From positions 78,023-142,022 of the forward strand of contig JASAMV010005168.1 in assembly GCA_030248065.1 (NCBI GenBank): a DNA stretch of 64,000 nucleotides, in the 5' to 3' direction. How positions within the stretch are numbered: position 1 is the first letter of the stretch; every line of letters begins with the position of its first letter. The notes beneath the pieces were generated by a model. It saw only the letters and a list, made by a program, of their open reading frames with translations. It did no database searches and was not told the DNA's origin. Positions 1 through 64,000 of the stretch are shown one piece after another. This stretch comes from Rhynchonema sp. JSB1_4. Its lineage: Eukaryota > Nematoda > Chromadorea > Monhysterida > Xyalidae. A program made the translations under genes and the position numbers.

Positions 1-1
1 T

Positions 2-3000
2 TACGGACAACTCGGTGTGGGTGACAGACAGAACAGTGCTGCTGTGCAAGTGGTCACTGTCAGACTGCAGAATGGAGACAGGTATGGTTTTGGAAAAATA
101 GTCGTGTCTCCACCGCATAGTGTGCCCTTTTGTTAGGCGTTCGACCGTCATGATAACAGATCAAAGTTTGATCTGATCAAAGTACACACAATTCATGTAC
201 ACTAGACGGGACCCGTGCCTACGGCCCGGCTACAGCTCCGCGCCCGTGCCGTGCCCTCCCCCCCGAAGACCCGTTAGCATACCCAAAGCTACCCGTGAAA
301 ATTGACCCGTCCGCCCTTCCGAGGGAGGGGGCCACAGACATACATAAAGGCAAACTACGCCAACACGAGCCCGATTTCGGAGGTGATAGATTAGTGAAAC
401 ATTCACACGTGGCTGCTGATTTGGGAAACGTCACACGTTGTGGAATACAACGTGGTGCATGAGGATTTCTCTTTCTTTGCGTTTTGCTGGTGCACCAACT
501 CCGAAATCGGGCTCGTGTTGGCGTAGTTTGCCTTTACATACATACGCCTTCCTGTTTTAGTAGTATAGATATGTATGGTTGGAAACTGCGGCAATCAAAA
601 CGGCTGCCTGTTTTCAAGATGCGCCACAACTATCAAGCTATAAAGGAATAGTATTCGGCCTGGTCTTGTCTTGTCTTGGTCACGTCGTGACTTTTTGCGT
701 TTTCACTAATGCCGGTAGACCAGCGGAAAAGTCGTTTGTTTGTCTTGCAACCCCGACCAAGGTTTGTATAATTGTGGCAACGTGGCTTCAATACAATGAA
801 CCAATACAGTGACAAAACTTCTTCCAGCGTATCGTTTCGCGCCATCAGCTCAGGTATGTACCACTGCATGGCCATTACTGACCTAGATGAGCTGTACACC
901 TGGGGCTGGGCTGTGCACGGACAATTGGGACATGGCACGCGGTGTCTGAATGACGCACTACGACCCACACGTGTGCAGTGCTTGGTCGATCAGGGCATAA
1001 AGGTACATCATCTTCTTGTTTGAGTGCATATTTCGACGTCCTATTCTGATGTAGTCTACGCATCTGCGCATATTTCGTGCGAACGCAGCAGGATGTCCGT
1101 TGTCATCAACGCACCGGCTGTCACCATCAAGGTGTGTTAGGGATGTTCAAAATTTCTTCGCACTCATTTTATATTCATCACCACGCTGTGGTTTGCACGT
1201 ACACCTATAGTGCATTGGATAGAACGCTGTTGCCCGGCTGCGTTAGCACAAAATATGCGCAGAGGCGCTGAAGTAGCCTGAAATATTAGTAGAACTACAA
1301 TAGAATTAGACTGAAAATCTAAGGCTTGAATTAAACAACAATATATTGATGGACTAACATTCTATAAATCCAGGTATCGGATGTGGCGGGTGGTCAAGCG
1401 CACACCGTGGTTCTGGATCGAGAGGGCCGTGTGTACGTGTGTGGCAGTGGCGCTAATGGACAGATGGGGGTGGGCAGATTGGTGAAGAAACATACAAAAC
1501 CGACTCTTGTACAGGTGGGTGTCATTGCATTGGATGATGTTTCATTCTAAATTTCATTAAAAAAGACACACGCTGACACACCAATGGAATGCAGTTTAGC
1601 ATCTAATAACGGATCCGTGGAAGGGTTGTTTTCGCATGATTGCTGGGTCACGTAGGTATAGATATTGACAAATCCAAAAGAAAAAAAACCAACACAACAA
1701 AACATTACAAAATAACAACCACACCCGAACATCTCAACACCACACCCCTATAAAAAAAAAAAAAAATATAAAATATCTCCTGCAACCGAACCGACGATGT
1801 ACTGATGTACCGCCATTCTGTCAAAAAAGGGCGAAACGGGCAACCAAAAAACAAGATATCAGTGCGCACACGCAATTCCCATTTGATAGACCTTTGCCAC
1901 ACATCGTCAAAAATCGAAGTTGACATTTGCCATTGTGACTATTCTTAGCGACTACAAGTCTGTGCGGTTTATCCAAAAGAGGTTTTAAGCTAATCCTAAA
2001 ATTAAAATACTGACGTGACCAGCACGGCGCCGGTCCCGTTCTGATCACCAAGTTTGACAACCGCATTCAGGCGTTGAGCACTGTTCGTGTTGTGCGCATC
2101 GCGTGCGGTCAATTCCACACGTTGGTGTCAACTACGGACGATCAACTGTACACCTGGGGTGCCACACCCAGCAGCCTGAAATTCAAAGCCATGCTCAACA
2201 AACGAAAGAACAATAACAGCAACAGCACAAATGGACAACCATCGGACGACAAGAAAGAAAATAAACAACCCATTACGACTGCGGCTGCGGCTGAAGGTTG
2301 CTTTTGTGAATACTCCAAATTGTTTGACACGGTTGGGAGCAGCATTATCCACATGAGCTTATCATCGCAAAATGGCGTTTCTGTAACGATTAGAATGTGC
2401 AGCCAGCAGTTTTATCATTTTTACCAACAGCAAACCTGGTGGTGACTGATCCAGTCTCGGTCAAGTAACTTTTTGAATAATACCAAAAGATCAGAGAAAT
2501 GCACATAGTATCGTGTTTCCAGATTCATTGACAGTTTCGATAAGGATAGAACTTGCTCTTTTTTCTCAGCAAGTCCACAGTGACTAATGTTTCAGGCACA
2601 AGCATCAACCCAGATGAAACATCGCATCTATCCCCATCACTAGTGTGCTCCATGTCATGCAGTATGCCCATGAACGATACAGTCATGCAGATATCGTGTG
2701 GTGCAACGCATTCCACTTTGGTCACCCAACAGGGACATTTGTACACTTGGGGCAAGAACTTGGAATATCAATTGGGCCACGGGGACAGGAAGGAGCGCCC
2801 GACTCCGGCCATTTTAACCAATGCTACTGATCCGTCCTATTGGAGATATGTTTGTTGCGGTTGGTTACAAGATTAACGTTGGTGGTGTGTTTGTTTTGAA
2901 TTCACAAATTTTCCATTAACGCAGTAGGTATTAGGATCATGTTTATGCTGCGCAAAAAAATACTTAGCGGATGGTTTATATCGAGGCTTAAGACGCACTA

Positions 3001-5036
3001 CGCTACACTGCAATAAGGGAGCGGAAGAAAACGGATTTCATGGAACTTTGTCAAGAAATCGGTTGGAACAACAAATAATGTTCATATACATTCGACACTA
3101 ATATTCTGTCAGGCCTCGAGTACACGATCGCCGTGGATCGTACGGGTTCGGTGTGGTGCTGGGGACGCAATGATCTGTGTCAGCTGGGATTCGAAACCGT
3201 GCCACAAGGTTTGATTTTCAGTTGTCGTCATTTGCTTTAAAATTTTTTGATAGTTTTCTTATGGTGGTTTTGATTCTTCAGCGCCTGCCCGGGAGATTGG
3301 GCGAGCTTGATAGCTGCATAGATCATATCCGCTTTTAGTGACCGTGTGTGCATCGAAACCGTGGAGATTTCAGTCGCCATAAAGGGGTAGGCTGTAATTG
3401 AGATGAAAGCCGTCATTCACAGGTGACCAACATCGCCTGGCCGGCAAGGTGTTGACGATTCAACGGGGCAAAGGACCACAACGCACCATAACGTTGCCGA
3501 AAGACGGACGTGCCTATTGTCAACAACCAACCAGACTTGTGGCTGTCACTGCGAACAGCATAGATTTGGAATGTGAGTGTTGGCTGCCTGGTTCGGGTGA
3601 TGTTTCATTCGAAAATGCACACAAACTGTAATCTGACGTTGTGCGCAAGCAGAAATTCTATGACTTATTATAACAGCAAAGTTTGAAATTGAATGAACAA
3701 AAATGTTCGTCAAGGTGTTGCCATGAAATCGCGGACCTGGTTCAGGGGCCAACCCTCAGGCTTGGGCTCGGGCTTGCCGCACACTTTTGCACGTGCTGGA
3801 TTTACTGAAGCTTAGAGCCCAATGTTGCGCAAAAGGTCTCCTGAAATGAGAGTTTCACTAGAGCAGAGCGAGAAGCAAAAAGGACGTTAGTCAAACACAT
3901 CCGTGCCAATCAAGAGCCCCATCCATTTGTTCACCATTGGACATCTACTCCCAACTTCAGTGCCGCAATGTGTATCGGTCTACGACGAGAGCGCCCTGCA
4001 CACAACCATACGCAAATGGGCTGGGGATTATGATCCAATGAGATTGACACAATTGGCGCAAGACGTCGACCTTTACCGTTTTGCTGCGTATGTCTGGCTG
4101 GTCAACAACACACCAACGGCTGCGTTGAGGATGCATGCCAGAGTGGGTGGTTATTTGCTTTATTGGGAGGGGAGACTATTGAAGTTACAGGCCGATTTCA
4201 AGCTTGGTGACAGTATTGCATCGGATCTGATCGGGTGATATCTCGTATTATTGCTTTGATCGGGATCAAAGTCACCGATAGGATCTGTCATTGTCACGTG
4301 ATTAGCTCGGTCTGGTCCGATACCGATCCGATCGCCAATTTTGCTATCACCTCGAGTCCTGCAATGAAACAACATGATGTCCACATCACAGGCTCTCGAG
4401 AGCGTCCCATGCGACCTGACGCTGTCCGAGGTGCGTGACATTATGGACTGCTATCGACTGGTGATTCCAACCCTATTAGATCCATCCGAGCGTCGTGAAT
4501 CATTACGTCTGCTATTCACATCAACTCCTCGATTGAATACCGCCCATTTGCAATCGTATTTCGATAGCGAATGGCAGGTTTGGTCGCCCACACTACTTGA
4601 TCTGCTTCGAAGCGATCCGAGCTCAATGCAACGTTTCGATGCCGATTTCAAATTGAGGTTGATTGAAAAATCGCTGACATCTAATAATCCCACCAATCCG
4701 ACTGACAACAACAACACTGGCAGTAACTTGACACCTGGGGCAACAACTGCGAGATACATTGACCAAACTGACATTGAACCCGATACACAAACGTTGTCCT
4801 ACGCATTCGTTGGTTGTGGTCATTTTCTGTCCGAAACGGCACTAAACGCTCAATTGGCCCGGCTGCAAACACAACATCGACTCAATTCAGTGCTACCGCA
4901 AACGGCAGCCACCGTGCAGCATTTGTACCAGGTGCCTGATGACAGCAACGGCTACTGTGCGCTCAACACACAGCTTTGTCCCACATGTCTGGGAAATGTG
5001 CTCAGTGAATTCGCCAATGAGATAGATGTCGCGTAG
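2..5036 (+). CDS. RCC1-repeat protein with C-terminal zinc-binding tail, 3' part of gene
   Basis: I read nine exons: 2-81, 828-1002, 1374-1514, 2023 to about 2382, about 2574-2859, 3113-3208, 3423-3572, 3961-4142 and 4392-5036 (TAG). All junctions keep frame except the one between 2382 and 2574, where several donors are possible. The 5' end lies outside the window. At least five RCC1 blades are visible, each with the Gly-rich YTWG...GQLGHG pattern (LYTWGWAVHGQLGHG, LYTWGKNLEYQLGHG, VWCWGRNDLCQLGF), so the N-terminal half is a beta-propeller. The last two exons encode a helical region (YRFAAYVWLVNNT) and a tail with CGH and CPTC spaced like a RING/Vps zinc finger. A propeller plus such a tail suggests a trafficking factor or GEF; the claret/GLO-4 group came to mind, but that is inference. 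A 124-bp transposon-like unit lies just after the stop. Confidence 0.85.
345..536. mobile_element. 192-bp TIR element (MITE), TAAAGGCAAACTACGCC ends
   Basis: About 40-bp inverted ends start TAAAGGCAAACTACGCC and finish with the reverse complement, both running through GAGCCCGATTTCGG. The flanks share CATACA on both sides, a possible target duplication. It lies in an intron of the RCC1 gene. A diverged copy sits at 44687-44879 in CPPED1, and the TAAAGGCAGTC elements at 14975 and 17316 have related tips. Confidence 0.85.
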
Positions 5037-5065
5037 CAGTGAGATTGTTTTGTATCTGTTACCTG

Positions 5066-5189
5066 CAGGCTACTCTCTTTATAGTGACCGACCATATTTT
5101 TAGTGAAAACTTTTCCGTGATGACCCACGAGATTTCAATTGGAACTCTCGTGCTAGATCCTATCACACCACAATAAAGAGGGCATACTG
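5066..5189. mobile_element. pogo/Tigger-like MITE just after the RCC1-gene stop
   Basis: The ends are CAGGCTACTCTCTTTATAGTG and, on the other side, CACAATAAAGAGGGCATACTG, an imperfect inverted pair of the pogo/Tigger style. A related sequence starts at 50973. The only AATAAA close downstream of the RCC1-gene stop (5172-5177) is inside the right end of this element. Confidence 0.55.
5172..5177 (+). promoter_or_regulatory. candidate poly(A) signal AATAAA for the RCC1 gene
   Basis: AATAAA lies 136 bases after the TAG at 5034-5036. It is formed by the inverted repeat of the MITE at 5066-5189, so the signal may be transposon-supplied. Other A/T-rich sites downstream cannot be excluded. Confidence 0.4.
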
Positions 5190-6149
5190 TATATACATAC
5201 TGTAATTTGAATTCTTCAGAGAACTCAACAAAGTTGGCCAGTTCTGTTTTCCTATTTTGATCAAAATGTGTGCCGTTACATCTGCATTTTGCCGCTTCCC
5301 CAAAATCTCTTCCCCACGATCATGTCTGATGAGATCCTCTGAGCCCGACGTCCCCTATGCAAATAATATTCAATTGAATGAAATCAAGTGTGCTGTTCCT
5401 AATTATTTTGTTTTACTACTAATGCTTAGTTATATTTTACTTCCTTCATATGCCCACCTACGGTTCTCACCGAGTGCTTCATAAATATGGCAGGTTTCAC
5501 ACCACGTTATAGACAAATTCGATATAATTATTTATTATTGTCTATATGTATATGTAGTCATTGTATAAATGCTAAACGTCAGCTTTCATATAAAACAATT
5601 GAACTGTAAAGATGAAAAGGTGGCAAAAAAATAAAACAATCATCACAAGCATTATCGGTACCGTAAACTAGGCGAGTTTGCACAATATACAATCCACAAC
5701 ACTAGGAGCTGAATAAAAATGTGCACATTTTTGTTTTTCGAAAACCAAAACAACAACCCCTGCAAGATATTGACTGCGTCAAATGTTGTCACACGACGTG
5801 CTTCTAGCGCACAACCGGGTAGGGTAACTATACACACGTCAAAAGGTGTTGGTTGAATGTTAGCAAGCGACCCCTGACAATGTTTGGTTGAAAAATAAAC
5901 CGAGAATGTGCGTGTATGTGTAAAATGTGAGAAACTGGAAACTGGTAGTTTCTATATCACATCAAAGCAAAAAACTAAGAAACCTAGATAAGCGAGCAGA
6001 CATGTTTGTCCTACAAAAACCGTACAACAGTGGGAATGCCGTTCAAGAAAACACACACTGTGGCAACGGTGGCGTGATAAATTGAGACCGAAAGTTTGTA
6101 AATTAGAATGTCAAGAAAACAATATCACTACACGATGGAAGCACGCAAT
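5190..6149. other. convergent intergenic gap
   Basis: This is the space between the ends of the RCC1 gene (+) and glutamate dehydrogenase (-). It is A/T-rich with no convincing exon. Short open frames at 5257-5484 and 5652-5837 show no domain or splice support. Confidence 0.5.
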
Positions 6150-9100
6150 TTAGGTGAACGTGAACCCAGTAGTGAGATAACTGTGATAGATCTTCTCCAC
6201 CGCATTTGCGTAGGCCGCCGTGCGAATGTCCAAACCGAGCTCGTACTTTTGTGCCGTTTGAATAATTGACTGCAAAAAAAACAATCGATATTTGGATATT
6301 ATTATGTGATCACTGAACGGAATGGACTAAAATCAAACATATAATAATCACTCACACTGGCTGACCGTTCCATTGTCTGCAATAGACCCGAGTGCACAAT
6401 GTCTTTTTCGGAAGCACCCTAAAAATTCAAAATACGGGGTGTAAAAGCAAATTGAACTAGTCTGAAAAGCCAAAGTCAAAGGAACGAACATACCCCCATT
6501 CGATGTTGGAACTGTTCGTTGGGCGTAATGGGTATCGAGCCCCCATGACGACCGAACACTTTTTCGAGCGACCCTTGCACGCTGGCTGCAATGTGAACAA
6601 TGAATTTTATCTTGTTGCCCTTTGCGACCACGAACTCAAGCACAGATGTTTTTGGATATGTACAACCGGCCTAAATCTCTTCTGGATTGATTTGACACAG
6701 GAAGCTCTGCTCAGTGTATCAAAGATTCGGCGGCAAAATGTTTCGCGTTAACAACAACATGGACAACCATCACAGTCACCACAATAACGTCAATTCTCCC
6801 AAATTAAAAAGCCATCACTGCTAAGCACGCACTCAACTCACCCAACAACTGATAGTTCGACTCTCGCTCATACGTGAACGTCAATCGTCCGTAGCTGACA
6901 TGATTCAAATTCTTGAGCCATTCAAAATACGACACCGTCACACCACCAGCGTTGATGAACAGATCGGGTATGACGAGCACGTTGTTCTTCAGGAACACTT
7001 GGTCGGCAGCCGGCGTCACCGGACCGTTAGCACCTTCGGCGATCACCTGAAGTACATTGAGCTGTCAATTGTCAACTGAAGGTCATTGTCATTCATCGGA
7101 TCGACTCTGTTCTGACCACTTGCCATCAGCGATTCACAGAAGCTGCCAATTTCTGACCGTGTAAAAGTTCTTCCCGGAAAACCAATACTACTTCAGAAAG
7201 TCACCTAAGTAAGGTGACCGTGACGTGAGCGCAGACGATCGAATGCGCCAACCACTGCACGAACAAGAGAACAGAGCCGAGGGCGCAAACTCACTCTGGC
7301 CTTGACTTTATGCGCGTTGCTTTTGTGCAGCGCCTTCTCGGAAGCACACGGCAGCAACATGTCACATTCTTCGTACATCAGGTCCATGTGCGGCTCGAAT
7401 GGCTCGGCCTTCGGGAAGCCCTTGATCGTGCCGTGTTGCTGCAGTGAGAATCAACACGAGTCAGCTTGTTGGTGTCAAGTGGTACACATTTGGTCATTGA
7501 AACTTTTTGCATTCGCGGATGGAGGGAAAGTTTGTCAACATTAGTTTTGAATGCCTGCATCTTGCGATAGAGGTGGCGAGCAAATTTCAACCAGCGCAGA
7601 ACAAAAACGATGTTCACCGAGTGCGGGCGAACAACTTTTCGGCTGGCTGTGAATTGTGAAAGCACCATAGCTTGTTCACAAAATACGGTCCAAACAGAGC
7701 TTGGGAAGATGCATGAGCATGTGTCATTAACATCCACCCCACAGTTTGTTCAGTACCAACAAAATAATACGGAACCGACCAATTTATACAACTCCAACTC
7801 GCGGGGGTCGATGCCATTCGGGTTCACAATCGAACAGTCCCACTCAATCACGCCGATGCATTTAGCGCCAGCGCGATGCAGATAACGCATTGAGTGCATG
7901 CCCACGTTGCCGAAGCCCTACAGAATGTATCAGATGAGGTTTATTCGTACGACATCGCAGGGAGTGAAAGTTAAATCACACAAAAAGCAAAAGAAATCGA
8001 GTACAAGTACAAGCCAGCACAACCGACCTGGAGAATGAATGTTTTCATGCCGACGCCGGGCGTTAGACCAACCATGCTCATGTACGACGCTTCGTTCAAG
8101 AATACATTGATGCCGTTGAACACGCCCTGTGGTTCAAAAGGGTGCAAAGGGTTGAACAAGGAAATCTGTGCATTGTGCAAAATTAGGCCAATTGTAGAGT
8201 GGTTGCACAATGCGAAATGCGAGGGGCTCTTCAACATGTCAATATATCCGTCAACCATCCCACAATAGCCCAGAATCGTAATCAGCCAAACACAAACGCA
8301 CCCGTCCAGTAGCCGACACTCGACCATGTATGCCCTCCATGGCCAAAGGTTTGCCCGTCACACACGCGTATGCATCTTTGTCCAAATGTCCCGTTGTTTG
8401 TGCGTAGGTGTCGGCCATCCAAGCCATTTCGCGTTCCCCGGTGCCCATGTCTGGTGCGGGCACGTCAACGCCCGGACCTGCGCAGTGCAGAAAATTGTAC
8501 GCGAATGTTTAGATTGCTTTTAGTTGATGCATTAACGTCGTCAGTTAGTGTCAAATTTGGTGGTCGCATCGGACGCCGTGGCTACATAATTTTTTTATGA
8601 CAAGAAGGTTTTGCGACGGTCAGATGACGTAACAGTTCTAATTTCGGCCACCATAAAACCGGCAGGTCTCACAACTTTCAACAGCTCTAGAAAAAACCGT
8701 AAATTGAAAGGTCACATGATTAAGCCAGTTCTGATCTGATTCTATCCACAAACTTGCCAAGCCTCAAAATCCCATCAGTCAAACCAACCAAGGAAGCCCT
8801 TTTTGCTCAGCTCGACGGCCAGCCGACGCGTGATTTTCTCCATTTCCACTGGCGAGTACTTTTTGGGGTCGATCTTGACGCCTCCTTTGGCGCCACCGAA
8901 AGGCACGTCCACAACGGCACATTTGTAGGTCATCAGCGCTGATAAGGCTTTCACCTCGTCTTCGCACACACTCTCAGCGTAACGGATACCTGGATGGACA
9001 CAAAAGGAAATTAACAATCACACATGGGAATCGGAAAATAGTCGACCGAAGCAGCACCCCAAGCAGTAGAAATGCGTTTACGCTGGCAACATTCGTTTTC

Positions 9101-11351
9101 AGATTCAGAACATCCTCGAAATAACAATAATTCCGTCCGAGCCGTGATGCTTTTGTGATTTCCAAAAAAGTCTGGCCTCCAGTTACGTCAGTGTAAATAT
9201 CGATGACGAGCTATCTCGCTGCTACGTTTGTGTGTCAGTTGGATAAATCTCATTCCATCCTAGAGTCAGTACCTCCTTTCGATGGTGTGCGATGTTCGCT
9301 GTGCTGCGATCGCCAGGCCTCAATGATCTCCATCTCTCCGTTGTCCCTTCGAATGGGGAATGTCAAATAGAGCACCTTGTTGCATGCCTTGATCTGCGAC
9401 AGAATGCCGTCGACTTTGTACTGTTTCTCCTGGTCGGACAGGTGCGGCTTGTTCATCTCCTCCACTAGTTTGTGCTTGATTATCTGGAAGATTGATGGTA
9501 CCTAAGCGGTCTTGGTTTGGGATTGGCCAGTCAAGTCAAGGCTTCTGACTGTCACTGATGACTGATCGGCCTCAACCTCAAAATTGTTGGCAGCCAGTTT
9601 CAGTGTAACTAGCAGCAATGGTATCCTGTCATGGGCGGACAAAAAAGTTACACGATCTGACCAAGGTAGAGGGGGTCCGTCCGATCAGAAACTTTCGTCG
9701 GCCTGTACTTTGAGCGCACGGAAATGAAATCAAACCGACACAACCAGCAGCAAACTAACGTGACACCCTTTGTCCACGTAGTAATCGACCATACTGAAAA
9801 ACGAAGGATCCTCCTGTTCCTCCATGGGCAACTCATGGTCAGCGTTGGCCTGAAATTTTTTGGACGATTTAGCACTGCAGCCATAGTACGAAAACAGCTG
9901 AGTGATTTGTAGCTCACCACAGAGGTTTGGCGGTCTGAACCTGGGCATGGCCTCTTTTTCGCAGGTTCAGTCATATCCTTGAGTTTACTGGGCTATCAAA
10001 GGAACGAAGGATCGGATTCTTTCCAAAAATTATGAATTTGGTTGCACGCTGATAATTCAGGTTTTTACGCAAAATGCCGCTAAGTGTTGTTATCAGTGGT
10101 CGCGCTGCGGGTGGGCAAGAGAACAGCGCATAGCACGTGGGCACACGTTTAACGTCACTGCTTGCTGCTGCTTCTGTTGTGCCTGGTCGGGAAGGGAAGG
10201 AGGTACCCACACAACAGGCAGACTTGTGCGCATCGCATGTGTACATTGTACAATACAATCTTGGCTGCTGTGCTCTGCCCAGTGAACGTATTTGCCGCCC
10301 AGCTAGCTCCTGTCCTGTTCCACTGCCACGACTCTCCACAATTCCACTACTACGACCGCCTCACAGCGCATGGCGAGCCAAAACGTACCGCGCAGGGTCA
10401 AAATTGAGATTGGTGAGAGTGAGACATAGAAATACAGGGCCAAGTGTATCCACTAGGGTTAGATTATTTGCTCACACACAGTCACCTGGATGTGTGTAAC
10501 GGGAAACTCAACATATAAAACACGTATATACTGTAAACACCGGCAGGTGGCACACACATGAGCATGAGCACCACCAGAGAATGTGAGGTTGAAGTCACCG
10601 TTTCAGGCTTGCTCGCAACTAGGGTTAGAGAGATGTCGGGTGTCGGGTGCCAAAAAAGTGTAGGTGTCGGGTGTCGGGTACCCCCAGATGTCGGGTGTCG
10701 GGTTTTTTGGGACCCGACACCCGACAGCCGACACTTACGGTTCAAAACATCAGTTTTGCTGAGAGAAGAATTGTGAGAGAAAATTTTCTTCGAACCGAAT
10801 GTTTCCGATGACGCAGAATGTGACATTTTGGTGTTTATTTCGTGTGAAAATACTTGAATTCAGTAACTTGAGCCAAAAAATTGCACAAATGATGCAAATA
10901 AGCAAAAATTTGCCTGTTTTTGGTCCAAAAACAGGTGTCGGGTTTTTTTTCAAAAACTAGATGTCGGGTGTCGGGTTTTTTTGCAACTGTCGGGTGTCGG
11001 GTGTCGGCTTTTTTTCTGAGATGTCGGGTGTCGGGTACTTCCAGATGTCGGGTGTCGGGTACCCCCCGACCTCTAACCCTACTCGCAACGCACCGCTTGT
11101 ATACCAAAATTTCGCGACTCGTTGCTGCACAAGCAGAACTGAACGTAGTAAATCGTATTTCAAACGAACAACGCATGACGAGCAGGATAAATATCAGAGT
11201 AGAAAACAACAAAAGACTGCAGCCAACAAGCCAAAAACCGAACCTTATCCTGAGCGCTTGTTGTCACCGAACGTGAGGCGATATTCAGTCCATCGTTAAC
11301 AATCGGTGCTAATCTTGCAATCGACCGAAACACACTGCTTTTGGGCAACAT
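6150..11351 (-). CDS. GLUD1: glutamate dehydrogenase, mitochondrial
   Basis: Oxidative deamination of glutamate to 2-oxoglutarate with NAD(P), in the mitochondrial matrix. Twelve exons join without a frame break, in transcript order: 11351-11244, 9849-9760, 9483-9273, 8989-8789, 8477-8302, 8126-8028, 7917-7780, 7438-7295, 7046-6842, 6585-6494, 6418-6356 and 6269-6150 (TAA). They total 1647 bases or 548 aa, close to the roughly 558 aa of animal GDH. Exon 1 ([16 protein letters not shown]) is a typical basic, Ser-rich transit peptide. Family landmarks in order are TPSKGGIRYA (substrate-binding Lys), [45 protein letters not shown] (dinucleotide fold), [14 protein letters not shown] and [15 protein letters not shown]. 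The terminal helix ends [17 protein letters not shown]. Intron 1 holds a 462-bp hAT element. The symbol is by homology. Confidence 0.97.
10620..11081. mobile_element. non-autonomous hAT element with TCGGGTG minisatellite (family A)
   Basis: The 462-bp element has inverted tips TAGGGTTAGAG / CTCTAACCCTA. An exact 8-bp target duplication CTCGCAAC lies at 10612-10619 and 11082-11089. Runs of GTCGGGTGTCGGGT line both sides of an A/T-rich core. It sits in intron 1 of glutamate dehydrogenase. An inverted, decayed copy is at 11787-12206. Confidence 0.9.
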
Positions 11352-11786
11352 GACTAACGAACGTCTGTGACTGCAATCCTCTCCTCCTCACGTGCTGAGC
11401 TGCCTGAGAACCGAAATTTGTTTTGTTGTTGAAGGAAGACACAACCCACCCAAAAAAAACACCCACCCCAACCCAACCACAACCCACCCCCCCACCCCAA
11501 TGGGATCCAATTAACAAGGGCATAGCTAGCTAGGTCTGAATTTAGGGGGTAACTGGACAAAAAAAGTAATTTTTATAAAGTGCAAACGCCATTTATGAAA
11601 CGTCGTTTTTTTATCCCGTGCTCGCTCAAAATTCGTCACCTATTAAACCAAGCATTTTCTCAAACCAGCAGAGCCTCAGCCTATCCAAAAATTTACTTTT
11701 TTGATCCCAAACCACGAGACACCAGTAAAAATGCGTGTATTTAACGCGCGACGCGCGCGATTTTTTTGACATTTACAGTGTTCAGT

Positions 11787-12206
11787 GTAGAGGTCGGGGG
11801 GGGGGGGGGGCCCCCACCCCACACATTTGAGAAAAAACACGCGCGACACCGAATAAAAACCGACACCCGATATCTAGTTTTTGGAAAAAAACCCGACACC
11901 TGTTTTTGGACCAAAAACAGGCAAATTTTTGCTCCTTCGCATTATTAGTGCGATTTTTGGATCAAGTGACTGAATTCAAGCATTTTCACACGAAATAAAC
12001 ACCAAAATGTGACATTCTGCGTCTTCGGAAACATTTGGTTCGAAGAAAATTTTCTCTCAAAATTCTTTTCTCGGCAAAACTGATGTTTTGAACCGTAAGT
12101 GTCGGGTGTCGGCTGTCGGGTCCCAAAAATCCCGACACCTGGAGGCACCCGACACCTGCACTTTTTTGGCACCCGACACCCGACGTCTCTCTAACCCTAT
12201 TCGAGA
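11787..12206. mobile_element. second family-A hAT copy, inverted and decayed
   Basis: The core (ACATTCTGCGTCTTCGG..., ...CGGCAAAACTGATGTTTTG) is the reverse complement of the 10620-11081 element. The right tip CTCTAACCCTA is intact. The left tip has lost TAGGGT, leaving AGAGGTC before a poly-G run. No clean target duplication is visible. Confidence 0.8.
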
Positions 12207-12833
12207 GCCAAAATCTCGCGACCATATCGGCCAAAATCGGTCCCCCCCCTCAGTGTAGTTCCTGGTCCGGAGGGGGAACAGGCGGTACCCCCTTTTTTTC
12301 GGAGAGGGAACTACCCACCTGGAGGGAAGGGGAGGAGGACCCAAATTTGGAGAAAAGTCAATTTTTGAGGTCGAAAATTTGGCTCATTTTTGCCCGTTGG
12401 AAAAAACCTCAATAAAAAAGGTATTTTGGCGATTTTTGAAAATATTGACCTAAAAATCACTCATTTTATGCCTAAGAATGCATATTTTAGGCCAAAATTT
12501 GCCTATTTTAGACTTTTCTCCAAATTTGGGTCCTCCCCCTTCCCCCCAGACAGTGTAGTTCCTGGGGGGAGGGGGTCCCCCCTCGGGTACGCTATCTCCC
12601 CCTCAGGTGGACACTTACACTACCGTAAAAACCTAAAAGAAGGGGGCTCTATTAACTCACTGACCCCATTTTGGGGGGGCCCTATTTCGGGGGGGGGGAG
12701 GCTCTATTCCGGGGGGGCCTCTATTAATTCACTGACCCGAACCTGAAAAAATTGCTCCCAGAAATACCCCCAAAAACCCCTAAAAAGGGGTTTGAAAGGA
12801 TGTGTTTTCGCTTGTAATCGCATTTATTCGTGT
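12207..12833. repeat. GC-rich repeat patchwork: fragments ending CAGTGTAGTTCCTGG
   Basis: Two tips CAGTGTAGTTCCTGG (about 12252 and 12551) flank A/T-rich sequence and blocks of GGAGGGGGAACAG and GGGGCTCTATTAA. The same pieces recur at 14930-14970, 15845-15945, 16685-16770, 17620-17680 and 21755-22165. No gene is seen. Confidence 0.65.
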
Positions 12834-13452
12834 CAGAGGTCGCAATCGGGCCGGGTTTGGCCGGCCCGGCCCGGCCCGAGCCCCCAAATCTCCGGCCCGG
12901 CCCGGCCCGACCCGAACCCCCAAATCTCCGGCCCGGCCCGGCCCGAACCCCCAAATCTCCGGCCCGGCCCGGCCCGACTTTTTGGCTCAGATTTTAACCC
13001 AATTTTTGTCATAATTTTTGCGATTTTTTTGAACCTATTTTTTGGTTGAAAACAACGGTGTTGCAGGGGGGTGGGGGCTTTGCCCCCCCGAGGTACATAC
13101 AGTAGGTAGGTAGGTTGAAGGACGCTCCATCTTGGTACACATAACAGTAAAGCGCCGCCCGGGGAAAGTTGCGACATTTGGCTCAAAATGGCATAAAATC
13201 GGCATTTTTCACTCCAAATAGGCGAAAAATCGCGCGCTACGCCCGAAATGAGCGTTTTAGAGCGCATTTTCATCAATATTTAGACCTAAAAATTTTTATC
13301 CGCCCCCACCCCCTAGCTCGGCCGGTACAGTAGGAGGTAGGTTGCCTTTGCCACCCCACATTTTTGGTGGTACAGTAGGTTGTCGCCCCGCCTGGGTAGC
13401 TACCCCACTGGACAGTACTGATCACTTACTTGCCGAATCCGTCAGAAATTCT
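12834..13452. mobile_element. family-B hAT element (GGCCCGG minisatellite), truncated, with a nested family-D element
   Basis: The left tip CAGAGGTCGCAATCGGG is followed by tandem CTCCGGCCCGGCCCG units. It is the reverse-orientation counterpart of the intact copy at 20693-21548 as far as ATTTCTGACGGATTCGG, where family-C sequence takes over. A family-D element is inserted at 13053-13410 at the same place as in the intact copy. Confidence 0.75.
13053..13410. mobile_element. family-D hAT-like element nested in family B
   Basis: The tips are CAACGGTGTTGCAGG and TAGCTACCCCACTG. GTTGAAAA precedes it, the same target used (in reverse) by the copy at 20985-21319. Inside are CAGTAGGTAGGTTG units and the palindrome ATCGCGCGCTACGC. 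The right-hand duplication is lost, probably by a small deletion shared with the outer element. Confidence 0.7.
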
Positions 13453-13700
13453 TAGTATATCTATCGTCAAAAAAATCCCACTTTTTGATTATCATCTATC
13501 TATCGTCAACACTTACGGGCCCAAATCCCCCGGCTCTATCGTCAACAAATTCTGGGAACAATCTATCTATCGTCAACACATTTGGACCCCAAAATGGGTA
13601 TTTTTGCCTCAAAATGGCTCAAAATCGGTATTTTTGTCCCAAACAGGCAAAAAATCGCGCGCTACGCGCGGACTTAGTACATCTAAGTCAGTGTAGTACT
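13453..13700. mobile_element. family-C element, partial copy
   Basis: It contains several ATCTATCTATCGTCAACA units and the core palindrome TCGCGCGCTACGCGCGG, then reaches CAGTGTAGTACTTGG. One end is missing compared with the full copies at 15372 and 16775. Confidence 0.65.
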
Positions 13701-13954
13701 TGGTGAGGGCGTTTCCATTGTCGTTTATTCATTCATGTTCACATTCTTTGTTATTAACACTGTTTTATTTTAAGGGTTTTTCCGGATCTTGTGAAGGTCT
13801 TCGCGTAAGCTTGCAGATAAAATTTGAATTTGAAAGGCAAATAAGTGAAGATTGGGGGTTCGGGCCGGCGGGCGAAACGACGGCACGCGCGGCACGGCCG
13901 GCCCGCGCCCGCCCCCCCCCGCGCCCCCCGGGGGGGGGGGCCCCCCGGCCCAAC

Positions 13955-14400
13955 CAGTGTAGTACTTGGTCAGGGTGTTGACGATAGATAGATTGGGACT
14001 CGAAATGTGTTGACGATAGATAGATGACCCAAGTCCGAAATCTGGAGGGGGGTCGACCCAAACTTGTTGACGATAGATAGATGGTGGGGGGTCGCCAAAA
14101 ATCAAGGTATAGTATAGTGTACTAAGTAGGTAATAATGTGTAAATATTAATGAAAATGTACTAGGATGTACTAAATCCGCGCGTAGCGCGCGATTTTTTG
14201 CCTATTTGGGACAAAAAATACCGATTTTGAGCCATTTTGAGGCAAAAATACCCATTTTGGGGTCGAAATGTGTTGACGATAGATAGATTGTTCCCAGAAT
14301 TTGTTGACGATAGATAGATTTGCCCATAAGTGTTGACGATAGATAGATGAAATCAAAAAGTGTTGACGATAGATAGGGGGGGACCCCCCCCCACCCCCAA
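13955..14400. mobile_element. family-C hAT-like element
   Basis: It starts CAGTGTAGTACTTGG. TGTTGACGATAGATAGAT units occur on both sides of an A/T core with the palindrome CCGCGCGTAGCGCGCGATT. The right end runs into GGGGGGGACCCCCCC; the exact end is unclear. Confidence 0.7.
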
Positions 14401-14974
14401 CACCACCCCGGGGGTCGGGCTCATTACCTTACGAGCGGCACCAGAACCAGCACGGAGGTGCCAGCCCGGGAAAGAAACCACACCACGGCATCCAACCTGC
14501 TTCGGCGCCCAACACAACCAACATTCGCGCCCACGGCACCCAATCCGCTTCTGCCCACAGCAGCATCATCCTCGCAACATCTTCAAACCCCCCGCGGTCC
14601 CCCTCCCAAAAAAAGACCGCAACTGCCAACACACAAACGAGGAGGAATCCGCCATTCCACTTAATACCAACGACCTACACCCCAGGCCCCAAAATTCCTC
14701 CACAAAAAACCATTCCCCGCCAAAATCAGTCTTTCCCTCAAAGTCTCGCAGGCACAATACAAAACACCAACAACCTCCCCACCACAAAACACTCACATCC
14801 AACGCCAAAAAAAAAACCATTACAACAGCATCCACCTTTCTTCTCAAAACCAAACGGGAAACCAGGAGGGGAGGCCCGGGCACCACCGGAGGACGCCCAA
14901 AGCAGGGGGGGGACCCCCAACCAATCCGGAGGGGGAACAGGCACCCCTTTTTCGGAGGGGGAACAGAACAGACG

Positions 14975-15308
14975 TAAAGGCAGTCTACGGGAGGTTGTCC
15001 TCAGCCCCCGAATACGTAACCGACCCAAGCGATCGTTGCACTCAGCCCAAAGGCTGAGACTGACCGCAAGCGAGATCTCAAACCTGTTGATCGCTGCTTA
15101 TCGACACGTGTATTAGCGGCAGCAAGCTGGAAATTGTCATCATGCGCGCCGATCACCAAAACACCGAAATGTTGGTTGGTGTTGGCGCTAACACGGGAAA
15201 CATAGATAGAAAACCAAAATGGTCTCGACACGATCCTTGCACATCAAAATTACGGTGGGTTTACGGTATTCGGGGGGCTGAGCGACAACCTCCCGTAGAC
15301 TGCCTTTA
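14975..15308. mobile_element. TIR element TAAAGGCAGTCTACGGG, copy 1
   Basis: Inverted ends of about 45 bp: TAAAGGCAGTCTACGGGAGG and its complement. A second copy in reverse is at 17316-17616. Its tip resembles the TAAAGGCAAACTAC elements at 345 and 44687. Confidence 0.8.
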
Positions 15309-15371
15309 CCCACTTGGTCGCAGTGTACCGTAAAAACCTAAATAAATACAGCCCCCCGGAATAGAGCCCCC

Positions 15372-15850
15372 CAGGGTAGTACTTGGGGGGGGGGGGGGGG
15401 GGTCCCCCCCCCCCCTCAAATTCATCTATCTATCGTCAACACTTCTTGATTTCATCTATCTATCGTCAACACTTATGGGCAAATCTATCTATCGTCAACA
15501 AATTCTGGGAACAATCTATTTATTGTCAACACATTTCGACCCCAAAATGGGTATTTTTGCCTCAAAATGGCTCAAAATCGGTATTTTTTGTCCCAAATAG
15601 TCAAAAAAATCGCGCGCGACGCGCGGATGTGGTACATCTAAGTACATTTTCATTAATATTTACACATTATTACCAACTTAGTACACTATACTATACATTG
15701 ATTTTTGGCGACCCCCCCACCATCTATCTATCGTCAACAAGTTTGGGTCGATCCCCCCCCCAGATTTCGGACTTGGGTCATCTATCTATCGTCAACACAT
15801 TTCGGGTCCCACTCTATCTATCGTCCCCACCCTGCCCAAGTACTACACTG
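15372..15850. mobile_element. family-C hAT-like element, left arm of the inverted repeat
   Basis: The tips are CAGGGTAGTACTTGG and CCAAGTACTACACTG. Flanks GAGCCCCC / GAGGCCCC look like an 8-bp duplication with mismatches. It contains ATCTATCTATCGTCAACA units and the palindrome TCGCGCGCGACGCGCGG. Confidence 0.8.
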
Positions 15851-16774
15851 GAGGCCCCCCCCGTAATACAGCCCCCCAAAAAAGGGGTCATCGAATTAAT
15901 AGAGCCCCCCCCCGGAAATAGAGCCCCCCCCCTAAGTAACATCCCCAGAGGTCGCAATCGGGCCGGGTTTGGCCCGGCCCGGCCCGAGCCCCCAAAATCT
16001 CCGGCCCGGCCCGACCCGTACCCCCAAATTTTTGGTGCTCCGGTGATTGCGCCCCGGCCCGGGCAGAACACCGCTGCACAATACTCGGGTCACTCTTGCC
16101 GAATCCGTCAGATTTTATTTTTGGCCCAAATTCAAATCTATCTGCAAGCTTACGCGAAGACTTTCACAAGATCGCGGGCGGGGCCCGCCCCCCACCCCCC
16201 CCCCAAAAGCCCTAAAATCGGGCGGCAGACCAGTGCTCGGGCCGGCCCAGCGACCTTGATTTCGTCCCCTGATTCGTGTCTATTGGTCAATAAGAGGCGT
16301 ATTATGTGCTCTGAACGAACAACAAACATGCATAAATGTACCTGTGCACCACTATCAAACGTTAATACACTACTGTATAGGGGATGTTACCCCACTACTG
16401 TATAGGGGATGTTATGATTAGAAATCTTTAAGAAAACATCGGTGCCTGATTCCTTTGTTATTAACACTGTTTTATTTTAAGGGTTTTTCCGGATCTTGTG
16501 AAGGTCTTCGCGTAAGCTTGCAGATAAATTTGAATTTGAGCCAAAAATTCGGGTCGGGCAGGGCCGGAGATTTGGGGGTTCGGGCCGGGCCGGGCCGGAG
16601 ATTTGGGGGTACGGGTCGGGCCGGGCCGGAGATTTGGGGGCTCGGGCCGGGCCGGCCAAACCCGGCCCGATTGCGACCTCTGGGGATGTTACTTCGGGGG
16701 GGGGGCTCTATTACGGGGGGGGGCTCTATTAATTCGATGACCCCTTTTTGGGGGGCTGTATTACGGGGGGGCTC

Positions 16775-17252
16775 CAGTGTAGTACTTGGGCAGGGTGTTG
16801 ACGATAGATAGATTGGGACCCGAAATGTGTTGACGATAGATAGATGACCCAAGTCCGAAATCTGGGGGGGGATCGACCCAAACTTGTTGACGATAGATAG
16901 ATGGTGGGGGGGGGGGTCGCCAAAAATCAAGGTATAGTATCGTGTACTAAGTTGGTAATAATGTGTAAATGTTAATGAAAATGTACTTAGATGTACCACA
17001 TCCGCGCGTAGCGCGCGATTTTTTGACTATTTGGGACAAAAAATACCGATTTTGAGCCATTTTGAGGAAAAAATACCCATTTTGGGGTCGAAATGTGTTG
17101 ACGATAGATAGATTGTTCCCAGAATTTGTTGACGATAGATAGATTTGCCCATAAGTGTTGACGATAGATAGATGAAATCAAAAAGTGTTGACGATAGATA
17201 GATGAATTTGGGGGGGGGGACCCCCCCCCACCCCCCCCCAAGTACTACCCTG
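16775..17252. mobile_element. family-C hAT element with exact 8-bp duplication
   Basis: A 478-bp element with tips CAGTGTAGTACTTGGG / CCAAGTACTACCCTG and target duplication GGGGGCTC at 16767-16774 and 17253-17260. Three TGTTGACGATAGATAGAT units lie left of the core palindrome CCGCGCGTAGCGCGCGATT and four or five right of it. It is inserted in the GGGGCTCTATT repeat. Confidence 0.9.
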
Positions 17253-17315
17253 GGGGGCTCTATTCCGGGGGGCTGTATTTATTTAGGTTTTTACGGTACA
17301 CTGCGACCAGGTGGG

Positions 17316-17616
17316 TAAAGGCAGTCTACGGGAGGTTGTCACTCAGCCCCCGAATACCGTAAACCCACCGTAATTTTGATGTGCAAGGATCGTGTCGAGA
17401 CCATTTTGGTTTTTTATCTATGTTTCCCGTGTTAGCGCCAACACCAACCAACATTTCGGTGTTTTGGTGATCGGCGCGCATGATGACAATTTCCAGCTTG
17501 CTGCCGCTAATACACGTGTCGATAAGCAGCGATCAACAAGATTCTCGCAACGATCTCGCTTGCGGTCGGTTACGGTATTCGGGGGCTGAGTGACAACCTC
17601 CCGTAGACTGCCTTTA
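17316..17616. mobile_element. TIR element TAAAGGCAGTCTACGGG, copy 2
   Basis: Reverse-orientation copy of 14975-15308, with intact inverted ends and a few small indels inside. It belongs to the right arm of the large inverted repeat. Confidence 0.8.
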
Positions 17617-18356
17617 CGTCTGTTCTGTTCCCCCTCCGAAAAAAGGGGGTACCGCCTGTTCCCCCTCCGGACCAGGAACTACACTGGTAAGTACTGAGAG
17701 GGGGATAACACCACCCCCCCTGCCACTACTATGCGGCCCGATTCCCACCTCTGGTACGGTACACCAACGACCAACCACCCCCGCCCCGGCCCCAAAAAAA
17801 TCCCCCTCCACAAAATGAGTTTCCCCGCCAAAATTTCAGGTACATTACTCAGAGAAAGAAAAAAAACCGACGTGGATGCTGTTCGTAAAAAAATGAGATT
17901 TCTTTATCATTCACTCACCACACGGCCCGATTGGATGCTGAAGTGTTTTGTGCGATCCACCGAAGCGGAACGGTTGATTGAAGACTGATTAGTGCACCCT
18001 GCAGAGGCTCTGAGGGAAAGACTGATTTTGGATTTGAAAATAAAGCGGATTAAACGGTATCCGCATAATCAGACTTCCCTCAGGGCCGTTTCCCGGGAAG
18101 ACTGATTACGAGATTACGAGTGCTCAATATGCATGCCACGCATAGGGTTTATTTTTTCAAATTCGGCTACTAGCAAAAAGCTACTGAACTGAAAATTTTA
18201 GTAGCTTTTCAAAAAGTTTACAAGCTTATTCCAAAAACCACGTTACTCGGTGAGAAATTAATTATTGGCGGATCCAGCGGGGCACAGCGGACATGCCCCC
18301 TTGGTCCGGTGCATTCGCACTGTACTGCATGCTTGCTGCGCAAGGCGTCTGTGTAA

Positions 18357-18967
18357 GGGTGGAATTATAGGGTGATATTTTCGAAACGGTGTAAAGGTCA
18401 GTTGGGTGTAAAGGTCGGTGGAAAGCTCGGTGTGAGAAAGTTCAGTGTAAGCTCGGCGTAAGCTGAGCAAGCAGCAGACGCGCGTTTCTAAACGAAAGGT
18501 CAACTTTGACAGTCTGCTGTGCAAGTGTAAATAGTTTGTTTGCAATATTGTTTGTTGAGGCTGGTTGCACAAGCGTTTTTAAACTATATGTATGAATTTC
18601 GTAACCTTTCATGGAGCCGTTTTGATTTCGTGCTGCGATCAGTTAGTGACGTCAAAATTTTTGGCACCACCGTCAATGAATGTTCAATTTCCCAACAGCC
18701 TTGCGGCGAAACGTTAGGTAACTTACAAATATTCCTTTAAAACGTTTGTGCAACTAGCTTAAATGAACCAGATTGCAAACAAACGCTTTACGCTTGCACA
18801 GCAAACCATCAAAGTTGACCTTTCGTTTAGAAACGCGCGTCCGCTGCTTGCTCAGCATGCAATGTTTCAAGCTTACGCCGAGCTTACACTGAACTTTCTC
18901 ACACCGAGCTTTCCACCGACCTTTACACCCAACTGACCTTTACACCGTTTCGAAAATATCAGCCATA
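18357..18967. mobile_element. PIF/Harbinger-like fold-back MITE
   Basis: Long inverted ends (about 150 bp) include GATATTTTCGAAACGGTGT and its complement. TAA precedes the left tip GGGTGGAATTAT; the right tip is decayed (CAGCCATAG). A sister copy at 32129-32703 has clean TAA on both sides, which is why I place the family near PIF/Harbinger. Confidence 0.75.
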
Positions 18968-20240
18968 GTCGAGCTGGCGACCACTGCCGGCGACCACCGC
19001 GTGTTTGCACACAGGGTGTGAAACAGGCGGAACTTATTTATAACAGACCAAACACAATAAGAACAACACCATAATCACACTTTCAAGTTAGTGGGTGTGA
19101 TACGTAAATATTCGAATGGTCGCCGCGCCCAGAAAATGGTCGTTGCGCCCAAAATTTGCGAAGTTGAAATATTTCAACTTTTTTGGCAAAATTTCAATGT
19201 TCCGGTATTGATCATTAATGATGTTTAAACGACGCCCAGAATCATTTGAAGCTCATAAAAGCCATGAGTGGTTGATTTTCAAACACCACGCTTGAGCTAC
19301 AGCAACTTCAAGTGTCAAAGTGGTCGCAGCCCTGGTCGCGCCCAAAATACAAATTGTTTGGTTTCTTCACGTTTATTTGACAAAAATGATTTCTTGCACG
19401 CTTGATTTTTTCAACAAGTGAGACCTTATGCGTAAACGCCTGAACACTGCAAAAAACGAAGAACAGTGCAGCAGCGTGCATTCTGCTGGGAAAGTGGTCG
19501 CACGCGACCAACTATAATTCCACCTTGAACTAGACGAAACGGCCAAACGGGCAACAGTCACTGCTGTCACACCATAAAACGGAAATTCAATTTAGGCAGT
19601 TGGGGTCACTTATATGGGTAATGGGTTGTTGTAGTAATGGCCACAGGTAGGTCACCCAGTGGGTCATCCATCGTTGGTTTAAAATGCCAATGTTCGAGCT
19701 CAGTTCAACCAGCACAAAACATATGTGTGCCTTTCAACGTTTCAAGTGACAGTTGACGTCAAGGAGTGTCTTGTCATGACAACTGTAGCGCTACGTTATT
19801 TCGGTGATGTTTTTATTTTTATGTGGTTCATCATGAAACGCATGCCTCTAATGGGAATCTTGAAGAAGCGCAAGTTGTGTCTTTGGCTGTCAGTCAAGGA
19901 GACCTGTCTAAGAAAATACAGTTTTATACGAATGCCAGATTTTGCCTTTCACGGTGGGGTTCTAGCTCGCACTGCAGTAACGTGGATATGGTGCCCGGCA
20001 CTATGACCACTGCTGGCTATGACACACGATTATAGCTGATTGTGCGCGTGAGCGCGTGTCCAACCCAACCCAACCGGGAGGACGAACATCTGCCAGAAAA
20101 ATTTCGGTCCTCCCCTTCGCAAACAATAAGAAATAATTTTTTACGAATTGCATTCCATTTTTCTCTCAGTTTCATTTCAGTTTATTTCTGTTCTGTCTGT
20201 CGTGCTGGGCCTTTAGACCGTGAGAAACAAGCAAAAAATA
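18968..20240. other. upstream region of MCRS1
   Basis: Mostly unique sequence with no convincing exon. The last about 150 bases before the MCRS1 ATG are T/C-rich and probably hold its 5' untranslated region. No core promoter element could be assigned. Confidence 0.4.
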
Positions 20241-23200
20241 ATGAGCAATTCATTCGCCGCCGCTCCCACCCCGAATACTACTAATGTCCCATCATCAGCA
20301 GCACCAAACGACAACGGCAGCGGCACAATAATGACTTCAACGAATAATGCCACCGCAGAGATTTCTGGTTCTGCGATTGCGGCCGCGGCTGGACAAAGTT
20401 TTGCCGCGTTTGACGACAAAATCGCGGCGACACCATCGGCATCCGTGTCGACGACCTCCACTGTCGAATCGTCATCACCGGATGGTTTGGACTTTGGATT
20501 GGATTTTTTTTCAAAATTTTGCTTTTGTCTTGTTTTGTTTGTGTGAGAGCAGTCTCGCTCACTCACTCAGTCGGCGCAACAGTCATAAACTGTAAAAAAT
20601 TGACTGAAACTGGATCTGTTGGGTCTGGGATCGGAAACGGGCCGGATCCGGGCAAAGTGGGCCCCCGGCCGCAGGCCCCGGGACCGCGGTACCAGAGGTC
20701 GCATCGGGCCGGGCCCGACCTCGGGCCGGGCCGGGCCGGGCCGGGCCGGGCTGGGCCGGGCCGCGATTTTGGGCTTTTGGCTCGGGCCGGGCCGGGCCGG
20801 GCCGGGCCGGAGATTTGGAGGGTCGGGCCGGGCCGGGCACCCCGGCCCGAAGCTTCTGAAGTGACTTATTTTACTGAAATGTAGGGTTTTTTTTGTAAAA
20901 TCTAAATTTCTGACGGATTCGGCAAGTAAGTGATCAGTATTGTCTCTATCTGACGACCATTTCATGGAAACATGTATTTTCAACCAGTGGTGTGGCTACC
21001 CAGGCGGGGCGGCAACCTACAGTACCACCAAAAATGTGGGACGGCAACCTACCTACTGTACCGGCCGGGCTAAGGGGAACAAATTTTTTCGGTCGAAATT
21101 TTGAAGAAAATGTGCTCTAAAACCCTAATTTCGCGCGTGGCGCGGCGATTTATCGCCAATTTGGAGTGAAAAGTACCGATTTTATATACCATTTTGAGCC
21201 AAAAATCGCAACTTACTGTCTCGCCGCCGGGCGGCGACCTCCCTAGTGTGCCCAGGATGGAGCGTCAACCTACCTACCTGCTGTCCCTGGGGGGCCCCCA
21301 CCCCCCTGCGACGCCGTTGTTTTCAACCAAAAAATAGGTTCAAAAAAATCGCAAAACTCTGACAAATTGGGTTAAAATCTGAGCCAAAAATCGGGCCGGG
21401 CCGGGCCGGCCGGGCCGGAGATTTGGGGGTTCGGGCCGGGCCGGGCCGGAGGTTTGGGGGTACGGGTCGGGCCGGGCCGGGCCGGGCCGGAGATTTGGGG
21501 GCTCGGGCCGGGCCGGGCCGGCCAAACCCGGCCCGATTGCGACCTCTGCGCGGTACCTCGGCGAAAACGACAGGATACACCTAACCAGTGCTGTGGCTAC
21601 TTTTGCGGGGCGGGTAGGGTACATAGGTGGAAAAAATCGGGGCGGGTAGGGGGGTAGTGTACCTGGGATTTGGGGGGGGGGAAATCCGGTTTGGGGGGGA
21701 GGGGGGAAGATTTTTCGGGGCGGGTAGGGTACAACACAAGTTTTTTCGGGTGCCCAGTGGCAGTGTAGTTCCTGGGGGGGGGAGGGGGGGACCCCCCCCT
21801 CGGGTACGTCTGTTCCCCCTCCGAGGTACGCCTGCCCCACTGTTCCCCCTCCGGGTACGTCTGCTCCCCCAATTTTTTCCTAAAATGGGCAAATTTAGGC
21901 CTAAAATAGGCATTTTTAGGCCAAAAATAGGTAAACTTTAGGTGAAACCTCCAAAAAAACGCCAAAATACCCTTTTTATAGGGGATTTTTCGCAAAAGAA
22001 GGCAAAAATAGTCCAATTTTTCGACCTCAAAAAATGACTTTTTTCCGTCCCCCCCCCAAATTGGGACTTCCCCCCCCCCCTTCCCCCCCAGGTAGGTACG
22101 TCTGTTCCCCCTCCGAAAATAGTGGAGGGTACGTCTGTTCCCCCTCCGGACCAGGAACTACACTGCGGGTGCCTGTTTTTATGTACTAAAAAGTGCATAT
22201 ATCGCGCGCAGCTGGAGATTTTTTGCACTTTTTAGGGTTTTCGGTCGAAATTTGGGCATTTTTGACCGAAAAATGGGCATTTTGGGGGTAAAACTCGGGG
22301 CGGGTAGGGTACCAGGGCGGGGCGGGTAGGGGGGTAGGGTACCAGAGCGGGGCGGGTAGGGGGGTAGCGTACCAGGCCGGGGCGGGTAGGGTGCCATTGG
22401 GGGGACCCCACCCCCCCCCCAGCCAGTGTGGTGGCAGGCCAATCGACCCAAGATACCCTAGGGGGGGGAAGGTTTCGGACTTACTCGAGATACCCCCCAG
22501 AGGCTACCCAAGATACCCCTATGGTCCGTCAAAAGGCGAAAAAGGCCGTTTTTTTCATGCAATTTTACTGCAAAATTGGCCTAAAAATGGGTACTTTTTG
22601 ACATTTTTGCCGAAAATTGGCCTAATATGAGCAATTTTTGGTGTTTGCGCGCGAAGCGCGCGATTTTTGGTGGTTCCGAGGTCGAAAAACACCGATTTTT
22701 GCCTTTAAAATCCATAAATCTACTTACTCGAGATACCCTTTGGGGTCGGCTCGAGATAGATACCCTTCCCCCCCCCATCCCCCCCCTAAGGGTTGACTCG
22801 AGATAGATACCCCTTGGGGGGGACCCCCCCATCCCCCCCCCCCAGCCACAGCACTGCACCTAACCTACCCCTTGGGTCCCCCTGGCAGCTGGCACCACAA
22901 TGGCTGGCTTTGGGTCGACCCGGGAAGTCGGTTTTTACGGGTGGAAAGAAACAAAAGAGGTCCAAAAAGCTCAAGCAGAGGTGTAAATCGGGCCGGGTTT
23001 GCGCGGGCCGGCCCGGCCCTTCCACATTTTTTGTTTGACAAATCTTTTCTGACCTTTTAGCCGAAATAAGCCATGTTCTGGCTGAAATAAACCATCTTCG
23101 GGCGCGAAACCGAACGTTACTGGTGCATTTTCATCCGGCCTCTCTCTCCTGTTTTTCAGGCGATGTGCCGAGACGTCGATCGACGCGCGACATTAAACGA

Positions 23201-26200
23201 CCAAAATTCGCTGATGAGATCATGGACACAACACCGGCTCGTGGCGTCAAGATCTCGCCCTCCCGCCCTGCTGCTGGTGTCTCTGGCAGCACATCATCAA
23301 CAACAACTGGTTGGCTCTTTTTTTGGGCTTCATATTTGGTTTCTATTTGCCTTGGCAGAGAAATACTGACAAAATTTCTTGACTGTTGTGTTGATTATAC
23401 TGGCGGAAAAACCGGTTTTTATATTTCGTGAAAAAAACCGAAAGAACGAAAAAAACGATAAAGAACCGCAGTGTATAAGGATAGGGGAAGCCCAAATAAG
23501 GTATTTTTGACACATAGTAATGTTAGCCCAGACACTACAGTGGTGCCTATGGGTGTTTTTGATGCTTATTGTGACTAAAATAGTTGAAACAAGCTACATT
23601 GACATCGCCCGCGCTTGGCCACAGTTTCTGAATAAAAATATTTCCAAACTTCTGTCAAAAATTGGAAAATTTCGTGAAAAAAGACCGATGTTTCCCAGAG
23701 GCTGAAGTATTTTTTCGTTTCTTTCCACGTCCCGGATGGATCCCTTCTGTTTTTTTTTCGTGAAAAAAACGGTTTTTTTCATCGGCCAGTACACGATGTT
23801 TCCCTCGTTTTTTTCGTTAAAAACTGTTTTTTTCCATCCACCCACCACATCAGTATAGTGTTGATTTGTTTTTAGCTGATGTTTCAACGCCACTGGATAT
23901 AAAGACGACGCTGAGTGACGCTAGCACGATCCTGATGACGTCGTCAACCGCCGATTTGGCCACGACCACGTTCACCACAACTTCATTTCTGCAGGTTATT
24001 TGCCTGTTTGGAGTTCATTTGTGACTTGGGTTGGGAAGTGTGAAAAATTTAACAGTTTGATTTGTTTTCATTTATTTTCAGTCGCCATCTTCGGCCAAAA
24101 ATCGAAGCGAGGTTTCGCCGACGGTTGTCAAAAAACCAATGGTGAAACGCGAAGCAGATGACAGCAGTGGACCAGCAGCTGAGAAAAAGGCGCCGGCAAA
24201 ACGATGTGAGATCAAGCAATTTTTTGTGATTCAGATAACCTAGAAACCTGGTGTTTGACAATTTTCTTAGCTCGACCACAAAAATCGTCAACGTCAAGCG
24301 AGTTATCTTCGACGGGTCCGTCCACATCAGGCAAGAACGCACAGAAAAGCGGCAAAGGTACAGTTACTAACTATCGAGAATTTTTTATTTTTTTGCTCGA
24401 AATGATAAAAAAATTTCCCTTTCGAATTCAGGTAAAGGCATGCGCAGCTCTCACATTGACGCCAACAATCAATCACATTCAACTGCGTTGGACGACGCTT
24501 CAAAATGGACTGCCACTGATGATCTGGCGCTTATTACTGCTGTGCTGCAGGTCGGTTGAGTTTGAGAGAGATCAGGGCCCGCTAAAGCTAAACCATGCCA
24601 TGCTAGAGCGTGGAACCACATCAGCCACAACACGACCTTCCAATATTTGGAATACGCTAGAATTTATCATCTTGCTGCTGTATGGTGCTCTGTCATTTAC
24701 GTTTCACTTGGAACCCGTGTGTGCGTCTCCGGTTTCGCAGGTCTAGTGTTTTGAACAATTTGGCTTTTTTTCCGTCGCGGCACAAAATCTTTCGAGGTTC
24801 TCATTTGTTTGTTTCAGGTAAACGATCTCCGAAAGGTGTACGTCGGTGTCAAGTTTTCGGCACGATTCAGTCTGCCTGAAGTGCAACAGCGCTGGTACGC
24901 ATTGTTGTACGATCCGACCGTGTCGCGGTTAGATAATGTTTCAGTGTGGACTTCAATTGCACGAACTCAGCCATACTACCTGCGTATGTATTCCAGCATG
25001 GCAATGGATTCTATGCGTCAACTGCCGCGCGAAATTGTGCGCAAAATACAGTCAGAAACACTCTACACGCAGCATGAAGAAACCATACTTGCTGCCATAC
25101 CATCGGTTAGTATGAGGGTTCCGTCGCGAATGGCTTGAAATACCCAGACTTGGTTGACTGTTGGCATGAAAGAAGTGTGAATGAGTGGAGTCCTCGGCGG
25201 AAATACGAAACTACCCCTCCCCGAACGAAAATTGCAGAATTCGCCCGTGTCAGCGGCCGATTTCGACGTTCTGCTTTCGAAACATCTCGACACGTTCCAC
25301 GAGGGTCGCACCGGTCGCTCTCTCCATTCGCATTGGCAGCACATGAAATTCTACAAATTGCTCAATGACCAACGCGTCCTGCCGCTGTCGGCCGAACAGA
25401 AAACACCGAATGAAATGTCTTTCTCAGGTTACCGATTGATTGAATTTTGTTTGTTTCTGGTTTTTAAAAAAACTTCAACCTTTCTGTTTCAGAAATTGAG
25501 GATTCGCTTGACGCCGAGCCGGACCCGAGTGCGCCAGATCCCCAACTTGAATCCGAACTGTATCTGGCTGAACGACGGCTGAACCGAGAGATTCGTCTGC
25601 TCGAAAATGAGATACCGAAATATCAAGTGCGTATTGTTTGGTTTCCTGTCTGGACACTAGACACTTTCCAACTTTTGGTTTGCGGACATATTAGCTAGGT
25701 TCAATTCGTACCGGGGTTTTCGTTTTGTGTACATGAAAAAATAAAAACGCCAGGTGCAAATTGCTCGTCACCTCGCAATTATTTTGGCGCAAGCAAGTTT
25801 TCGTGCATGTTGTGCACTGCATAAGATAAGTTCCACTCGTGCGCACGGCACAAATATTCCACTTCCCGTGCTGCAGGTGCTGACCGAGACCGTCACCGGC
25901 ATATCCCCGCCCGACTTCGACTCACAAACAATGGCAGTCCTGAGAGGCAGATTGGTGCGATATCTGTTGCGCAGCAAGGAGGTGGTGATCGGAAGGAATG
26001 CCCACAACCATCAGGTCGATATCGATCTGTCGTTGGAAGGTTGGAATATTTTGAGTTTGTGTGTCACGTTGTTTTGGATCTATGCAAATAATTGTGTGCG
26101 TTATCGTGGGAAAAAGTGGTATTGTATGAACATATTGATATTACGATTGATCAGGTGATCTGTGACTAATAAGTTTGACAACACCCACCAAGACGTCGAC

Positions 26201-26542
26201 ATGATAAACAAAGCACATTGCCACATGACACAGGTCCGTCCTATAAAATCAGTCGCAAGCAGGCGACGATAAAAATGCGCAGCACTGGCGAGTTCTACGT
26301 GACCAACGATGGGAAGCGAGCAATTTATGTGGATGGAAAACCGTTGCTCAAAGATGGAAAGGCGAAATTAGAGAATAATTCCGTTATTGAGGTCTGGGGT
26401 AGCTTTTTCGTCGAATTTGTTTTAATTGTGTGGAATTGAAACAAAACTTTTATAGATCGGAAGCGTTCGACTGTGTTTCCTCGTCAATCATGAAATCATC
26501 AACAAAATCCGCAGTGATTCCATCAAGATGATGGTGGTTTGA
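20241..26542 (+). CDS. MCRS1: microspherule protein 1 (FHA-domain chromatin factor)
   Basis: Nuclear protein of the NSL and INO80 chromatin complexes. Thirteen phase-consistent exons: 20241-20484, 23160-23309, 23876-23994, 24082-24205, 24271-24357, 24432-24550, 24818-24927, 24997-25105, 25238-25427, 25493-25626, 25877-26039, 26234-26391 and 26456-26542 (TGA), giving 597 aa; human MCRS1 is about 460. The extra length is a Ser/Thr/Ala-rich N-terminus. Visible parts are a basic patch (RRRSTRDIKRPKF), then the MCRS N-domain (TDDLALITAVLQVNDL, RWYALLYDPTVSR, MRQLPREIV). A charged coiled coil (LAERRLNREIRLLENEI) follows, then a C-terminal FHA domain with IGRNAHNHQVDIDLS, SRKQATIK and YVTNDGKRAIYVDG. 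The intron between 24927 and 24997 is only 69 bases. The first intron (2.7 kb) is mostly nested transposons. Confidence 0.96.
20693..21548. mobile_element. family-B hAT element with exact duplication, GGCCGGGCC arrays
   Basis: Tips CAGAGGTCGC / GCGACCTCTG with target duplication CGCGGTAC at 20685-20692 and 21549-21556. Both sub-terminal zones are arrays of GGGCCGGGCCGG with GGAGATTTGGGGG spacers. A family-D element is inserted at 20985-21319. It lies in MCRS1 intron 1. Confidence 0.92.
20985..21319. mobile_element. family-D hAT element nested in family B
   Basis: Tips CAGTGGTGTGGCTACC / CTGCGACGCCGTTG with duplication TTTTCAAC at 20977-20984 and 21320-21327. The core has the palindrome-like TTTCGCGCGTGGCGCGGCG next to T/A runs. 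Confidence 0.9.
21586..22856. mobile_element. composite hAT insertion (families E, F and G)
   Basis: The outer tips are CAGTGCTGTGGCTAC and AGCCACAGCACTG, with target duplication CACCTAAC at 21578-21585 and 22857-22864. GGGGCGGGTAGGGTACC units mark family E. From about 22422 a third tip CAGTGTGGTGGCAGG begins TCGAGATACCC-rich sequence (family F). A family-G element is nested at 21755-22165. Palindromes TCGCGCGCAGC and GCGCGCGAAGCGCGCG occur in the E and F parts. Confidence 0.85.
21755..22165. mobile_element. family-G hAT element nested in family E
   Basis: Tips CAGTGGCAGTGTAGTTCC / GGAACTACACTG with duplication CGGGTGCC at 21747-21754 and 22166-22173. Inside are TCTGTTCCCCCTCCG units around an A/T core. 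Solo tips of this family occur near 12252, 12551 and 17680. Confidence 0.88.
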
Positions 26543-28573
26543 GCTGTAATCTCTTCGATGATAATGATCTGTTATTTAGTCCATGAGCTAATTATGTGTT
26601 GAGCCATATTCAGGGGCAGCGAAAATGTGAAATTGGGGGTAATTTTACCAGTTTTCTTGTTTTCGCGATGATAACATTTGTCGGGCTCATGGGAGGAAGC
26701 TTTGTGAACATGGCTGAACAAAACCCTGGCTTGTGTTATTTGTGGTCAATTTGTAGTGCGTCGCATTGTTTTTTTCTCGCTGTACATAATTATTTTCTAC
26801 TTGGGTAACGTTATTTTCTACTGCTGTTAGTCATGATCACGGAAAAACATGAAAATACGTGTCGAGGTTAATTGCAATATGCAATTTGACCCATGTTTGT
26901 GTCACAGTGCCGGCTTCGTTGCACTTACCGCGTCATGCCATTCACGCTTCTTACTAATCCTCTCGCTTAATCAATTTGTTTTTGTTCAGGTTCAGTGTAC
27001 TTTGCATCACAGGTGGTGTCGCTCGAAGTTTTGTGATTCGTCAAACGTAAAGTCGCCAAACTGGTTAGCAAGTATTTCAGCCGATTTACAACTAGTCCGG
27101 TTTTGTCATTTGAATTCTCTATCCCCCCGGATGAGTGCTATCGAAATCCATCTTTCAGTCTGCCCTATTCAATCTCCAAAGTCTTCTATCAGTGATCCTC
27201 TTGTTGATTTGCACGTGCGCTTATCTGCGCGCGTTCTTCCCACGAATTATCGACAAAAATAAAGAAGGGTGAGTGTATTTTTTGCTCAATGCTGAGTTCT
27301 ATTTTTTGCTGATGCGTGGAGCTTGTTCTCATTTCAGGTTTATTGGCGTTTTCTGGAAGTGCGCTCGCATCGGTTTGTTTTTTTTACAACTGTCTTGCGT
27401 TGTGCTATATATAACTTGGTGATCGATCTGTTTTCGTCACGGGACTTGAAATATTTCGAGCGTTACTGATGCCATACCAGTTTTCGACTAGAGCAGTGGT
27501 TCCCAAACAGCTGACCGTGGGCAATAATTATTAGCAGTCCAAGAACAAGTTATCTGGCCGAAACTTAGGTTATCAGTAAATCTTGACATGTCCCAACTCA
27601 AAGAAGCAACTTTGATCCGGACACCAAGTTTGACGCTAACTGTCCCCGGTTTTTTACGTTCTTCCCTGGTTTAAAAAATTGTTGTGTTCTGCCAGGCGAG
27701 CGACTGAGTCCATACGTGGCCGCTTCGTGCGTTGCAATGGCTCTGGTTGTGTTGTTCATGTAGCATTGTGCTCCACACGGATCCACATAAATATTCCACA
27801 AACAATTGTTATTGATGAATGTCGTAACGTCGCCAAAGGCCAACAAAACAACAACGCCGAGACTGAAGCGCACAAGTCGAACTGAGAAATCTGAACCGGT
27901 AGGTTGGATAATATATATTCTGTTTCAAACTAGTTTTGGCTTTGTTTGACGGTATTTACAGCTTGTCAGTCCCACCCGACTGTAAATAGTTGCATGTTGC
28001 ACGTGTCAGTTTGCTATGTACATATTTGCAAATCATATTTTTGTTTTACTGACTCACAGACCAGATACAATAAGTTGAAATTCAACTTACATTATTATTT
28101 GAAACAAAAGAAAAGATCGTACATCATAAACAAAATAATCATTGATTCACATTTTGATGGTCTTATAACATTCGACAAATGTTTCGCAGATGCATCAACG
28201 TGCATCCAGCGCTCTGGCAGCATTCTCGAGCCAGTGCATGCACCACGTCTGAAATTGCGAGGTTCCCTCTTTATGGTCTCCCTCATTATGGCGAAATCCT
28301 CATGGTGTAGTGAATGTTTCGTTTAGCAATCGTTAGTTCCCAATGAGCCGCTAATGTCCTAATTATCACTCCACAGTGACCGTTCTTTGTAATTACCGAA
28401 AATTATAGCATGGAACCAAAAAATACCCCTAATGCGTTTTTGCCATTTTTGGGAGTTGTAGCAATGTAGCCACCTAGCGATTAGGGGTGTTTGGATTTTC
28501 ACAGCTCGAGCTAGCTATGTTGGGCATATCACTCGAACCCCTCCAATACCGGTGCGCCCAAGAAGTATTCATT
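26543..28573. other. region between MCRS1 and the Penelope-like element
   Basis: Mostly unique A/T-rich sequence. AATAAA near 27258 could end the MCRS1 transcript. A minus-strand open frame at 27598-27873 has several cysteines (NNNCLWNIYVDPCGAQCYMN) and might be an exon of an unrecognised secreted protein, but no splice partner is certain. Confidence 0.35.
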
Positions 28574-28670
28574 TTGCGAAAAATTTGTTGTGGTCTTATT
28601 GCCAGCCACTCTGGGTAGCCCTGACGAGGGCTGTTGGGTTAGGGTAAGTCGCCTGGTGAGGCGCGGTTGC

Positions 28671-28705
28671 GACGTTTCGACAACGGATCCTGCTGTCGTC
28701 ATCAG
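28671..28705 (-). ncRNA. hammerhead-ribozyme-like motif in the Penelope-like element
   Basis: On the minus strand the order is CTGATGA, C, GACA...TGTC (stem II with a 10-11 base loop), GAAACGTC. These are the conserved core pieces of type-I hammerheads with the tiny ACGT helix III reported for Penelope-like elements. The single C between CTGATGA and stem II departs from the strict consensus, so activity is uncertain. Confidence 0.5.
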
Positions 28706-28713
28706 GCTGATAT

Positions 28714-28788
28714 GTCCTCCGTGCGGTATCGAACTTGAGGCGTTGGGCTGTGAGTCTAACGCTTTAACCATTCGGCTATCGAGGGGAC
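28714..28788 (-). other. tRNA-like sequence (A and B boxes) inside the retroelement
   Basis: The minus strand shows TAGCCGAATGG (A box, 28778-28768) and AGTTCGATACC (B box, 28735-28725) at normal tRNA spacing. Possible acceptor ends are GTCC...GGAC. The anticodon arm does not fold into a standard 7-base loop, so it is a tRNA-derived relic, not a working tRNA. Confidence 0.5.
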
Positions 28789-28982
28789 AATTATAATGTT
28801 CTTAAAGTGCTATATATACCTAAGACTACCAAGTTCATGTGTTATAACTTTCTCAGTTATAACACGTGTGTTATTATTCATGTGTTATAACTTTTTCAGT
28901 TATAACACGTGTTGTTGCCTGATTTTTGCAAATTTCAAGGGGACATGTGCTTAACCCTGATTTATCAAGGGGAGTCCCTGAT

Positions 28983-31448
28983 CTAGCAAGGTGGCCTGGT
29001 GTTTAGCCATCTGTTGCCCCATTGGGCGCTCAGGTGGTAGCTGGGCGTGGCGAAGTTTGTGCTTCCCTCCTTCTTCATCTCCAAGGCTTCCCTGATCTTC
29101 CTCTTGAACTTGTTGGGTACTGTTGCCAGCACCTTTGTTTCCTTGAAGTTTGGTTGGCAGTTCTGGGGGCACTGCACACAGTGCTCTGCTATAGCACTGG
29201 TTTCGGTGCGCACATACTTCACACCTGTCTTGTGTTGGGACAGTCTGTTTTTCAGCGGCCTTCCGGTCTCTCCGATGTACACTTTGCCACATGGCTCCAT
29301 GGGCACTTTGTATACCACTTCGGCTTTGTGCTCCTGTGGTCTCATCGGAGCTACTTTGCTGAGGGACTTTCTCAGTGTTTGATCACTCTTTCCAACCAGT
29401 CTGACCTTGTACTTGTGGCAGATGCGCTTGAGTTTCTCAGTGCATTGACCACTGTATGGTACCACTGCTGTGGCCACTGGAGCCTCTGGGTTTGGCCTTT
29501 GGTTTGATTGTGGTGCCATTGCCCTCTGTACCTGTGCACTGGGGTAGCCGTTCATGGTGAAGGCGCGGTGGAGTCGCTTCTTTTCCATGTCTCGTTCTTG
29601 TCCTGTGGAGCAGATGGTGTTTGCTCTGTTGGTCAGGCACTTGACCACTCCCAGTTTGGTCTTTGTGGGATGGTTCGACTGCCAATGCAGGTACTTGTCA
29701 GTGTGGGTTGGTTTGCGGTATACGGTGGTGGTCAGGGATCGTGGTGTTCTTTTGACCATCACATCCAGGAAGGGTAGTTGTCCACCTTCCTCTGTCTCCA
29801 TGGTGAACTGTATGGCATTGTTCTGGCTGTTCAGGTGGGCTTTGAACCCTTCCAGTTCATCGGCTGACCCGCTCCACAGGATGAAGGTGTCATCCACGTA
29901 TCGGAGCCATAGGTCTGGAGGAGGGTCTGCTGATCGTAGTGCATCTTCCTCCAGGTCCGCCATGAACAGGTTGCAGAGGATTGGCGATAGTGGGGATCCC
30001 ATCGCCATCCCATCCACCTGTGTGTAGTACTTGTCCTTGTGCTGGAAGTAGGTGTTGGTCACACAGAACTCGGTCAGCTCGAGGATTGCCTCCACACTGA
30101 GGTCAGTTCTTTCACCAAGGTCACTGTCAGCCTCCAGGTGTTTCTTGAGGCTTGTCAGGGCGCCTTGGATGGGAACGCTTGGGAACAGGCTGCAGACATC
30201 GAAGCTTACCATCCTGGTGTTGTGGGATGGTTGCACGTTGTCTATGCGGGCTTTGAACTCCGCGTTGTTCTTGATCACGTGTGGTAGGCTTTGTTCAAGA
30301 GGGCGCAGTATCCTGACCAGGTGTTTAGCCAGTGGGTGTAGTGTGGAGCCTATGCAGCTCACCACTGGTCTTAGCGGCATCTCGGGCTTGTGGATCTTTG
30401 GTAGCCCATAGATGTGTGGTGGTTTGCACCCTTCCTTCACTGGCACGTTGACATTGTGCTTCTTGACCAGTCCTTTGGCCCTCTTCTCTATACCACTGGT
30501 CGGATTGCGCTTTCCTTTGCATTCGAACTTCTTCTTATCCGAGATTGTGTCTTCCAGCTTCTTCTCGTACTCTTCAGTGTCCAGGACCACCGTGGCTCGT
30601 CCTTTGTCCGCTGGCAGCACCGTGATGGTGTCGTCTGCCCGCAGAGTCCTGATGGCTTGTGCTTCTGCCCTGGTGATATTGGGCTTGGGCTCTTTGGCTG
30701 TTCTCAGAGCCTCTTTAACTTCACCTCTGAAGTCCTCCCGCTGGTCTGGTGGCAGGAAGACCGCTGCTGTTTCCAGGCTGGTGACAGTTTCAAGCACTGG
30801 TAGCCTTCTCGGAGCCACTGCGAAGTTCAGCCCCTTGTTCAGGACTGATTCTTCAGCTGTGGTCAGCGGTCTTTGGCTTTTGTTGACCACTGCCGTTGAT
30901 GGCGCTGTTGGTGGTGCGCGGTTGGTATTCAGCTCTTCGAACTTCCTCCTCTGTCCATCCTTGGTCTTCTCATAGGTCTTCCTGTGGAGGCTGTCTGACG
31001 ATGCCTTGATTCGTTCGAAGTCCTCTGGGTCAAGCCGTTGTTGTAGTTTGGCTTCTAGGCGGTCGATTTCGGTCTGTTTCTCCCATTTGGTGAAGCGGTG
31101 GTCGCTGATCCGGGCTCGTAGTAGTGCCTGTTCAGCCCTGCGGAGGATCTTCTTCTCGCGTGGACCATCGCCGCGGTTTAGTAGTCTGAGGCCTTTTGGG
31201 ATGATCTTGTTATCCCGACAGCGGCATGTGAACGTCAGGTGGGCGGACGCCTTCGCATGCTTGATCTTGAGGCTGTCTAGTTGCCTGTATTCCGTCAGAG
31301 TGTCGGGACCATACCGGCTTTCGAGCTGTTCTCTGAATGTTTTTTGTGGCCGTGTGTTGACATTTCTCGTCAGGGCTACCCAGAGTGGCTGGCAATAAGA
31401 CCACAACAAATTTTTCGCAAAATGTCGACACACGGCCACAAAAAACAT
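28983..31448 (-). CDS. Penelope-like reverse transcriptase with GIY-YIG endonuclease
   Basis: An uninterrupted 821-aa frame. The N-terminal LPADKG motif is at residues 279-284. The RT finger motif YGLPKIHKP is at 347-355, RT motif A (MVSFDVCSLFPSVP) at 413-426, motif B (MAMGSPLSPILCNLFMADLE) at 481-500 and the catalytic YVDD at 517-520. The GIY-YIG nuclease starts about 711, with VYKVP then KVYIGETGRPLKNRLSQHK. The protein would copy its RNA at the insertion site and cut the target with the nuclease. The next in-frame Met is about residue 357, so the only usable ATG (31448) lies inside the terminal fold-back. Absence of stops suggests recent activity. Confidence 0.95.
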   Translation of the reverse strand: MFFVAVCRHFAKNLLWSYCQPLWVALTRNVNTRPQKTFREQLESRYGPDTLTEYRQLDSLKIKHAKASAHLTFTCRCRDNKIIPKGLRLLNRGDGPREKKILRRAEQALLRARISDHRFTKWEKQTEIDRLEAKLQQRLDPEDFERIKASSDSLHRKTYEKTKDGQRRKFEELNTNRAPPTAPSTAVVNKSQRPLTTAEESVLNKGLNFAVAPRRLPVLETVTSLETAAVFLPPDQREDFRGEVKEALRTAKEPKPNITRAEAQAIRTLRADDTITVLPADKGRATVVLDTEEYEKKLEDTISDKKKFECKGKRNPTSGIEKRAKGLVKKHNVNVPVKEGCKPPHIYGLPKIHKPEMPLRPVVSCIGSTLHPLAKHLVRILRPLEQSLPHVIKNNAEFKARIDNVQPSHNTRMVSFDVCSLFPSVPIQGALTSLKKHLEADSDLGERTDLSVEAILELTEFCVTNTYFQHKDKYYTQVDGMAMGSPLSPILCNLFMADLEEDALRSADPPPDLWLRYVDDTFILWSGSADELEGFKAHLNSQNNAIQFTMETEEGGQLPFLDVMVKRTPRSLTTTVYRKPTHTDKYLHWQSNHPTKTKLGVVKCLTNRANTICSTGQERDMEKKRLHRAFTMNGYPSAQVQRAMAPQSNQRPNPEAPVATAVVPYSGQCTEKLKRICHKYKVRLVGKSDQTLRKSLSKVAPMRPQEHKAEVVYKVPMEPCGKVYIGETGRPLKNRLSQHKTGVKYVRTETSAIAEHCVQCPQNCQPNFKETKVLATVPNKFKRKIREALEMKKEGSTNFATPSYHLSAQWGNRWLNTRPPC

Positions 31449-31610
31449 TCAAAGAAGTATTCATATGACTACCAACCGTAAGCTGACGGTTCGTCCGTTT
31501 GTAGCTCTTTCTTCCATCCACAATGTGTTGCCATCAGATGCATTAATCGTTCAGTACATATATTCACGTTCTCGTCATCCATCTGAAACTGAGCCCGACA
31601 ATTAGTAGTA

Positions 31611-31682
31611 ATGCTTGGCTTGGGCCTGGGTGTAGTGTTCAGCTGCTATATTGTTTTGGCCGTATTTTGTGTACGAATCAAC
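31611..31682 (+). CDS. possible signal-peptide exon, plus strand
   Basis: ATG, then a hydrophobic stretch (MLGLGLGVVFSCYIVLAV), then AAC followed by a consensus donor GTAAGT. No second exon could be assigned. It faces the minus-strand candidate at 31846-31920, so at most one is likely to be real. Confidence 0.2.
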
Positions 31683-31845
31683 GTAAGTTTGCCTTTTAGC
31701 TGTTCTGTACCACGAAATGAACTGGCCGATTTACCAGTGCCCCAACTTCACAGCAAAATACGATCGAAAAAAGCCTTCAACCGCTGCGGCCGCTTAAAGT
31801 CGTGCAACAACATTAACAGAATGCGACTATATGGTATTGACTTAC

Positions 31846-31920
31846 CTCAGGAAACGCATCACTACTGTAGCCGATTGTTGCCAGGGCGAGAGTTGTGACC
31901 AATATGAGCGCTTTCATCAT
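31846..31920 (-). CDS. possible secreted-peptide first exon, minus strand
   Basis: The minus strand reads MMKALILVTTLALATIGYSS then DAFPE, directly followed by donor GTAAGT (phase 0). This is a textbook cleavable signal peptide. A phase-0 candidate partner is 28248-28195 (TWCMHWLENAARALDAR, then stop) after TTTCAG, with the Penelope-like element inside the intron. Another is the Cys-containing frame at 27873-27598. I recognise no family. Confidence 0.35.
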
Positions 31921-32128
31921 TGTGCTTCGCTTGACTATTGTGTTTTAGGGTCTAATAATCAGAAAGGTGATAGTTGCGCTGGTTGAGCGTTATCCGTTCT
32001 GATACGATGATAATCGCCGGTACTGTTGCATGACGATAACTAAAATTTGGCTGGATTAGGTTAGTCGTAGTCGTTACTCGCGTGGCACATATCATGTGCA
32101 GGGCACATGCGGAAAGTACAGCGCCTAA

Positions 32129-32703
32129 GGGTGGAATTTTCGAAACGGTGTAAAGGTCAGCTGGGCGTAAAGGTCGGCGTAAAGTTCGGTCGAAAGCTCG
32201 GTCGGCGTAGCTCGGTAACGTGAAACATTGTCTGCTATTAACATGGAATGTTTCAAGTTTACACCGAGGTCCAATGGTGTAGCAGGGGGGGGGGGGGGGT
32301 GGGGCTTCCCCCCAAGGTACAGTAGGTAGGTAGGTTGACGCTCCATCCTGGTACAGTAGGTAGGTCGCCGTCCGGCGGCTGGTACAGTAAGTTGCTATTT
32401 TTGGCTCAAAAAGGTATAAAATCGGTACTTTTCACTCCAAATACTCGAAAAATCGCGCGCCACGCGCGAAATTTGCGTGTTGGAGCACGTTTTCATCAAT
32501 ATTTCGACCTAAAAAATTTTGTTCCCCCCCTAGCTCGGCCGGTACAGTAGGTAGGTTGCCGCCCTACATTTTTGGTGGTACAGTAGGTTGCCGCCCCGCC
32601 TATGTAGCTGCACCACTGCCGAGGTCTATCACACTGAGCTGTCGACCGAGCTTTTCACCGACCTTTCCACCCAACTGACCACACCGTTTCGAAAATATCA
32701 CCC
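32129..32703. mobile_element. PIF/Harbinger-like MITE, TAA duplication, with nested hAT element
   Basis: Tips GGGTGGAATTTTCGAAACGG / GTTTCGAAAATATCACCC with TAA at 32126-32128 and 32704-32706. It is a sister of 18357-18967. A hAT element is inserted at 32272-32618. Confidence 0.85.
32272..32618. mobile_element. family-D hAT element, 347 bp, exact 8-bp duplication
   Basis: Tips CAATGGTGTAGC / GTAGCTGCACCACTG with target duplication CCGAGGTC at 32264-32271 and 32619-32626. It contains CAGTAGGTAGGTTG units and the palindrome AATCGCGCGCCACGCGCGAA. Confidence 0.92.
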
Positions 32704-32989
32704 TAAGTCGGAAAGTAGTCGTGATCCGCAAACAGGCATTAGCGTGTAGCTCTGAGCTTCGTGACGTCAGCACGAAAAGGCACAACAATATAACTTTTGA
32801 TTAAACTGTCGGTCGCCAGGGCTAGTCTTGTGCAATATCCTCCATGTGTTGTCGTAATCTGCAGTATAATACAATAGATATGAGGCGATGAAAAACTACT
32901 CCCGTGGGTTCTGGATTAGCTCGCGCTTGGCGGTGGTTCGGGCTTGGACCTTGGTCTGCATTTATGCCAACCATATGCCTGAGCACTAA

Positions 32990-33300
32990 GGGCGGACTTA
33001 GGTTGAACACGGAACACGGAAATATTTCCGTGTTCCGTGTTCCGTGAAAAATTTTGAAAATCACGGAACACGGAAATATTTCCGTGCACGGTAATATTTC
33101 CGTGTTCCGTGATTTTCAAAATTATCACGGAACACGGAACACGGAAATATTTCCGTGTTCCGTGATTTTCAAAATTTTGTCACGGAACACGGAAATATTT
33201 CCGTGCACGGAAATATTTCCGTGACACGGAAATCCATGAAACTGGTTTGTATGTAAATTATTTCCGTGTTCCGTGTTCCGTGTTCAACCTAAGTCCGCCC
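32990..33300. mobile_element. TAA-flanked TIR element made of CACGGAACACGG / AATATTTCC palindromes
   Basis: Tips GGGCGGACTTAGGTTGAA / TTCAACCTAAGTCCGCCC, with TAA at 32987-32989 and 33301-33303 (PIF/Harbinger-like). The interior is nearly all repeats of CACGGAA and AATATTTCCGTG in both orientations and could fold into many hairpins. Confidence 0.85.
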
Positions 33301-34093
33301 TAAAACAAGCGTCCGTCTGAGGCGAGGTGAGCTAGTATAATAATACCGATATTAATAATCGTGTTTCTAGTCTTGGGAAACGCAGCGTGGCTGCGCGGCT
33401 GTTGGCGCCCATTCAATAATTTGATCTCTCTTATAATTTTCTTGCTTGTTCACGCGCGCGGCCAAACAAACGTCACAGCAGACGCTGTCCTTTAACAGCA
33501 GGGTCCAATTGCATTATTATTCGTGGCGTACCTGAGTCCGGTCCGCAGAAAGCGAATTCCTTAATCTTCCCTAAATCTATCGTAGCCCAACCCGTCAGAT
33601 TTTTTTCGTATTTTTTAAGATTTAAAGCACATTAAACCCTCGTTTTAGTATTTCGACAAGTTAGTGTTGTGTACTGCGTCAGTACTGCAAGTATCAGCCG
33701 CCACGGAACGGTCAGGTGGCAAAAATTGGCTTTACGTTTTGGTTTAAAGTCTATGGCAGCGTAATCGGGTTCTGTGGACCGGGCCCAGGCTCGCTTGCTT
33801 GTAACCAACGGACAACACTGGTTGTTATTGTGATACCGTTCATAAGTTCAAATCTAACTCAACTCAAGCACGTGAATAACTTTTGACAAAGTTGCCAAAA
33901 CGTGCCGGTGTTAGTGCGCACGTGGGTACGGGAACGGCTTCGTGGGCACCGGATGCAGAATGAAAAAAACAGACGTCGAATATTAATGACCAAACTTCAG
34001 ACCGCCGACGACAAGTGGCTTCACAGAAATGACTGAGAAATAGACGTATTTATTTCACTTGATCGAACTTTCACTTCCTTCCTTGTGTTTCAG
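33301..34093. other. upstream of POP7; first POP7 exon not placed
   Basis: The POP7 start codon and a short first exon should lie here. ATGs at 33961 and 33988 run into stops unless spliced very early, and neither has a consensus donor. Nothing else is recognised. Confidence 0.35.
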
Positions 34094-35482
34094 TGGTCGT
34101 CAACAACAACCACTGCTGAGACACAGCCGGCAGACAATGCGACGAGTGCAAAGGCAGACTATGATAGTGTTGAACACGAACTACGCAGGCGGTTGCCACC
34201 CAGATTCCAGACACGCCACAACGACATCTATGTGACCAGGCGCACTGATGCCAAAGCTCAGCTGGCAAGGTTGGCAGCCTGCTAACGGGCTTAAAAATCT
34301 GGGATGGCGTGCTTTAGCTGGTGGAGCTGTTCATTTTTTATGCGCGGTGCACGAGTTAAGTACTTTGTCAGACAGGAGCTTTTTCAAATGAGACGACCCA
34401 GGTGCCGCGGGCACCTAGGTCTTCAATCTTTGGGTGCTAAAAAGGCATTCCGGCATCGAAATTACGACTAAAACCGCTGACAGGGCATTAATTTCAGGTG
34501 CCAGGGGTACCCAAACTAAAATATTCTGGGTGCCAGAATTGGAAGTTTAGGTGCCATGGCACCCAAGTTTGAAAAAAAAAACACTGTACGTTTTCTTTTG
34601 CTAACGTCAGTCGCAATTTATACATTCCGGGAGATTCGGGACATAAAGGTCGAAAGACCACCGTGTATAAAACTATTGACTATTACATACCACAGATGCA
34701 CAAGTTTCTCACAAACATGTACCCTTCTGACTCTGACCCTTTGCAGATGCACCAAACTGTTGGACAAGGGCTACAGCGAAGTGTATGTGCACGGACTGGG
34801 CAATGCTGTCAACAGGGCCATCAATATTGCGTTGCAATTGAAACGATCCGGGCTGGGGTCGATCGATCTCGATGTGAACACGTCGACTATTAGGGTGCGA
34901 TTGGCTGTTGTGTTGCTGCACTGAATGCGTGCTGTATTGTTGAAATGTAACATACGCCCTAATGCAGAGCGAAATCTGAACTTGTACCGGAGAAGTTCTA
35001 TTAAGCTCTCTGGGGGGCTTACTTGGGATAATTTTGTTTGTTTCAAAATGTAAAACAGGCGCAATGTTCCGAATAAGCCGCCAGGAGGCTTATTTTGCAA
35101 ACTTCCGATTCCAAATAAGCCCCAGCGGGGCTTTATTGACATGTAGTTGCACAATGATGGAAATTTTGCATATTACTTTTGGATCTGTAAATGCATGCTT
35201 TTGATTCTCCCAAGCATTATAACCATTTTTATCATTGTTACATACAAATCATTCGCTGAGGGAAAGCTGAAAGTTATTCAGGGCTTATTCATGGCTTAAT
35301 CGAACTTTTCCGGTAACTGTCTTGTCTCTTTTCGTGAGTACAGTCAACCAAGCACATGTATTCAGGTGACCGACGACCTGTGCCCCTTGATCGATGACGC
35401 CCGTCCAGGCACACATCAACGCAATGTGTCCGCCGTGCACATCAAGATATACAGACCGGACGTGCCCGTTGATGATTATTGA
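34094..35482 (+). CDS. POP7: ribonuclease P/MRP protein subunit Rpp20 (POP7), first exon missing
   Basis: Small Alba-like subunit that pairs with Rpp25 to bind the P3 arm of RNase P/MRP RNA in the nucleus/nucleolus. Exons: 34094-34269 (after TGTTTCAG), 34747-34894 and 35366-35482 (TGA). Phases 2 then 0 match. The first exon shown ends in NDIYVTRRTDAKAQLAR, the family's N-terminal core strand. The second has KGYSEVYVHGLGNAVNRAIN and IALQLK. The third ends SAVHIKIYRPDVPV. This gives about 146 aa without the start exon; human Rpp20 is 140. FDXR follows about 440 bases later on the same strand. Confidence 0.9.
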
Positions 35483-35921
35483 CGACCGTGTGTGCTATTT
35501 GAAAATGTCGATCGATTGTAGTTCGAAGTCTGCCAGAAAAATGGTCGTCGTAAAATGCAGCAGAATATTTTGACTGTTTTTTTGACTGCATAAGCATTGT
35601 CAGATGTAGTTACGGTGGCTGCTCAGAGAATTTGGACCATCAACTGGCTCGTTTGTCACGAATGTTGTTGTTCGGCCTTTCCGCTCTCAGTTCTGCCTGG
35701 GCTCCACAAACCATAATTTCTTGTTATTATTTATTATTGATTGATGCTGTTGTTTTGTTTGCTCATCACCAGTGCATAAACGTTTATTGGAAAGTGCCAC
35801 ATCCGGTCCGATGATGGTCAGTTTTCGTTCAACTTTGGCTTTCCTCCGCCCGGTTCGAAAACCGACGTGTCTGATCATTTCGATGTACATGTCTTGCCCT
35901 TTTTATCACCAATTACACAGC

Positions 35922-38900
35922 ATGACGTCATTGCAACGCTGCATGCCCCGATTAGTGGTACGTCAACTGTGCGCCGGTACAGTCAACCGACGACATGTGC
36001 ATGTAGCTGTGATCGGATCGGGACCCGCCGGATTCTATTTTATTGGTTCCCTGCTCAGACACTGTCCCACGGCGAACGTGGACATTTATGAGAAACAACC
36101 GATACCGTTTGGTTGGTTCGGGCGTTATTTTCGTTTCGATATGGGCATTGCTCAAGTGCTGATAATTTGGCGCGCCATCATGGCTTTGTGTCTGACTGAG
36201 TTCGTGCTGCGCCCTGTATTCACAAGCGAAGTCCTGGGTGGGCTTCACATTTGTGCTCGTAAAACATAACATCTCTGGTAATTGGCCCTCGTGTCGTTTA
36301 GGTCTTGCCCGATTCGGTGTGGCGCCGGATCATCCGGAGGTGAAGAATTGCATTCATCAATTTGAGAAAACTGTGGGCGACAGAAAAGAACAGCTGTCGT
36401 TTTTGGGCAATGTTGCTGTCGGACGTGACGTCACTATAGATGAACTCAGGTGCGATACTGATGTTTCACTTGATTATGTTCCTGATCACGGATGTTCTCC
36501 ATGATCTTTAGGTTCAATTCGCTGCTACTTTGATCCTTACCTGACCCCATACCAATTTTTAGGTGCAAACTGCACCCGACATTGCGTGAAAACTTACGTT
36601 GCTGATGTTTCATTACCCGATTCCATGTTTCAGGTCTGCTTACGACATTGTTGTGTGCGCGTACGGTGCTGAAGGTGATAAGAAACTGTGTGTACCAGGT
36701 GAAGATGCCGTCAACAGCGTTTCGGCACGCGAGTTTGTAGGATGGTACAATGGGCTCCCGGAAGCACAGGATCTCAAGGTGGTTATTTACATGTTACATC
36801 ATTGTTTAGTTCAAATATTTTTCGTTATAATAATGATATAATTTTTGCAGTAATGTTGGTCTGTTTCGCCCTGCCTTCGCAGACAGACCGAGGCGCCAGG
36901 GCTCGTCAGTGCGAACGCCTCTGGTAAATTTTCCTCCAAAAAGCCCCACCAGCAGATCTTATTGCTGGCCTGTAACATCACTGCGTGCATAGCGAGGGCA
37001 GAGAGCCACTACGACAAACAGTGCAGTGCACACAGTGCAGTCACATCCAGCGCAACGTGTCCCTCTGAACAAAGTGTGCTGCAGTAATTCCTTCACTTTG
37101 TTGGCGACGTGAATGAACTGTATAACGTGTTTTCGGCTGCCCGTTTCGACCCATTTGCATAGATTAGGTTCACGTGGTGATCGTCAGTGTCAACGCACTA
37201 GATAACCCAAAAACATGGTGGCTGAGCATGGTCATAACACCCATCCATCATCACAGGTCGACCTCTCATGCGAACATGCTGTGGTCGTCGGTCAGGGCAA
37301 CGTTGCACTGGATGTGGCCCGGGTGTTGTTGTCACCAATTGATAGATTGCGAAACACGGACACAACTGAACACGCGTTGCAAGCATTGGCACAGAGCACA
37401 ATCAAACGGGTCACACTCGTGGGACGACGCGGGCCGTTGCAGGTGTGGGGTGGTCAATATTTGGCAGTATGTTTGACATGAAATATCGTTTGTGTTTGTT
37501 CGTTTTACGACAGGTCACGATTGATGTACTGCACAGCACTGCTATGAGTTCCACCAGCATGAAAGCTAAGTCAAGACACTAGAAACTCCCTCTGATGAAC
37601 TGCCTAAACCCTAAATTATACTATTTCAATAAGTAACGTACCTAGACCCGGCCAGTGCTGTGGCGGGGGGGGGGGTGGGGGGTCCCCCAATGGTACCCTA
37701 CCCCCTACCCGCCCCGGCCTGGTACACTACCCCCCTACCCGCCCCGCTCCGGTACCCTACCCCCCTACCCACCCCGCTCTGGTACCCTACCCGCCCCGAT
37801 TTTTGCCCACAAAATGCCCATTTTTCGGTCAAAAATGCCCAAATTTCGACCGAAAACCCTTAAAAGTGCAAAAAATCGCGCGCTACGCGCGATATAGGCA
37901 CTTTATAGCATATAAAAATAGGCACCCAAAAAAACTTGTATTGTACCCTACCCGCCCCGAAAAATCTCCCCCCCAAACCGGATCTCCCCCCCCACGATCC
38001 CAGGTACACTACCCCCCTACCCGCCCCGGATTTTTCCACCTATGTACCCTACCCGCTCCGCAAAAGTAGTCACAGCACTGGACCCGACCCACTAACAGTG
38101 GGCACGGCTGGGTCATCAAGTTTGTCAGGATGTGCAAGAAGCTTTTCATCTTGAAGAGGGCTTACCTCTGATCAACAGGATTTGTCACGCAGTACATTTA
38201 TAATTCCCCATTCAGGTGTCGTTCACAGTCAAAGAGCTGCGCGAAATGATCAACCTGCCCGGTTCAGTGCCCCGATTCGATCCATCGGACTATCCCGACC
38301 TGTCACCGAACGACATCAAACGTCTGCCTCGACCGAGACAACGACTTACAGATTTGCTCATCCGCACAGCCCGCCAGCCACCGACCAAACAACCTGCAGA
38401 TCAGCACAAAGAGTGGACGTTGAAATTCCTTCGGTCGCCGGTTCGAGTTTTGACTGATTCCGAATCGGGTCAGGTGTCGGGCATCGAACTGAGATCGAAT
38501 CGATTGGATATGGATTGGAATAATTTGTCAAAAGTGATGGATGCAAAAGTCTCGCCTGATGATAATGTTCCAACTGAGGTGTTGCCCTGTCAACTGTTGT
38601 TCACAAGTATCGGTTATCGATCGATGCAGGTGAAAGGCTTGCCGTACGATGCCAAACGAAATGTGATCAAGACTGAACAAGATGGAATGAGAGTGAAGGT
38701 AAAGTTTAATTTATTGTCGAGCTCTGCCTGAGTCCCTCAGAAAAAATGCTCACTTCCGGTTCTGAAAAAGAGTTAGAATTCCTCAAATGTTCGGCTCTGC
38801 AAGGTGAAAGTCCATTTGTGATACCAGTAAGCTCAACAAGAAAACGCCTGTAAAGAAGACCACCGTTGTACTGACTGTCAAGGCTGAGACTTTCAAAATG

Positions 38901-39279
38901 GCATCAATTTGGCGCAACAGTGTTTGTTTAGAATGACAACCCTTCGTCTCTTGTTTAGGATCTACCGGGTGTGTACGCGACGGGTTGGTGTGCCAGAGGT
39001 GCGACGGGCGTTATCGCGACCACACAGACAGAGTCGGCCTCGGCCGCACAACTGGTCGCACGGGATATTAACGATCTGGTGAAACATCAGCCAGCTGGGC
39101 GGAAACAAGGTGGTGTTGTGATCCAAGGCCTGTTGCGTGAACGACGCATTCCGTGGGTCAGTTGGCCTGAATGGATGGTCATAGACGCACGCGAACAGCA
39201 GTTGGGATCGAAACACGGCAAACCCAGGGAGAAGCTGACCAATGTTCATGATATACTGCATGTGCTCAATAAGGAATAG
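35922..39279 (+). CDS. FDXR: NADPH:adrenodoxin (ferredoxin) oxidoreductase, mitochondrial
   Basis: Flavoprotein that passes electrons from NADPH to mitochondrial ferredoxin for steroid/P450 and Fe-S cluster chemistry. Six exons: 35922-36111, 36302-36449, 36634-36778, 37257-37442, 38216-38698 and 38959-39279 (TAG), with matching phases, giving 490 aa against about 491 in human. The chosen ATG gives a basic N-terminus ([16 protein letters not shown]), but upstream in-frame ATGs at 35885 and 35891 are possible. FAD fold: [15 protein letters not shown]. Then [31 protein letters not shown] fold [42 protein letters not shown] and [17 protein letters not shown]. Intron 4 holds a family-E hAT element (37653-38080). 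Confidence 0.96.
36890..36921. repeat. intronic hairpin motif, copy in FDXR intron 3
   Basis: Stem GAGGCG/CGCCTC around a loop ending CTCGTCAGTGCGAA. All six stem pairs form, with bases different from the other copies. Confidence 0.6.
37171..37198. repeat. intronic hairpin motif, weak copy in FDXR intron 3
   Basis: It shares GGTGATCGTCAGTGTCAACG with the loop region but the stem is lost. Confidence 0.35.
37653..38080. mobile_element. family-E hAT element in FDXR intron 4
   Basis: Tips CAGTGCTGTGGC / GTCACAGCACTG. Flanks GACCCGGC (37645-37652) and GACCCGAC (38081-38088) match at 7 of 8 bases. CTACCCGCCCCG units surround an A/T core with the palindrome ATCGCGCGCTACGCGCGAT (37875-37892). Confidence 0.88.
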
Positions 39280-39383
39280 GTGCTGCTGCAATTGGTTGAT
39301 TCATGTTTAATTCCCCGATTTTTTATTTTGAGGGCTTTTTGGTGAGCGGGATTTTTGGGCCGCGTCATCTTTGCGGTCATTTG

Positions 39384-40691
39384 TAGGGATCGGCGTCGGT
39401 GTCGGAAAAAAGTCGGTGTAGGTACCGACACTACTAATGTCGGTGTCGGTGTCGGTGTCGGTGTCGGTCCACAAAAGTGTCGGTTTTTTTCAGGTGTCGG
39501 TAGTGTCGGTCCCCAATTTTTCGGCAGCCAACTACTATTAGAAAAAAAATATATTTCGTACTGATTATGTTCTTTAGTTGTCCACAACATATAAAAAAGC
39601 GCCAAGCGCTGGTTTTGAACGACCAATTCCTCATACACGGTTCAGTTTCAATTCTGCAGCAGTGCAACACAACAAGAGAACAATTTTTTTGGAATCAGAT
39701 TAAAGGAAAGACATGCGAACAGAATGAGAAATATCAATCACGAGTTATTTGCGAAGGACACCGATACATCATTATTCTCCATCACATCAGATACACTCAA
39801 TTGTACAAGTATTGACACGTGGGTAGCATACGCTTCAGGAACAACAACTTTTCAGCAGTGTCTGGTTTCAAGCGATTTCGGTACTTCGTGTAGATGCTGG
39901 CAGCCAGGCTGAATTCTTGTTCAGACATTGTGCTTGTCGGTGCTGCTGATAAGTACCGTTTCGCCATTTTCGACAAACGAGGGAACAACACTTCGTTGTT
40001 GCGCCACCACACAAAGGGGTCGTCGTCCAATTCGATCATTGGCGCGTTCAAATACGATTCGAATTCCTGTGATTTGAAATAAATTGTTTCCCGCGCGAGT
40101 CCGCCCGGACTAGCTTTGCAAAACCTAGTCGGTTCAGAATATCAAAATCGGTCTCTTTTGACGCCATTTTAGGCCTGCAAATATGCAAAAATGGTTCGAA
40201 ATAGGTTTAGCTAACAAAATGAGGGGTTTCGGCGACGCTTTTTATAGTGGCCGATGCCTTTGTACCACTTCAAACATGAAAACACAAAATTCTGAACAAC
40301 AAAAGTTGCGCTCATGGTAAAAATCCGGTTCGTTCCAACGTTGAATGTTTCACTGAGAGTGAGAGGCGGACAGAACCTGTTTGTTCCTGCGACAAAGAGA
40401 CAGACCTATCCTATCATACAAAGTTCATAATTGTTTTTTGTTTTGGTATTTGATCCCTCTTTTTTCAGGTGAGAAGTACACCAACACACCGGTTTTTGTC
40501 CAAAAAGGCATTTTAGGTCTAAAAATAAGTTTTTAGGGCTAAAAAAGGCAAACTCGGTTTTACTGTCGGTGTCGGTCATTTTTTCACTGTCGGTGTCGGT
40601 GTCGGCGTGCTTTTTCGCCGGTGTCGGTACTTTCCAAAAAAGTGTCGGTGTCGGTGTCGGTGTCGGTCTACATGACCGACGCCGATCCCTA
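39384..40691 (-). mobile_element. hAT element with GTCGGT repeats and a transposase remnant
   Basis: Tips TAGGGATCGGCGTCGGT / ACCGACGCCGATCCCTA with exact target duplication GTCATTTG at 39376-39383 and 40692-40699. Both ends carry GTCGGTGTCGGT arrays. The middle encodes, on the minus strand, the C-terminal hAT dimerisation domain. It is 1308 bp, so most of the transposase gene has been deleted. Confidence 0.93.
39797..40072 (-). pseudogene. hAT transposase C-terminal dimerisation domain (remnant)
   Basis: The minus frame reads SQEFESYLNAP, then DPFVWWRNNEVLFPRLSKMA, YLSAAPTSTMSEQEFSLA and RNRLKPDTAEKLLFLKRM. This is the hallmark WW...FP.L...A..YL...S...E..FS pattern of the hAT dimerisation region. 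Catalytic and DNA-binding parts are absent, so it cannot transpose alone. Confidence 0.88.
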
Positions 40692-40699
40692 GTCATTTG

Positions 40700-42851
40700 A
40701 TGCATTTTCGCCACTTAGAGCTTGTGAAAGGGCAATTCTCTCCTTTCAATTCGTTTACCAAACAAGAACACATTTTTATAGCACATGTGATGTGATACTC
40801 CCACGATTGACAATCGTGCATTTTCTCCTGTATTCCCGCCCTGTCTGAGTGCAAATATTCAAATCCTTATGCAAAGCGTTGAACATTGTGTTCATGTTCA
40901 GGACTGATGGCGCGTTTTGCGCTAAACTTGTTTTCTCATCACAGAGAGTTGCTGCTCGTTTCTGTTTTATAACGTTGTTCATTGAAGCGAATAAAGAACA
41001 CCAATTCAGTTTCCTAATCGCATCGATGGTTGCGTCGGTTAAATGGCGTTGTTCACTGACACACGGGTGCGCCGTTGGATGCACTCTACTTTTCTCATGT
41101 TCAGTTGCGAACACATAATACCAGAACTGGGAGCAGCTCAGTTCTGAGTATGTACTGGATCAGCTGGTCACCAGTGAGTGACAGCTTGCTGTTCAGCTTA
41201 TGTCTAAGCAACTGTTATGCTTGAGGATTGAGGCCGTACTAAGACTGAGATTAGGCTAGTGAGCTGCCAGAATCTGTGTCTGCTATGTAACCGCTTGTGT
41301 GGTTCCTGCAGTTTCACTTGTTCCCTGACGCCCCTAATCCAGATCTCTGATGACTAGTTTTGATTCTTGCGCTCATGAGGTCGCTAAACAGCGGGACAAC
41401 CTCTGCGCTGAGCACCGCCTGTGACGTCACATCCGTTTGTCTGCGCACTTCAGCAGCTGCCCGATTCTGCCCCCTCCAACAAATTGCAGTCTGTTGAGCT
41501 GATTCAAACCCATTCATCGCGGGGCGACGTGCTTCTGTTGGTTTAGCTCATCATATTGTATGCTCACTCGCGTTTGCGCTTGAAATTCACATTTTGCCCG
41601 TTTATGTATTTTGCGACGGGATTGTTATGCGCTCTTGCCCTTGTCGGCTGCCTGCCTGTCTTGCTTGTTGCAATGTGGAACTTTGTCCATGCCCAATGTT
41701 CTCCGAGTGCATATTTGCGTGTGACATGGGTGCCGTATTGCTAGTGGCGGGACAAACTTGTTTCTTTTAGACATTACTGTTTCTGGCAGCCGGCAACTTG
41801 TCTGGAACCGGGTGATAAGCCTCTCTGTTGATGTTGTTTGGCAGTTTTTATGACATTAGGGTTCGGGGCTATTTTATGCAGCTTTCTCAAGCATGACCAC
41901 GTGTGTGTGTGTATGCATGGTGTACGCTAGCCCTGTTTACCAGTCGCGTATGCACGTCGGCACATTGTGTGACTAAGTTCTGTCCGCACAAGCAAGCATG
42001 TATGTATTGTGTGTGAGCCTCTGTACTCGCTGTATTATTATGCGAACCAAAATCGTAAACATTTCCGAGTAAGATCAGCTGCACCTGTGCATGTGCTATT
42101 TGAGTCGAGTGCTTTACTGGAGTGAGTTCGCATCCGTGACGCACAGGATCGTACTTTTGGCGTAAACCTGTGCATGTGAAGGCCCGGTTCCAGTGGGGCG
42201 TCAACGTCACGTTACGCGCGTCACGTAGCGCTGAAAAAAGCTGTTTTTCGTTTCCAGGCCGAAACGGGCAAAACTCACTGCTTTTACATTATTGTAACGT
42301 ACCAGTGGAGTGTGGCTAACTTGTGGTTTAATTACCCGTTGCCCTCTTTCACTGGCTTGCACTTTTGTGCGCAGCAGTGATGTTTTACTTGAGCAATAAG
42401 ATCTGCTCAAGGTCCTTTTTGCAGGTCAATTGGCCAGAGGTGTTCGCACCGACGAGGCCTGGCACCTCGCCCGCCTGTGAAAACAGGCCGAAACGGGCAA
42501 AAGTCACTGCTGTTACATTATTCCCCCTCGTCACGCAGACAATTGGATTGGTTTCGCGGAATTCTGATAATCTCAGATGCTTAACAGTCATGTCATGACA
42601 TCAAACAAGGAGAAAACGAAATTTTTGAATCGAAAATGATGATAAAACAGTTCCTGATCTGCTGTATGGCGGCGGTGACGCAAATGGATGCCACCAAATT
42701 GGCGGGGACAAATAAGCGGTGACGCCGCAGCGTTTTTCGCTCTACTGTATATGGTCAGAAAATAGCGAAGTCACGTGACCTTGCCGTGACGCCCCACTGG
42801 AAACAGGCCTGAAAGCATATAAATGCCGCCGTGAACTCAAGCAGCTGTAAC
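40700..42851. other. unique intergenic sequence
   Basis: No exon with domain or splice support. Open frames at 40776-41118 and 41556-41744 look like chance. A GGCCGAAACGGGCAAAA string occurs near 42257 and again near 42486, suggesting a short local duplication. Confidence 0.4.
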
Positions 42852-43354
42852 CAGGGTTGGGCAAAAAAACGACGGCGTTTTTTCTTAAAAAACGACGTTT
42901 TTTTTAAAAAGAAACGCCTTGGTTGTTTTTCGTTTTTCTTAAATCCTGAATTTCCTTGCTTTCCCCTGATTTTTCAGGGAAAGTACCCTGATTATCAAGG
43001 AAAATCAATTTTTTGTCCCATTTTTTTCAAAAAATTTTCGACCAACTTTTACTTTGTCGAGATTCGTCGATATACGCAGTTTGACTTTCAATGATGACCC
43101 CGCCCAAAGTTGGTCCCATGATGTGGGTCTGATATGGGATCTTAACAACTCGCTAGAAAAGGTTTGAAACCCGTTTATTTTCCCTCAGAACACATAGAAT
43201 TACTTCATTTAACCACGTTTTCTTCCCAACATGAGCGTTTTCCAATTTTTGGGGGGCATATTTTGGTCATCTGGGCGTTTTAAAAAAACGTTTTTAAAAA
43301 AAACGTTTTTAAAAAAACGATTTTTTGAAAAAAAACGTTTTTTGCCCAACCCTG
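42852..43354. mobile_element. hAT MITE, 503 bp, CAGGGTTGGGC tips
   Basis: Tips CAGGGTTGGGCAAAAAA / TTTTTTGCCCAACCCTG with exact target duplication GCTGTAAC at 42844-42851 and 43355-43362. Runs of AAAAACG / CGTTTTT make up the sub-terminal zones. No coding capacity. Confidence 0.93.
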
Positions 43355-44342
43355 GCTGTAACGATGGACATGTCTATAGCTCTTAAGCAGTCAGCAACAT
43401 CAGTACTTGAACTGTGCTCGTTTATCATTTCGTTGTATGTATAACTTTTTTAAGTCGGTGACACGCTGTTCGTGCATTAATAAGCAAGCCATTTTGGGAA
43501 TTGCCCATGCCTTCCTGTTGCATTTGCGTTGGAATTTTCACATTCGTGTAGCTGTTGCTGTGAATGTTGTGCGCGGAATACGAAGCCTTATGTAAATATT
43601 TGGTTGCAGACAGCAATGTCACATGGCTCATCCAGCATGCAAAATTTGTTTGTAATCCGCTTGCAGCGCTCTGTTGTCCTTAATCCTACCACAACGTAGG
43701 TACAAGTATTGAGTGACGCTAGATATATTGGCTGATTGTAATGTCGTCGGCGCAAGTCGTCGGCGCTAGGCGTCAACGTAATGCACAATTCTTGCGCTCG
43801 TCTGGGACGGCGTTGCGTTCACGCCCGATGCCGACAACGTGCGTCGACGGCATTGGTGTTAGCCAATATTCTGATGTTTATCGTCAGGGTTTGCATAATC
43901 TCGCTCCGCACTCGGCTCTGCTGCTTATGAAGCTTATACCTTTCCGACAAATAACCGTGGTGTCTCTTGCGGGTTTCGCTGTATGCACTGTAATCTCAAC
44001 CCATACGTTTTGTCTAGCAGGATTTGTCAAATGTATTACCTATAGTTGTGCGCTTTAGCTCTGCCGTGTCAGCCAGGCAACTTTGGCTGAGCAGTTTGAT
44101 TACATTTGCGTTGGCCTGCCTGCTGGCCACCACGTGGATTCTGTGTTTGTCCGACATAAACACTTTCCCACATTTGTATTTGTGTCATGTACAGAAGAGT
44201 ATACGGTGACACTGACAATAAACATAGTCGCTGCAAACATTTATCGGCCGCTATCAGTCGTTACCAATCAGCATTTATCAACAGCAATAATTGCACATCA
44301 CACCAGCCAAATCAATCAATAACTATTGGTGATCACCACAAG

Positions 44343-47300
44343 ATGACGTTGAATAACGCCGATCACGACTTCGAGTCTGAGCCGTGCGGCGGTCTGGACC
44401 CTGAGACGGCAAGGCGGAATGCCGACAAATTCACGCTTTATGCCGCTGATCGACAATTTGACGGGCTGACTTATGATCTGGAGGGCCAGTGGTCGGGGCC
44501 CTATTGTTTCGTCCAAGCCGCTGACACCCAATTTGGCATGATGGCCAACTTTAGATGGGACCGGAAAAGGACAGATCCCACAACGATGGTGAATGGACCT
44601 GATGATCAGGCAAACACGTCCAGGGACAATGGTGATGATGATGATGATGACGATAGACAATTGATTGACTGGACGCAAGAGGTACGTAAAGGCAAACTAC
44701 ACCAACACGAGCCCGATTTCGAAGGTGGCGTGTATTCAAAACGAATAGAAAGAGAAAATCATCATGCTCCATTTTGTATTCTTCAACGTGTAACATTTCC
44801 CAAATCAGCAGCCACGTATGAATGTTTCACCATTCTGCCAGCTGCGAAATCGAGCTGATGTTGGTGTGGTTTGTCTTTACGTGTGGCTTGGTAGTACCTC
44901 TGACCTATTATGTGCCACAGTAGACCGGCGGCGTACCAGGACTTCGTCAGTACAACTGCACCAGATTGTCGCGTGTGAATAAAAAAAGGAAAAACGTATG
45001 TTTACTGCTCACGAATATCTCACGAGCGTGTCAGTGGGAGTCATTTTGCACCTAGTCTGTTACTAATCATGAAAATAATTTCTTCCTGAGATAACTCTGG
45101 CTTGGAGAATGGTGGTGTCAGGTGCTAATTCTATACCAACAGGACGCAAAAGGGGTAATATTCGATTCAGGTGCAATTAACAGCGCGTGCCGTGGATGCG
45201 ATCAACCGTATTCGACCCCGACCTCGATTCTTTGTTGTTTGTGGCGATCTGATTGATGCCATGCCCGGCGAGGAGTACAGATCGGTGCAGATCAGGGATT
45301 ATAAGGTTGGTGACTTGTGGGAAAGAAAAATTGAGTCTACCTGCTGTGTTCATGTACATGATCAGGCGGGATCGGGACCTGGAATTTTTGGTCACCATGA
45401 GATAGGCCAACACAACAACAACAACGGCAGCAGCGCAGGAGCTAAACCAGCGGTGCATTGCGTTTTGTCCTCCTGCAAAACCGGAACATGTCATGGCTTA
45501 TTTTGATAGGCAACAGACGACAAATGATGTTGAACCCTCCTTGCGCGCAGCAGGTCAAAGATACCTGACAAATAAAGTTCACATTATCACACACTTTACT
45601 TTACATTCTGTCTGACAGAGTGTCCTATCCCACCTGCATCCCGACATCCGTCCGATTTGTGTGTGCGGCAATCACGACATCGGCAATCGTCCGACACCCG
45701 ACACTATCGATTCGTATCGACGCGATTTCGGCGATGACTACTTCGAATTCTGGGTCGGCGGATGTCGGTGGGTGTCGAACCCGTAGCTTACAATACTCTA
45801 TGGCTTATAGTCTCACCGATTGAGCTACGCGCTCTTTCAAATTGCAGATATTTGGTGCTCAACTCGCAATTCTACCAAGACGACAGTCAATGTCGACAAC
45901 TCAGGCTCGAACACGACAACTGGCTGGACGCGAAACTCAAACCGAACGCTCATCGGCCGCACAAACATTTCATTGGCTTCCAGGTTGGTTGATGCCATAA
46001 AATTCGCTCAGAGTGATGTCTTGTCTTGCGTGTTACCCCTTTCACAAAGTTCGTTCTAGGTCCTCAACTGCAAACACACGATAAGCCTAACGTTAAGTGG
46101 AAGAAGCATAATTTGTAGACGTGTAAAGTGTACGGAGCTGAAAATAAATACAAAACAGGGTTGAAAGTTACGGGAATGAAAAATAAATGCAAAACCAGGA
46201 CAGGAAAGGGGGAGAAGGTGGACGAAATCACGAGACAGACAGACACAAACTTTGTTCAAGTTCAACTGACACGCAGCTTTTCCGAAAGCCTAGCGTTTGT
46301 GACTTGTGAAGTGTGAGCTTAGCTCCGTAGCTGGGCTATCGATCAATGAAACCAATTGCACCGCCATTGATGTGACGTCACGGCCCCGTTTCGTGCTCTT
46401 TTCACGCACGGATGGTGCACCAGGTCATCGTCAGTGCGAATGCAGCAATTTATAGCATAAGTCAGTGAGAACGCATCTTATTCCCCTGATCAAACGTCAC
46501 TTGTTGAACTGCATTCAGCACGTCGCCCCGTTCCTATACGAGCGACACGAGGAGCCCGTGGACGTGTTCGGCGACTATCGATGGTGCTTCAATTTCGGCG
46601 ATCGAAAAACGAGATATGAATTTCTGGACAAACTCAAATCGGCCGGCATGAGCAAACTGTTCTGTGGACATTACCATCGGAATGCGGGCGGCTGGGATGA
46701 CAAGCTGGAGGTGGGTGACTGGATCAGTCGAAGAATATTTTCCAGAAAGAGATTCATTTATGAAAGTAATAGAATCGATTCGTACCCTTCTCTTTTGTCA
46801 CGTGGTCACCTGGTACATTCTCATTGAAGATCCACTGGTGCACCGCCTGTCTGTGAAGCACCGGACGAAGCGAGAAAAACTAACGTGTGTAAGCAAAATT
46901 GTTTGATGGAGGTCCAAGCATAGTTTTAGACATTTTACGTGCATTGTGGAGCTAAAATTTCAGGAGTGCATCTAAAAATAGAAGATTAGGTGCAATTTGC
47001 ACAAATTTTTTTTGGCATTTTGCACAGACAACAAAATTTTAGGCCTAAAACTTGGACATCTATGTGCAAACGCACCTCGTGAATTTTGAAAAAAAAAACA
47101 TGGGAAAGCCCAAGCGCATCAACCATTTCGGTGTCCCCTGTACTCCATTGAGCGTGATGTCATATTAATTGTATCCTCCTCATCTGACCCGAACAACCCA
47201 CACAGGTTGTCGTGACGTCAGCAGTCGGATGTCAGCTCGGTTCCGATGCGCACGGACTTCGGATCGTCAAAGTCACTGAATCGTCGGTCACACACGAGTA

Positions 47301-47343
47301 TTGTTCGATCGATAAGATTCCCAGTCAGGTCAAACTTGACTGA
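44343..47343 (+). CDS. CPPED1: calcineurin-like phosphoesterase domain protein 1
   Basis: Metallo-phosphatase of the CPPED1 family (Ser/Thr protein phosphatase, cytosolic in vertebrates). Six exons: 44343-44681, 45171-45305, 45619-45767, 45848-45983, 46519-46710 and 47206-47343 (TGA), in phase throughout, giving 362 aa; human is about 314. The extra length is an acidic Asp-rich insert and the N-terminus in exon 1. Metal-site motifs in order: [46 protein letters not shown], then GHYHRNAGG and [19 protein letters not shown]. The start codon follows CACAAG, a good context. Exon 1 ends six bases before a MITE (44687). Intron 3 is 80 bases and tRNA-like. Confidence 0.96.
44687..44879. mobile_element. 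TIR MITE (TAAAGGCAAACTAC) immediately after CPPED1 exon 1
   Basis: Diverged copy of 345-536, with ends TAAAGGCAAACTACACC and GGTGTGGTTTGTCTTTA. Exon 1 ends at 44681, so the donor GTACGTAA is half flank and half element. Confidence 0.85.
45768..45847 (-). other. antisense tRNA-like sequence forming CPPED1 intron 3
   Basis: The 80-base intron, read on the minus strand, has A box TAGCTCAATCGG (45827-45816) and B box GGTTCGACACC (45781-45771) at tRNA spacing. Acceptor ends do not pair well, so it is tRNA- or SINE-derived, not a working tRNA. Exon phases on both sides are intact. Confidence 0.65.
46414..46446. repeat. intronic hairpin motif, copy in CPPED1 intron 5
   Basis: GGTGCA...TGCAGC stem (five of six pairs) with loop CCAGGTCATCGTCAGTGCGA. 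Confidence 0.6.
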
Positions 47344-49785
47344 ATTAATGAACAACAGTGGAATTGTATAATGGATTGTATTTATATCATCCTGATCCAC
47401 GTATATTGCGTGAGCTCTAGTCCCACATAAGCATCCTACACGCTTTGTTGTGCTTATTTCATTGTGGTCGTTCCTTCATGGTGTCAATTAGATCAGTCAA
47501 ACTACCAGTTCCTGACGACCAAAGGATAATTATTCTGTGTCAAATTTGGTGATCGTATCGGATATGTCTGGATCGATAGGATATATCTACCCGGACCGGT
47601 ACGATACGAACCTGATCCTATCACCAAGTTTCTTACTGGTCAATGTCAATAGGACAGTAACTAATATCATCGTCACAACCTAGTTGTACCAGTCATTTCG
47701 TTGTTGCTAAGTCCACTAACTCGACATTGTACATTCGTTACTTTTACATTTTAGAAGGACCACATGCTCGATTTTTTGTCCGATTTTCTACTCAGTTATT
47801 TTGTACCTCCTAACCCTTGACTTGATCTTGTTCCGGATTGTACACAAATACCAATGTATTCATACCGTGACCGCGTCATAAATTCGTATTAGTGCTGTGC
47901 GCGTCGTAATGCTTTTAGACATCAAGTTCTGCAGCGCGGCATTAATAATTCCGATCTAATAATAACTGTTACATATTTGTTCACGTCAGTTTGTACAAAA
48001 CAATGAAATCCTGCTGTATTTGTTGTTCATTTGTGGTGTACATATTAGGTCTGATTTGATACAGAGTTCTATCTGCGGATTAGTGATGTCACACTCTAAA
48101 TATCAGTCTGGAGCTACTCCATTCCAGTACAAATAAAATCTACAAAATTCGATCAAGACTCGATTAAAATGATTCGTAATGAAGCAGGGTGTGCAACCCC
48201 GTTCGGTTGGCCGTGTCACTATCTGTTGTCCCTTGATCTGCTTTTCTGCTGCTTCATTTTCGATTTATTCGTGCATTTTTAAATTTTAAATTTTGCACAA
48301 ACATGTGAACTTCAGACAGACAGGTGTTGAGTCTGTCAGTCAAACTATGGTCCACCTGGCAACAAACAAGTGCGTACGTGCCTGATAGTGAGGAGCCTGT
48401 TTATGCGAAATACTTTTTATTGCGTTGTTTCCTCTGGCATGTGAATGTAGGTGTTCGTTTTGAGTTCGACGTTCGTCTTGATTGTATTACGCCACAGAAT
48501 CTTGCGGGACAACGCACCTGTACCTGTCGAAGTTTTCCACTTTGCCCCCTTTTTCCAAATGTACTTGTCGTGCGTCGAAGTGGAAATAGTTCCATCTGTA
48601 GTCCCAAGATTACCGTTTTGACAAGAATATTTATGAGAGACTGATCTTTCACTTTGAGCCCCATTGGGTGCCTGTCAAGTGGAAATCTCCGGTGTGTGCC
48701 TGTTTGTGGTGCGAAGTAGCGAATCATAAACAGCACACTTCATTGAATACACACACACTGCCTTGCCTGTGTCGCCGTCGCCATTGACTTTGCAATGAGC
48801 GCACATGTCAATATGCATGTACGTCAGTTCAAGGTTGCATAATCAGATGCGCTAAGAATCGATTTCCTATTGCATAGAACCAAGTCAATTCTTGCACCCA
48901 GTTTATCGGACATGTATCGAAGGTTGATGAAACCATGATGGACTAGTGTGCCTGTTCCTATTATATGGAAATTTGAAAACGCGCGCTGTTTTGTTATTCT
49001 TGTGTTTTGCACTGAACAAATGTGTTTTGAGGTCAAAAATTCTACTGGCGCGAAAAACCCCTAATTTGTTTCCTGTTTCCTTTTGATGCGCGTGAACTAC
49101 GCGTTTATAAAAAAAACTCCCGACCCACATTGGATTGTTTTTTTGTCTCCTGCATTTGTCTCTGCCAGTTTCATCTGTATAATGTTCCCGTCGAAGTGGC
49201 ATCCCTGGATACCAGTGTATGAATCAGCGCCGTTTGTTTTGACAACGCGCTCTGAGTAAAGTAACAGCTGACTTGAAATACAACTGACGATCTAAATGCA
49301 GCCGACTACCTTGTGCATCTCAGATCTCACTCATGCAAAACCGTGCCCCTTTGACTTCTGGAACTGAACTCAGATGTCATTCTATTATACTACACAGATA
49401 CTTTTGACCGGTTTTGTGTGAATGAACAGACAGACTCTGGCAATTTCGTCTGACGTCGCTTTATGCACTTACCATGCCATTTACGCGACTACTGACTGGT
49501 GCCATTGTGTTTGCTTAGGCCTGGTTTTGTTCATGCTTTTTGACTTTGGTGTCACACACACAGGCGAACCCATTAGGGGCCAAGAGCACATTCACGTACA
49601 TATATGCCTAGCTCATTTTTATGGTTATGCCATTGTTGATTTGGTTCGATTGTGACCCAGTTCAGGGTCTGTGTGTTGGTTTCACTCTGGCGTCGACAAT
49701 AACCCCACCTGTTTCAGTGCCAATTACTGATCCAAAATATTCAAGTGCCAACGCGGTATTTTCGCAACTTATAGTAGCGCCAATA
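47344..49785. other. intergenic region between CPPED1 and the SDR gene
   Basis: A small inverted pair at 47542-47631 (AAATTTGGTGAT ... ATCACCAAGTTT) looks like a 90-base MITE remnant; similar GGTGA...ATCGGATC pieces occur near 4200. No exon with domain support otherwise. Confidence 0.4.
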
Positions 49786-52700
49786 ATGCTGGTGTCAATT
49801 CAGTTCTGGCTATTCTGCGTTCTTTGGGCTGTGATCGTACAGTAAGTTGGCGATTTTCATTGTTTTCTGTCATTTCTAATCACAAATCATTCTTATTTTT
49901 ACATGAAACTTTTCAGTAATCTCAGTGCTTACATTCCATACCTGATCGTGCGTGTGGCGCTGGTTCTGCTCTGTCCGCTGTATTTCAAGTTGGTCTTCGG
50001 GGGTTTTCAGTGTTTTGTTGTTCTCAGACACCTTTGCGGTAAAATCGATGTTTCATGCAGCTCACTGGGTAAGATCAGCCGTCAAGTCCTTTGCGCACTG
50101 GTCAACCACATAGCCCGCTGACTGATGTTTCACTGTGAGAAATGATCGCATCAAAATTCTTGTATTGTTTATTATCCAAACCAAGCTATTCGTTAAGGTT
50201 TCATGCGAAACACGGCCGTATTCACCAATCGAGTTTTATCAAACAGGCCCTATTTCTACAAACAAGTGCCCAGCGACAAACGATGTGACGGTCGTACCGT
50301 GTGTGTGATCGGCGCGAGCACTGGCATTGGACGAGCGTTGGCTCGCCTGCTCACTGACAGAGGTATTGGTGTCCGTTGGAAGAGTGTATGGGAAAGATCA
50401 ACGTTGAAGGCACTGTTGTGAAGTATTCAGCGCGCTTTGCTTGCCCGATTCTACCTGTTTACAAAGACGGATGGTGCACCAAGTCATCGTCAGTGCGTAT
50501 GCACCACGTGGCAACGCGACTCCAAGATCACACACGAACTGGCTTGGATGTCCAAGGGTGCCAGAACGTTTCGCTATGCCACTTGCTGTTTCATAAAACT
50601 TAGGTTCATTCGTTGCTCTCAAAGTTGTATTCATAACCCGGCTGCATGGCTAAATGTTTCACCCGCTTGTATCCCCCACAGGTGCGACGGTGGTGCGTGC
50701 GGCCCGTTCAATCGATATGTTGGAGACACAACAAAAAGAAGATGGCGGATCGGGTCTATCGTTGCACGTGGATTTGGCAGATTTGGGTTCGATTCGCCGT
50801 TTTGCCGCACAGCTGAAGGCACAAGTACCGCGACTGGACTGTTTGGTGTTGAATGCTGCCTATCACGGAGCACAACGCACCACAAAGGACGGGTTCGAGT
50901 ATACGCTGGGTGTCAATCATTTGGGTTTGTGCAATATTGTGGGACTTTATTGGTCGTTTAAAATTTGAGATACAGTCTACCCTCTTTATAGTGACATGAT
51001 CGGGACCACCCATTTTCAGTCCCTATTAAGAACTTCCACTATGTAGTGTGTAACTTTGAGGTTAACGCAGATCGAGGATTAAAACGGCTTTAAAACAATA
51101 TTGACTACATGGATGGTACCACCATAAAGGGTGTCAGTGTAAAGAGATTATCCTGTAATTTCCTTGCGGTGTGACTGAAATTAACGGCCGTGAATCAAAC
51201 TTGGTGAGTAAGTTGGATCTGTGTCTTGGTCACATGCCGTTGTTGATCGAGGACGTTTGGAGATTGAAGCTGTCCGATTTTGCATCATCGTGAGGGCTGT
51301 CGATTAGCTGACAATGTAGAACCTGTTCTTTCAAATAAACAGTTATCTGACTGCGTCAACATCGGCTTAGGGCCGAGATCCTGTCACCGTGTACTGTATG
51401 ACGCCGACGCAAGCTCATTTCCATCCCAATATCCCACTACCTGCAGGTCACATGTATCTGGTGCACGAACTGCTCGACGTGTTGATTCGCAACGGTCCGT
51501 CACAGATTGTCGTGGTCGCGTCAGACTTGCATCGAATGTGTCCGAAAGTCAGATTCAATGTGAGTTTCGGTTAGCTGGATTCGTGATCACAAAGCGCAAA
51601 AATTGGCAACACGTGTTACAAGTTAAACCGCAACTTCGCATCGCAGTCTGGTGGCCTGCTAAAATGCTGTTTGTAACTTACGCATCGAGCCACAGGGCGT
51701 GAACGTATCAGACAAAACAAATTGTCGAAATTATTCGCAGTATCTGTATCTGGTCCATTTTCATTTCTTCACAGGATCTCATGTACCAAGCACCCGGCAG
51801 CTATACGTTGATGGGCTTTACGGCATACAATCACAGCAAATTGTGCAATGTGTTGTTCGCCGGAGAATTGGCATCACGGTTGAGGGGTGAGTGTCACGCC
51901 ATAATATTGTATTGAATTGAATAAAACGTGTGTTCTGATTAAGCTCAAGTCCAGGCAGTAGCGATTCTTGGATATTAATGCTCAATAATTGATGCCCCCT
52001 TTGCGGAGTCGAGTTGCCATGCTACGACATTTGTCCAATCCGTCTTACAAACTGACGGTGGTGAACCAGTTTATCGTCAGTGCGAATGCACGGAAGTTTA
52101 ACTCCTTATTACGTAACCACTTGTTCTTCAGGCACAGGTGTGACCGTCAGCGCAGCACACCCAGGCACCCCGGTCCAAAGTGAACTAGTCCGTTCAAATG
52201 CGTTTTTCGGCCATTGGCTAATCCACAACTACATTCTGCCGTTGGTCTACTTTCTGTGGTGTCGACGAGCTGCGGATGGGGCACAAACGTTGTTGCATTG
52301 CGTGGTGGATAGACAGGCACAGACACAAACCGGACTGTACTATGAGTGAGTGCAGTTCAGTAGCTGGGAATTTGATAGCTTTTGTATGACCACTGCCCAG
52401 AGTGCGACAGTTTGCCAGTTTAGTTCGGTATTCACCGACGAACGGAACACAAGGATGTGAGTGAATTAGTTGATCGCTAAAGCGGTGAGATCAGTTTGTG
52501 CTGCGCTCATAAAACCTAACTTGCTGAGCACGAAAGTGCAACGCAGTGAGAAGTATTGCTAAGGTAGTGGGTATTCCTTCTCAATTGTGACCCTGACCCT
52601 ACCAGATGTTTACGTTCAGGGGATGCTCCAGGATTACACTAAGTGTGTTGATAGTGCTGAGTGCAGCCTACGCTAAGCCTAACCATGAAAGTGAATCTTC

Positions 52701-53033
52701 TGACCGGGTTCCAACTCTCTGTTTCTTTCTCGAAAACTCTAAAGGGACTGATCACCTGTTTATAAGATTAAAACAGTTTTCTCCAAATAGCCCACGGAGG
52801 TTGTGATCGACTGCTTTTCGTGTCGGTATTGGTATCCCTTATGTGAAAATTTCCAGCAAAAATATAACTTCGACTGCCTTGTGATTTGCACCATCAGGAA
52901 TCTGCGCTCGGTGTCACCGTCGGCTGCCGCAGTCGACCAACGTGCTGCCAACGAAATGTGGACGAAATCATGCGATTTGCTCAAAATCGATGCCGACTGG
53001 GGTACATCAACGCGAAAGACCGCTTGTGGGTGA
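49786..53033 (+). CDS. membrane-anchored short-chain dehydrogenase, retinol-dehydrogenase type
   Basis: NAD(P)H-dependent oxidoreductase. Eight exons: 49786-49841, 49917-50002, 50198-50362, 50682-50924, 51447-51559, 51775-51886, 52132-52345 and 52898-53033 (TGA), 374 aa, all phases consistent. Exons 1-2 give hydrophobic segments (FWLFCVLWAVIV; YLIVRVALVLLCPLYF), so the enzyme is probably membrane-bound. Cofactor motif CVIGASTGIGRALARLL; acidic DLADLGS; LVLNAAY replaces the usual NNAG. Catalytic Ser is in VVVASDLH and the YxxxK pair is in YNHSKLCN; then SAAHPG. The C-terminal part (ADGAQTLLHCVV..., AANEMWTKSCDLL) matches RDH11-14-type proteins. The substrate cannot be told. The first two exons rest on splice logic only. 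Introns carry two copies of the hairpin motif. Confidence 0.9.
50473..50505. repeat. intronic hairpin motif, copy in SDR intron 3
   Basis: GGTGCA/TGCACC stem fully paired, with loop CCAAGTCATCGTCAGTGCGT. Confidence 0.6.
50973..51140. mobile_element. pogo/Tigger-like MITE in the SDR gene
   Basis: The left tip CAGTCTACCCTCTTTATAGTG resembles the element at 5066. The right tip (ACCATAAAGGGTGTCAG) is diverged. TA precedes the left tip. Confidence 0.45.
52057..52093. repeat. intronic hairpin motif, copy in SDR intron 6
   Basis: Loop AACCAGTTTATCGTCAGTGC is conserved; the stem (GGTGAA/TGCACG) is partly degraded. It ends 38 bases before exon 52132. Confidence 0.5.
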
Positions 53034-55531
53034 TATGATATTGACATTCTAGGCTAATTGTAGTGTGGTTGACGCAAGTCGTTTCATTAAATTGGGGACG
53101 CAGCACTTCAGGTTTGCATGTGTCGTGTTGAACGTGGAAATTAGGTATTTTTATCGGACTGTGCGTCAACCACTTAGTCAATAACTAGCAATTGAACTAT
53201 TTTTTTACCAGAACTTATGCGTTTTACCGCGATATTAGGTCTCCTTGCTATGCATTGTTTGTTACGATCTGTCTCTTGTTCTTGTGATCTTCATGCTGAC
53301 ACAGGCACGCGTTTTCACACTTTTTGCATCAAAACTTGTTTGTTTGCTGTTAATTTAGAACTCTTTATTATGTCTATTTTCGTTTTATTTTTCGTCATCA
53401 ACAACGTATCAGCGCCTAAAGACGAATAAAAATCGAATTATTTTTGTGGAATTCAGTTTAAACATACGTGGTGAACGGTTACAGCAGGAAAAACGTGCTG
53501 TCTGAGCATGTCGTTTTTTGTACAAGCGAAAATAACCATCAGTTAATGCAATGTAGGCATTACCAATCGAGAATATTTTTCATTGACACGTGCATCTGGT
53601 TGTAAAATGCTACACTTGTATTTGTGGTTGCTTGCGCGTCAAACTTGTTTTACAATTTTTCTCTTGAATGCTGATCAAATATCACCGAACCTCACAACAT
53701 CCGTTATGTTTAGCAGTCACATGCTTGCATCAGTGGTAACCAATGGCAAATTACGACCATAAAGGTGGTCTTAGCATTGCATGACTGCACTGTCACCCCC
53801 TGCTGTCAACCACAAAAGGAGATATTACGCACTGGGTGCTGACGCAGTATAATGGACCATTATGTACCTTCATGCTGCAGGGTTCTTCCTTTCCGAATCA
53901 GACAAGACCAATGACGTTTCTAAAGCCTAATTTTGTTACGTAGATACAGAATAATGGAAACCGTGGGCGCAGCGAATCCGCTGGCTGTTTGTGATTTCAT
54001 CACAATAACGATCCTTCAATAGCAAGTCCCCCGATTCGCATACAATCACTCAAGCAGGTGTACAAACGCTAGTTATGTATGTGCGTAGCGGCAGGAAAGG
54101 TCCTTCGGGGACGTGTGCACGAAAAAATCAAAAAACCGGATCGAGTTTGCTGCACATATTGGTTTGGTTGGTTATTTTACGGGGCCGCGCCGTAACGCAC
54201 GTTGCAACCAGTTTTGCACCCGTAAACTATTAGGAATTCAAAAAAGCGACAGTGTCCACCTTGGCTTGCTTTGTTGTGCACTGCTCGTTGACGCTTATGT
54301 TCAGTCAGTATGCACAGTGTTTGCATTTTCGTTAGGAAGGTTTTTCAACTATTCAGCGCCGCCGGCTAGTGTGCGTTTTTGCAACACAGGTTTGTCGCAC
54401 ATACCAGCAATGGAACTTTACAAAAACAGAATATGTAATGGAAGACTCTTCAGTTCTTCCCGCGTTTATTTGTGGCAGCATTTTTTTCAAGACTGTGTGT
54501 CTTGAAATATCTATGTCTCACGACAACATAAAAATATGTACATATCTATAGTTGCATGTCACATCGTGTATTCAATAGCAAGTCAAACAACAGTCTTGCA
54601 CTGAAATAGTGCTTCATCTTTCACTTCGTAGCAAGTGCGCAATGTTACTCACTTACGACCGAAACGTTAGGTCCTTTACTCCAAAAGTCCAAGGCAACTC
54701 AGTTTACGCTATAAAAAGCTGTGCTCTCGTGTCAGCAGCCTCAAGCACCATACTTTGAGCCTTTTTTGTCGAGTTCTGTCCACTCAAAAGTAATCGTTTG
54801 AAACCAGAGTAAATAACACCACCTGGCGCGCAATCACTGTCGTTTCCGGAAAACTGCACGGGGATTTTAACGTGCTTTTCACTGTATCCTGTCAGCAACA
54901 GCACTGGGAGACCGCCAAAAGAAAATCCAGGTCTCATGATCTGCCCCACCCTGTAGATCCAGGTCCAGGGTGAGGTGAGGTGTGTGAGTGCGCTTGTGTG
55001 TCATTTACCCGTCTTTGTGAAACATCAACTTCCTCTCACTTGTGATGCCGCGTTTGCTCCCAGAGCTTTTTATATGAAAGCCAATGAGCATATGACAGCC
55101 TAATGCTACAAGCATTTCAGTTTGTTTTTCCACGCTCAGGCTTCAGGTCAGGTGGTGTGCCTTAGGTATAGGAGCTCCGATGCGTGACATGTGGCAGACA
55201 CGACTGAAAAACATTATATGCTCGAGGTGTTAAATTTCTGGCATGCTCCGCTCCGCGCTATACCATACATTTTGGCAGCTTTCTGCTGCGGTTTTTGCTG
55301 TTGTTTACCTATATAGGCGGTTATTTGTATCGCACCTGGCACCCATCTGAGCTCAGGTCCACTTTTTGTTTAAAAATTTATTCAAGTAACAACACCTGCA
55401 AAGTATCAGCTCTAAAAATTGTATAGTCTTTTTATGTCTGTTTTCTGTTTGCTTGTTTATCGCCGCTGTATAGTAATCAACGTATACAGTATGTATAACT
55501 AAATACTCTTCAAATTTTTCAGCTTAAGAAA
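53034..55531. other. intergenic region, mostly unique
   Basis: A short frame at 53217-53429 (70 aa) starts with a signal-like MRFTAILGLLAMHCLLRSVS and has a second hydrophobic stretch. Its stop overlaps AATAAA. It may be a small secreted or membrane peptide but has no family support. Nothing else is recognised. Confidence 0.3.
53217..53429 (+). CDS. small hypothetical secreted/membrane ORF
   Basis: 70 aa: an N-terminal hydrophobic signal-like segment, then CSCDLHADTGTRFHTFC, then a second hydrophobic segment (FIMSIFVLFFVINN). TAA is followed at once by an A-rich AATAAA. No intron is needed. It could easily be chance. Confidence 0.25.
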   Translation: MRFTAILGLLAMHCLLRSVSCSCDLHADTGTRFHTFCIKTCLFAVNLELFIMSIFVLFFVINNVSAPKDE

Positions 55532-58313
55532 ATGTACACCAAAATCTTACTCGCCATTTGTTTGAGCTTGTTCGCTGGCAGTCAAAGTGCGACGGGCCTG
55601 AAGTCGACCGATTTCGACCTGAAGGACAACGCTGTGTGCTATGCAACAAAGATCGAATGTGAGTATAATGCAATCAACTGGCGGGAATCCTAGTTCTCAA
55701 GTATAATTGTGTAATCACAGGCAAGTTGGTGTAATGTGGTTTTGTCATTGACTTTGGGGCGATGGACCCCCTGCGATGATCGCAGTGGTCCCCCTGAGGC
55801 ACATTGCCACGGTCAATTAGTGTTTCGCAGTTTCGGCCCCAAAAACCACCAGGAGTGCAGTTTCGGTGTCGCTTATGGATAACGAGTATACAGTGTAAGC
55901 TTTTGATGTTTCATATCACGCAGGTGACACACAATGCAAGGAGGACTCGTGGCAGTACTGCCAAGAATTCAAGTCGTGCAACGGGGGTACGGCGCGCAGA
56001 TGGTCGTGTCAGCCAGACATTGCGTCGATTGTGAAGACATTCGGAACGTGAGCTGCATTTAAATATTATTGAACAGTGAAAGTGTGATATGTATAATAAG
56101 AGCACACCAAGTTTCTGGTCGGTGTGATTGCTCGGATCCAGCCTCTGCCCGGGGTCGGTTCGACTGAAGGGTACTTGATCGGGTATCAAAATATTAAAGG
56201 ATTCGGAGCCCAGGTACGCAAGGAGATTTTGACCACACACACCATGCAGAAGTTCACCATAAGGCAAGGCTGTCCGAAGCAGGGTTGTTTCAAAAAAAGT
56301 GGTTAATTAAAAAATTTTTTTTAAACTCAGATTTTGCTTTTTTTAAATTAAAAAAAGTTGCCCAAATTGGGCTGAAATGTCCAAAAATGCCCTTTTTCGA
56401 GGCAAAAGATTGGCACTTTTTTCTGTGGACGGGACAATTTTTCCAAAATCGCGCCTGCAGCGCCCTGTTTTGTCCCCAAATCCGTACAGGGATGCGCGGG
56501 GCTGGTCTTTTATAGTGATGTGGCACCGATAATGTACTACTACATGCTACTACACATGTATATATGCAGGTCTGGTGTAAAACCGGACGCGAAAAGTCGA
56601 TCTGAAATAAAAGTCGATCTGATATTAAAATACGTTGTACGGCATGCTACAATACATCAGAGTAAGGCTGCCTTCACAATGCATGCGCGTTTGCGCGTTT
56701 GCGCATTTGCGCACGAAACTGACGCGCATTTGTGTTCACAATGCATTTGCGCGTTTGCGCATCTGCGCGTTTGCGCGCGGAGCTCGTGCGCATGCGCAAA
56801 CGCGCACGCGCATTTGTGTTCACAATGCATTTGCGCGTTTGCGCGTCTGCGCGTTTTTGACGCGCAAACGCGCAAAAATACGATTAGGATTGGTTCTAAT
56901 TTTGCGTGCGCGTTCGGCTTGCCCGAGCTGCCTGAAGCAAAAAAACAAACAAATTATATTTTAAAAACGATATGGCCACCAGCCACTTGTTACGATCCTT
57001 TTACGTTTGTTGTTTTATCACTCAGCCATTGTTTATGTTTCATTTCAAAAGTCATTCTTTCACAGGAAACAAAATGTCGAAAATTGTATTTTTCACAACT
57101 TGTCGTGTTTTTTTCTTGTTCGTATGCTTTTCTTTGAACAATTTCAATGGAATCGGGTGCAGTGTTCAACTTTTGTTGTGTTTGATAGCAATTTTATGTA
57201 TTTTCCATCATTCGTTGCCAAAAAATATTCCCCAATCTCAAGTTTTCCTTTTAAAAATTACATCATGGGACAGCAAAGGTGAATGCTCATCAACAGACGA
57301 TGAGCTCAATCTCCCGCCGGACGCATGCCAGCCCAGTACGAATATGAAAATGCAAAAAAAACAACTGTTCCAAATTTCATGCACACGCTATTCTAATCTG
57401 ATGCGCAAACGCGCATGTCCATTGTGAACACAGATGCGCACTGCGCGTTTGCGCATTTGCGCGTACGCGTTTGCGCATGAAATTTGCATTGTGAACACCA
57501 TGCGCAAACGCGCATGCATTGTGAAGGCAGCCTAACATCGTTAGTCAACATGAACCTCAGACTGGTCGGAGACCCTGGAATCTGCACAATACTACCGGGT
57601 GTCACCACACAAGTTCGGTCTCAGGCGAAAATTTTTCAATTTTTCAAAAATATGTTGTATCGATTTCATTTATCCTGAAACGTCGTTTACAACACTTTTT
57701 CTAATAAAAAAATTTTTCGTCAAAAAAAAATTTTTTTTAAAAAAACTCGTTAATTAAAATTTTTTTTTCAACCCTGGTCCGAAGCGTATAAATAGGTACC
57801 CAGCTTTCAAACTTCATCAACTTTGATAATACGCGAAAGGCCAAGTCATTGGTTTCATGGTTGTGAAACATCAGCCAGATTACCATTTCAGTGTGGCCAT
57901 AGTCATCCTGGTGGTATGCATTATCGGTGCAATCCTGTGCTGCGTCTGTGTGGGCGTTTGCATCTATTGCTGCATCAAGAAGAAAAGCTCACAGCCGGGA
58001 CAGGTGAATAATTTAGGATTTGGTTCTTTGTTGATTTGTTTATGTTGAGTTTGGGTATCTGTGTAAGTATGCATTGGTCACCTGCACGAATCAGGGGCCA
58101 CTTGTTTCCTTATACCTCGAATTCTGACTCAGGAACTCTGTCAAATTTTTCCGATTCTGAGCAGCAGTTTCATATCCCAAAGACAAACCGATGAAACATC
58201 AAGAATACATTAGTACATGTTCACTTACCACCTCCTGTTTGCAGGTTATCGGTCAACCAGGCACAGTGCAATACACAACCTCATCGCAGCAGGCTGCATT
58301 CAAGGGTGTTTGA
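55532..58313 (+). CDS. small cysteine-rich single-pass membrane protein
   Basis: Four phase-matched exons: 55532-55658, 55924-56047, 57892-58003 and 58245-58313 (TGA), 143 aa. Layout: signal peptide (MYTKILLAICLSLFAGSQS), a short ectodomain with six cysteines (IECDTQCKEDSWQYCQEFKS, CNGGTARRWSCQ), a transmembrane helix (VAIVILVVCIIGAIL) running straight into a Cys-rich juxtamembrane CCVCVGVCIYCC, then KKK and a Gln/Ser tail. The shape recalls shisa/CYYR1/VOPP1-like adaptors, but I do not recognise an orthologue. AATAAA follows at about 58402. Intron 2 carries a 1.5-kb hAT element. Confidence 0.75.
56280..57776. mobile_element. 1.5-kb non-autonomous hAT element, CAGGGTTG tips
   Basis: Tips CAGGGTTG / CAACCCTG with exact duplication GTCCGAAG at 56272-56279 and 57777-57784. 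TTAATTAAAA and long A/T runs mark the sub-terminal zones. A second element is nested at 56666-57532. It shares CAGGGTTG with the MITE at 42852. Confidence 0.92.
56666..57532. mobile_element. PIF/Harbinger-like element nested in the hAT, GCGCGTTTGCGC arrays
   Basis: Inverted ends GGCTGCCTTCACAATGCATG / complement, with TAA at 56663-56665 and 57533-57535. Sub-terminal arrays are GCGCGTTTGCGCATTTGCGC variants interrupted by TTCACAATGCAT. The middle (56890-57380) is A/T-rich with no recognised protein. Confidence 0.88.
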
Positions 58314-60121
58314 ATATTTGTGATGTCCGTAACCAGAACCAAACGCTGCATCAGAATTGATAATTGGACCGGTTCGGTCGCGTGTTTTTTCGATGATCAC
58401 ACAATAAATACCTGATTTGCGAGTCTCAAAGTGTTTGTTTATGTTCACTGAAAGTTTCAATGGACCAAAACCGGCCCGATTACCAACTTTGAGGCTAGTC
58501 TGCCCAATATCATATCCTCAAATGTTATTTTTTAGTCTCAAATATTATTTCCCCTCTCACTTTCCTTCGCGCATAATCAAACGGAACAGAGCTGATTTGA
58601 ATGATTAAAACAGCAACATTTTGCGCTACAGCACACTCGAAAGCGATGCCAAATGATCGGTTCCATAAAATCTTCCGTTCAACTGTATTTACTTTCCTGC
58701 ATTCAAAATGTTGTACTTTCATTTGTACGTATAGTTTTAAAATACACATCTGCATGAACAGCAATTACTCGTCGTTTTATTTCTTTATTTCGGTATTTGG
58801 TGTGTGTGTTTTTCGTCGCTTTTCTTGTTTTCGGTGTGTAGTTTCCACAAACATTTCTCCATTAGCCTCACACATTTTGAACTTTCCGGGTTCGTTACGT
58901 GGCTGTGTGAACATGGTTCATATAAAATTTGTAGCTACAACTGCTCTCGCAGCTGTTCTTCGATCGAAGATGGGTTCGCAGAAAGCATGGCTGTACGTCT
59001 ATTACACAAGCAACCGCCAATTCTTGTAACTCTCAAAAAGAACGCGCGGTAGCAAGCTATGAACGAAAAGAAAAAGCCTGCCTATATTTACGAGCTCATT
59101 CTTGCGTTCGACCCATAGCCACAGGTGTATATCGTACTTAGAGGGTTAGGAGTAGAGCAGGATGAAGGTCACTTGGGAACAATCGCTCTGCTGGGGCACT
59201 AAAATGGAGTGGAGCAAAATCTTGAAAACAAAAAAAACAGATTTCTTCAAACAGGCAACCTCTAAAAATATGAAACAACTCTTTCGCCACCAAAGGAACA
59301 ATGTAACCAGTAGACCAGTTGGAAAAGATTTTCAGGTCTTCAATTCGATCACAGGCGTTGTGCTCCCAGCCACGTCTCCTGATGATAAAATTGACTAACC
59401 AATGATTAAATCGAATTTTAATATTTTTCAATCAGTCAAAATTGGAACCAACAAATGGAGCGTTTCAGCGAACGACGTCTACAACTGTTTTCGCACGAAT
59501 TGAAGACTGCACTCGTGTTTTTCGCATGTTTTTCTCCTGTGGTTCTTTGTGTTCTTTGAGTTTCAGGTTCGATCGTCGCGCACCGTTTCTGTCTCATATT
59601 TTCTCATGAAAAATTTCGAGTATTTCCGTGAAATGTAAGATTTGCCAGTTGAACGTACAAATTTCTCACCAGCATGCACATGCAGTATTGTATCATACTT
59701 CCCCTCTGATACTTGTATTTAGTTTTGTTAACAGCAGAAGGTTTATGAGAGTTGGTTGGATTTTTGCATTTCAACGAAAAGTTGGATTTTTGTTCGATGG
59801 TTATGACAAGATTGTTGGTGATTCCTGCATGCGATTTTTGTTTAAAAAGATTGATTTGAGATTTTTCAAGACCAGACACATGCGTTTTATTCCTCCACAA
59901 CTATTCATTCCTTTTTAGTGATGACCCTTATCTCTTTTAAGACGGCCATAACTCTCTGCACAGGACTGTCCGAATTGAAAATTTTAAAAAGCTAGGTGAT
60001 AGATGATAAAATTGCGCATCGTAACATGACAAGATTGTTCCGATTTGTTATAGTGTGGTCCAAAAATACCTCTCCTATTTTGTCAATTGGTGACTCGTTT
60101 TTGGTCCATATTCAGACGATT
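58314..60121. other. intergenic, no gene recognised
   Basis: A/T-rich unique sequence downstream of the membrane-protein gene. Open frames at 58601-59029, 59162-59398 and 59628-59918 have no domain or splice support. Confidence 0.4.
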
Positions 60122-61690
60122 TTTTTAATTTTCCCAAAGGTCTCCACCGAAAGGATTACCAGCTTCGAGTAGCCCAGACACCTCGCTACAACTTTCTCAG
60201 TCTCAGTGGTTTTTGAATCTGGAGCTCTCCGGAACCAGAAATTAATCATATTTTTTTCGGACCACACGAGAACGTTTATGCGAAACACATCGGCGTGGGT
60301 TGGTGAAACATCAGCGCTGTGGGTCACGGCTGCGGGATCGGATCATTGCAATCAGCCGATCTGCTAATCCACTTTTCCATTGGGAACAAAAAAGCATGCG
60401 TGAAAAAGCGATCCGCTAATCCGCTAAGGTCTCCACCGAAAGGATTACCAATTTCGAGTAGCCCAGACACCTCGTTACAACTTTCTCAGTCTCAGTGGTT
60501 TTTCAATCTGGAGCTCTCCGGAACCAGAACCGGAACTGGAACCGGAACCCAGAATTGATACATGCGAATAAGCCGCACAATATTGATCTAATTGGAAAAA
60601 CAATGTGTGCGATACATAGGTTTTCGGGGTCGAGAAATCCAATGGTGACAATGATATTTGGATCCGGACCTCTCCGGAGCCAGAACCAGAACTAGAACCG
60701 AAACTCAGCATTTGTTCATCCAGATCAGCCGCACAATACTGGTCTGATCGTGAAGACAGTGTGTGCGATAGATAAGTATGTTTTCGGGAACGAGGAATCC
60801 AATAGTGACATTGATTTTTGGATCCGGAGCTTTCCGGGACCGGAACGAAAACCGGATCCTGTAACAATAATGTATCTGACAGTGGCAAGATGATCGAATT
60901 CCGAGAAATTAATCATATTTTTTTCGGACCACACGAGAACGTTTATGCGAAACACATCGGCGTGGGTTGGTGAAACATCAACGCTGTGGGTCACGGCTGC
61001 GGGATCGGATCATTGCGCACAGCTCACCGATACAGTTCTTTCAGCATCGCTAATTAATTCAATACATCACTGGTAATTATTTGGATGTTCTTTCAGCATC
61101 GCCAATTAATTCAACACATCACTGTGAATTATTTGGAAGTTCTTTCAGCATCGCCAATTAATTCAACGCATCACTGGGAATTATTTGGAAGTTCTTTCAG
61201 CATCGCCAATTAATTCAATACATCACTGGTAATTATTTGGATGTTCTTTCAGCATCGCCAATTAATTCAACCAATCAATCAATTCAATCAATTCAATCAA
61301 TCAATCAATTCTTTCGGTGGAGACCTTAGCGGATTAGCGGATCGCTTTTTCACGCATGCTTTTTTGTTCCCAATGGAAAAGTGGATTAGCAGATCGGCTG
61401 ATTGCAATGATCCGATCCCGCAGCCGTGACCCTGACGATGTCCAAGTGCAGTGCCTGTCTGGGGAAACAGAAATGAGCCACAAGACAAAGTTTGGGCAAA
61501 GCTTAAGCAATAATAAGAGGAAAAATGCCTTTGAACTCAACACCCAAGTGCACATAGGCATGGGTTAGTGAAACATCAACGCTGTGTGTCACGGCTGCGG
61601 GATCGGATCATTGCAATCAGCCGATCTGCTAATCCACTTTTCCATTGGGAACAAAAAAGCATGCGTGAAAAAGCGATCCGCTAATCCGCA
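60122..61690. repeat. complex local duplication: two blocks in direct and inverted copies
   Basis: Block X (AATCATATTTTTTTCGGACC to GGATCGGATCATTG) occurs at about 60242-60350 and 60909-61015, partly at 61557-61613. Block Y (CAATCAGCCGATCTGC ... GCGATCCGCTAATCCGC) occurs at about 60349-60427 and 61613-61690, inverted at 61325-61411. Between them are units of about 155 bases with GGAGCTCTCCGGAACCAGAA at 60512, 60665 and 60825. Confidence 0.75.
61035..61272. repeat. 52-bp tandem repeat, about 4.5 copies
   Basis: Units start GTTCTTTCAGCATCGC at 61035, 61087, 61139, 61191 and 61243, an exact 52-base step. The last is cut short into CAATCAATCAATTCAAT microsatellite. Confidence 0.92.
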
Positions 61691-62113
61691 ACCCGCTGAT
61701 CCGCTAATCCGCTGCATTGGGCAGTCGGCCTATGTTTTATGATGCCCAGACTGCTGTCTGAACACTTGTATAGCTTGAGTAGCGATTAGGAATGTGCAAT
61801 TTGCCCTTTAAGCTGGCTTGGTTGTATTGATCCGGTTTCACCTCAGATTTATTCATTTGTTGCAATACTGTCATCCCGAAAATCAGTAAAAGACCGCAGA
61901 CCTACATATACAACGGTATCTTCATCCCGCCCTGTCTCCAAGAAATATACCCAACTGCCGAAATACAAATCAGTAGCAAGTGAGTTGGCTTGAGCTTGGA
62001 TAAATCCGGAAAAGATGAATGTTCAAAAATGTTAGGTGCTGCAACCAGGGCCAGTACATTCAGTTCCAATAGATTCAATAGATTTATCAGTCACAACGCA
62101 ACTTTTAAGGCCA

Positions 62114-62239
62114 CTTTATACTTTGTTTCGTTGCGATACACGCAACATTTTCTGAAGCGCTGATTGGCTCGTGCGCGCGCAACAGCCAATCAGCGCGCGA
62201 GAAAATGTTGCGTGTATCGCTACGAGACAAAGTATAAAG
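62114..62239. repeat. fold-back hairpin, arms about 56 bases
   Basis: Left arm CTTTATACTTTGTTTCGTTG... and right arm ...ACAAAGTATAAAG are near-complementary, with a short GC-rich loop (GTGCGCGCGCAAC). TTTTAAGGCC / GGCCTTTAAAA extends the symmetry outward. Probably a small MITE. Confidence 0.8.
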
Positions 62240-62567
62240 CGGCGGCCTTTAAAATTAAAGAAGAGAACAAAGATTACCTGAAAGAAATACTCCTCGAACT
62301 TTAGTGTCAAAATTAAAAAAAAGCATTGTAAAATGTTCGACTGGACCACGTCTGACCCCTGGGCAACGACAAATTTTGAAAATGAGCCGTGTATTTTGCA
62401 AAAGAGCAGGATGTTAAATAAGCTACATAGTTGTTGCGTGGTAATCACAGCAACAAGTTCAGCCAAAAATTCTGTGGTGGCAGTAGCTAAGGCTTGCTTT
62501 TGGTTACCAACTTTTAATAACTTTTTCTTTTAACTTTTGTACTTCAATACGATTGTTCAAGTTTCAG

Positions 62568-63560
62568 TGACGCGCGGCCCAAAGGTGAAAAGAACGGAAT
62601 TATACTCATTCTATTCATTGGCGCTGATTGAGAGCGTCCAGAATGGCGAGTTGGAAGTGAAAGAAGCAACCAATCTGTTGAAAAAGCAATTGACCGAACA
62701 GCAAATCAGAACCTACACAACCGACAAACACATGATCGAATCTTTCCGCGCGTTGTGCAAGAAAGTATGTACCGGAGTTTTCCGTCTACAGCCCCCTCCC
62801 TCCGAATAGTGCCCCATGGGGCTGCTGAATTAGGCAGATTTTCCAAATATAGATTTCCCATGCGGCTCTATTAGGGATATTTTCTTCTGTCTTTCGGTAT
62901 CAAATTTTGTAGTTTTGTACGGCTGTTTTTATCCAAAAATTGACTGTTTTTTTTCACCATAACAGCCTGTACTTGTGTTTTCTGGTTGTTTTGTATGCCT
63001 GTGTGCATTACTGATGCATTTATACAACGTCCTGACTCATAACAGCACGGATTGAAAACTTTATCACTGATTGGCATTTTGACGACTTTCCGAATAGAGC
63101 CACATGGGGCTCTATTTTTGAAAAACATTCTTGACAAAAAGACGGATTTTCGCTCTTTTTCCGAATAGAGCCCCTGCGGCTGTAGACGGAAAAGTCCGGT
63201 ATGTACATGCACTCTACTTCAACCATGTATTGGACATGCTTTGACGAGAAGCAAACCAACGCTGCAGCTTGGCTTTGGGCTTTTAGACCATACTGTAGCC
63301 CCTGAAATTGATGTCCAAAAATGGTTTGAGTTACTGAAGCCATACATTGCACGCTTTGCAGGCGAAAGCACAAGAATCATGGAACATTTAGCACGCTGAT
63401 AAATATCACTCGGAAAGCATGCAAATACGTGGCTACAGTAACCCGTAGCATGCTATATTTCCAGCATGCTATATTGTTTATTATATTTCAGCCGTTCGGT
63501 CAACTGGTCAAGGTTCGCACAAATCTCGGAATCAAACCGACGTTGAGCAGTGACAACAAG
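62568..63560 (+). CDS. unrecognised protein, two internal exons seen; gene runs off the window
   Basis: Exons 62568-62764 (after GTTTCAG, two leading bases) and 63492-63560 (after TATTTCAG), both ending on codon boundaries at GTATGT and GTTTTG. The encoded part has a helical, charged region (LYSFYSLALIESVQNGELE, KEATNLLKKQLTEQQIR, MIESFRALCKK) then PFGQLVKVRTNLGIKPT. Low-complexity or transposon origin is unlikely given the clean splice phases. I do not recognise the family. The start exon lies upstream of 62568 and is not identified. Confidence 0.55.
62772..63199. mobile_element. TIR element inserted 7 bases after an exon end
   Basis: Tips CCGGAGTTTTCCGTCTACAG / complement, flanked by TATGTA at 62766-62771 and 63200-63205. 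GAATAGAGCCCC...GGGGCTCTATT hairpins lie inside. The target duplication overlaps the donor GTATGT of the exon ending at 62764. Confidence 0.82.
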
Positions 63561-64000
63561 GTTTTGTCATTTTTTGTTGGTTGTTTTTTTATGAACATAA
63601 GTGGACCGTCTGAGTGACTTTTAATAAGATAAGCAGCATATACTTAAGCGACCAATGCGAATTGTGATCGAGGGTATTTTTGGTTGCCTGATGCGTGGTT
63701 CGACCCTCTCTCGCAGACGGGCGGGTGCACGAGGTCATCGTCAGTTCGTGTGCACCAGGTGAAGCTTCAAATTCCTCAGTCGCTTTTATGAGTCAGTTTT
63801 TTAATGCATCTCTCCTTTTGTCATTACGTCTGTGCGGTACAATACAATTGCAAATTTTGAAAAACACACTCATTATGAATGCCTTATTCCACAACTAAAC
63901 GATGCGTGCCCGCTAGTATGCAAACTGGCCGGCCAGCTTTTTTGGCCTCATGCCAAACTCGTTGTTTGAAGTTCTGTGATGTTTCATTTGAATCCGGCTG
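63561..64000. other. intron or downstream sequence of the last gene
   Basis: Apart from the hairpin motif at 63724 and GATGTTTCA at 63978, nothing is recognised. A further exon may lie beyond the window. Confidence 0.35.
63724..63756. repeat. intronic hairpin motif, copy near the window end
   Basis: GGTGCA/TGCACC stem fully paired, with loop CGAGGTCATCGTCAGTTCG. Upstream CGCAGACGGGC is shared with the FDXR copy (CGCAGACAGACC). Confidence 0.6.

Follow-up and report, generated by a model that had tools for sequence, protein, structure and literature searches.

The intronic hairpin predicted earlier in the window (the whole 64-kb stretch of DNA analyzed here) is an inner piece of a dispersed repeat of ~240 bp. 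We conclude that the hairpin motif is very likely the complement of a hammerhead ribozyme core with its blocks in the order C-S-G, carried by a repeat that spreads as a retrozyme-like element. The parts of this reading differ in strength: we have little doubt that the core of the repeat has the type-CSG hammerhead architecture; judged from its sequence, the predicted hammerhead is probably catalytically active; and spread of the retrozyme type is the mode that we somewhat favor.

Architecture of the predicted hammerhead core

The complement of the conserved loop reads CUGACGA, a hallmark of hammerhead ribozymes, and the complementary strand also carries GAAA, a GUC cleavage triplet, and helices I, II, and III. 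On this ribozyme strand the blocks run CUGAnGA, cleavage site, GAAA (C-S-G), an order in which the helices cross. From 5′ to 3′, the layout begins with the 5′ half of a bridge helix, the 5′ half of stem I, CUGACGA, the 5′ half of stem II, and one base; it continues with the 3′ half of the bridge and the 3′ half of stem III, which ends in GU and is followed by the C after which cleavage is predicted; and it closes with the 3′ half of stem I, two bases, the 3′ half of stem II, GAA, and the 5′ half of stem III, beginning with A. The stem of the original prediction is one of the four helices, the bridge joining the far ends of stems I and II. In one lineage-A copy, the unit is 243 bp long, with the core at nt 148–210 and predicted cleavage after nt 187.

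We compared the blocks between three lineages of the repeat. Block C, flanked directly by halves of stems I and II, is UUCGCA-CUGACGA-U-GACCUG in lineage A and UUCGCA-CUGACGA-GCCCUG in lineage C, while lineage B departs with CCGACGA; lineage A has one extra U (U10) between A9 and G10.1. Block S (stem III half, NUH triplet, stem I half) reads GCCCGUC before and UGCGAA after the predicted cleavage site in A, and GGUCUGUC before and UGCGAA after it in C; its triplet in lineage B is GCC in the window copy and GUC in another locus (L010). Block G (stem II half, GAAA, stem III half) is CAGGUC-GAA-ACGGGC in A and CAGGGC-GAA-ACAGACC in C. The fourth position of CUGAnGA is C, not U, in lineage B; together with the GCC triplet of the window copy, this means that the ribozyme of some lineages may be poorly active or inactive.

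Scanning for hammerhead blocks in all six strand orders gave 12 distinct C-S-G matches in 0.72 Mb of examined strand, all of them in the repeat, and one match of another order; 40 Mb of random strand gave 0 C-S-G matches and 6 of other orders. A looser scan returned 12 C-S-G matches and one canonical match in the examined strand; in 3.6 Mb of random strand it returned a single match, of a different permuted order. No Rfam family matched the window at its gathering score, and no Rfam hammerhead family matched eight repeat loci at E ≤ 10; the only Rfam matches in the window and these loci were miRNA-like and snoRNA-like, below gathering scores, and were set aside. We also consider a tRNA-promoter SINE an unlikely identity for the repeat: the upstream GTTTCGACCC is B-box-like, as is the GTTTCGACC string, yet both correspond to the GAAA block read on the other strand, and ARAGORN (bacterial code) found no tRNA in eight long-copy loci and the window.

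The original prediction could point to no described family like its hairpin. The repeat resembles type CSG, a pseudoknotted hammerhead permutation described by Eckert, Friedrich, Weinberg and Weinberg in 2023 (PMC10085705). By that account, type CSG was known from only two sequences, similar to each other and showing modest covariation; both are monomeric RNAs (77–78 nt) that cut themselves in vitro where predicted, and the discoverers judged the type likely valid, with weaker evidence of biological relevance than for type SGC (PMC10085705). Type CSG and the repeat have in common the order C-S-G, the core nucleotides, and four helices, one of which links stems I and II, and the 40 + 23 nt of the repeat core (bridge to stem III, lineage A) are compatible with the type-CSG fragments of 48/49 nt and 29 nt, flanks included. 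Unlike the published pair, the repeat is a dispersed family of more than 1000 copies in at least three lineages of an animal genome, and its lineage A has the extra U10. The insertions beside CUGAnGA described in that source are of one or two nucleotides at most (PMC10085705), and in a viroid hammerhead with an extra base at the position used by lineage A, an A-to-U change there is described as raising trans-cleavage 3–4-fold (PMC3705267). Type SGC (HRIMA-1 and variants) is likewise non-circularly permuted and pseudoknotted with a bridge helix; it comprises 583 predicted sequences from metatranscriptomes, metagenomes, and RefSeq, and each of its four helices was tested by disruption and repair, in one sequence. 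It differs in its block order, S-G-C, and its description, as far as we draw on it, does not place it in a genomic repeat family (PMC10085705).

Covariation and conservation

We measured covariation of the four-helix pseudoknotted structure in 30 copies picked by eye (rows foreign to the repeat, with gross indels, or with the S or G block missing were dropped, as were some others like them), and the 90.0% of cells found paired is inflated because of this choice. Nine pairs in these 30 hand-picked copies showed double-sided changes (shuffles 4.0; 2 of 500 shuffles reached 9), as did 21 cells (shuffles 4.7; 0 of 500 reached 21), and the covariation score was 0.159, compared to 0.103 for shuffles and at most 0.061 when the structure was slid. 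Four of the nine pairs lie in the bridge (which has six), three in stem III, and one each in stems II and I. Pair 2 of stem II differs in each: A-U (lineage A), G-C (lineage B), C-G (lineage C), and U-A (locus L061); lineage B stands here for three copies examined in sequence and lineage C for one, the wider B and C entering by counts and identities only. For unselected copies, an arm-shuffle test gave a weak signal (stem III P = 0.021, stem II P = 0.018, stem I P = 0.086, bridge P = 0.39).

The original prediction was right that RNA structure is under selection, the pseudoknotted structure covarying beyond shuffles and slides in the hand-picked copies, but the structured strand is the opposite one. 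Its perfect 6-bp stems, GGTGCA/TGCACC at 50473 and 63724 and GAGGCG/CGCCTC at 36890, are present, and its compensating changes are real, three pairs differing on both sides between the two stem types. These changes separate source lineages (a 39-base stretch from the 5′ half of the FDXR copy, both stem halves included, occurs exactly 111 times in the genome, itself counted) and do not set single decayed copies apart. Taken alone over the pool of copies, the predicted stem does not covary: its 116 full rows contain 597 pairs, and shuffles contain 595.2 ± 2.8.

Loop conservation is built into most of the seed loci, which were recovered by means of the exact loop, a single variant of it, or a single young copy. 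In 15 unsought copies outside the window, which lean to the better-conserved part because they were still found by profile, the hammerhead invariants were kept in 138 of 156 cases (88.5%) and their neighbors in 557 of 711 (78.3%; permutation P = 0.007). When five window copies that the original prediction had not listed were added, the values were 184 of 207 (88.9%) and 77.6% (P = 0.0008). Position U4 was among the least conserved columns (10 of the 15 unsought copies).

Copies in the genome and in the window

The exact 14-base loop, TCATCGTCAGTGCG, occurs 1119 times in the whole 204-Mb genome (533 and 586 on the two strands), and a reversed-pattern control of the 14-mer occurs 0 times. Within the window, loop matches with up to three mismatches number 10, mildly above chance (shuffle mean 4.2; 3 of 100 shuffles reach 10). 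The six predicted loop copies are all present, TCATCGTCAGTGCG being exact at 46425 and 50484, with one mismatch at 52071 and 63735 and three at 36900 and 37178. The list was nonetheless incomplete: a profile search found 11 copies of the repeat in the window, with the hairpin on the + strand in seven and on the − strand in four. Many repeat copies are decayed, and most of the pool consists of decayed members of one lineage.

The strands given for window copies are those of the ribozyme, complementary to the strand of the predicted hairpin. The lineage-C copy in an FDXR intron (36842–36990, −; predicted at 36890), found by profile search and hammerhead-block scans, has its core block at 36856–36922 (−), with bridge GAGGCG/CGCCTC, stem I TTCGCA/TGCGAA, CTGACGA, site GTC, GAAA, stem II GCCCTG/CAGGGC, and stem III GGTCTGT/ACAGACC. 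Among the places scored, 41 others align with it at 94–98% over about 141–157 bp. A distinctive 18-base string from its 3′ half occurs only 12 times in the genome, against 111 for the 39-base 5′ stretch, a gap that may be a linker difference because the string took in two linker bases. The lineage-B copy (42340–42540, +), found by profile search with its core at 42436–42501 (+), has CCGACGA, stem II GGCCTG/CAGGCC, bridge GAGGTG/CACCTC, and the cleavage triplet GCC; other B places among the best-scored are 91–96% identical to it, and a truncated second B unit (42255–42293, +; 94.9% over 39 bp) lies beside it, forming a partial dimer. Lineage A is present at 46385–46448 (−; predicted at 46414), where the C block CTGACGATGACC is intact and stems II and III are decayed, at 50417–50545 in an intron of the SDR gene (−; predicted at 50473; profile E 2.1e-29), and at 63654–63762, where the fixed end is intact (−; predicted at 63724; E 9.3e-18). 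Also on the − strand are a diverged copy in the same FDXR intron (37114–37215; predicted at 37171; E 2e-13), a short remnant (52045–52091; predicted at 52057; E 2.3e-7), and a diverged copy that is the seventh with its hairpin on the + strand and was absent from the predicted list (44921–45022; E 1.7e-13). Oriented opposite to the predicted six are 46759–46877 (+; E 3.3e-16), a diverged copy at 1775–1853 (+; E 1.3e-12), and a short remnant at 61432–61483 (+; E 3.7e-5).

Spread of the repeat and alternative readings

One end of the repeat is fixed, and the other is shortened at many different points. Among 13 distinct long loci, nine continue past the unit into a second one (L058, one of the nine, with a deletion at the junction), and the other four end within 15 nt of the unit start, without run-on. 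Some arrays are dimers or trimers, like those of animal retrozymes, elements that spread via circular RNA: six lineage-B places, the window's included, have an adjoining partial second unit, a lineage-C dimer with a period of 235 bp lies on contig C4099, and lineage-C units and partial units lie on contigs C4190, C133, and C1307. The unit ends are complementary (TGTGAA..TTCACA in A, TGTAAC..GTTACA in B) and have changed together between A and B, as is also seen in folds of the junction. We observed no target-site duplications above cross-pairings in 51 rows of copy flanks, the longest word common to both flanks being 6 to 8 bases in 12 of the 51 (7.6 expected from cross-pairings).

In spread of the retrozyme type, transcripts of the repeat would cut themselves to unit length and the unit-length RNAs would be circularized; a borrowed reverse transcriptase would start at a fixed site (..CAATTCACATT) and could pass more than once around the circular template. 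The metazoan non-LTR retrozymes are described as 150–450 bp units, in dimers to multimers, around a hammerhead, with copies longer than one unit thought to come from reverse-transcribed circles (PMC7229834, PMC7761336). They are like the repeat in their short unit, tandem dimers or multimers, animal hosts, and construction from hammerheads, whereas they carry type I hammerheads and the repeat carries a predicted type-CSG one. We lean slightly toward a whole animal retrozyme lineage that runs on the type-CSG hammerhead, its order kept while at least three source lineages altered their helices through paired mutations and spread in well over 1000 copies. This order may bring an advantage of its own: the bridge and stem III hairpins would form without stems I and II, so that the unit-length circle could stay inactive, and long transcripts would fold and cut. 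A genome with hundreds of near-intact copies and three covarying lineages would settle type CSG as biological and would supply a large natural alignment for work on its structure. If the reading is true, retrozyme spread is possible without the type I fold, and one could test whether selection favors the permuted order, for example because it switches between the circle and the precursor, or whether the blocks came to be rearranged by neutral accident.

Speaking against our own reading are the change at U4 and the GCC triplet in lineage B, the low conservation of U4, the weak arm-shuffle signal, the 12 occurrences against 111 for strings from the two halves of the FDXR copy, the four long loci that stop short and the deletion in L058, and the negative results for target-site duplications above cross-pairings and for a sequence link to a reverse transcriptase. 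We weighed four other readings against this one. In tandem transcripts, the ribozyme could work only between neighboring units: the C and G blocks of one unit would combine with the S block of the following unit into a nested canonical hammerhead, and the pseudoknotted single-unit form would be inactive. Both forms use the same helices, so that covariation of stems I–III cannot separate them; partial dimers occur among the copies, and some animal hammerheads are described as acting as dimers (PMC7229834); we nevertheless consider this unlikely, given that two monomeric type-CSG RNAs are reported to cleave in vitro (PMC10085705) and that the bridge, a helix best accounted for by the permuted fold, shows covariation at four of its six pairs in the hand-picked copies. 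Very unlikely, in our estimate, is an ordinary SINE or short repeat whose middle was kept by descent only and whose likeness to a hammerhead is coincidental. Interspersion at more than 1000 copies, the decay of many of them, and a predicted stem without covariation in the pool would fit such an element, but the 12 C-S-G matches against none in 40 Mb of random strand, the helices that covary between lineages, the invariants that are more conserved than their neighbors, and the ARAGORN result all speak against it.

The complementary unit ends, changing together between A and B, could be taken for terminal inverted repeats that serve the transposase of a MITE-like non-autonomous DNA transposon; a single fixed end with the other truncated at many points, flanks without target-site duplication above cross-pairings, and run-on into second units make this highly improbable. 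We give hardly any credence to the proposal that started this work, a dedicated intronic structured RNA acting on host genes. Structure is under selection, and the claim of intronic, sense-strand copies fits the hairpin-+ copies in FDXR, a metallophosphatase-like gene, and the SDR gene (exons read by eye), but it fails for the copy at 46759–46877 should this one be within the metallophosphatase-like gene. Moreover, the copies exceed 1000 on both strands, with four of the window's 11 on the other strand, the pool shows little constraint, and in the predicted copies it is the antisense strand of the host gene that carries the ribozyme. The suggestion of a tiny structured element holds, as a mobile repeat and not as a dedicated intronic RNA.

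For the retrozyme-type spread that we favor, a possible mobilizer lies in the window itself, a reverse transcriptase ORF of 820 aa (28983–31448, −; Pfam RVT_1 1.8e-11). Its YVDDTF motif presumably marks it as Penelope-like. Penelope-like elements with minimal type I hammerheads have been described and, like the repeat, occur in tandem copies and carry hammerheads (PMC7761336). The window element and the repeat have no common sequence, no sequence link between the two was found, and a canonical hammerhead sought in the region of the window reverse transcriptase was not found there. Relatives of this reverse transcriptase carry RVT_1, and one is labeled a predicted GIY-YIG endonuclease by its source.

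The hairpin within a dispersed repeat

The six hairpins of the original prediction (36890, 37171, 46414, 50473, 52057 and 63724, + strand) are present at those positions with the stems described; their loop is exact in two of the six, differs by one base in a further two and by three bases in the remaining two. Loop matches inside the 64 kb alone are only mildly unusual. In the whole genome (G000, 203.9 Mb in 5747 contigs, of which the window is C3183:78023-142022), the exact 14-mer loop occurs 1119 times and its reversed control 0 times, indicating that the motif belongs to a large repeat family. A search with a profile derived from young copies, after one round of refinement, placed 11 copies in the window; the motif is on the + strand in seven of them and on the - strand in four. 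Thus, the earlier picture of an exclusively plus-strand motif is not borne out, and it arose because one strand had been read.

A search with a young copy showed that one end of the repeat is sharp and the other variable. Read in the orientation of the original prediction, the left end is fixed (..AA outside, TGTGAATTGT.. inside) and the right end is cut at many points; in the opposite orientation, the 3′ end is the fixed one and truncation at the 5′ end varies, as is usual for reverse-transcribed elements. No target-site duplication was found in a comparison of flanks: the longest word common to both flanks was 6-8 bases in 12 of 51 rows, against an expectation, from pairing the flanks of different copies, of 7.6 (8.3 for six or more). 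The unit of lineage A, one of the source lineages described below, is 243 bp as determined from one unit in a natural partial dimer elsewhere in the genome (locus L032).

The hammerhead core on the complementary strand

The conserved strands of a hammerhead ribozyme are CUGAnGA, GAAA and an NUH cleavage triplet. On the complementary strand of the repeat, the loop TCATCGTCAGTGCG becomes CGCACUGACGAUGA, containing CUGACGA; the second conserved string, GTTTCG, becomes CGAAAC; and the third, AGACGGGC, becomes GCCCGUCU. Judged by sequence, the three conserved strings of the repeat are the three conserved hammerhead strands. In lineage A, stem I would form between UUCGCA, 5′ of CUGACGA, and UGCGAA, 3′ of GUC; stem II between GACCUG, after CUGACGA-U, and CAGGUC, before GAAA; and stem III between ACGGGC, starting at the last A of GAAA, and GCCCGU, preceding the C of GUC. 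The originally predicted GGUGCA/UGCACC stem flanks stems I and II on one strand and ties their far ends as a bridge. The blocks are ordered CUGAnGA, cleavage site, GAAA along the RNA (C-S-G). Because canonical hammerheads (types I, II and III) share the alternative cyclic order, the predicted fold is pseudoknotted.

A scan for the three blocks allowed all six possible orders and required each stem to have 5 or more contiguous pairs. Strand sequence totalling 0.72 Mb, selected for this repeat and not for hammerhead features, contained 12 distinct C-S-G matches, all within this repeat, and 1 match in the other orders; 40 Mb of first-order random strand contained 0 and 6, respectively, and a looser scan agrees. 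In 15 unsought copies outside the window, the eleven hammerhead invariants were retained in 138 of 156 cases (88.5%), and the columns beside them in 78.3% (P = 0.007 by permutation). Adding the five window copies missing from the original prediction gave 184/207 (88.9% compared to 77.6%, P = 0.0008), and a wider 34-copy set, which includes some sought copies, gave 320/351 (91.2% compared to 79.7%). Restricting the set to unsought copies makes this line of evidence weaker and leaves its direction unchanged. Among the 15 unsought copies, G5, A6, G8 and A9 were each retained in 14 or 15. Position 7, which is free to vary, was retained in 11, and U4, which is lost in lineage B, in only 10. We conclude that a type-CSG core architecture is close to certain at the level of sequence, and we infer ribozyme activity and circular RNA; the repeat is best read as a mobile, retrozyme-like family that carries a type-CSG hammerhead. 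What survives of the earlier interpretation is a selected structure; its strand, its context and the novelty of its fold do not.

Non-circular hammerhead permutations were published in 2023 (PMC10085705). That paper describes 583 predicted sequences of type SGC and two similar sequences of type CSG, whose in vitro cleavage rates were 0.004 and 0.026 per minute, and it notes a helix connecting stems I and II in type CSG, which its authors grade as likely valid and less well supported. The two CSG sequences may originate in a related animal. In our literature search, type-CSG and HRIMA-1 were named in PMC10085705 alone and "permuted hammerhead" nowhere, and non-circular permutation together with hammerhead led to PMC10085705 and otherwise only to two software papers. 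No such element appeared among the 10 listed of 134 matches (titles and abstract openings) from the nematode retrozyme and hammerhead literature.

Source lineages and covariation

The copies derive from at least three source lineages. Lineage A, which carries the 14-mer counted 1119 times and includes intact copies such as L041, has stem II GACCUG/CAGGUC, bridge GGUGCA/UGCACC and an additional U following CUGACGA. A review of chrysanthemum viroids (PMC3705267) describes an A inserted between A9 and G10.1 in the CChMVd plus hammerhead, and a 3-4-fold rise in trans-cleavage when this A is replaced by U. Because lineage A has its U at this same insertion place, the insertion is no argument against the predicted activity.

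Lineage B (window copy 42340..42540, core 42436-42501, ribozyme strand +) has CCGACGA, stem II GGCCUG/CAGGCC and bridge GAGGUG/CACCUC; an exact 16-mer occurs 293 times, and the remaining top-scoring places share 91-96% identity with the window copy. It departs from the hammerhead consensus at U4, and its window copy is without the U of the cleavage triplet. Lineage C, the type of the copy in the FDXR intron (36842..36990, core 36856-36922, ribozyme strand -), has CUGACGA, stem II GCCCUG/CAGGGC, bridge GAGGCG/CGCCUC and stem III GGUCUGU/ACAGACC. An exact 17-mer of C occurs 356 times, 41 other places among those scored match at 94-98% identity over ~141-157 bp, and a 39-base stretch that includes the bridge on both its sides has 111 exact occurrences, the FDXR copy counted. 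For an 18-base string taken from the 3′ half of that copy, only 12 occurrences were counted; since the string spans the two linker bases, the lineage may differ at the linker, or the FDXR copy may be atypical on that side. Stem and linker lengths agree across the alignable copies of A, B and C, apart from stem III, which is one pair longer in C.

Covariation was measured over 24 pairs in 30 hand-picked copies, in which 90.0% of cells are paired. Both sides change in 9 of the 24 pairs (shuffles 4.0 ± 1.7, with 2 of 500 reaching 9) and in 21 cells (shuffles 4.7 ± 2.1, 0 of 500), the covariation score reaches 0.159, compared with 0.103 for shuffles and no more than 0.061 for slides, and all four Watson–Crick forms occur at stem II pair 2. 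When all copies are pooled, there is little or no covariation (P = 0.39 for the bridge, 0.086 for stem I, 0.018 for stem II and 0.021 for stem III), and the originally predicted stem by itself has 597 pairs (shuffled 595.2 ± 2.8). Weak pooled covariation is expected if insertions decay neutrally and selection acts on source elements only.

Spread, host genes and other features

Among 13 distinct loci that reach to within 15 nt of the unit start, several of them chosen for carrying the 5′ part of the unit, nine continue into a second unit, over ~10 to 156 nt and in one case (L058) across a junction deletion, and four stop near the unit boundary. Contig C4099 carries a dimer of C copies with a period of 235 bp, contigs C4190, C133 and C1307 carry C units beside partial units at a spacing of ~224-235 bp, and B has a partial second unit alongside at six places, including that in the window. 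Cleavage is predicted after nt 187 of 243, 56 nt upstream of the fixed 3′ end, so linear monomers released by cleavage are not the source of the copies; circles would fit, as would multimers left uncleaved. The end position and run-ons agree with the model proposed for metazoan retrozymes, in which circles yield cDNA of more than unit length, with suspected help from Penelope-like elements (PMC7761336, PMC7229834). The window contains a reverse transcriptase ORF of 820 aa (28983-31448, -), whose best-scoring relative is an environmental protein (51% identity over 95%). By motif, we take this enzyme to be Penelope-like; we looked for a sequence link between it and the repeat and found none.

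In both A (L032) and B (window ~42270-42310), the junction of tandem units is predicted to fold into a hairpin whose internal loop is asymmetric (2x4 and 3x5), and A and B have different sequences on both sides of its helices. The L032 unit also has a second CTGACGA near its 5′ end (nt 56-62), with no matching GAAA or site found, which is chance or a relic.

Copies in or near recognised genes lie at 36842-37215, 44921-46877 and 50417-52091. Two are within one intron of FDXR, a gene confirmed by protein search with exon pieces put together by eye (best match Plectus sambesii, 50% identity; the named organisms among the 120 listed proteins are animals). The host is probably an animal. Another two are intronic in an SDR gene (one exon matches Pfam adh_short, 3.1e-7; the remaining exons were placed by eye), and further copies are near a metallophosphatase-like gene, a weak assignment (Pfam Metallophos E 0.038, below cut-off). 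The ribozyme is antisense to the host gene in six of the seven copies in or near these three + strand genes, a tiny sample in which the copy at 46759-46877 may lie outside any gene; selection against self-cutting RNA within the host transcript could produce such an excess.

Elsewhere in the window, another repeat (..TTTTTGGCGACCCCCCC..CCATCTATCTATCGTCAACAAGTTTGGGTCGATCCCC..) has three copies in both orientations within 3 kb (14049, -; 15745, +; 16869, -). ARAGORN found no tRNA in the window; tRNA-like strings with A-box-like and B-box-like parts at 28725 (-) and 45771 (-) are possibly tRNA remnants or tRNA-derived repeats. GTCGGT hexamer arrays lie at 39423-39468 and 40543-40673, TGCGCGTTTGCGC-type repeat runs at 56684-56877 and 57442-57487, and a dense block of tandem and near-tandem repeats at 60137-61690, including an array of 52-bp period (61034-61293). 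At another locus of the genome, an inverted repeat (L047:2357-2535) resembles the miRNA-precursor model MIR1319 on both strands (58 bits, below the gathering score) and is probably a foldback element.
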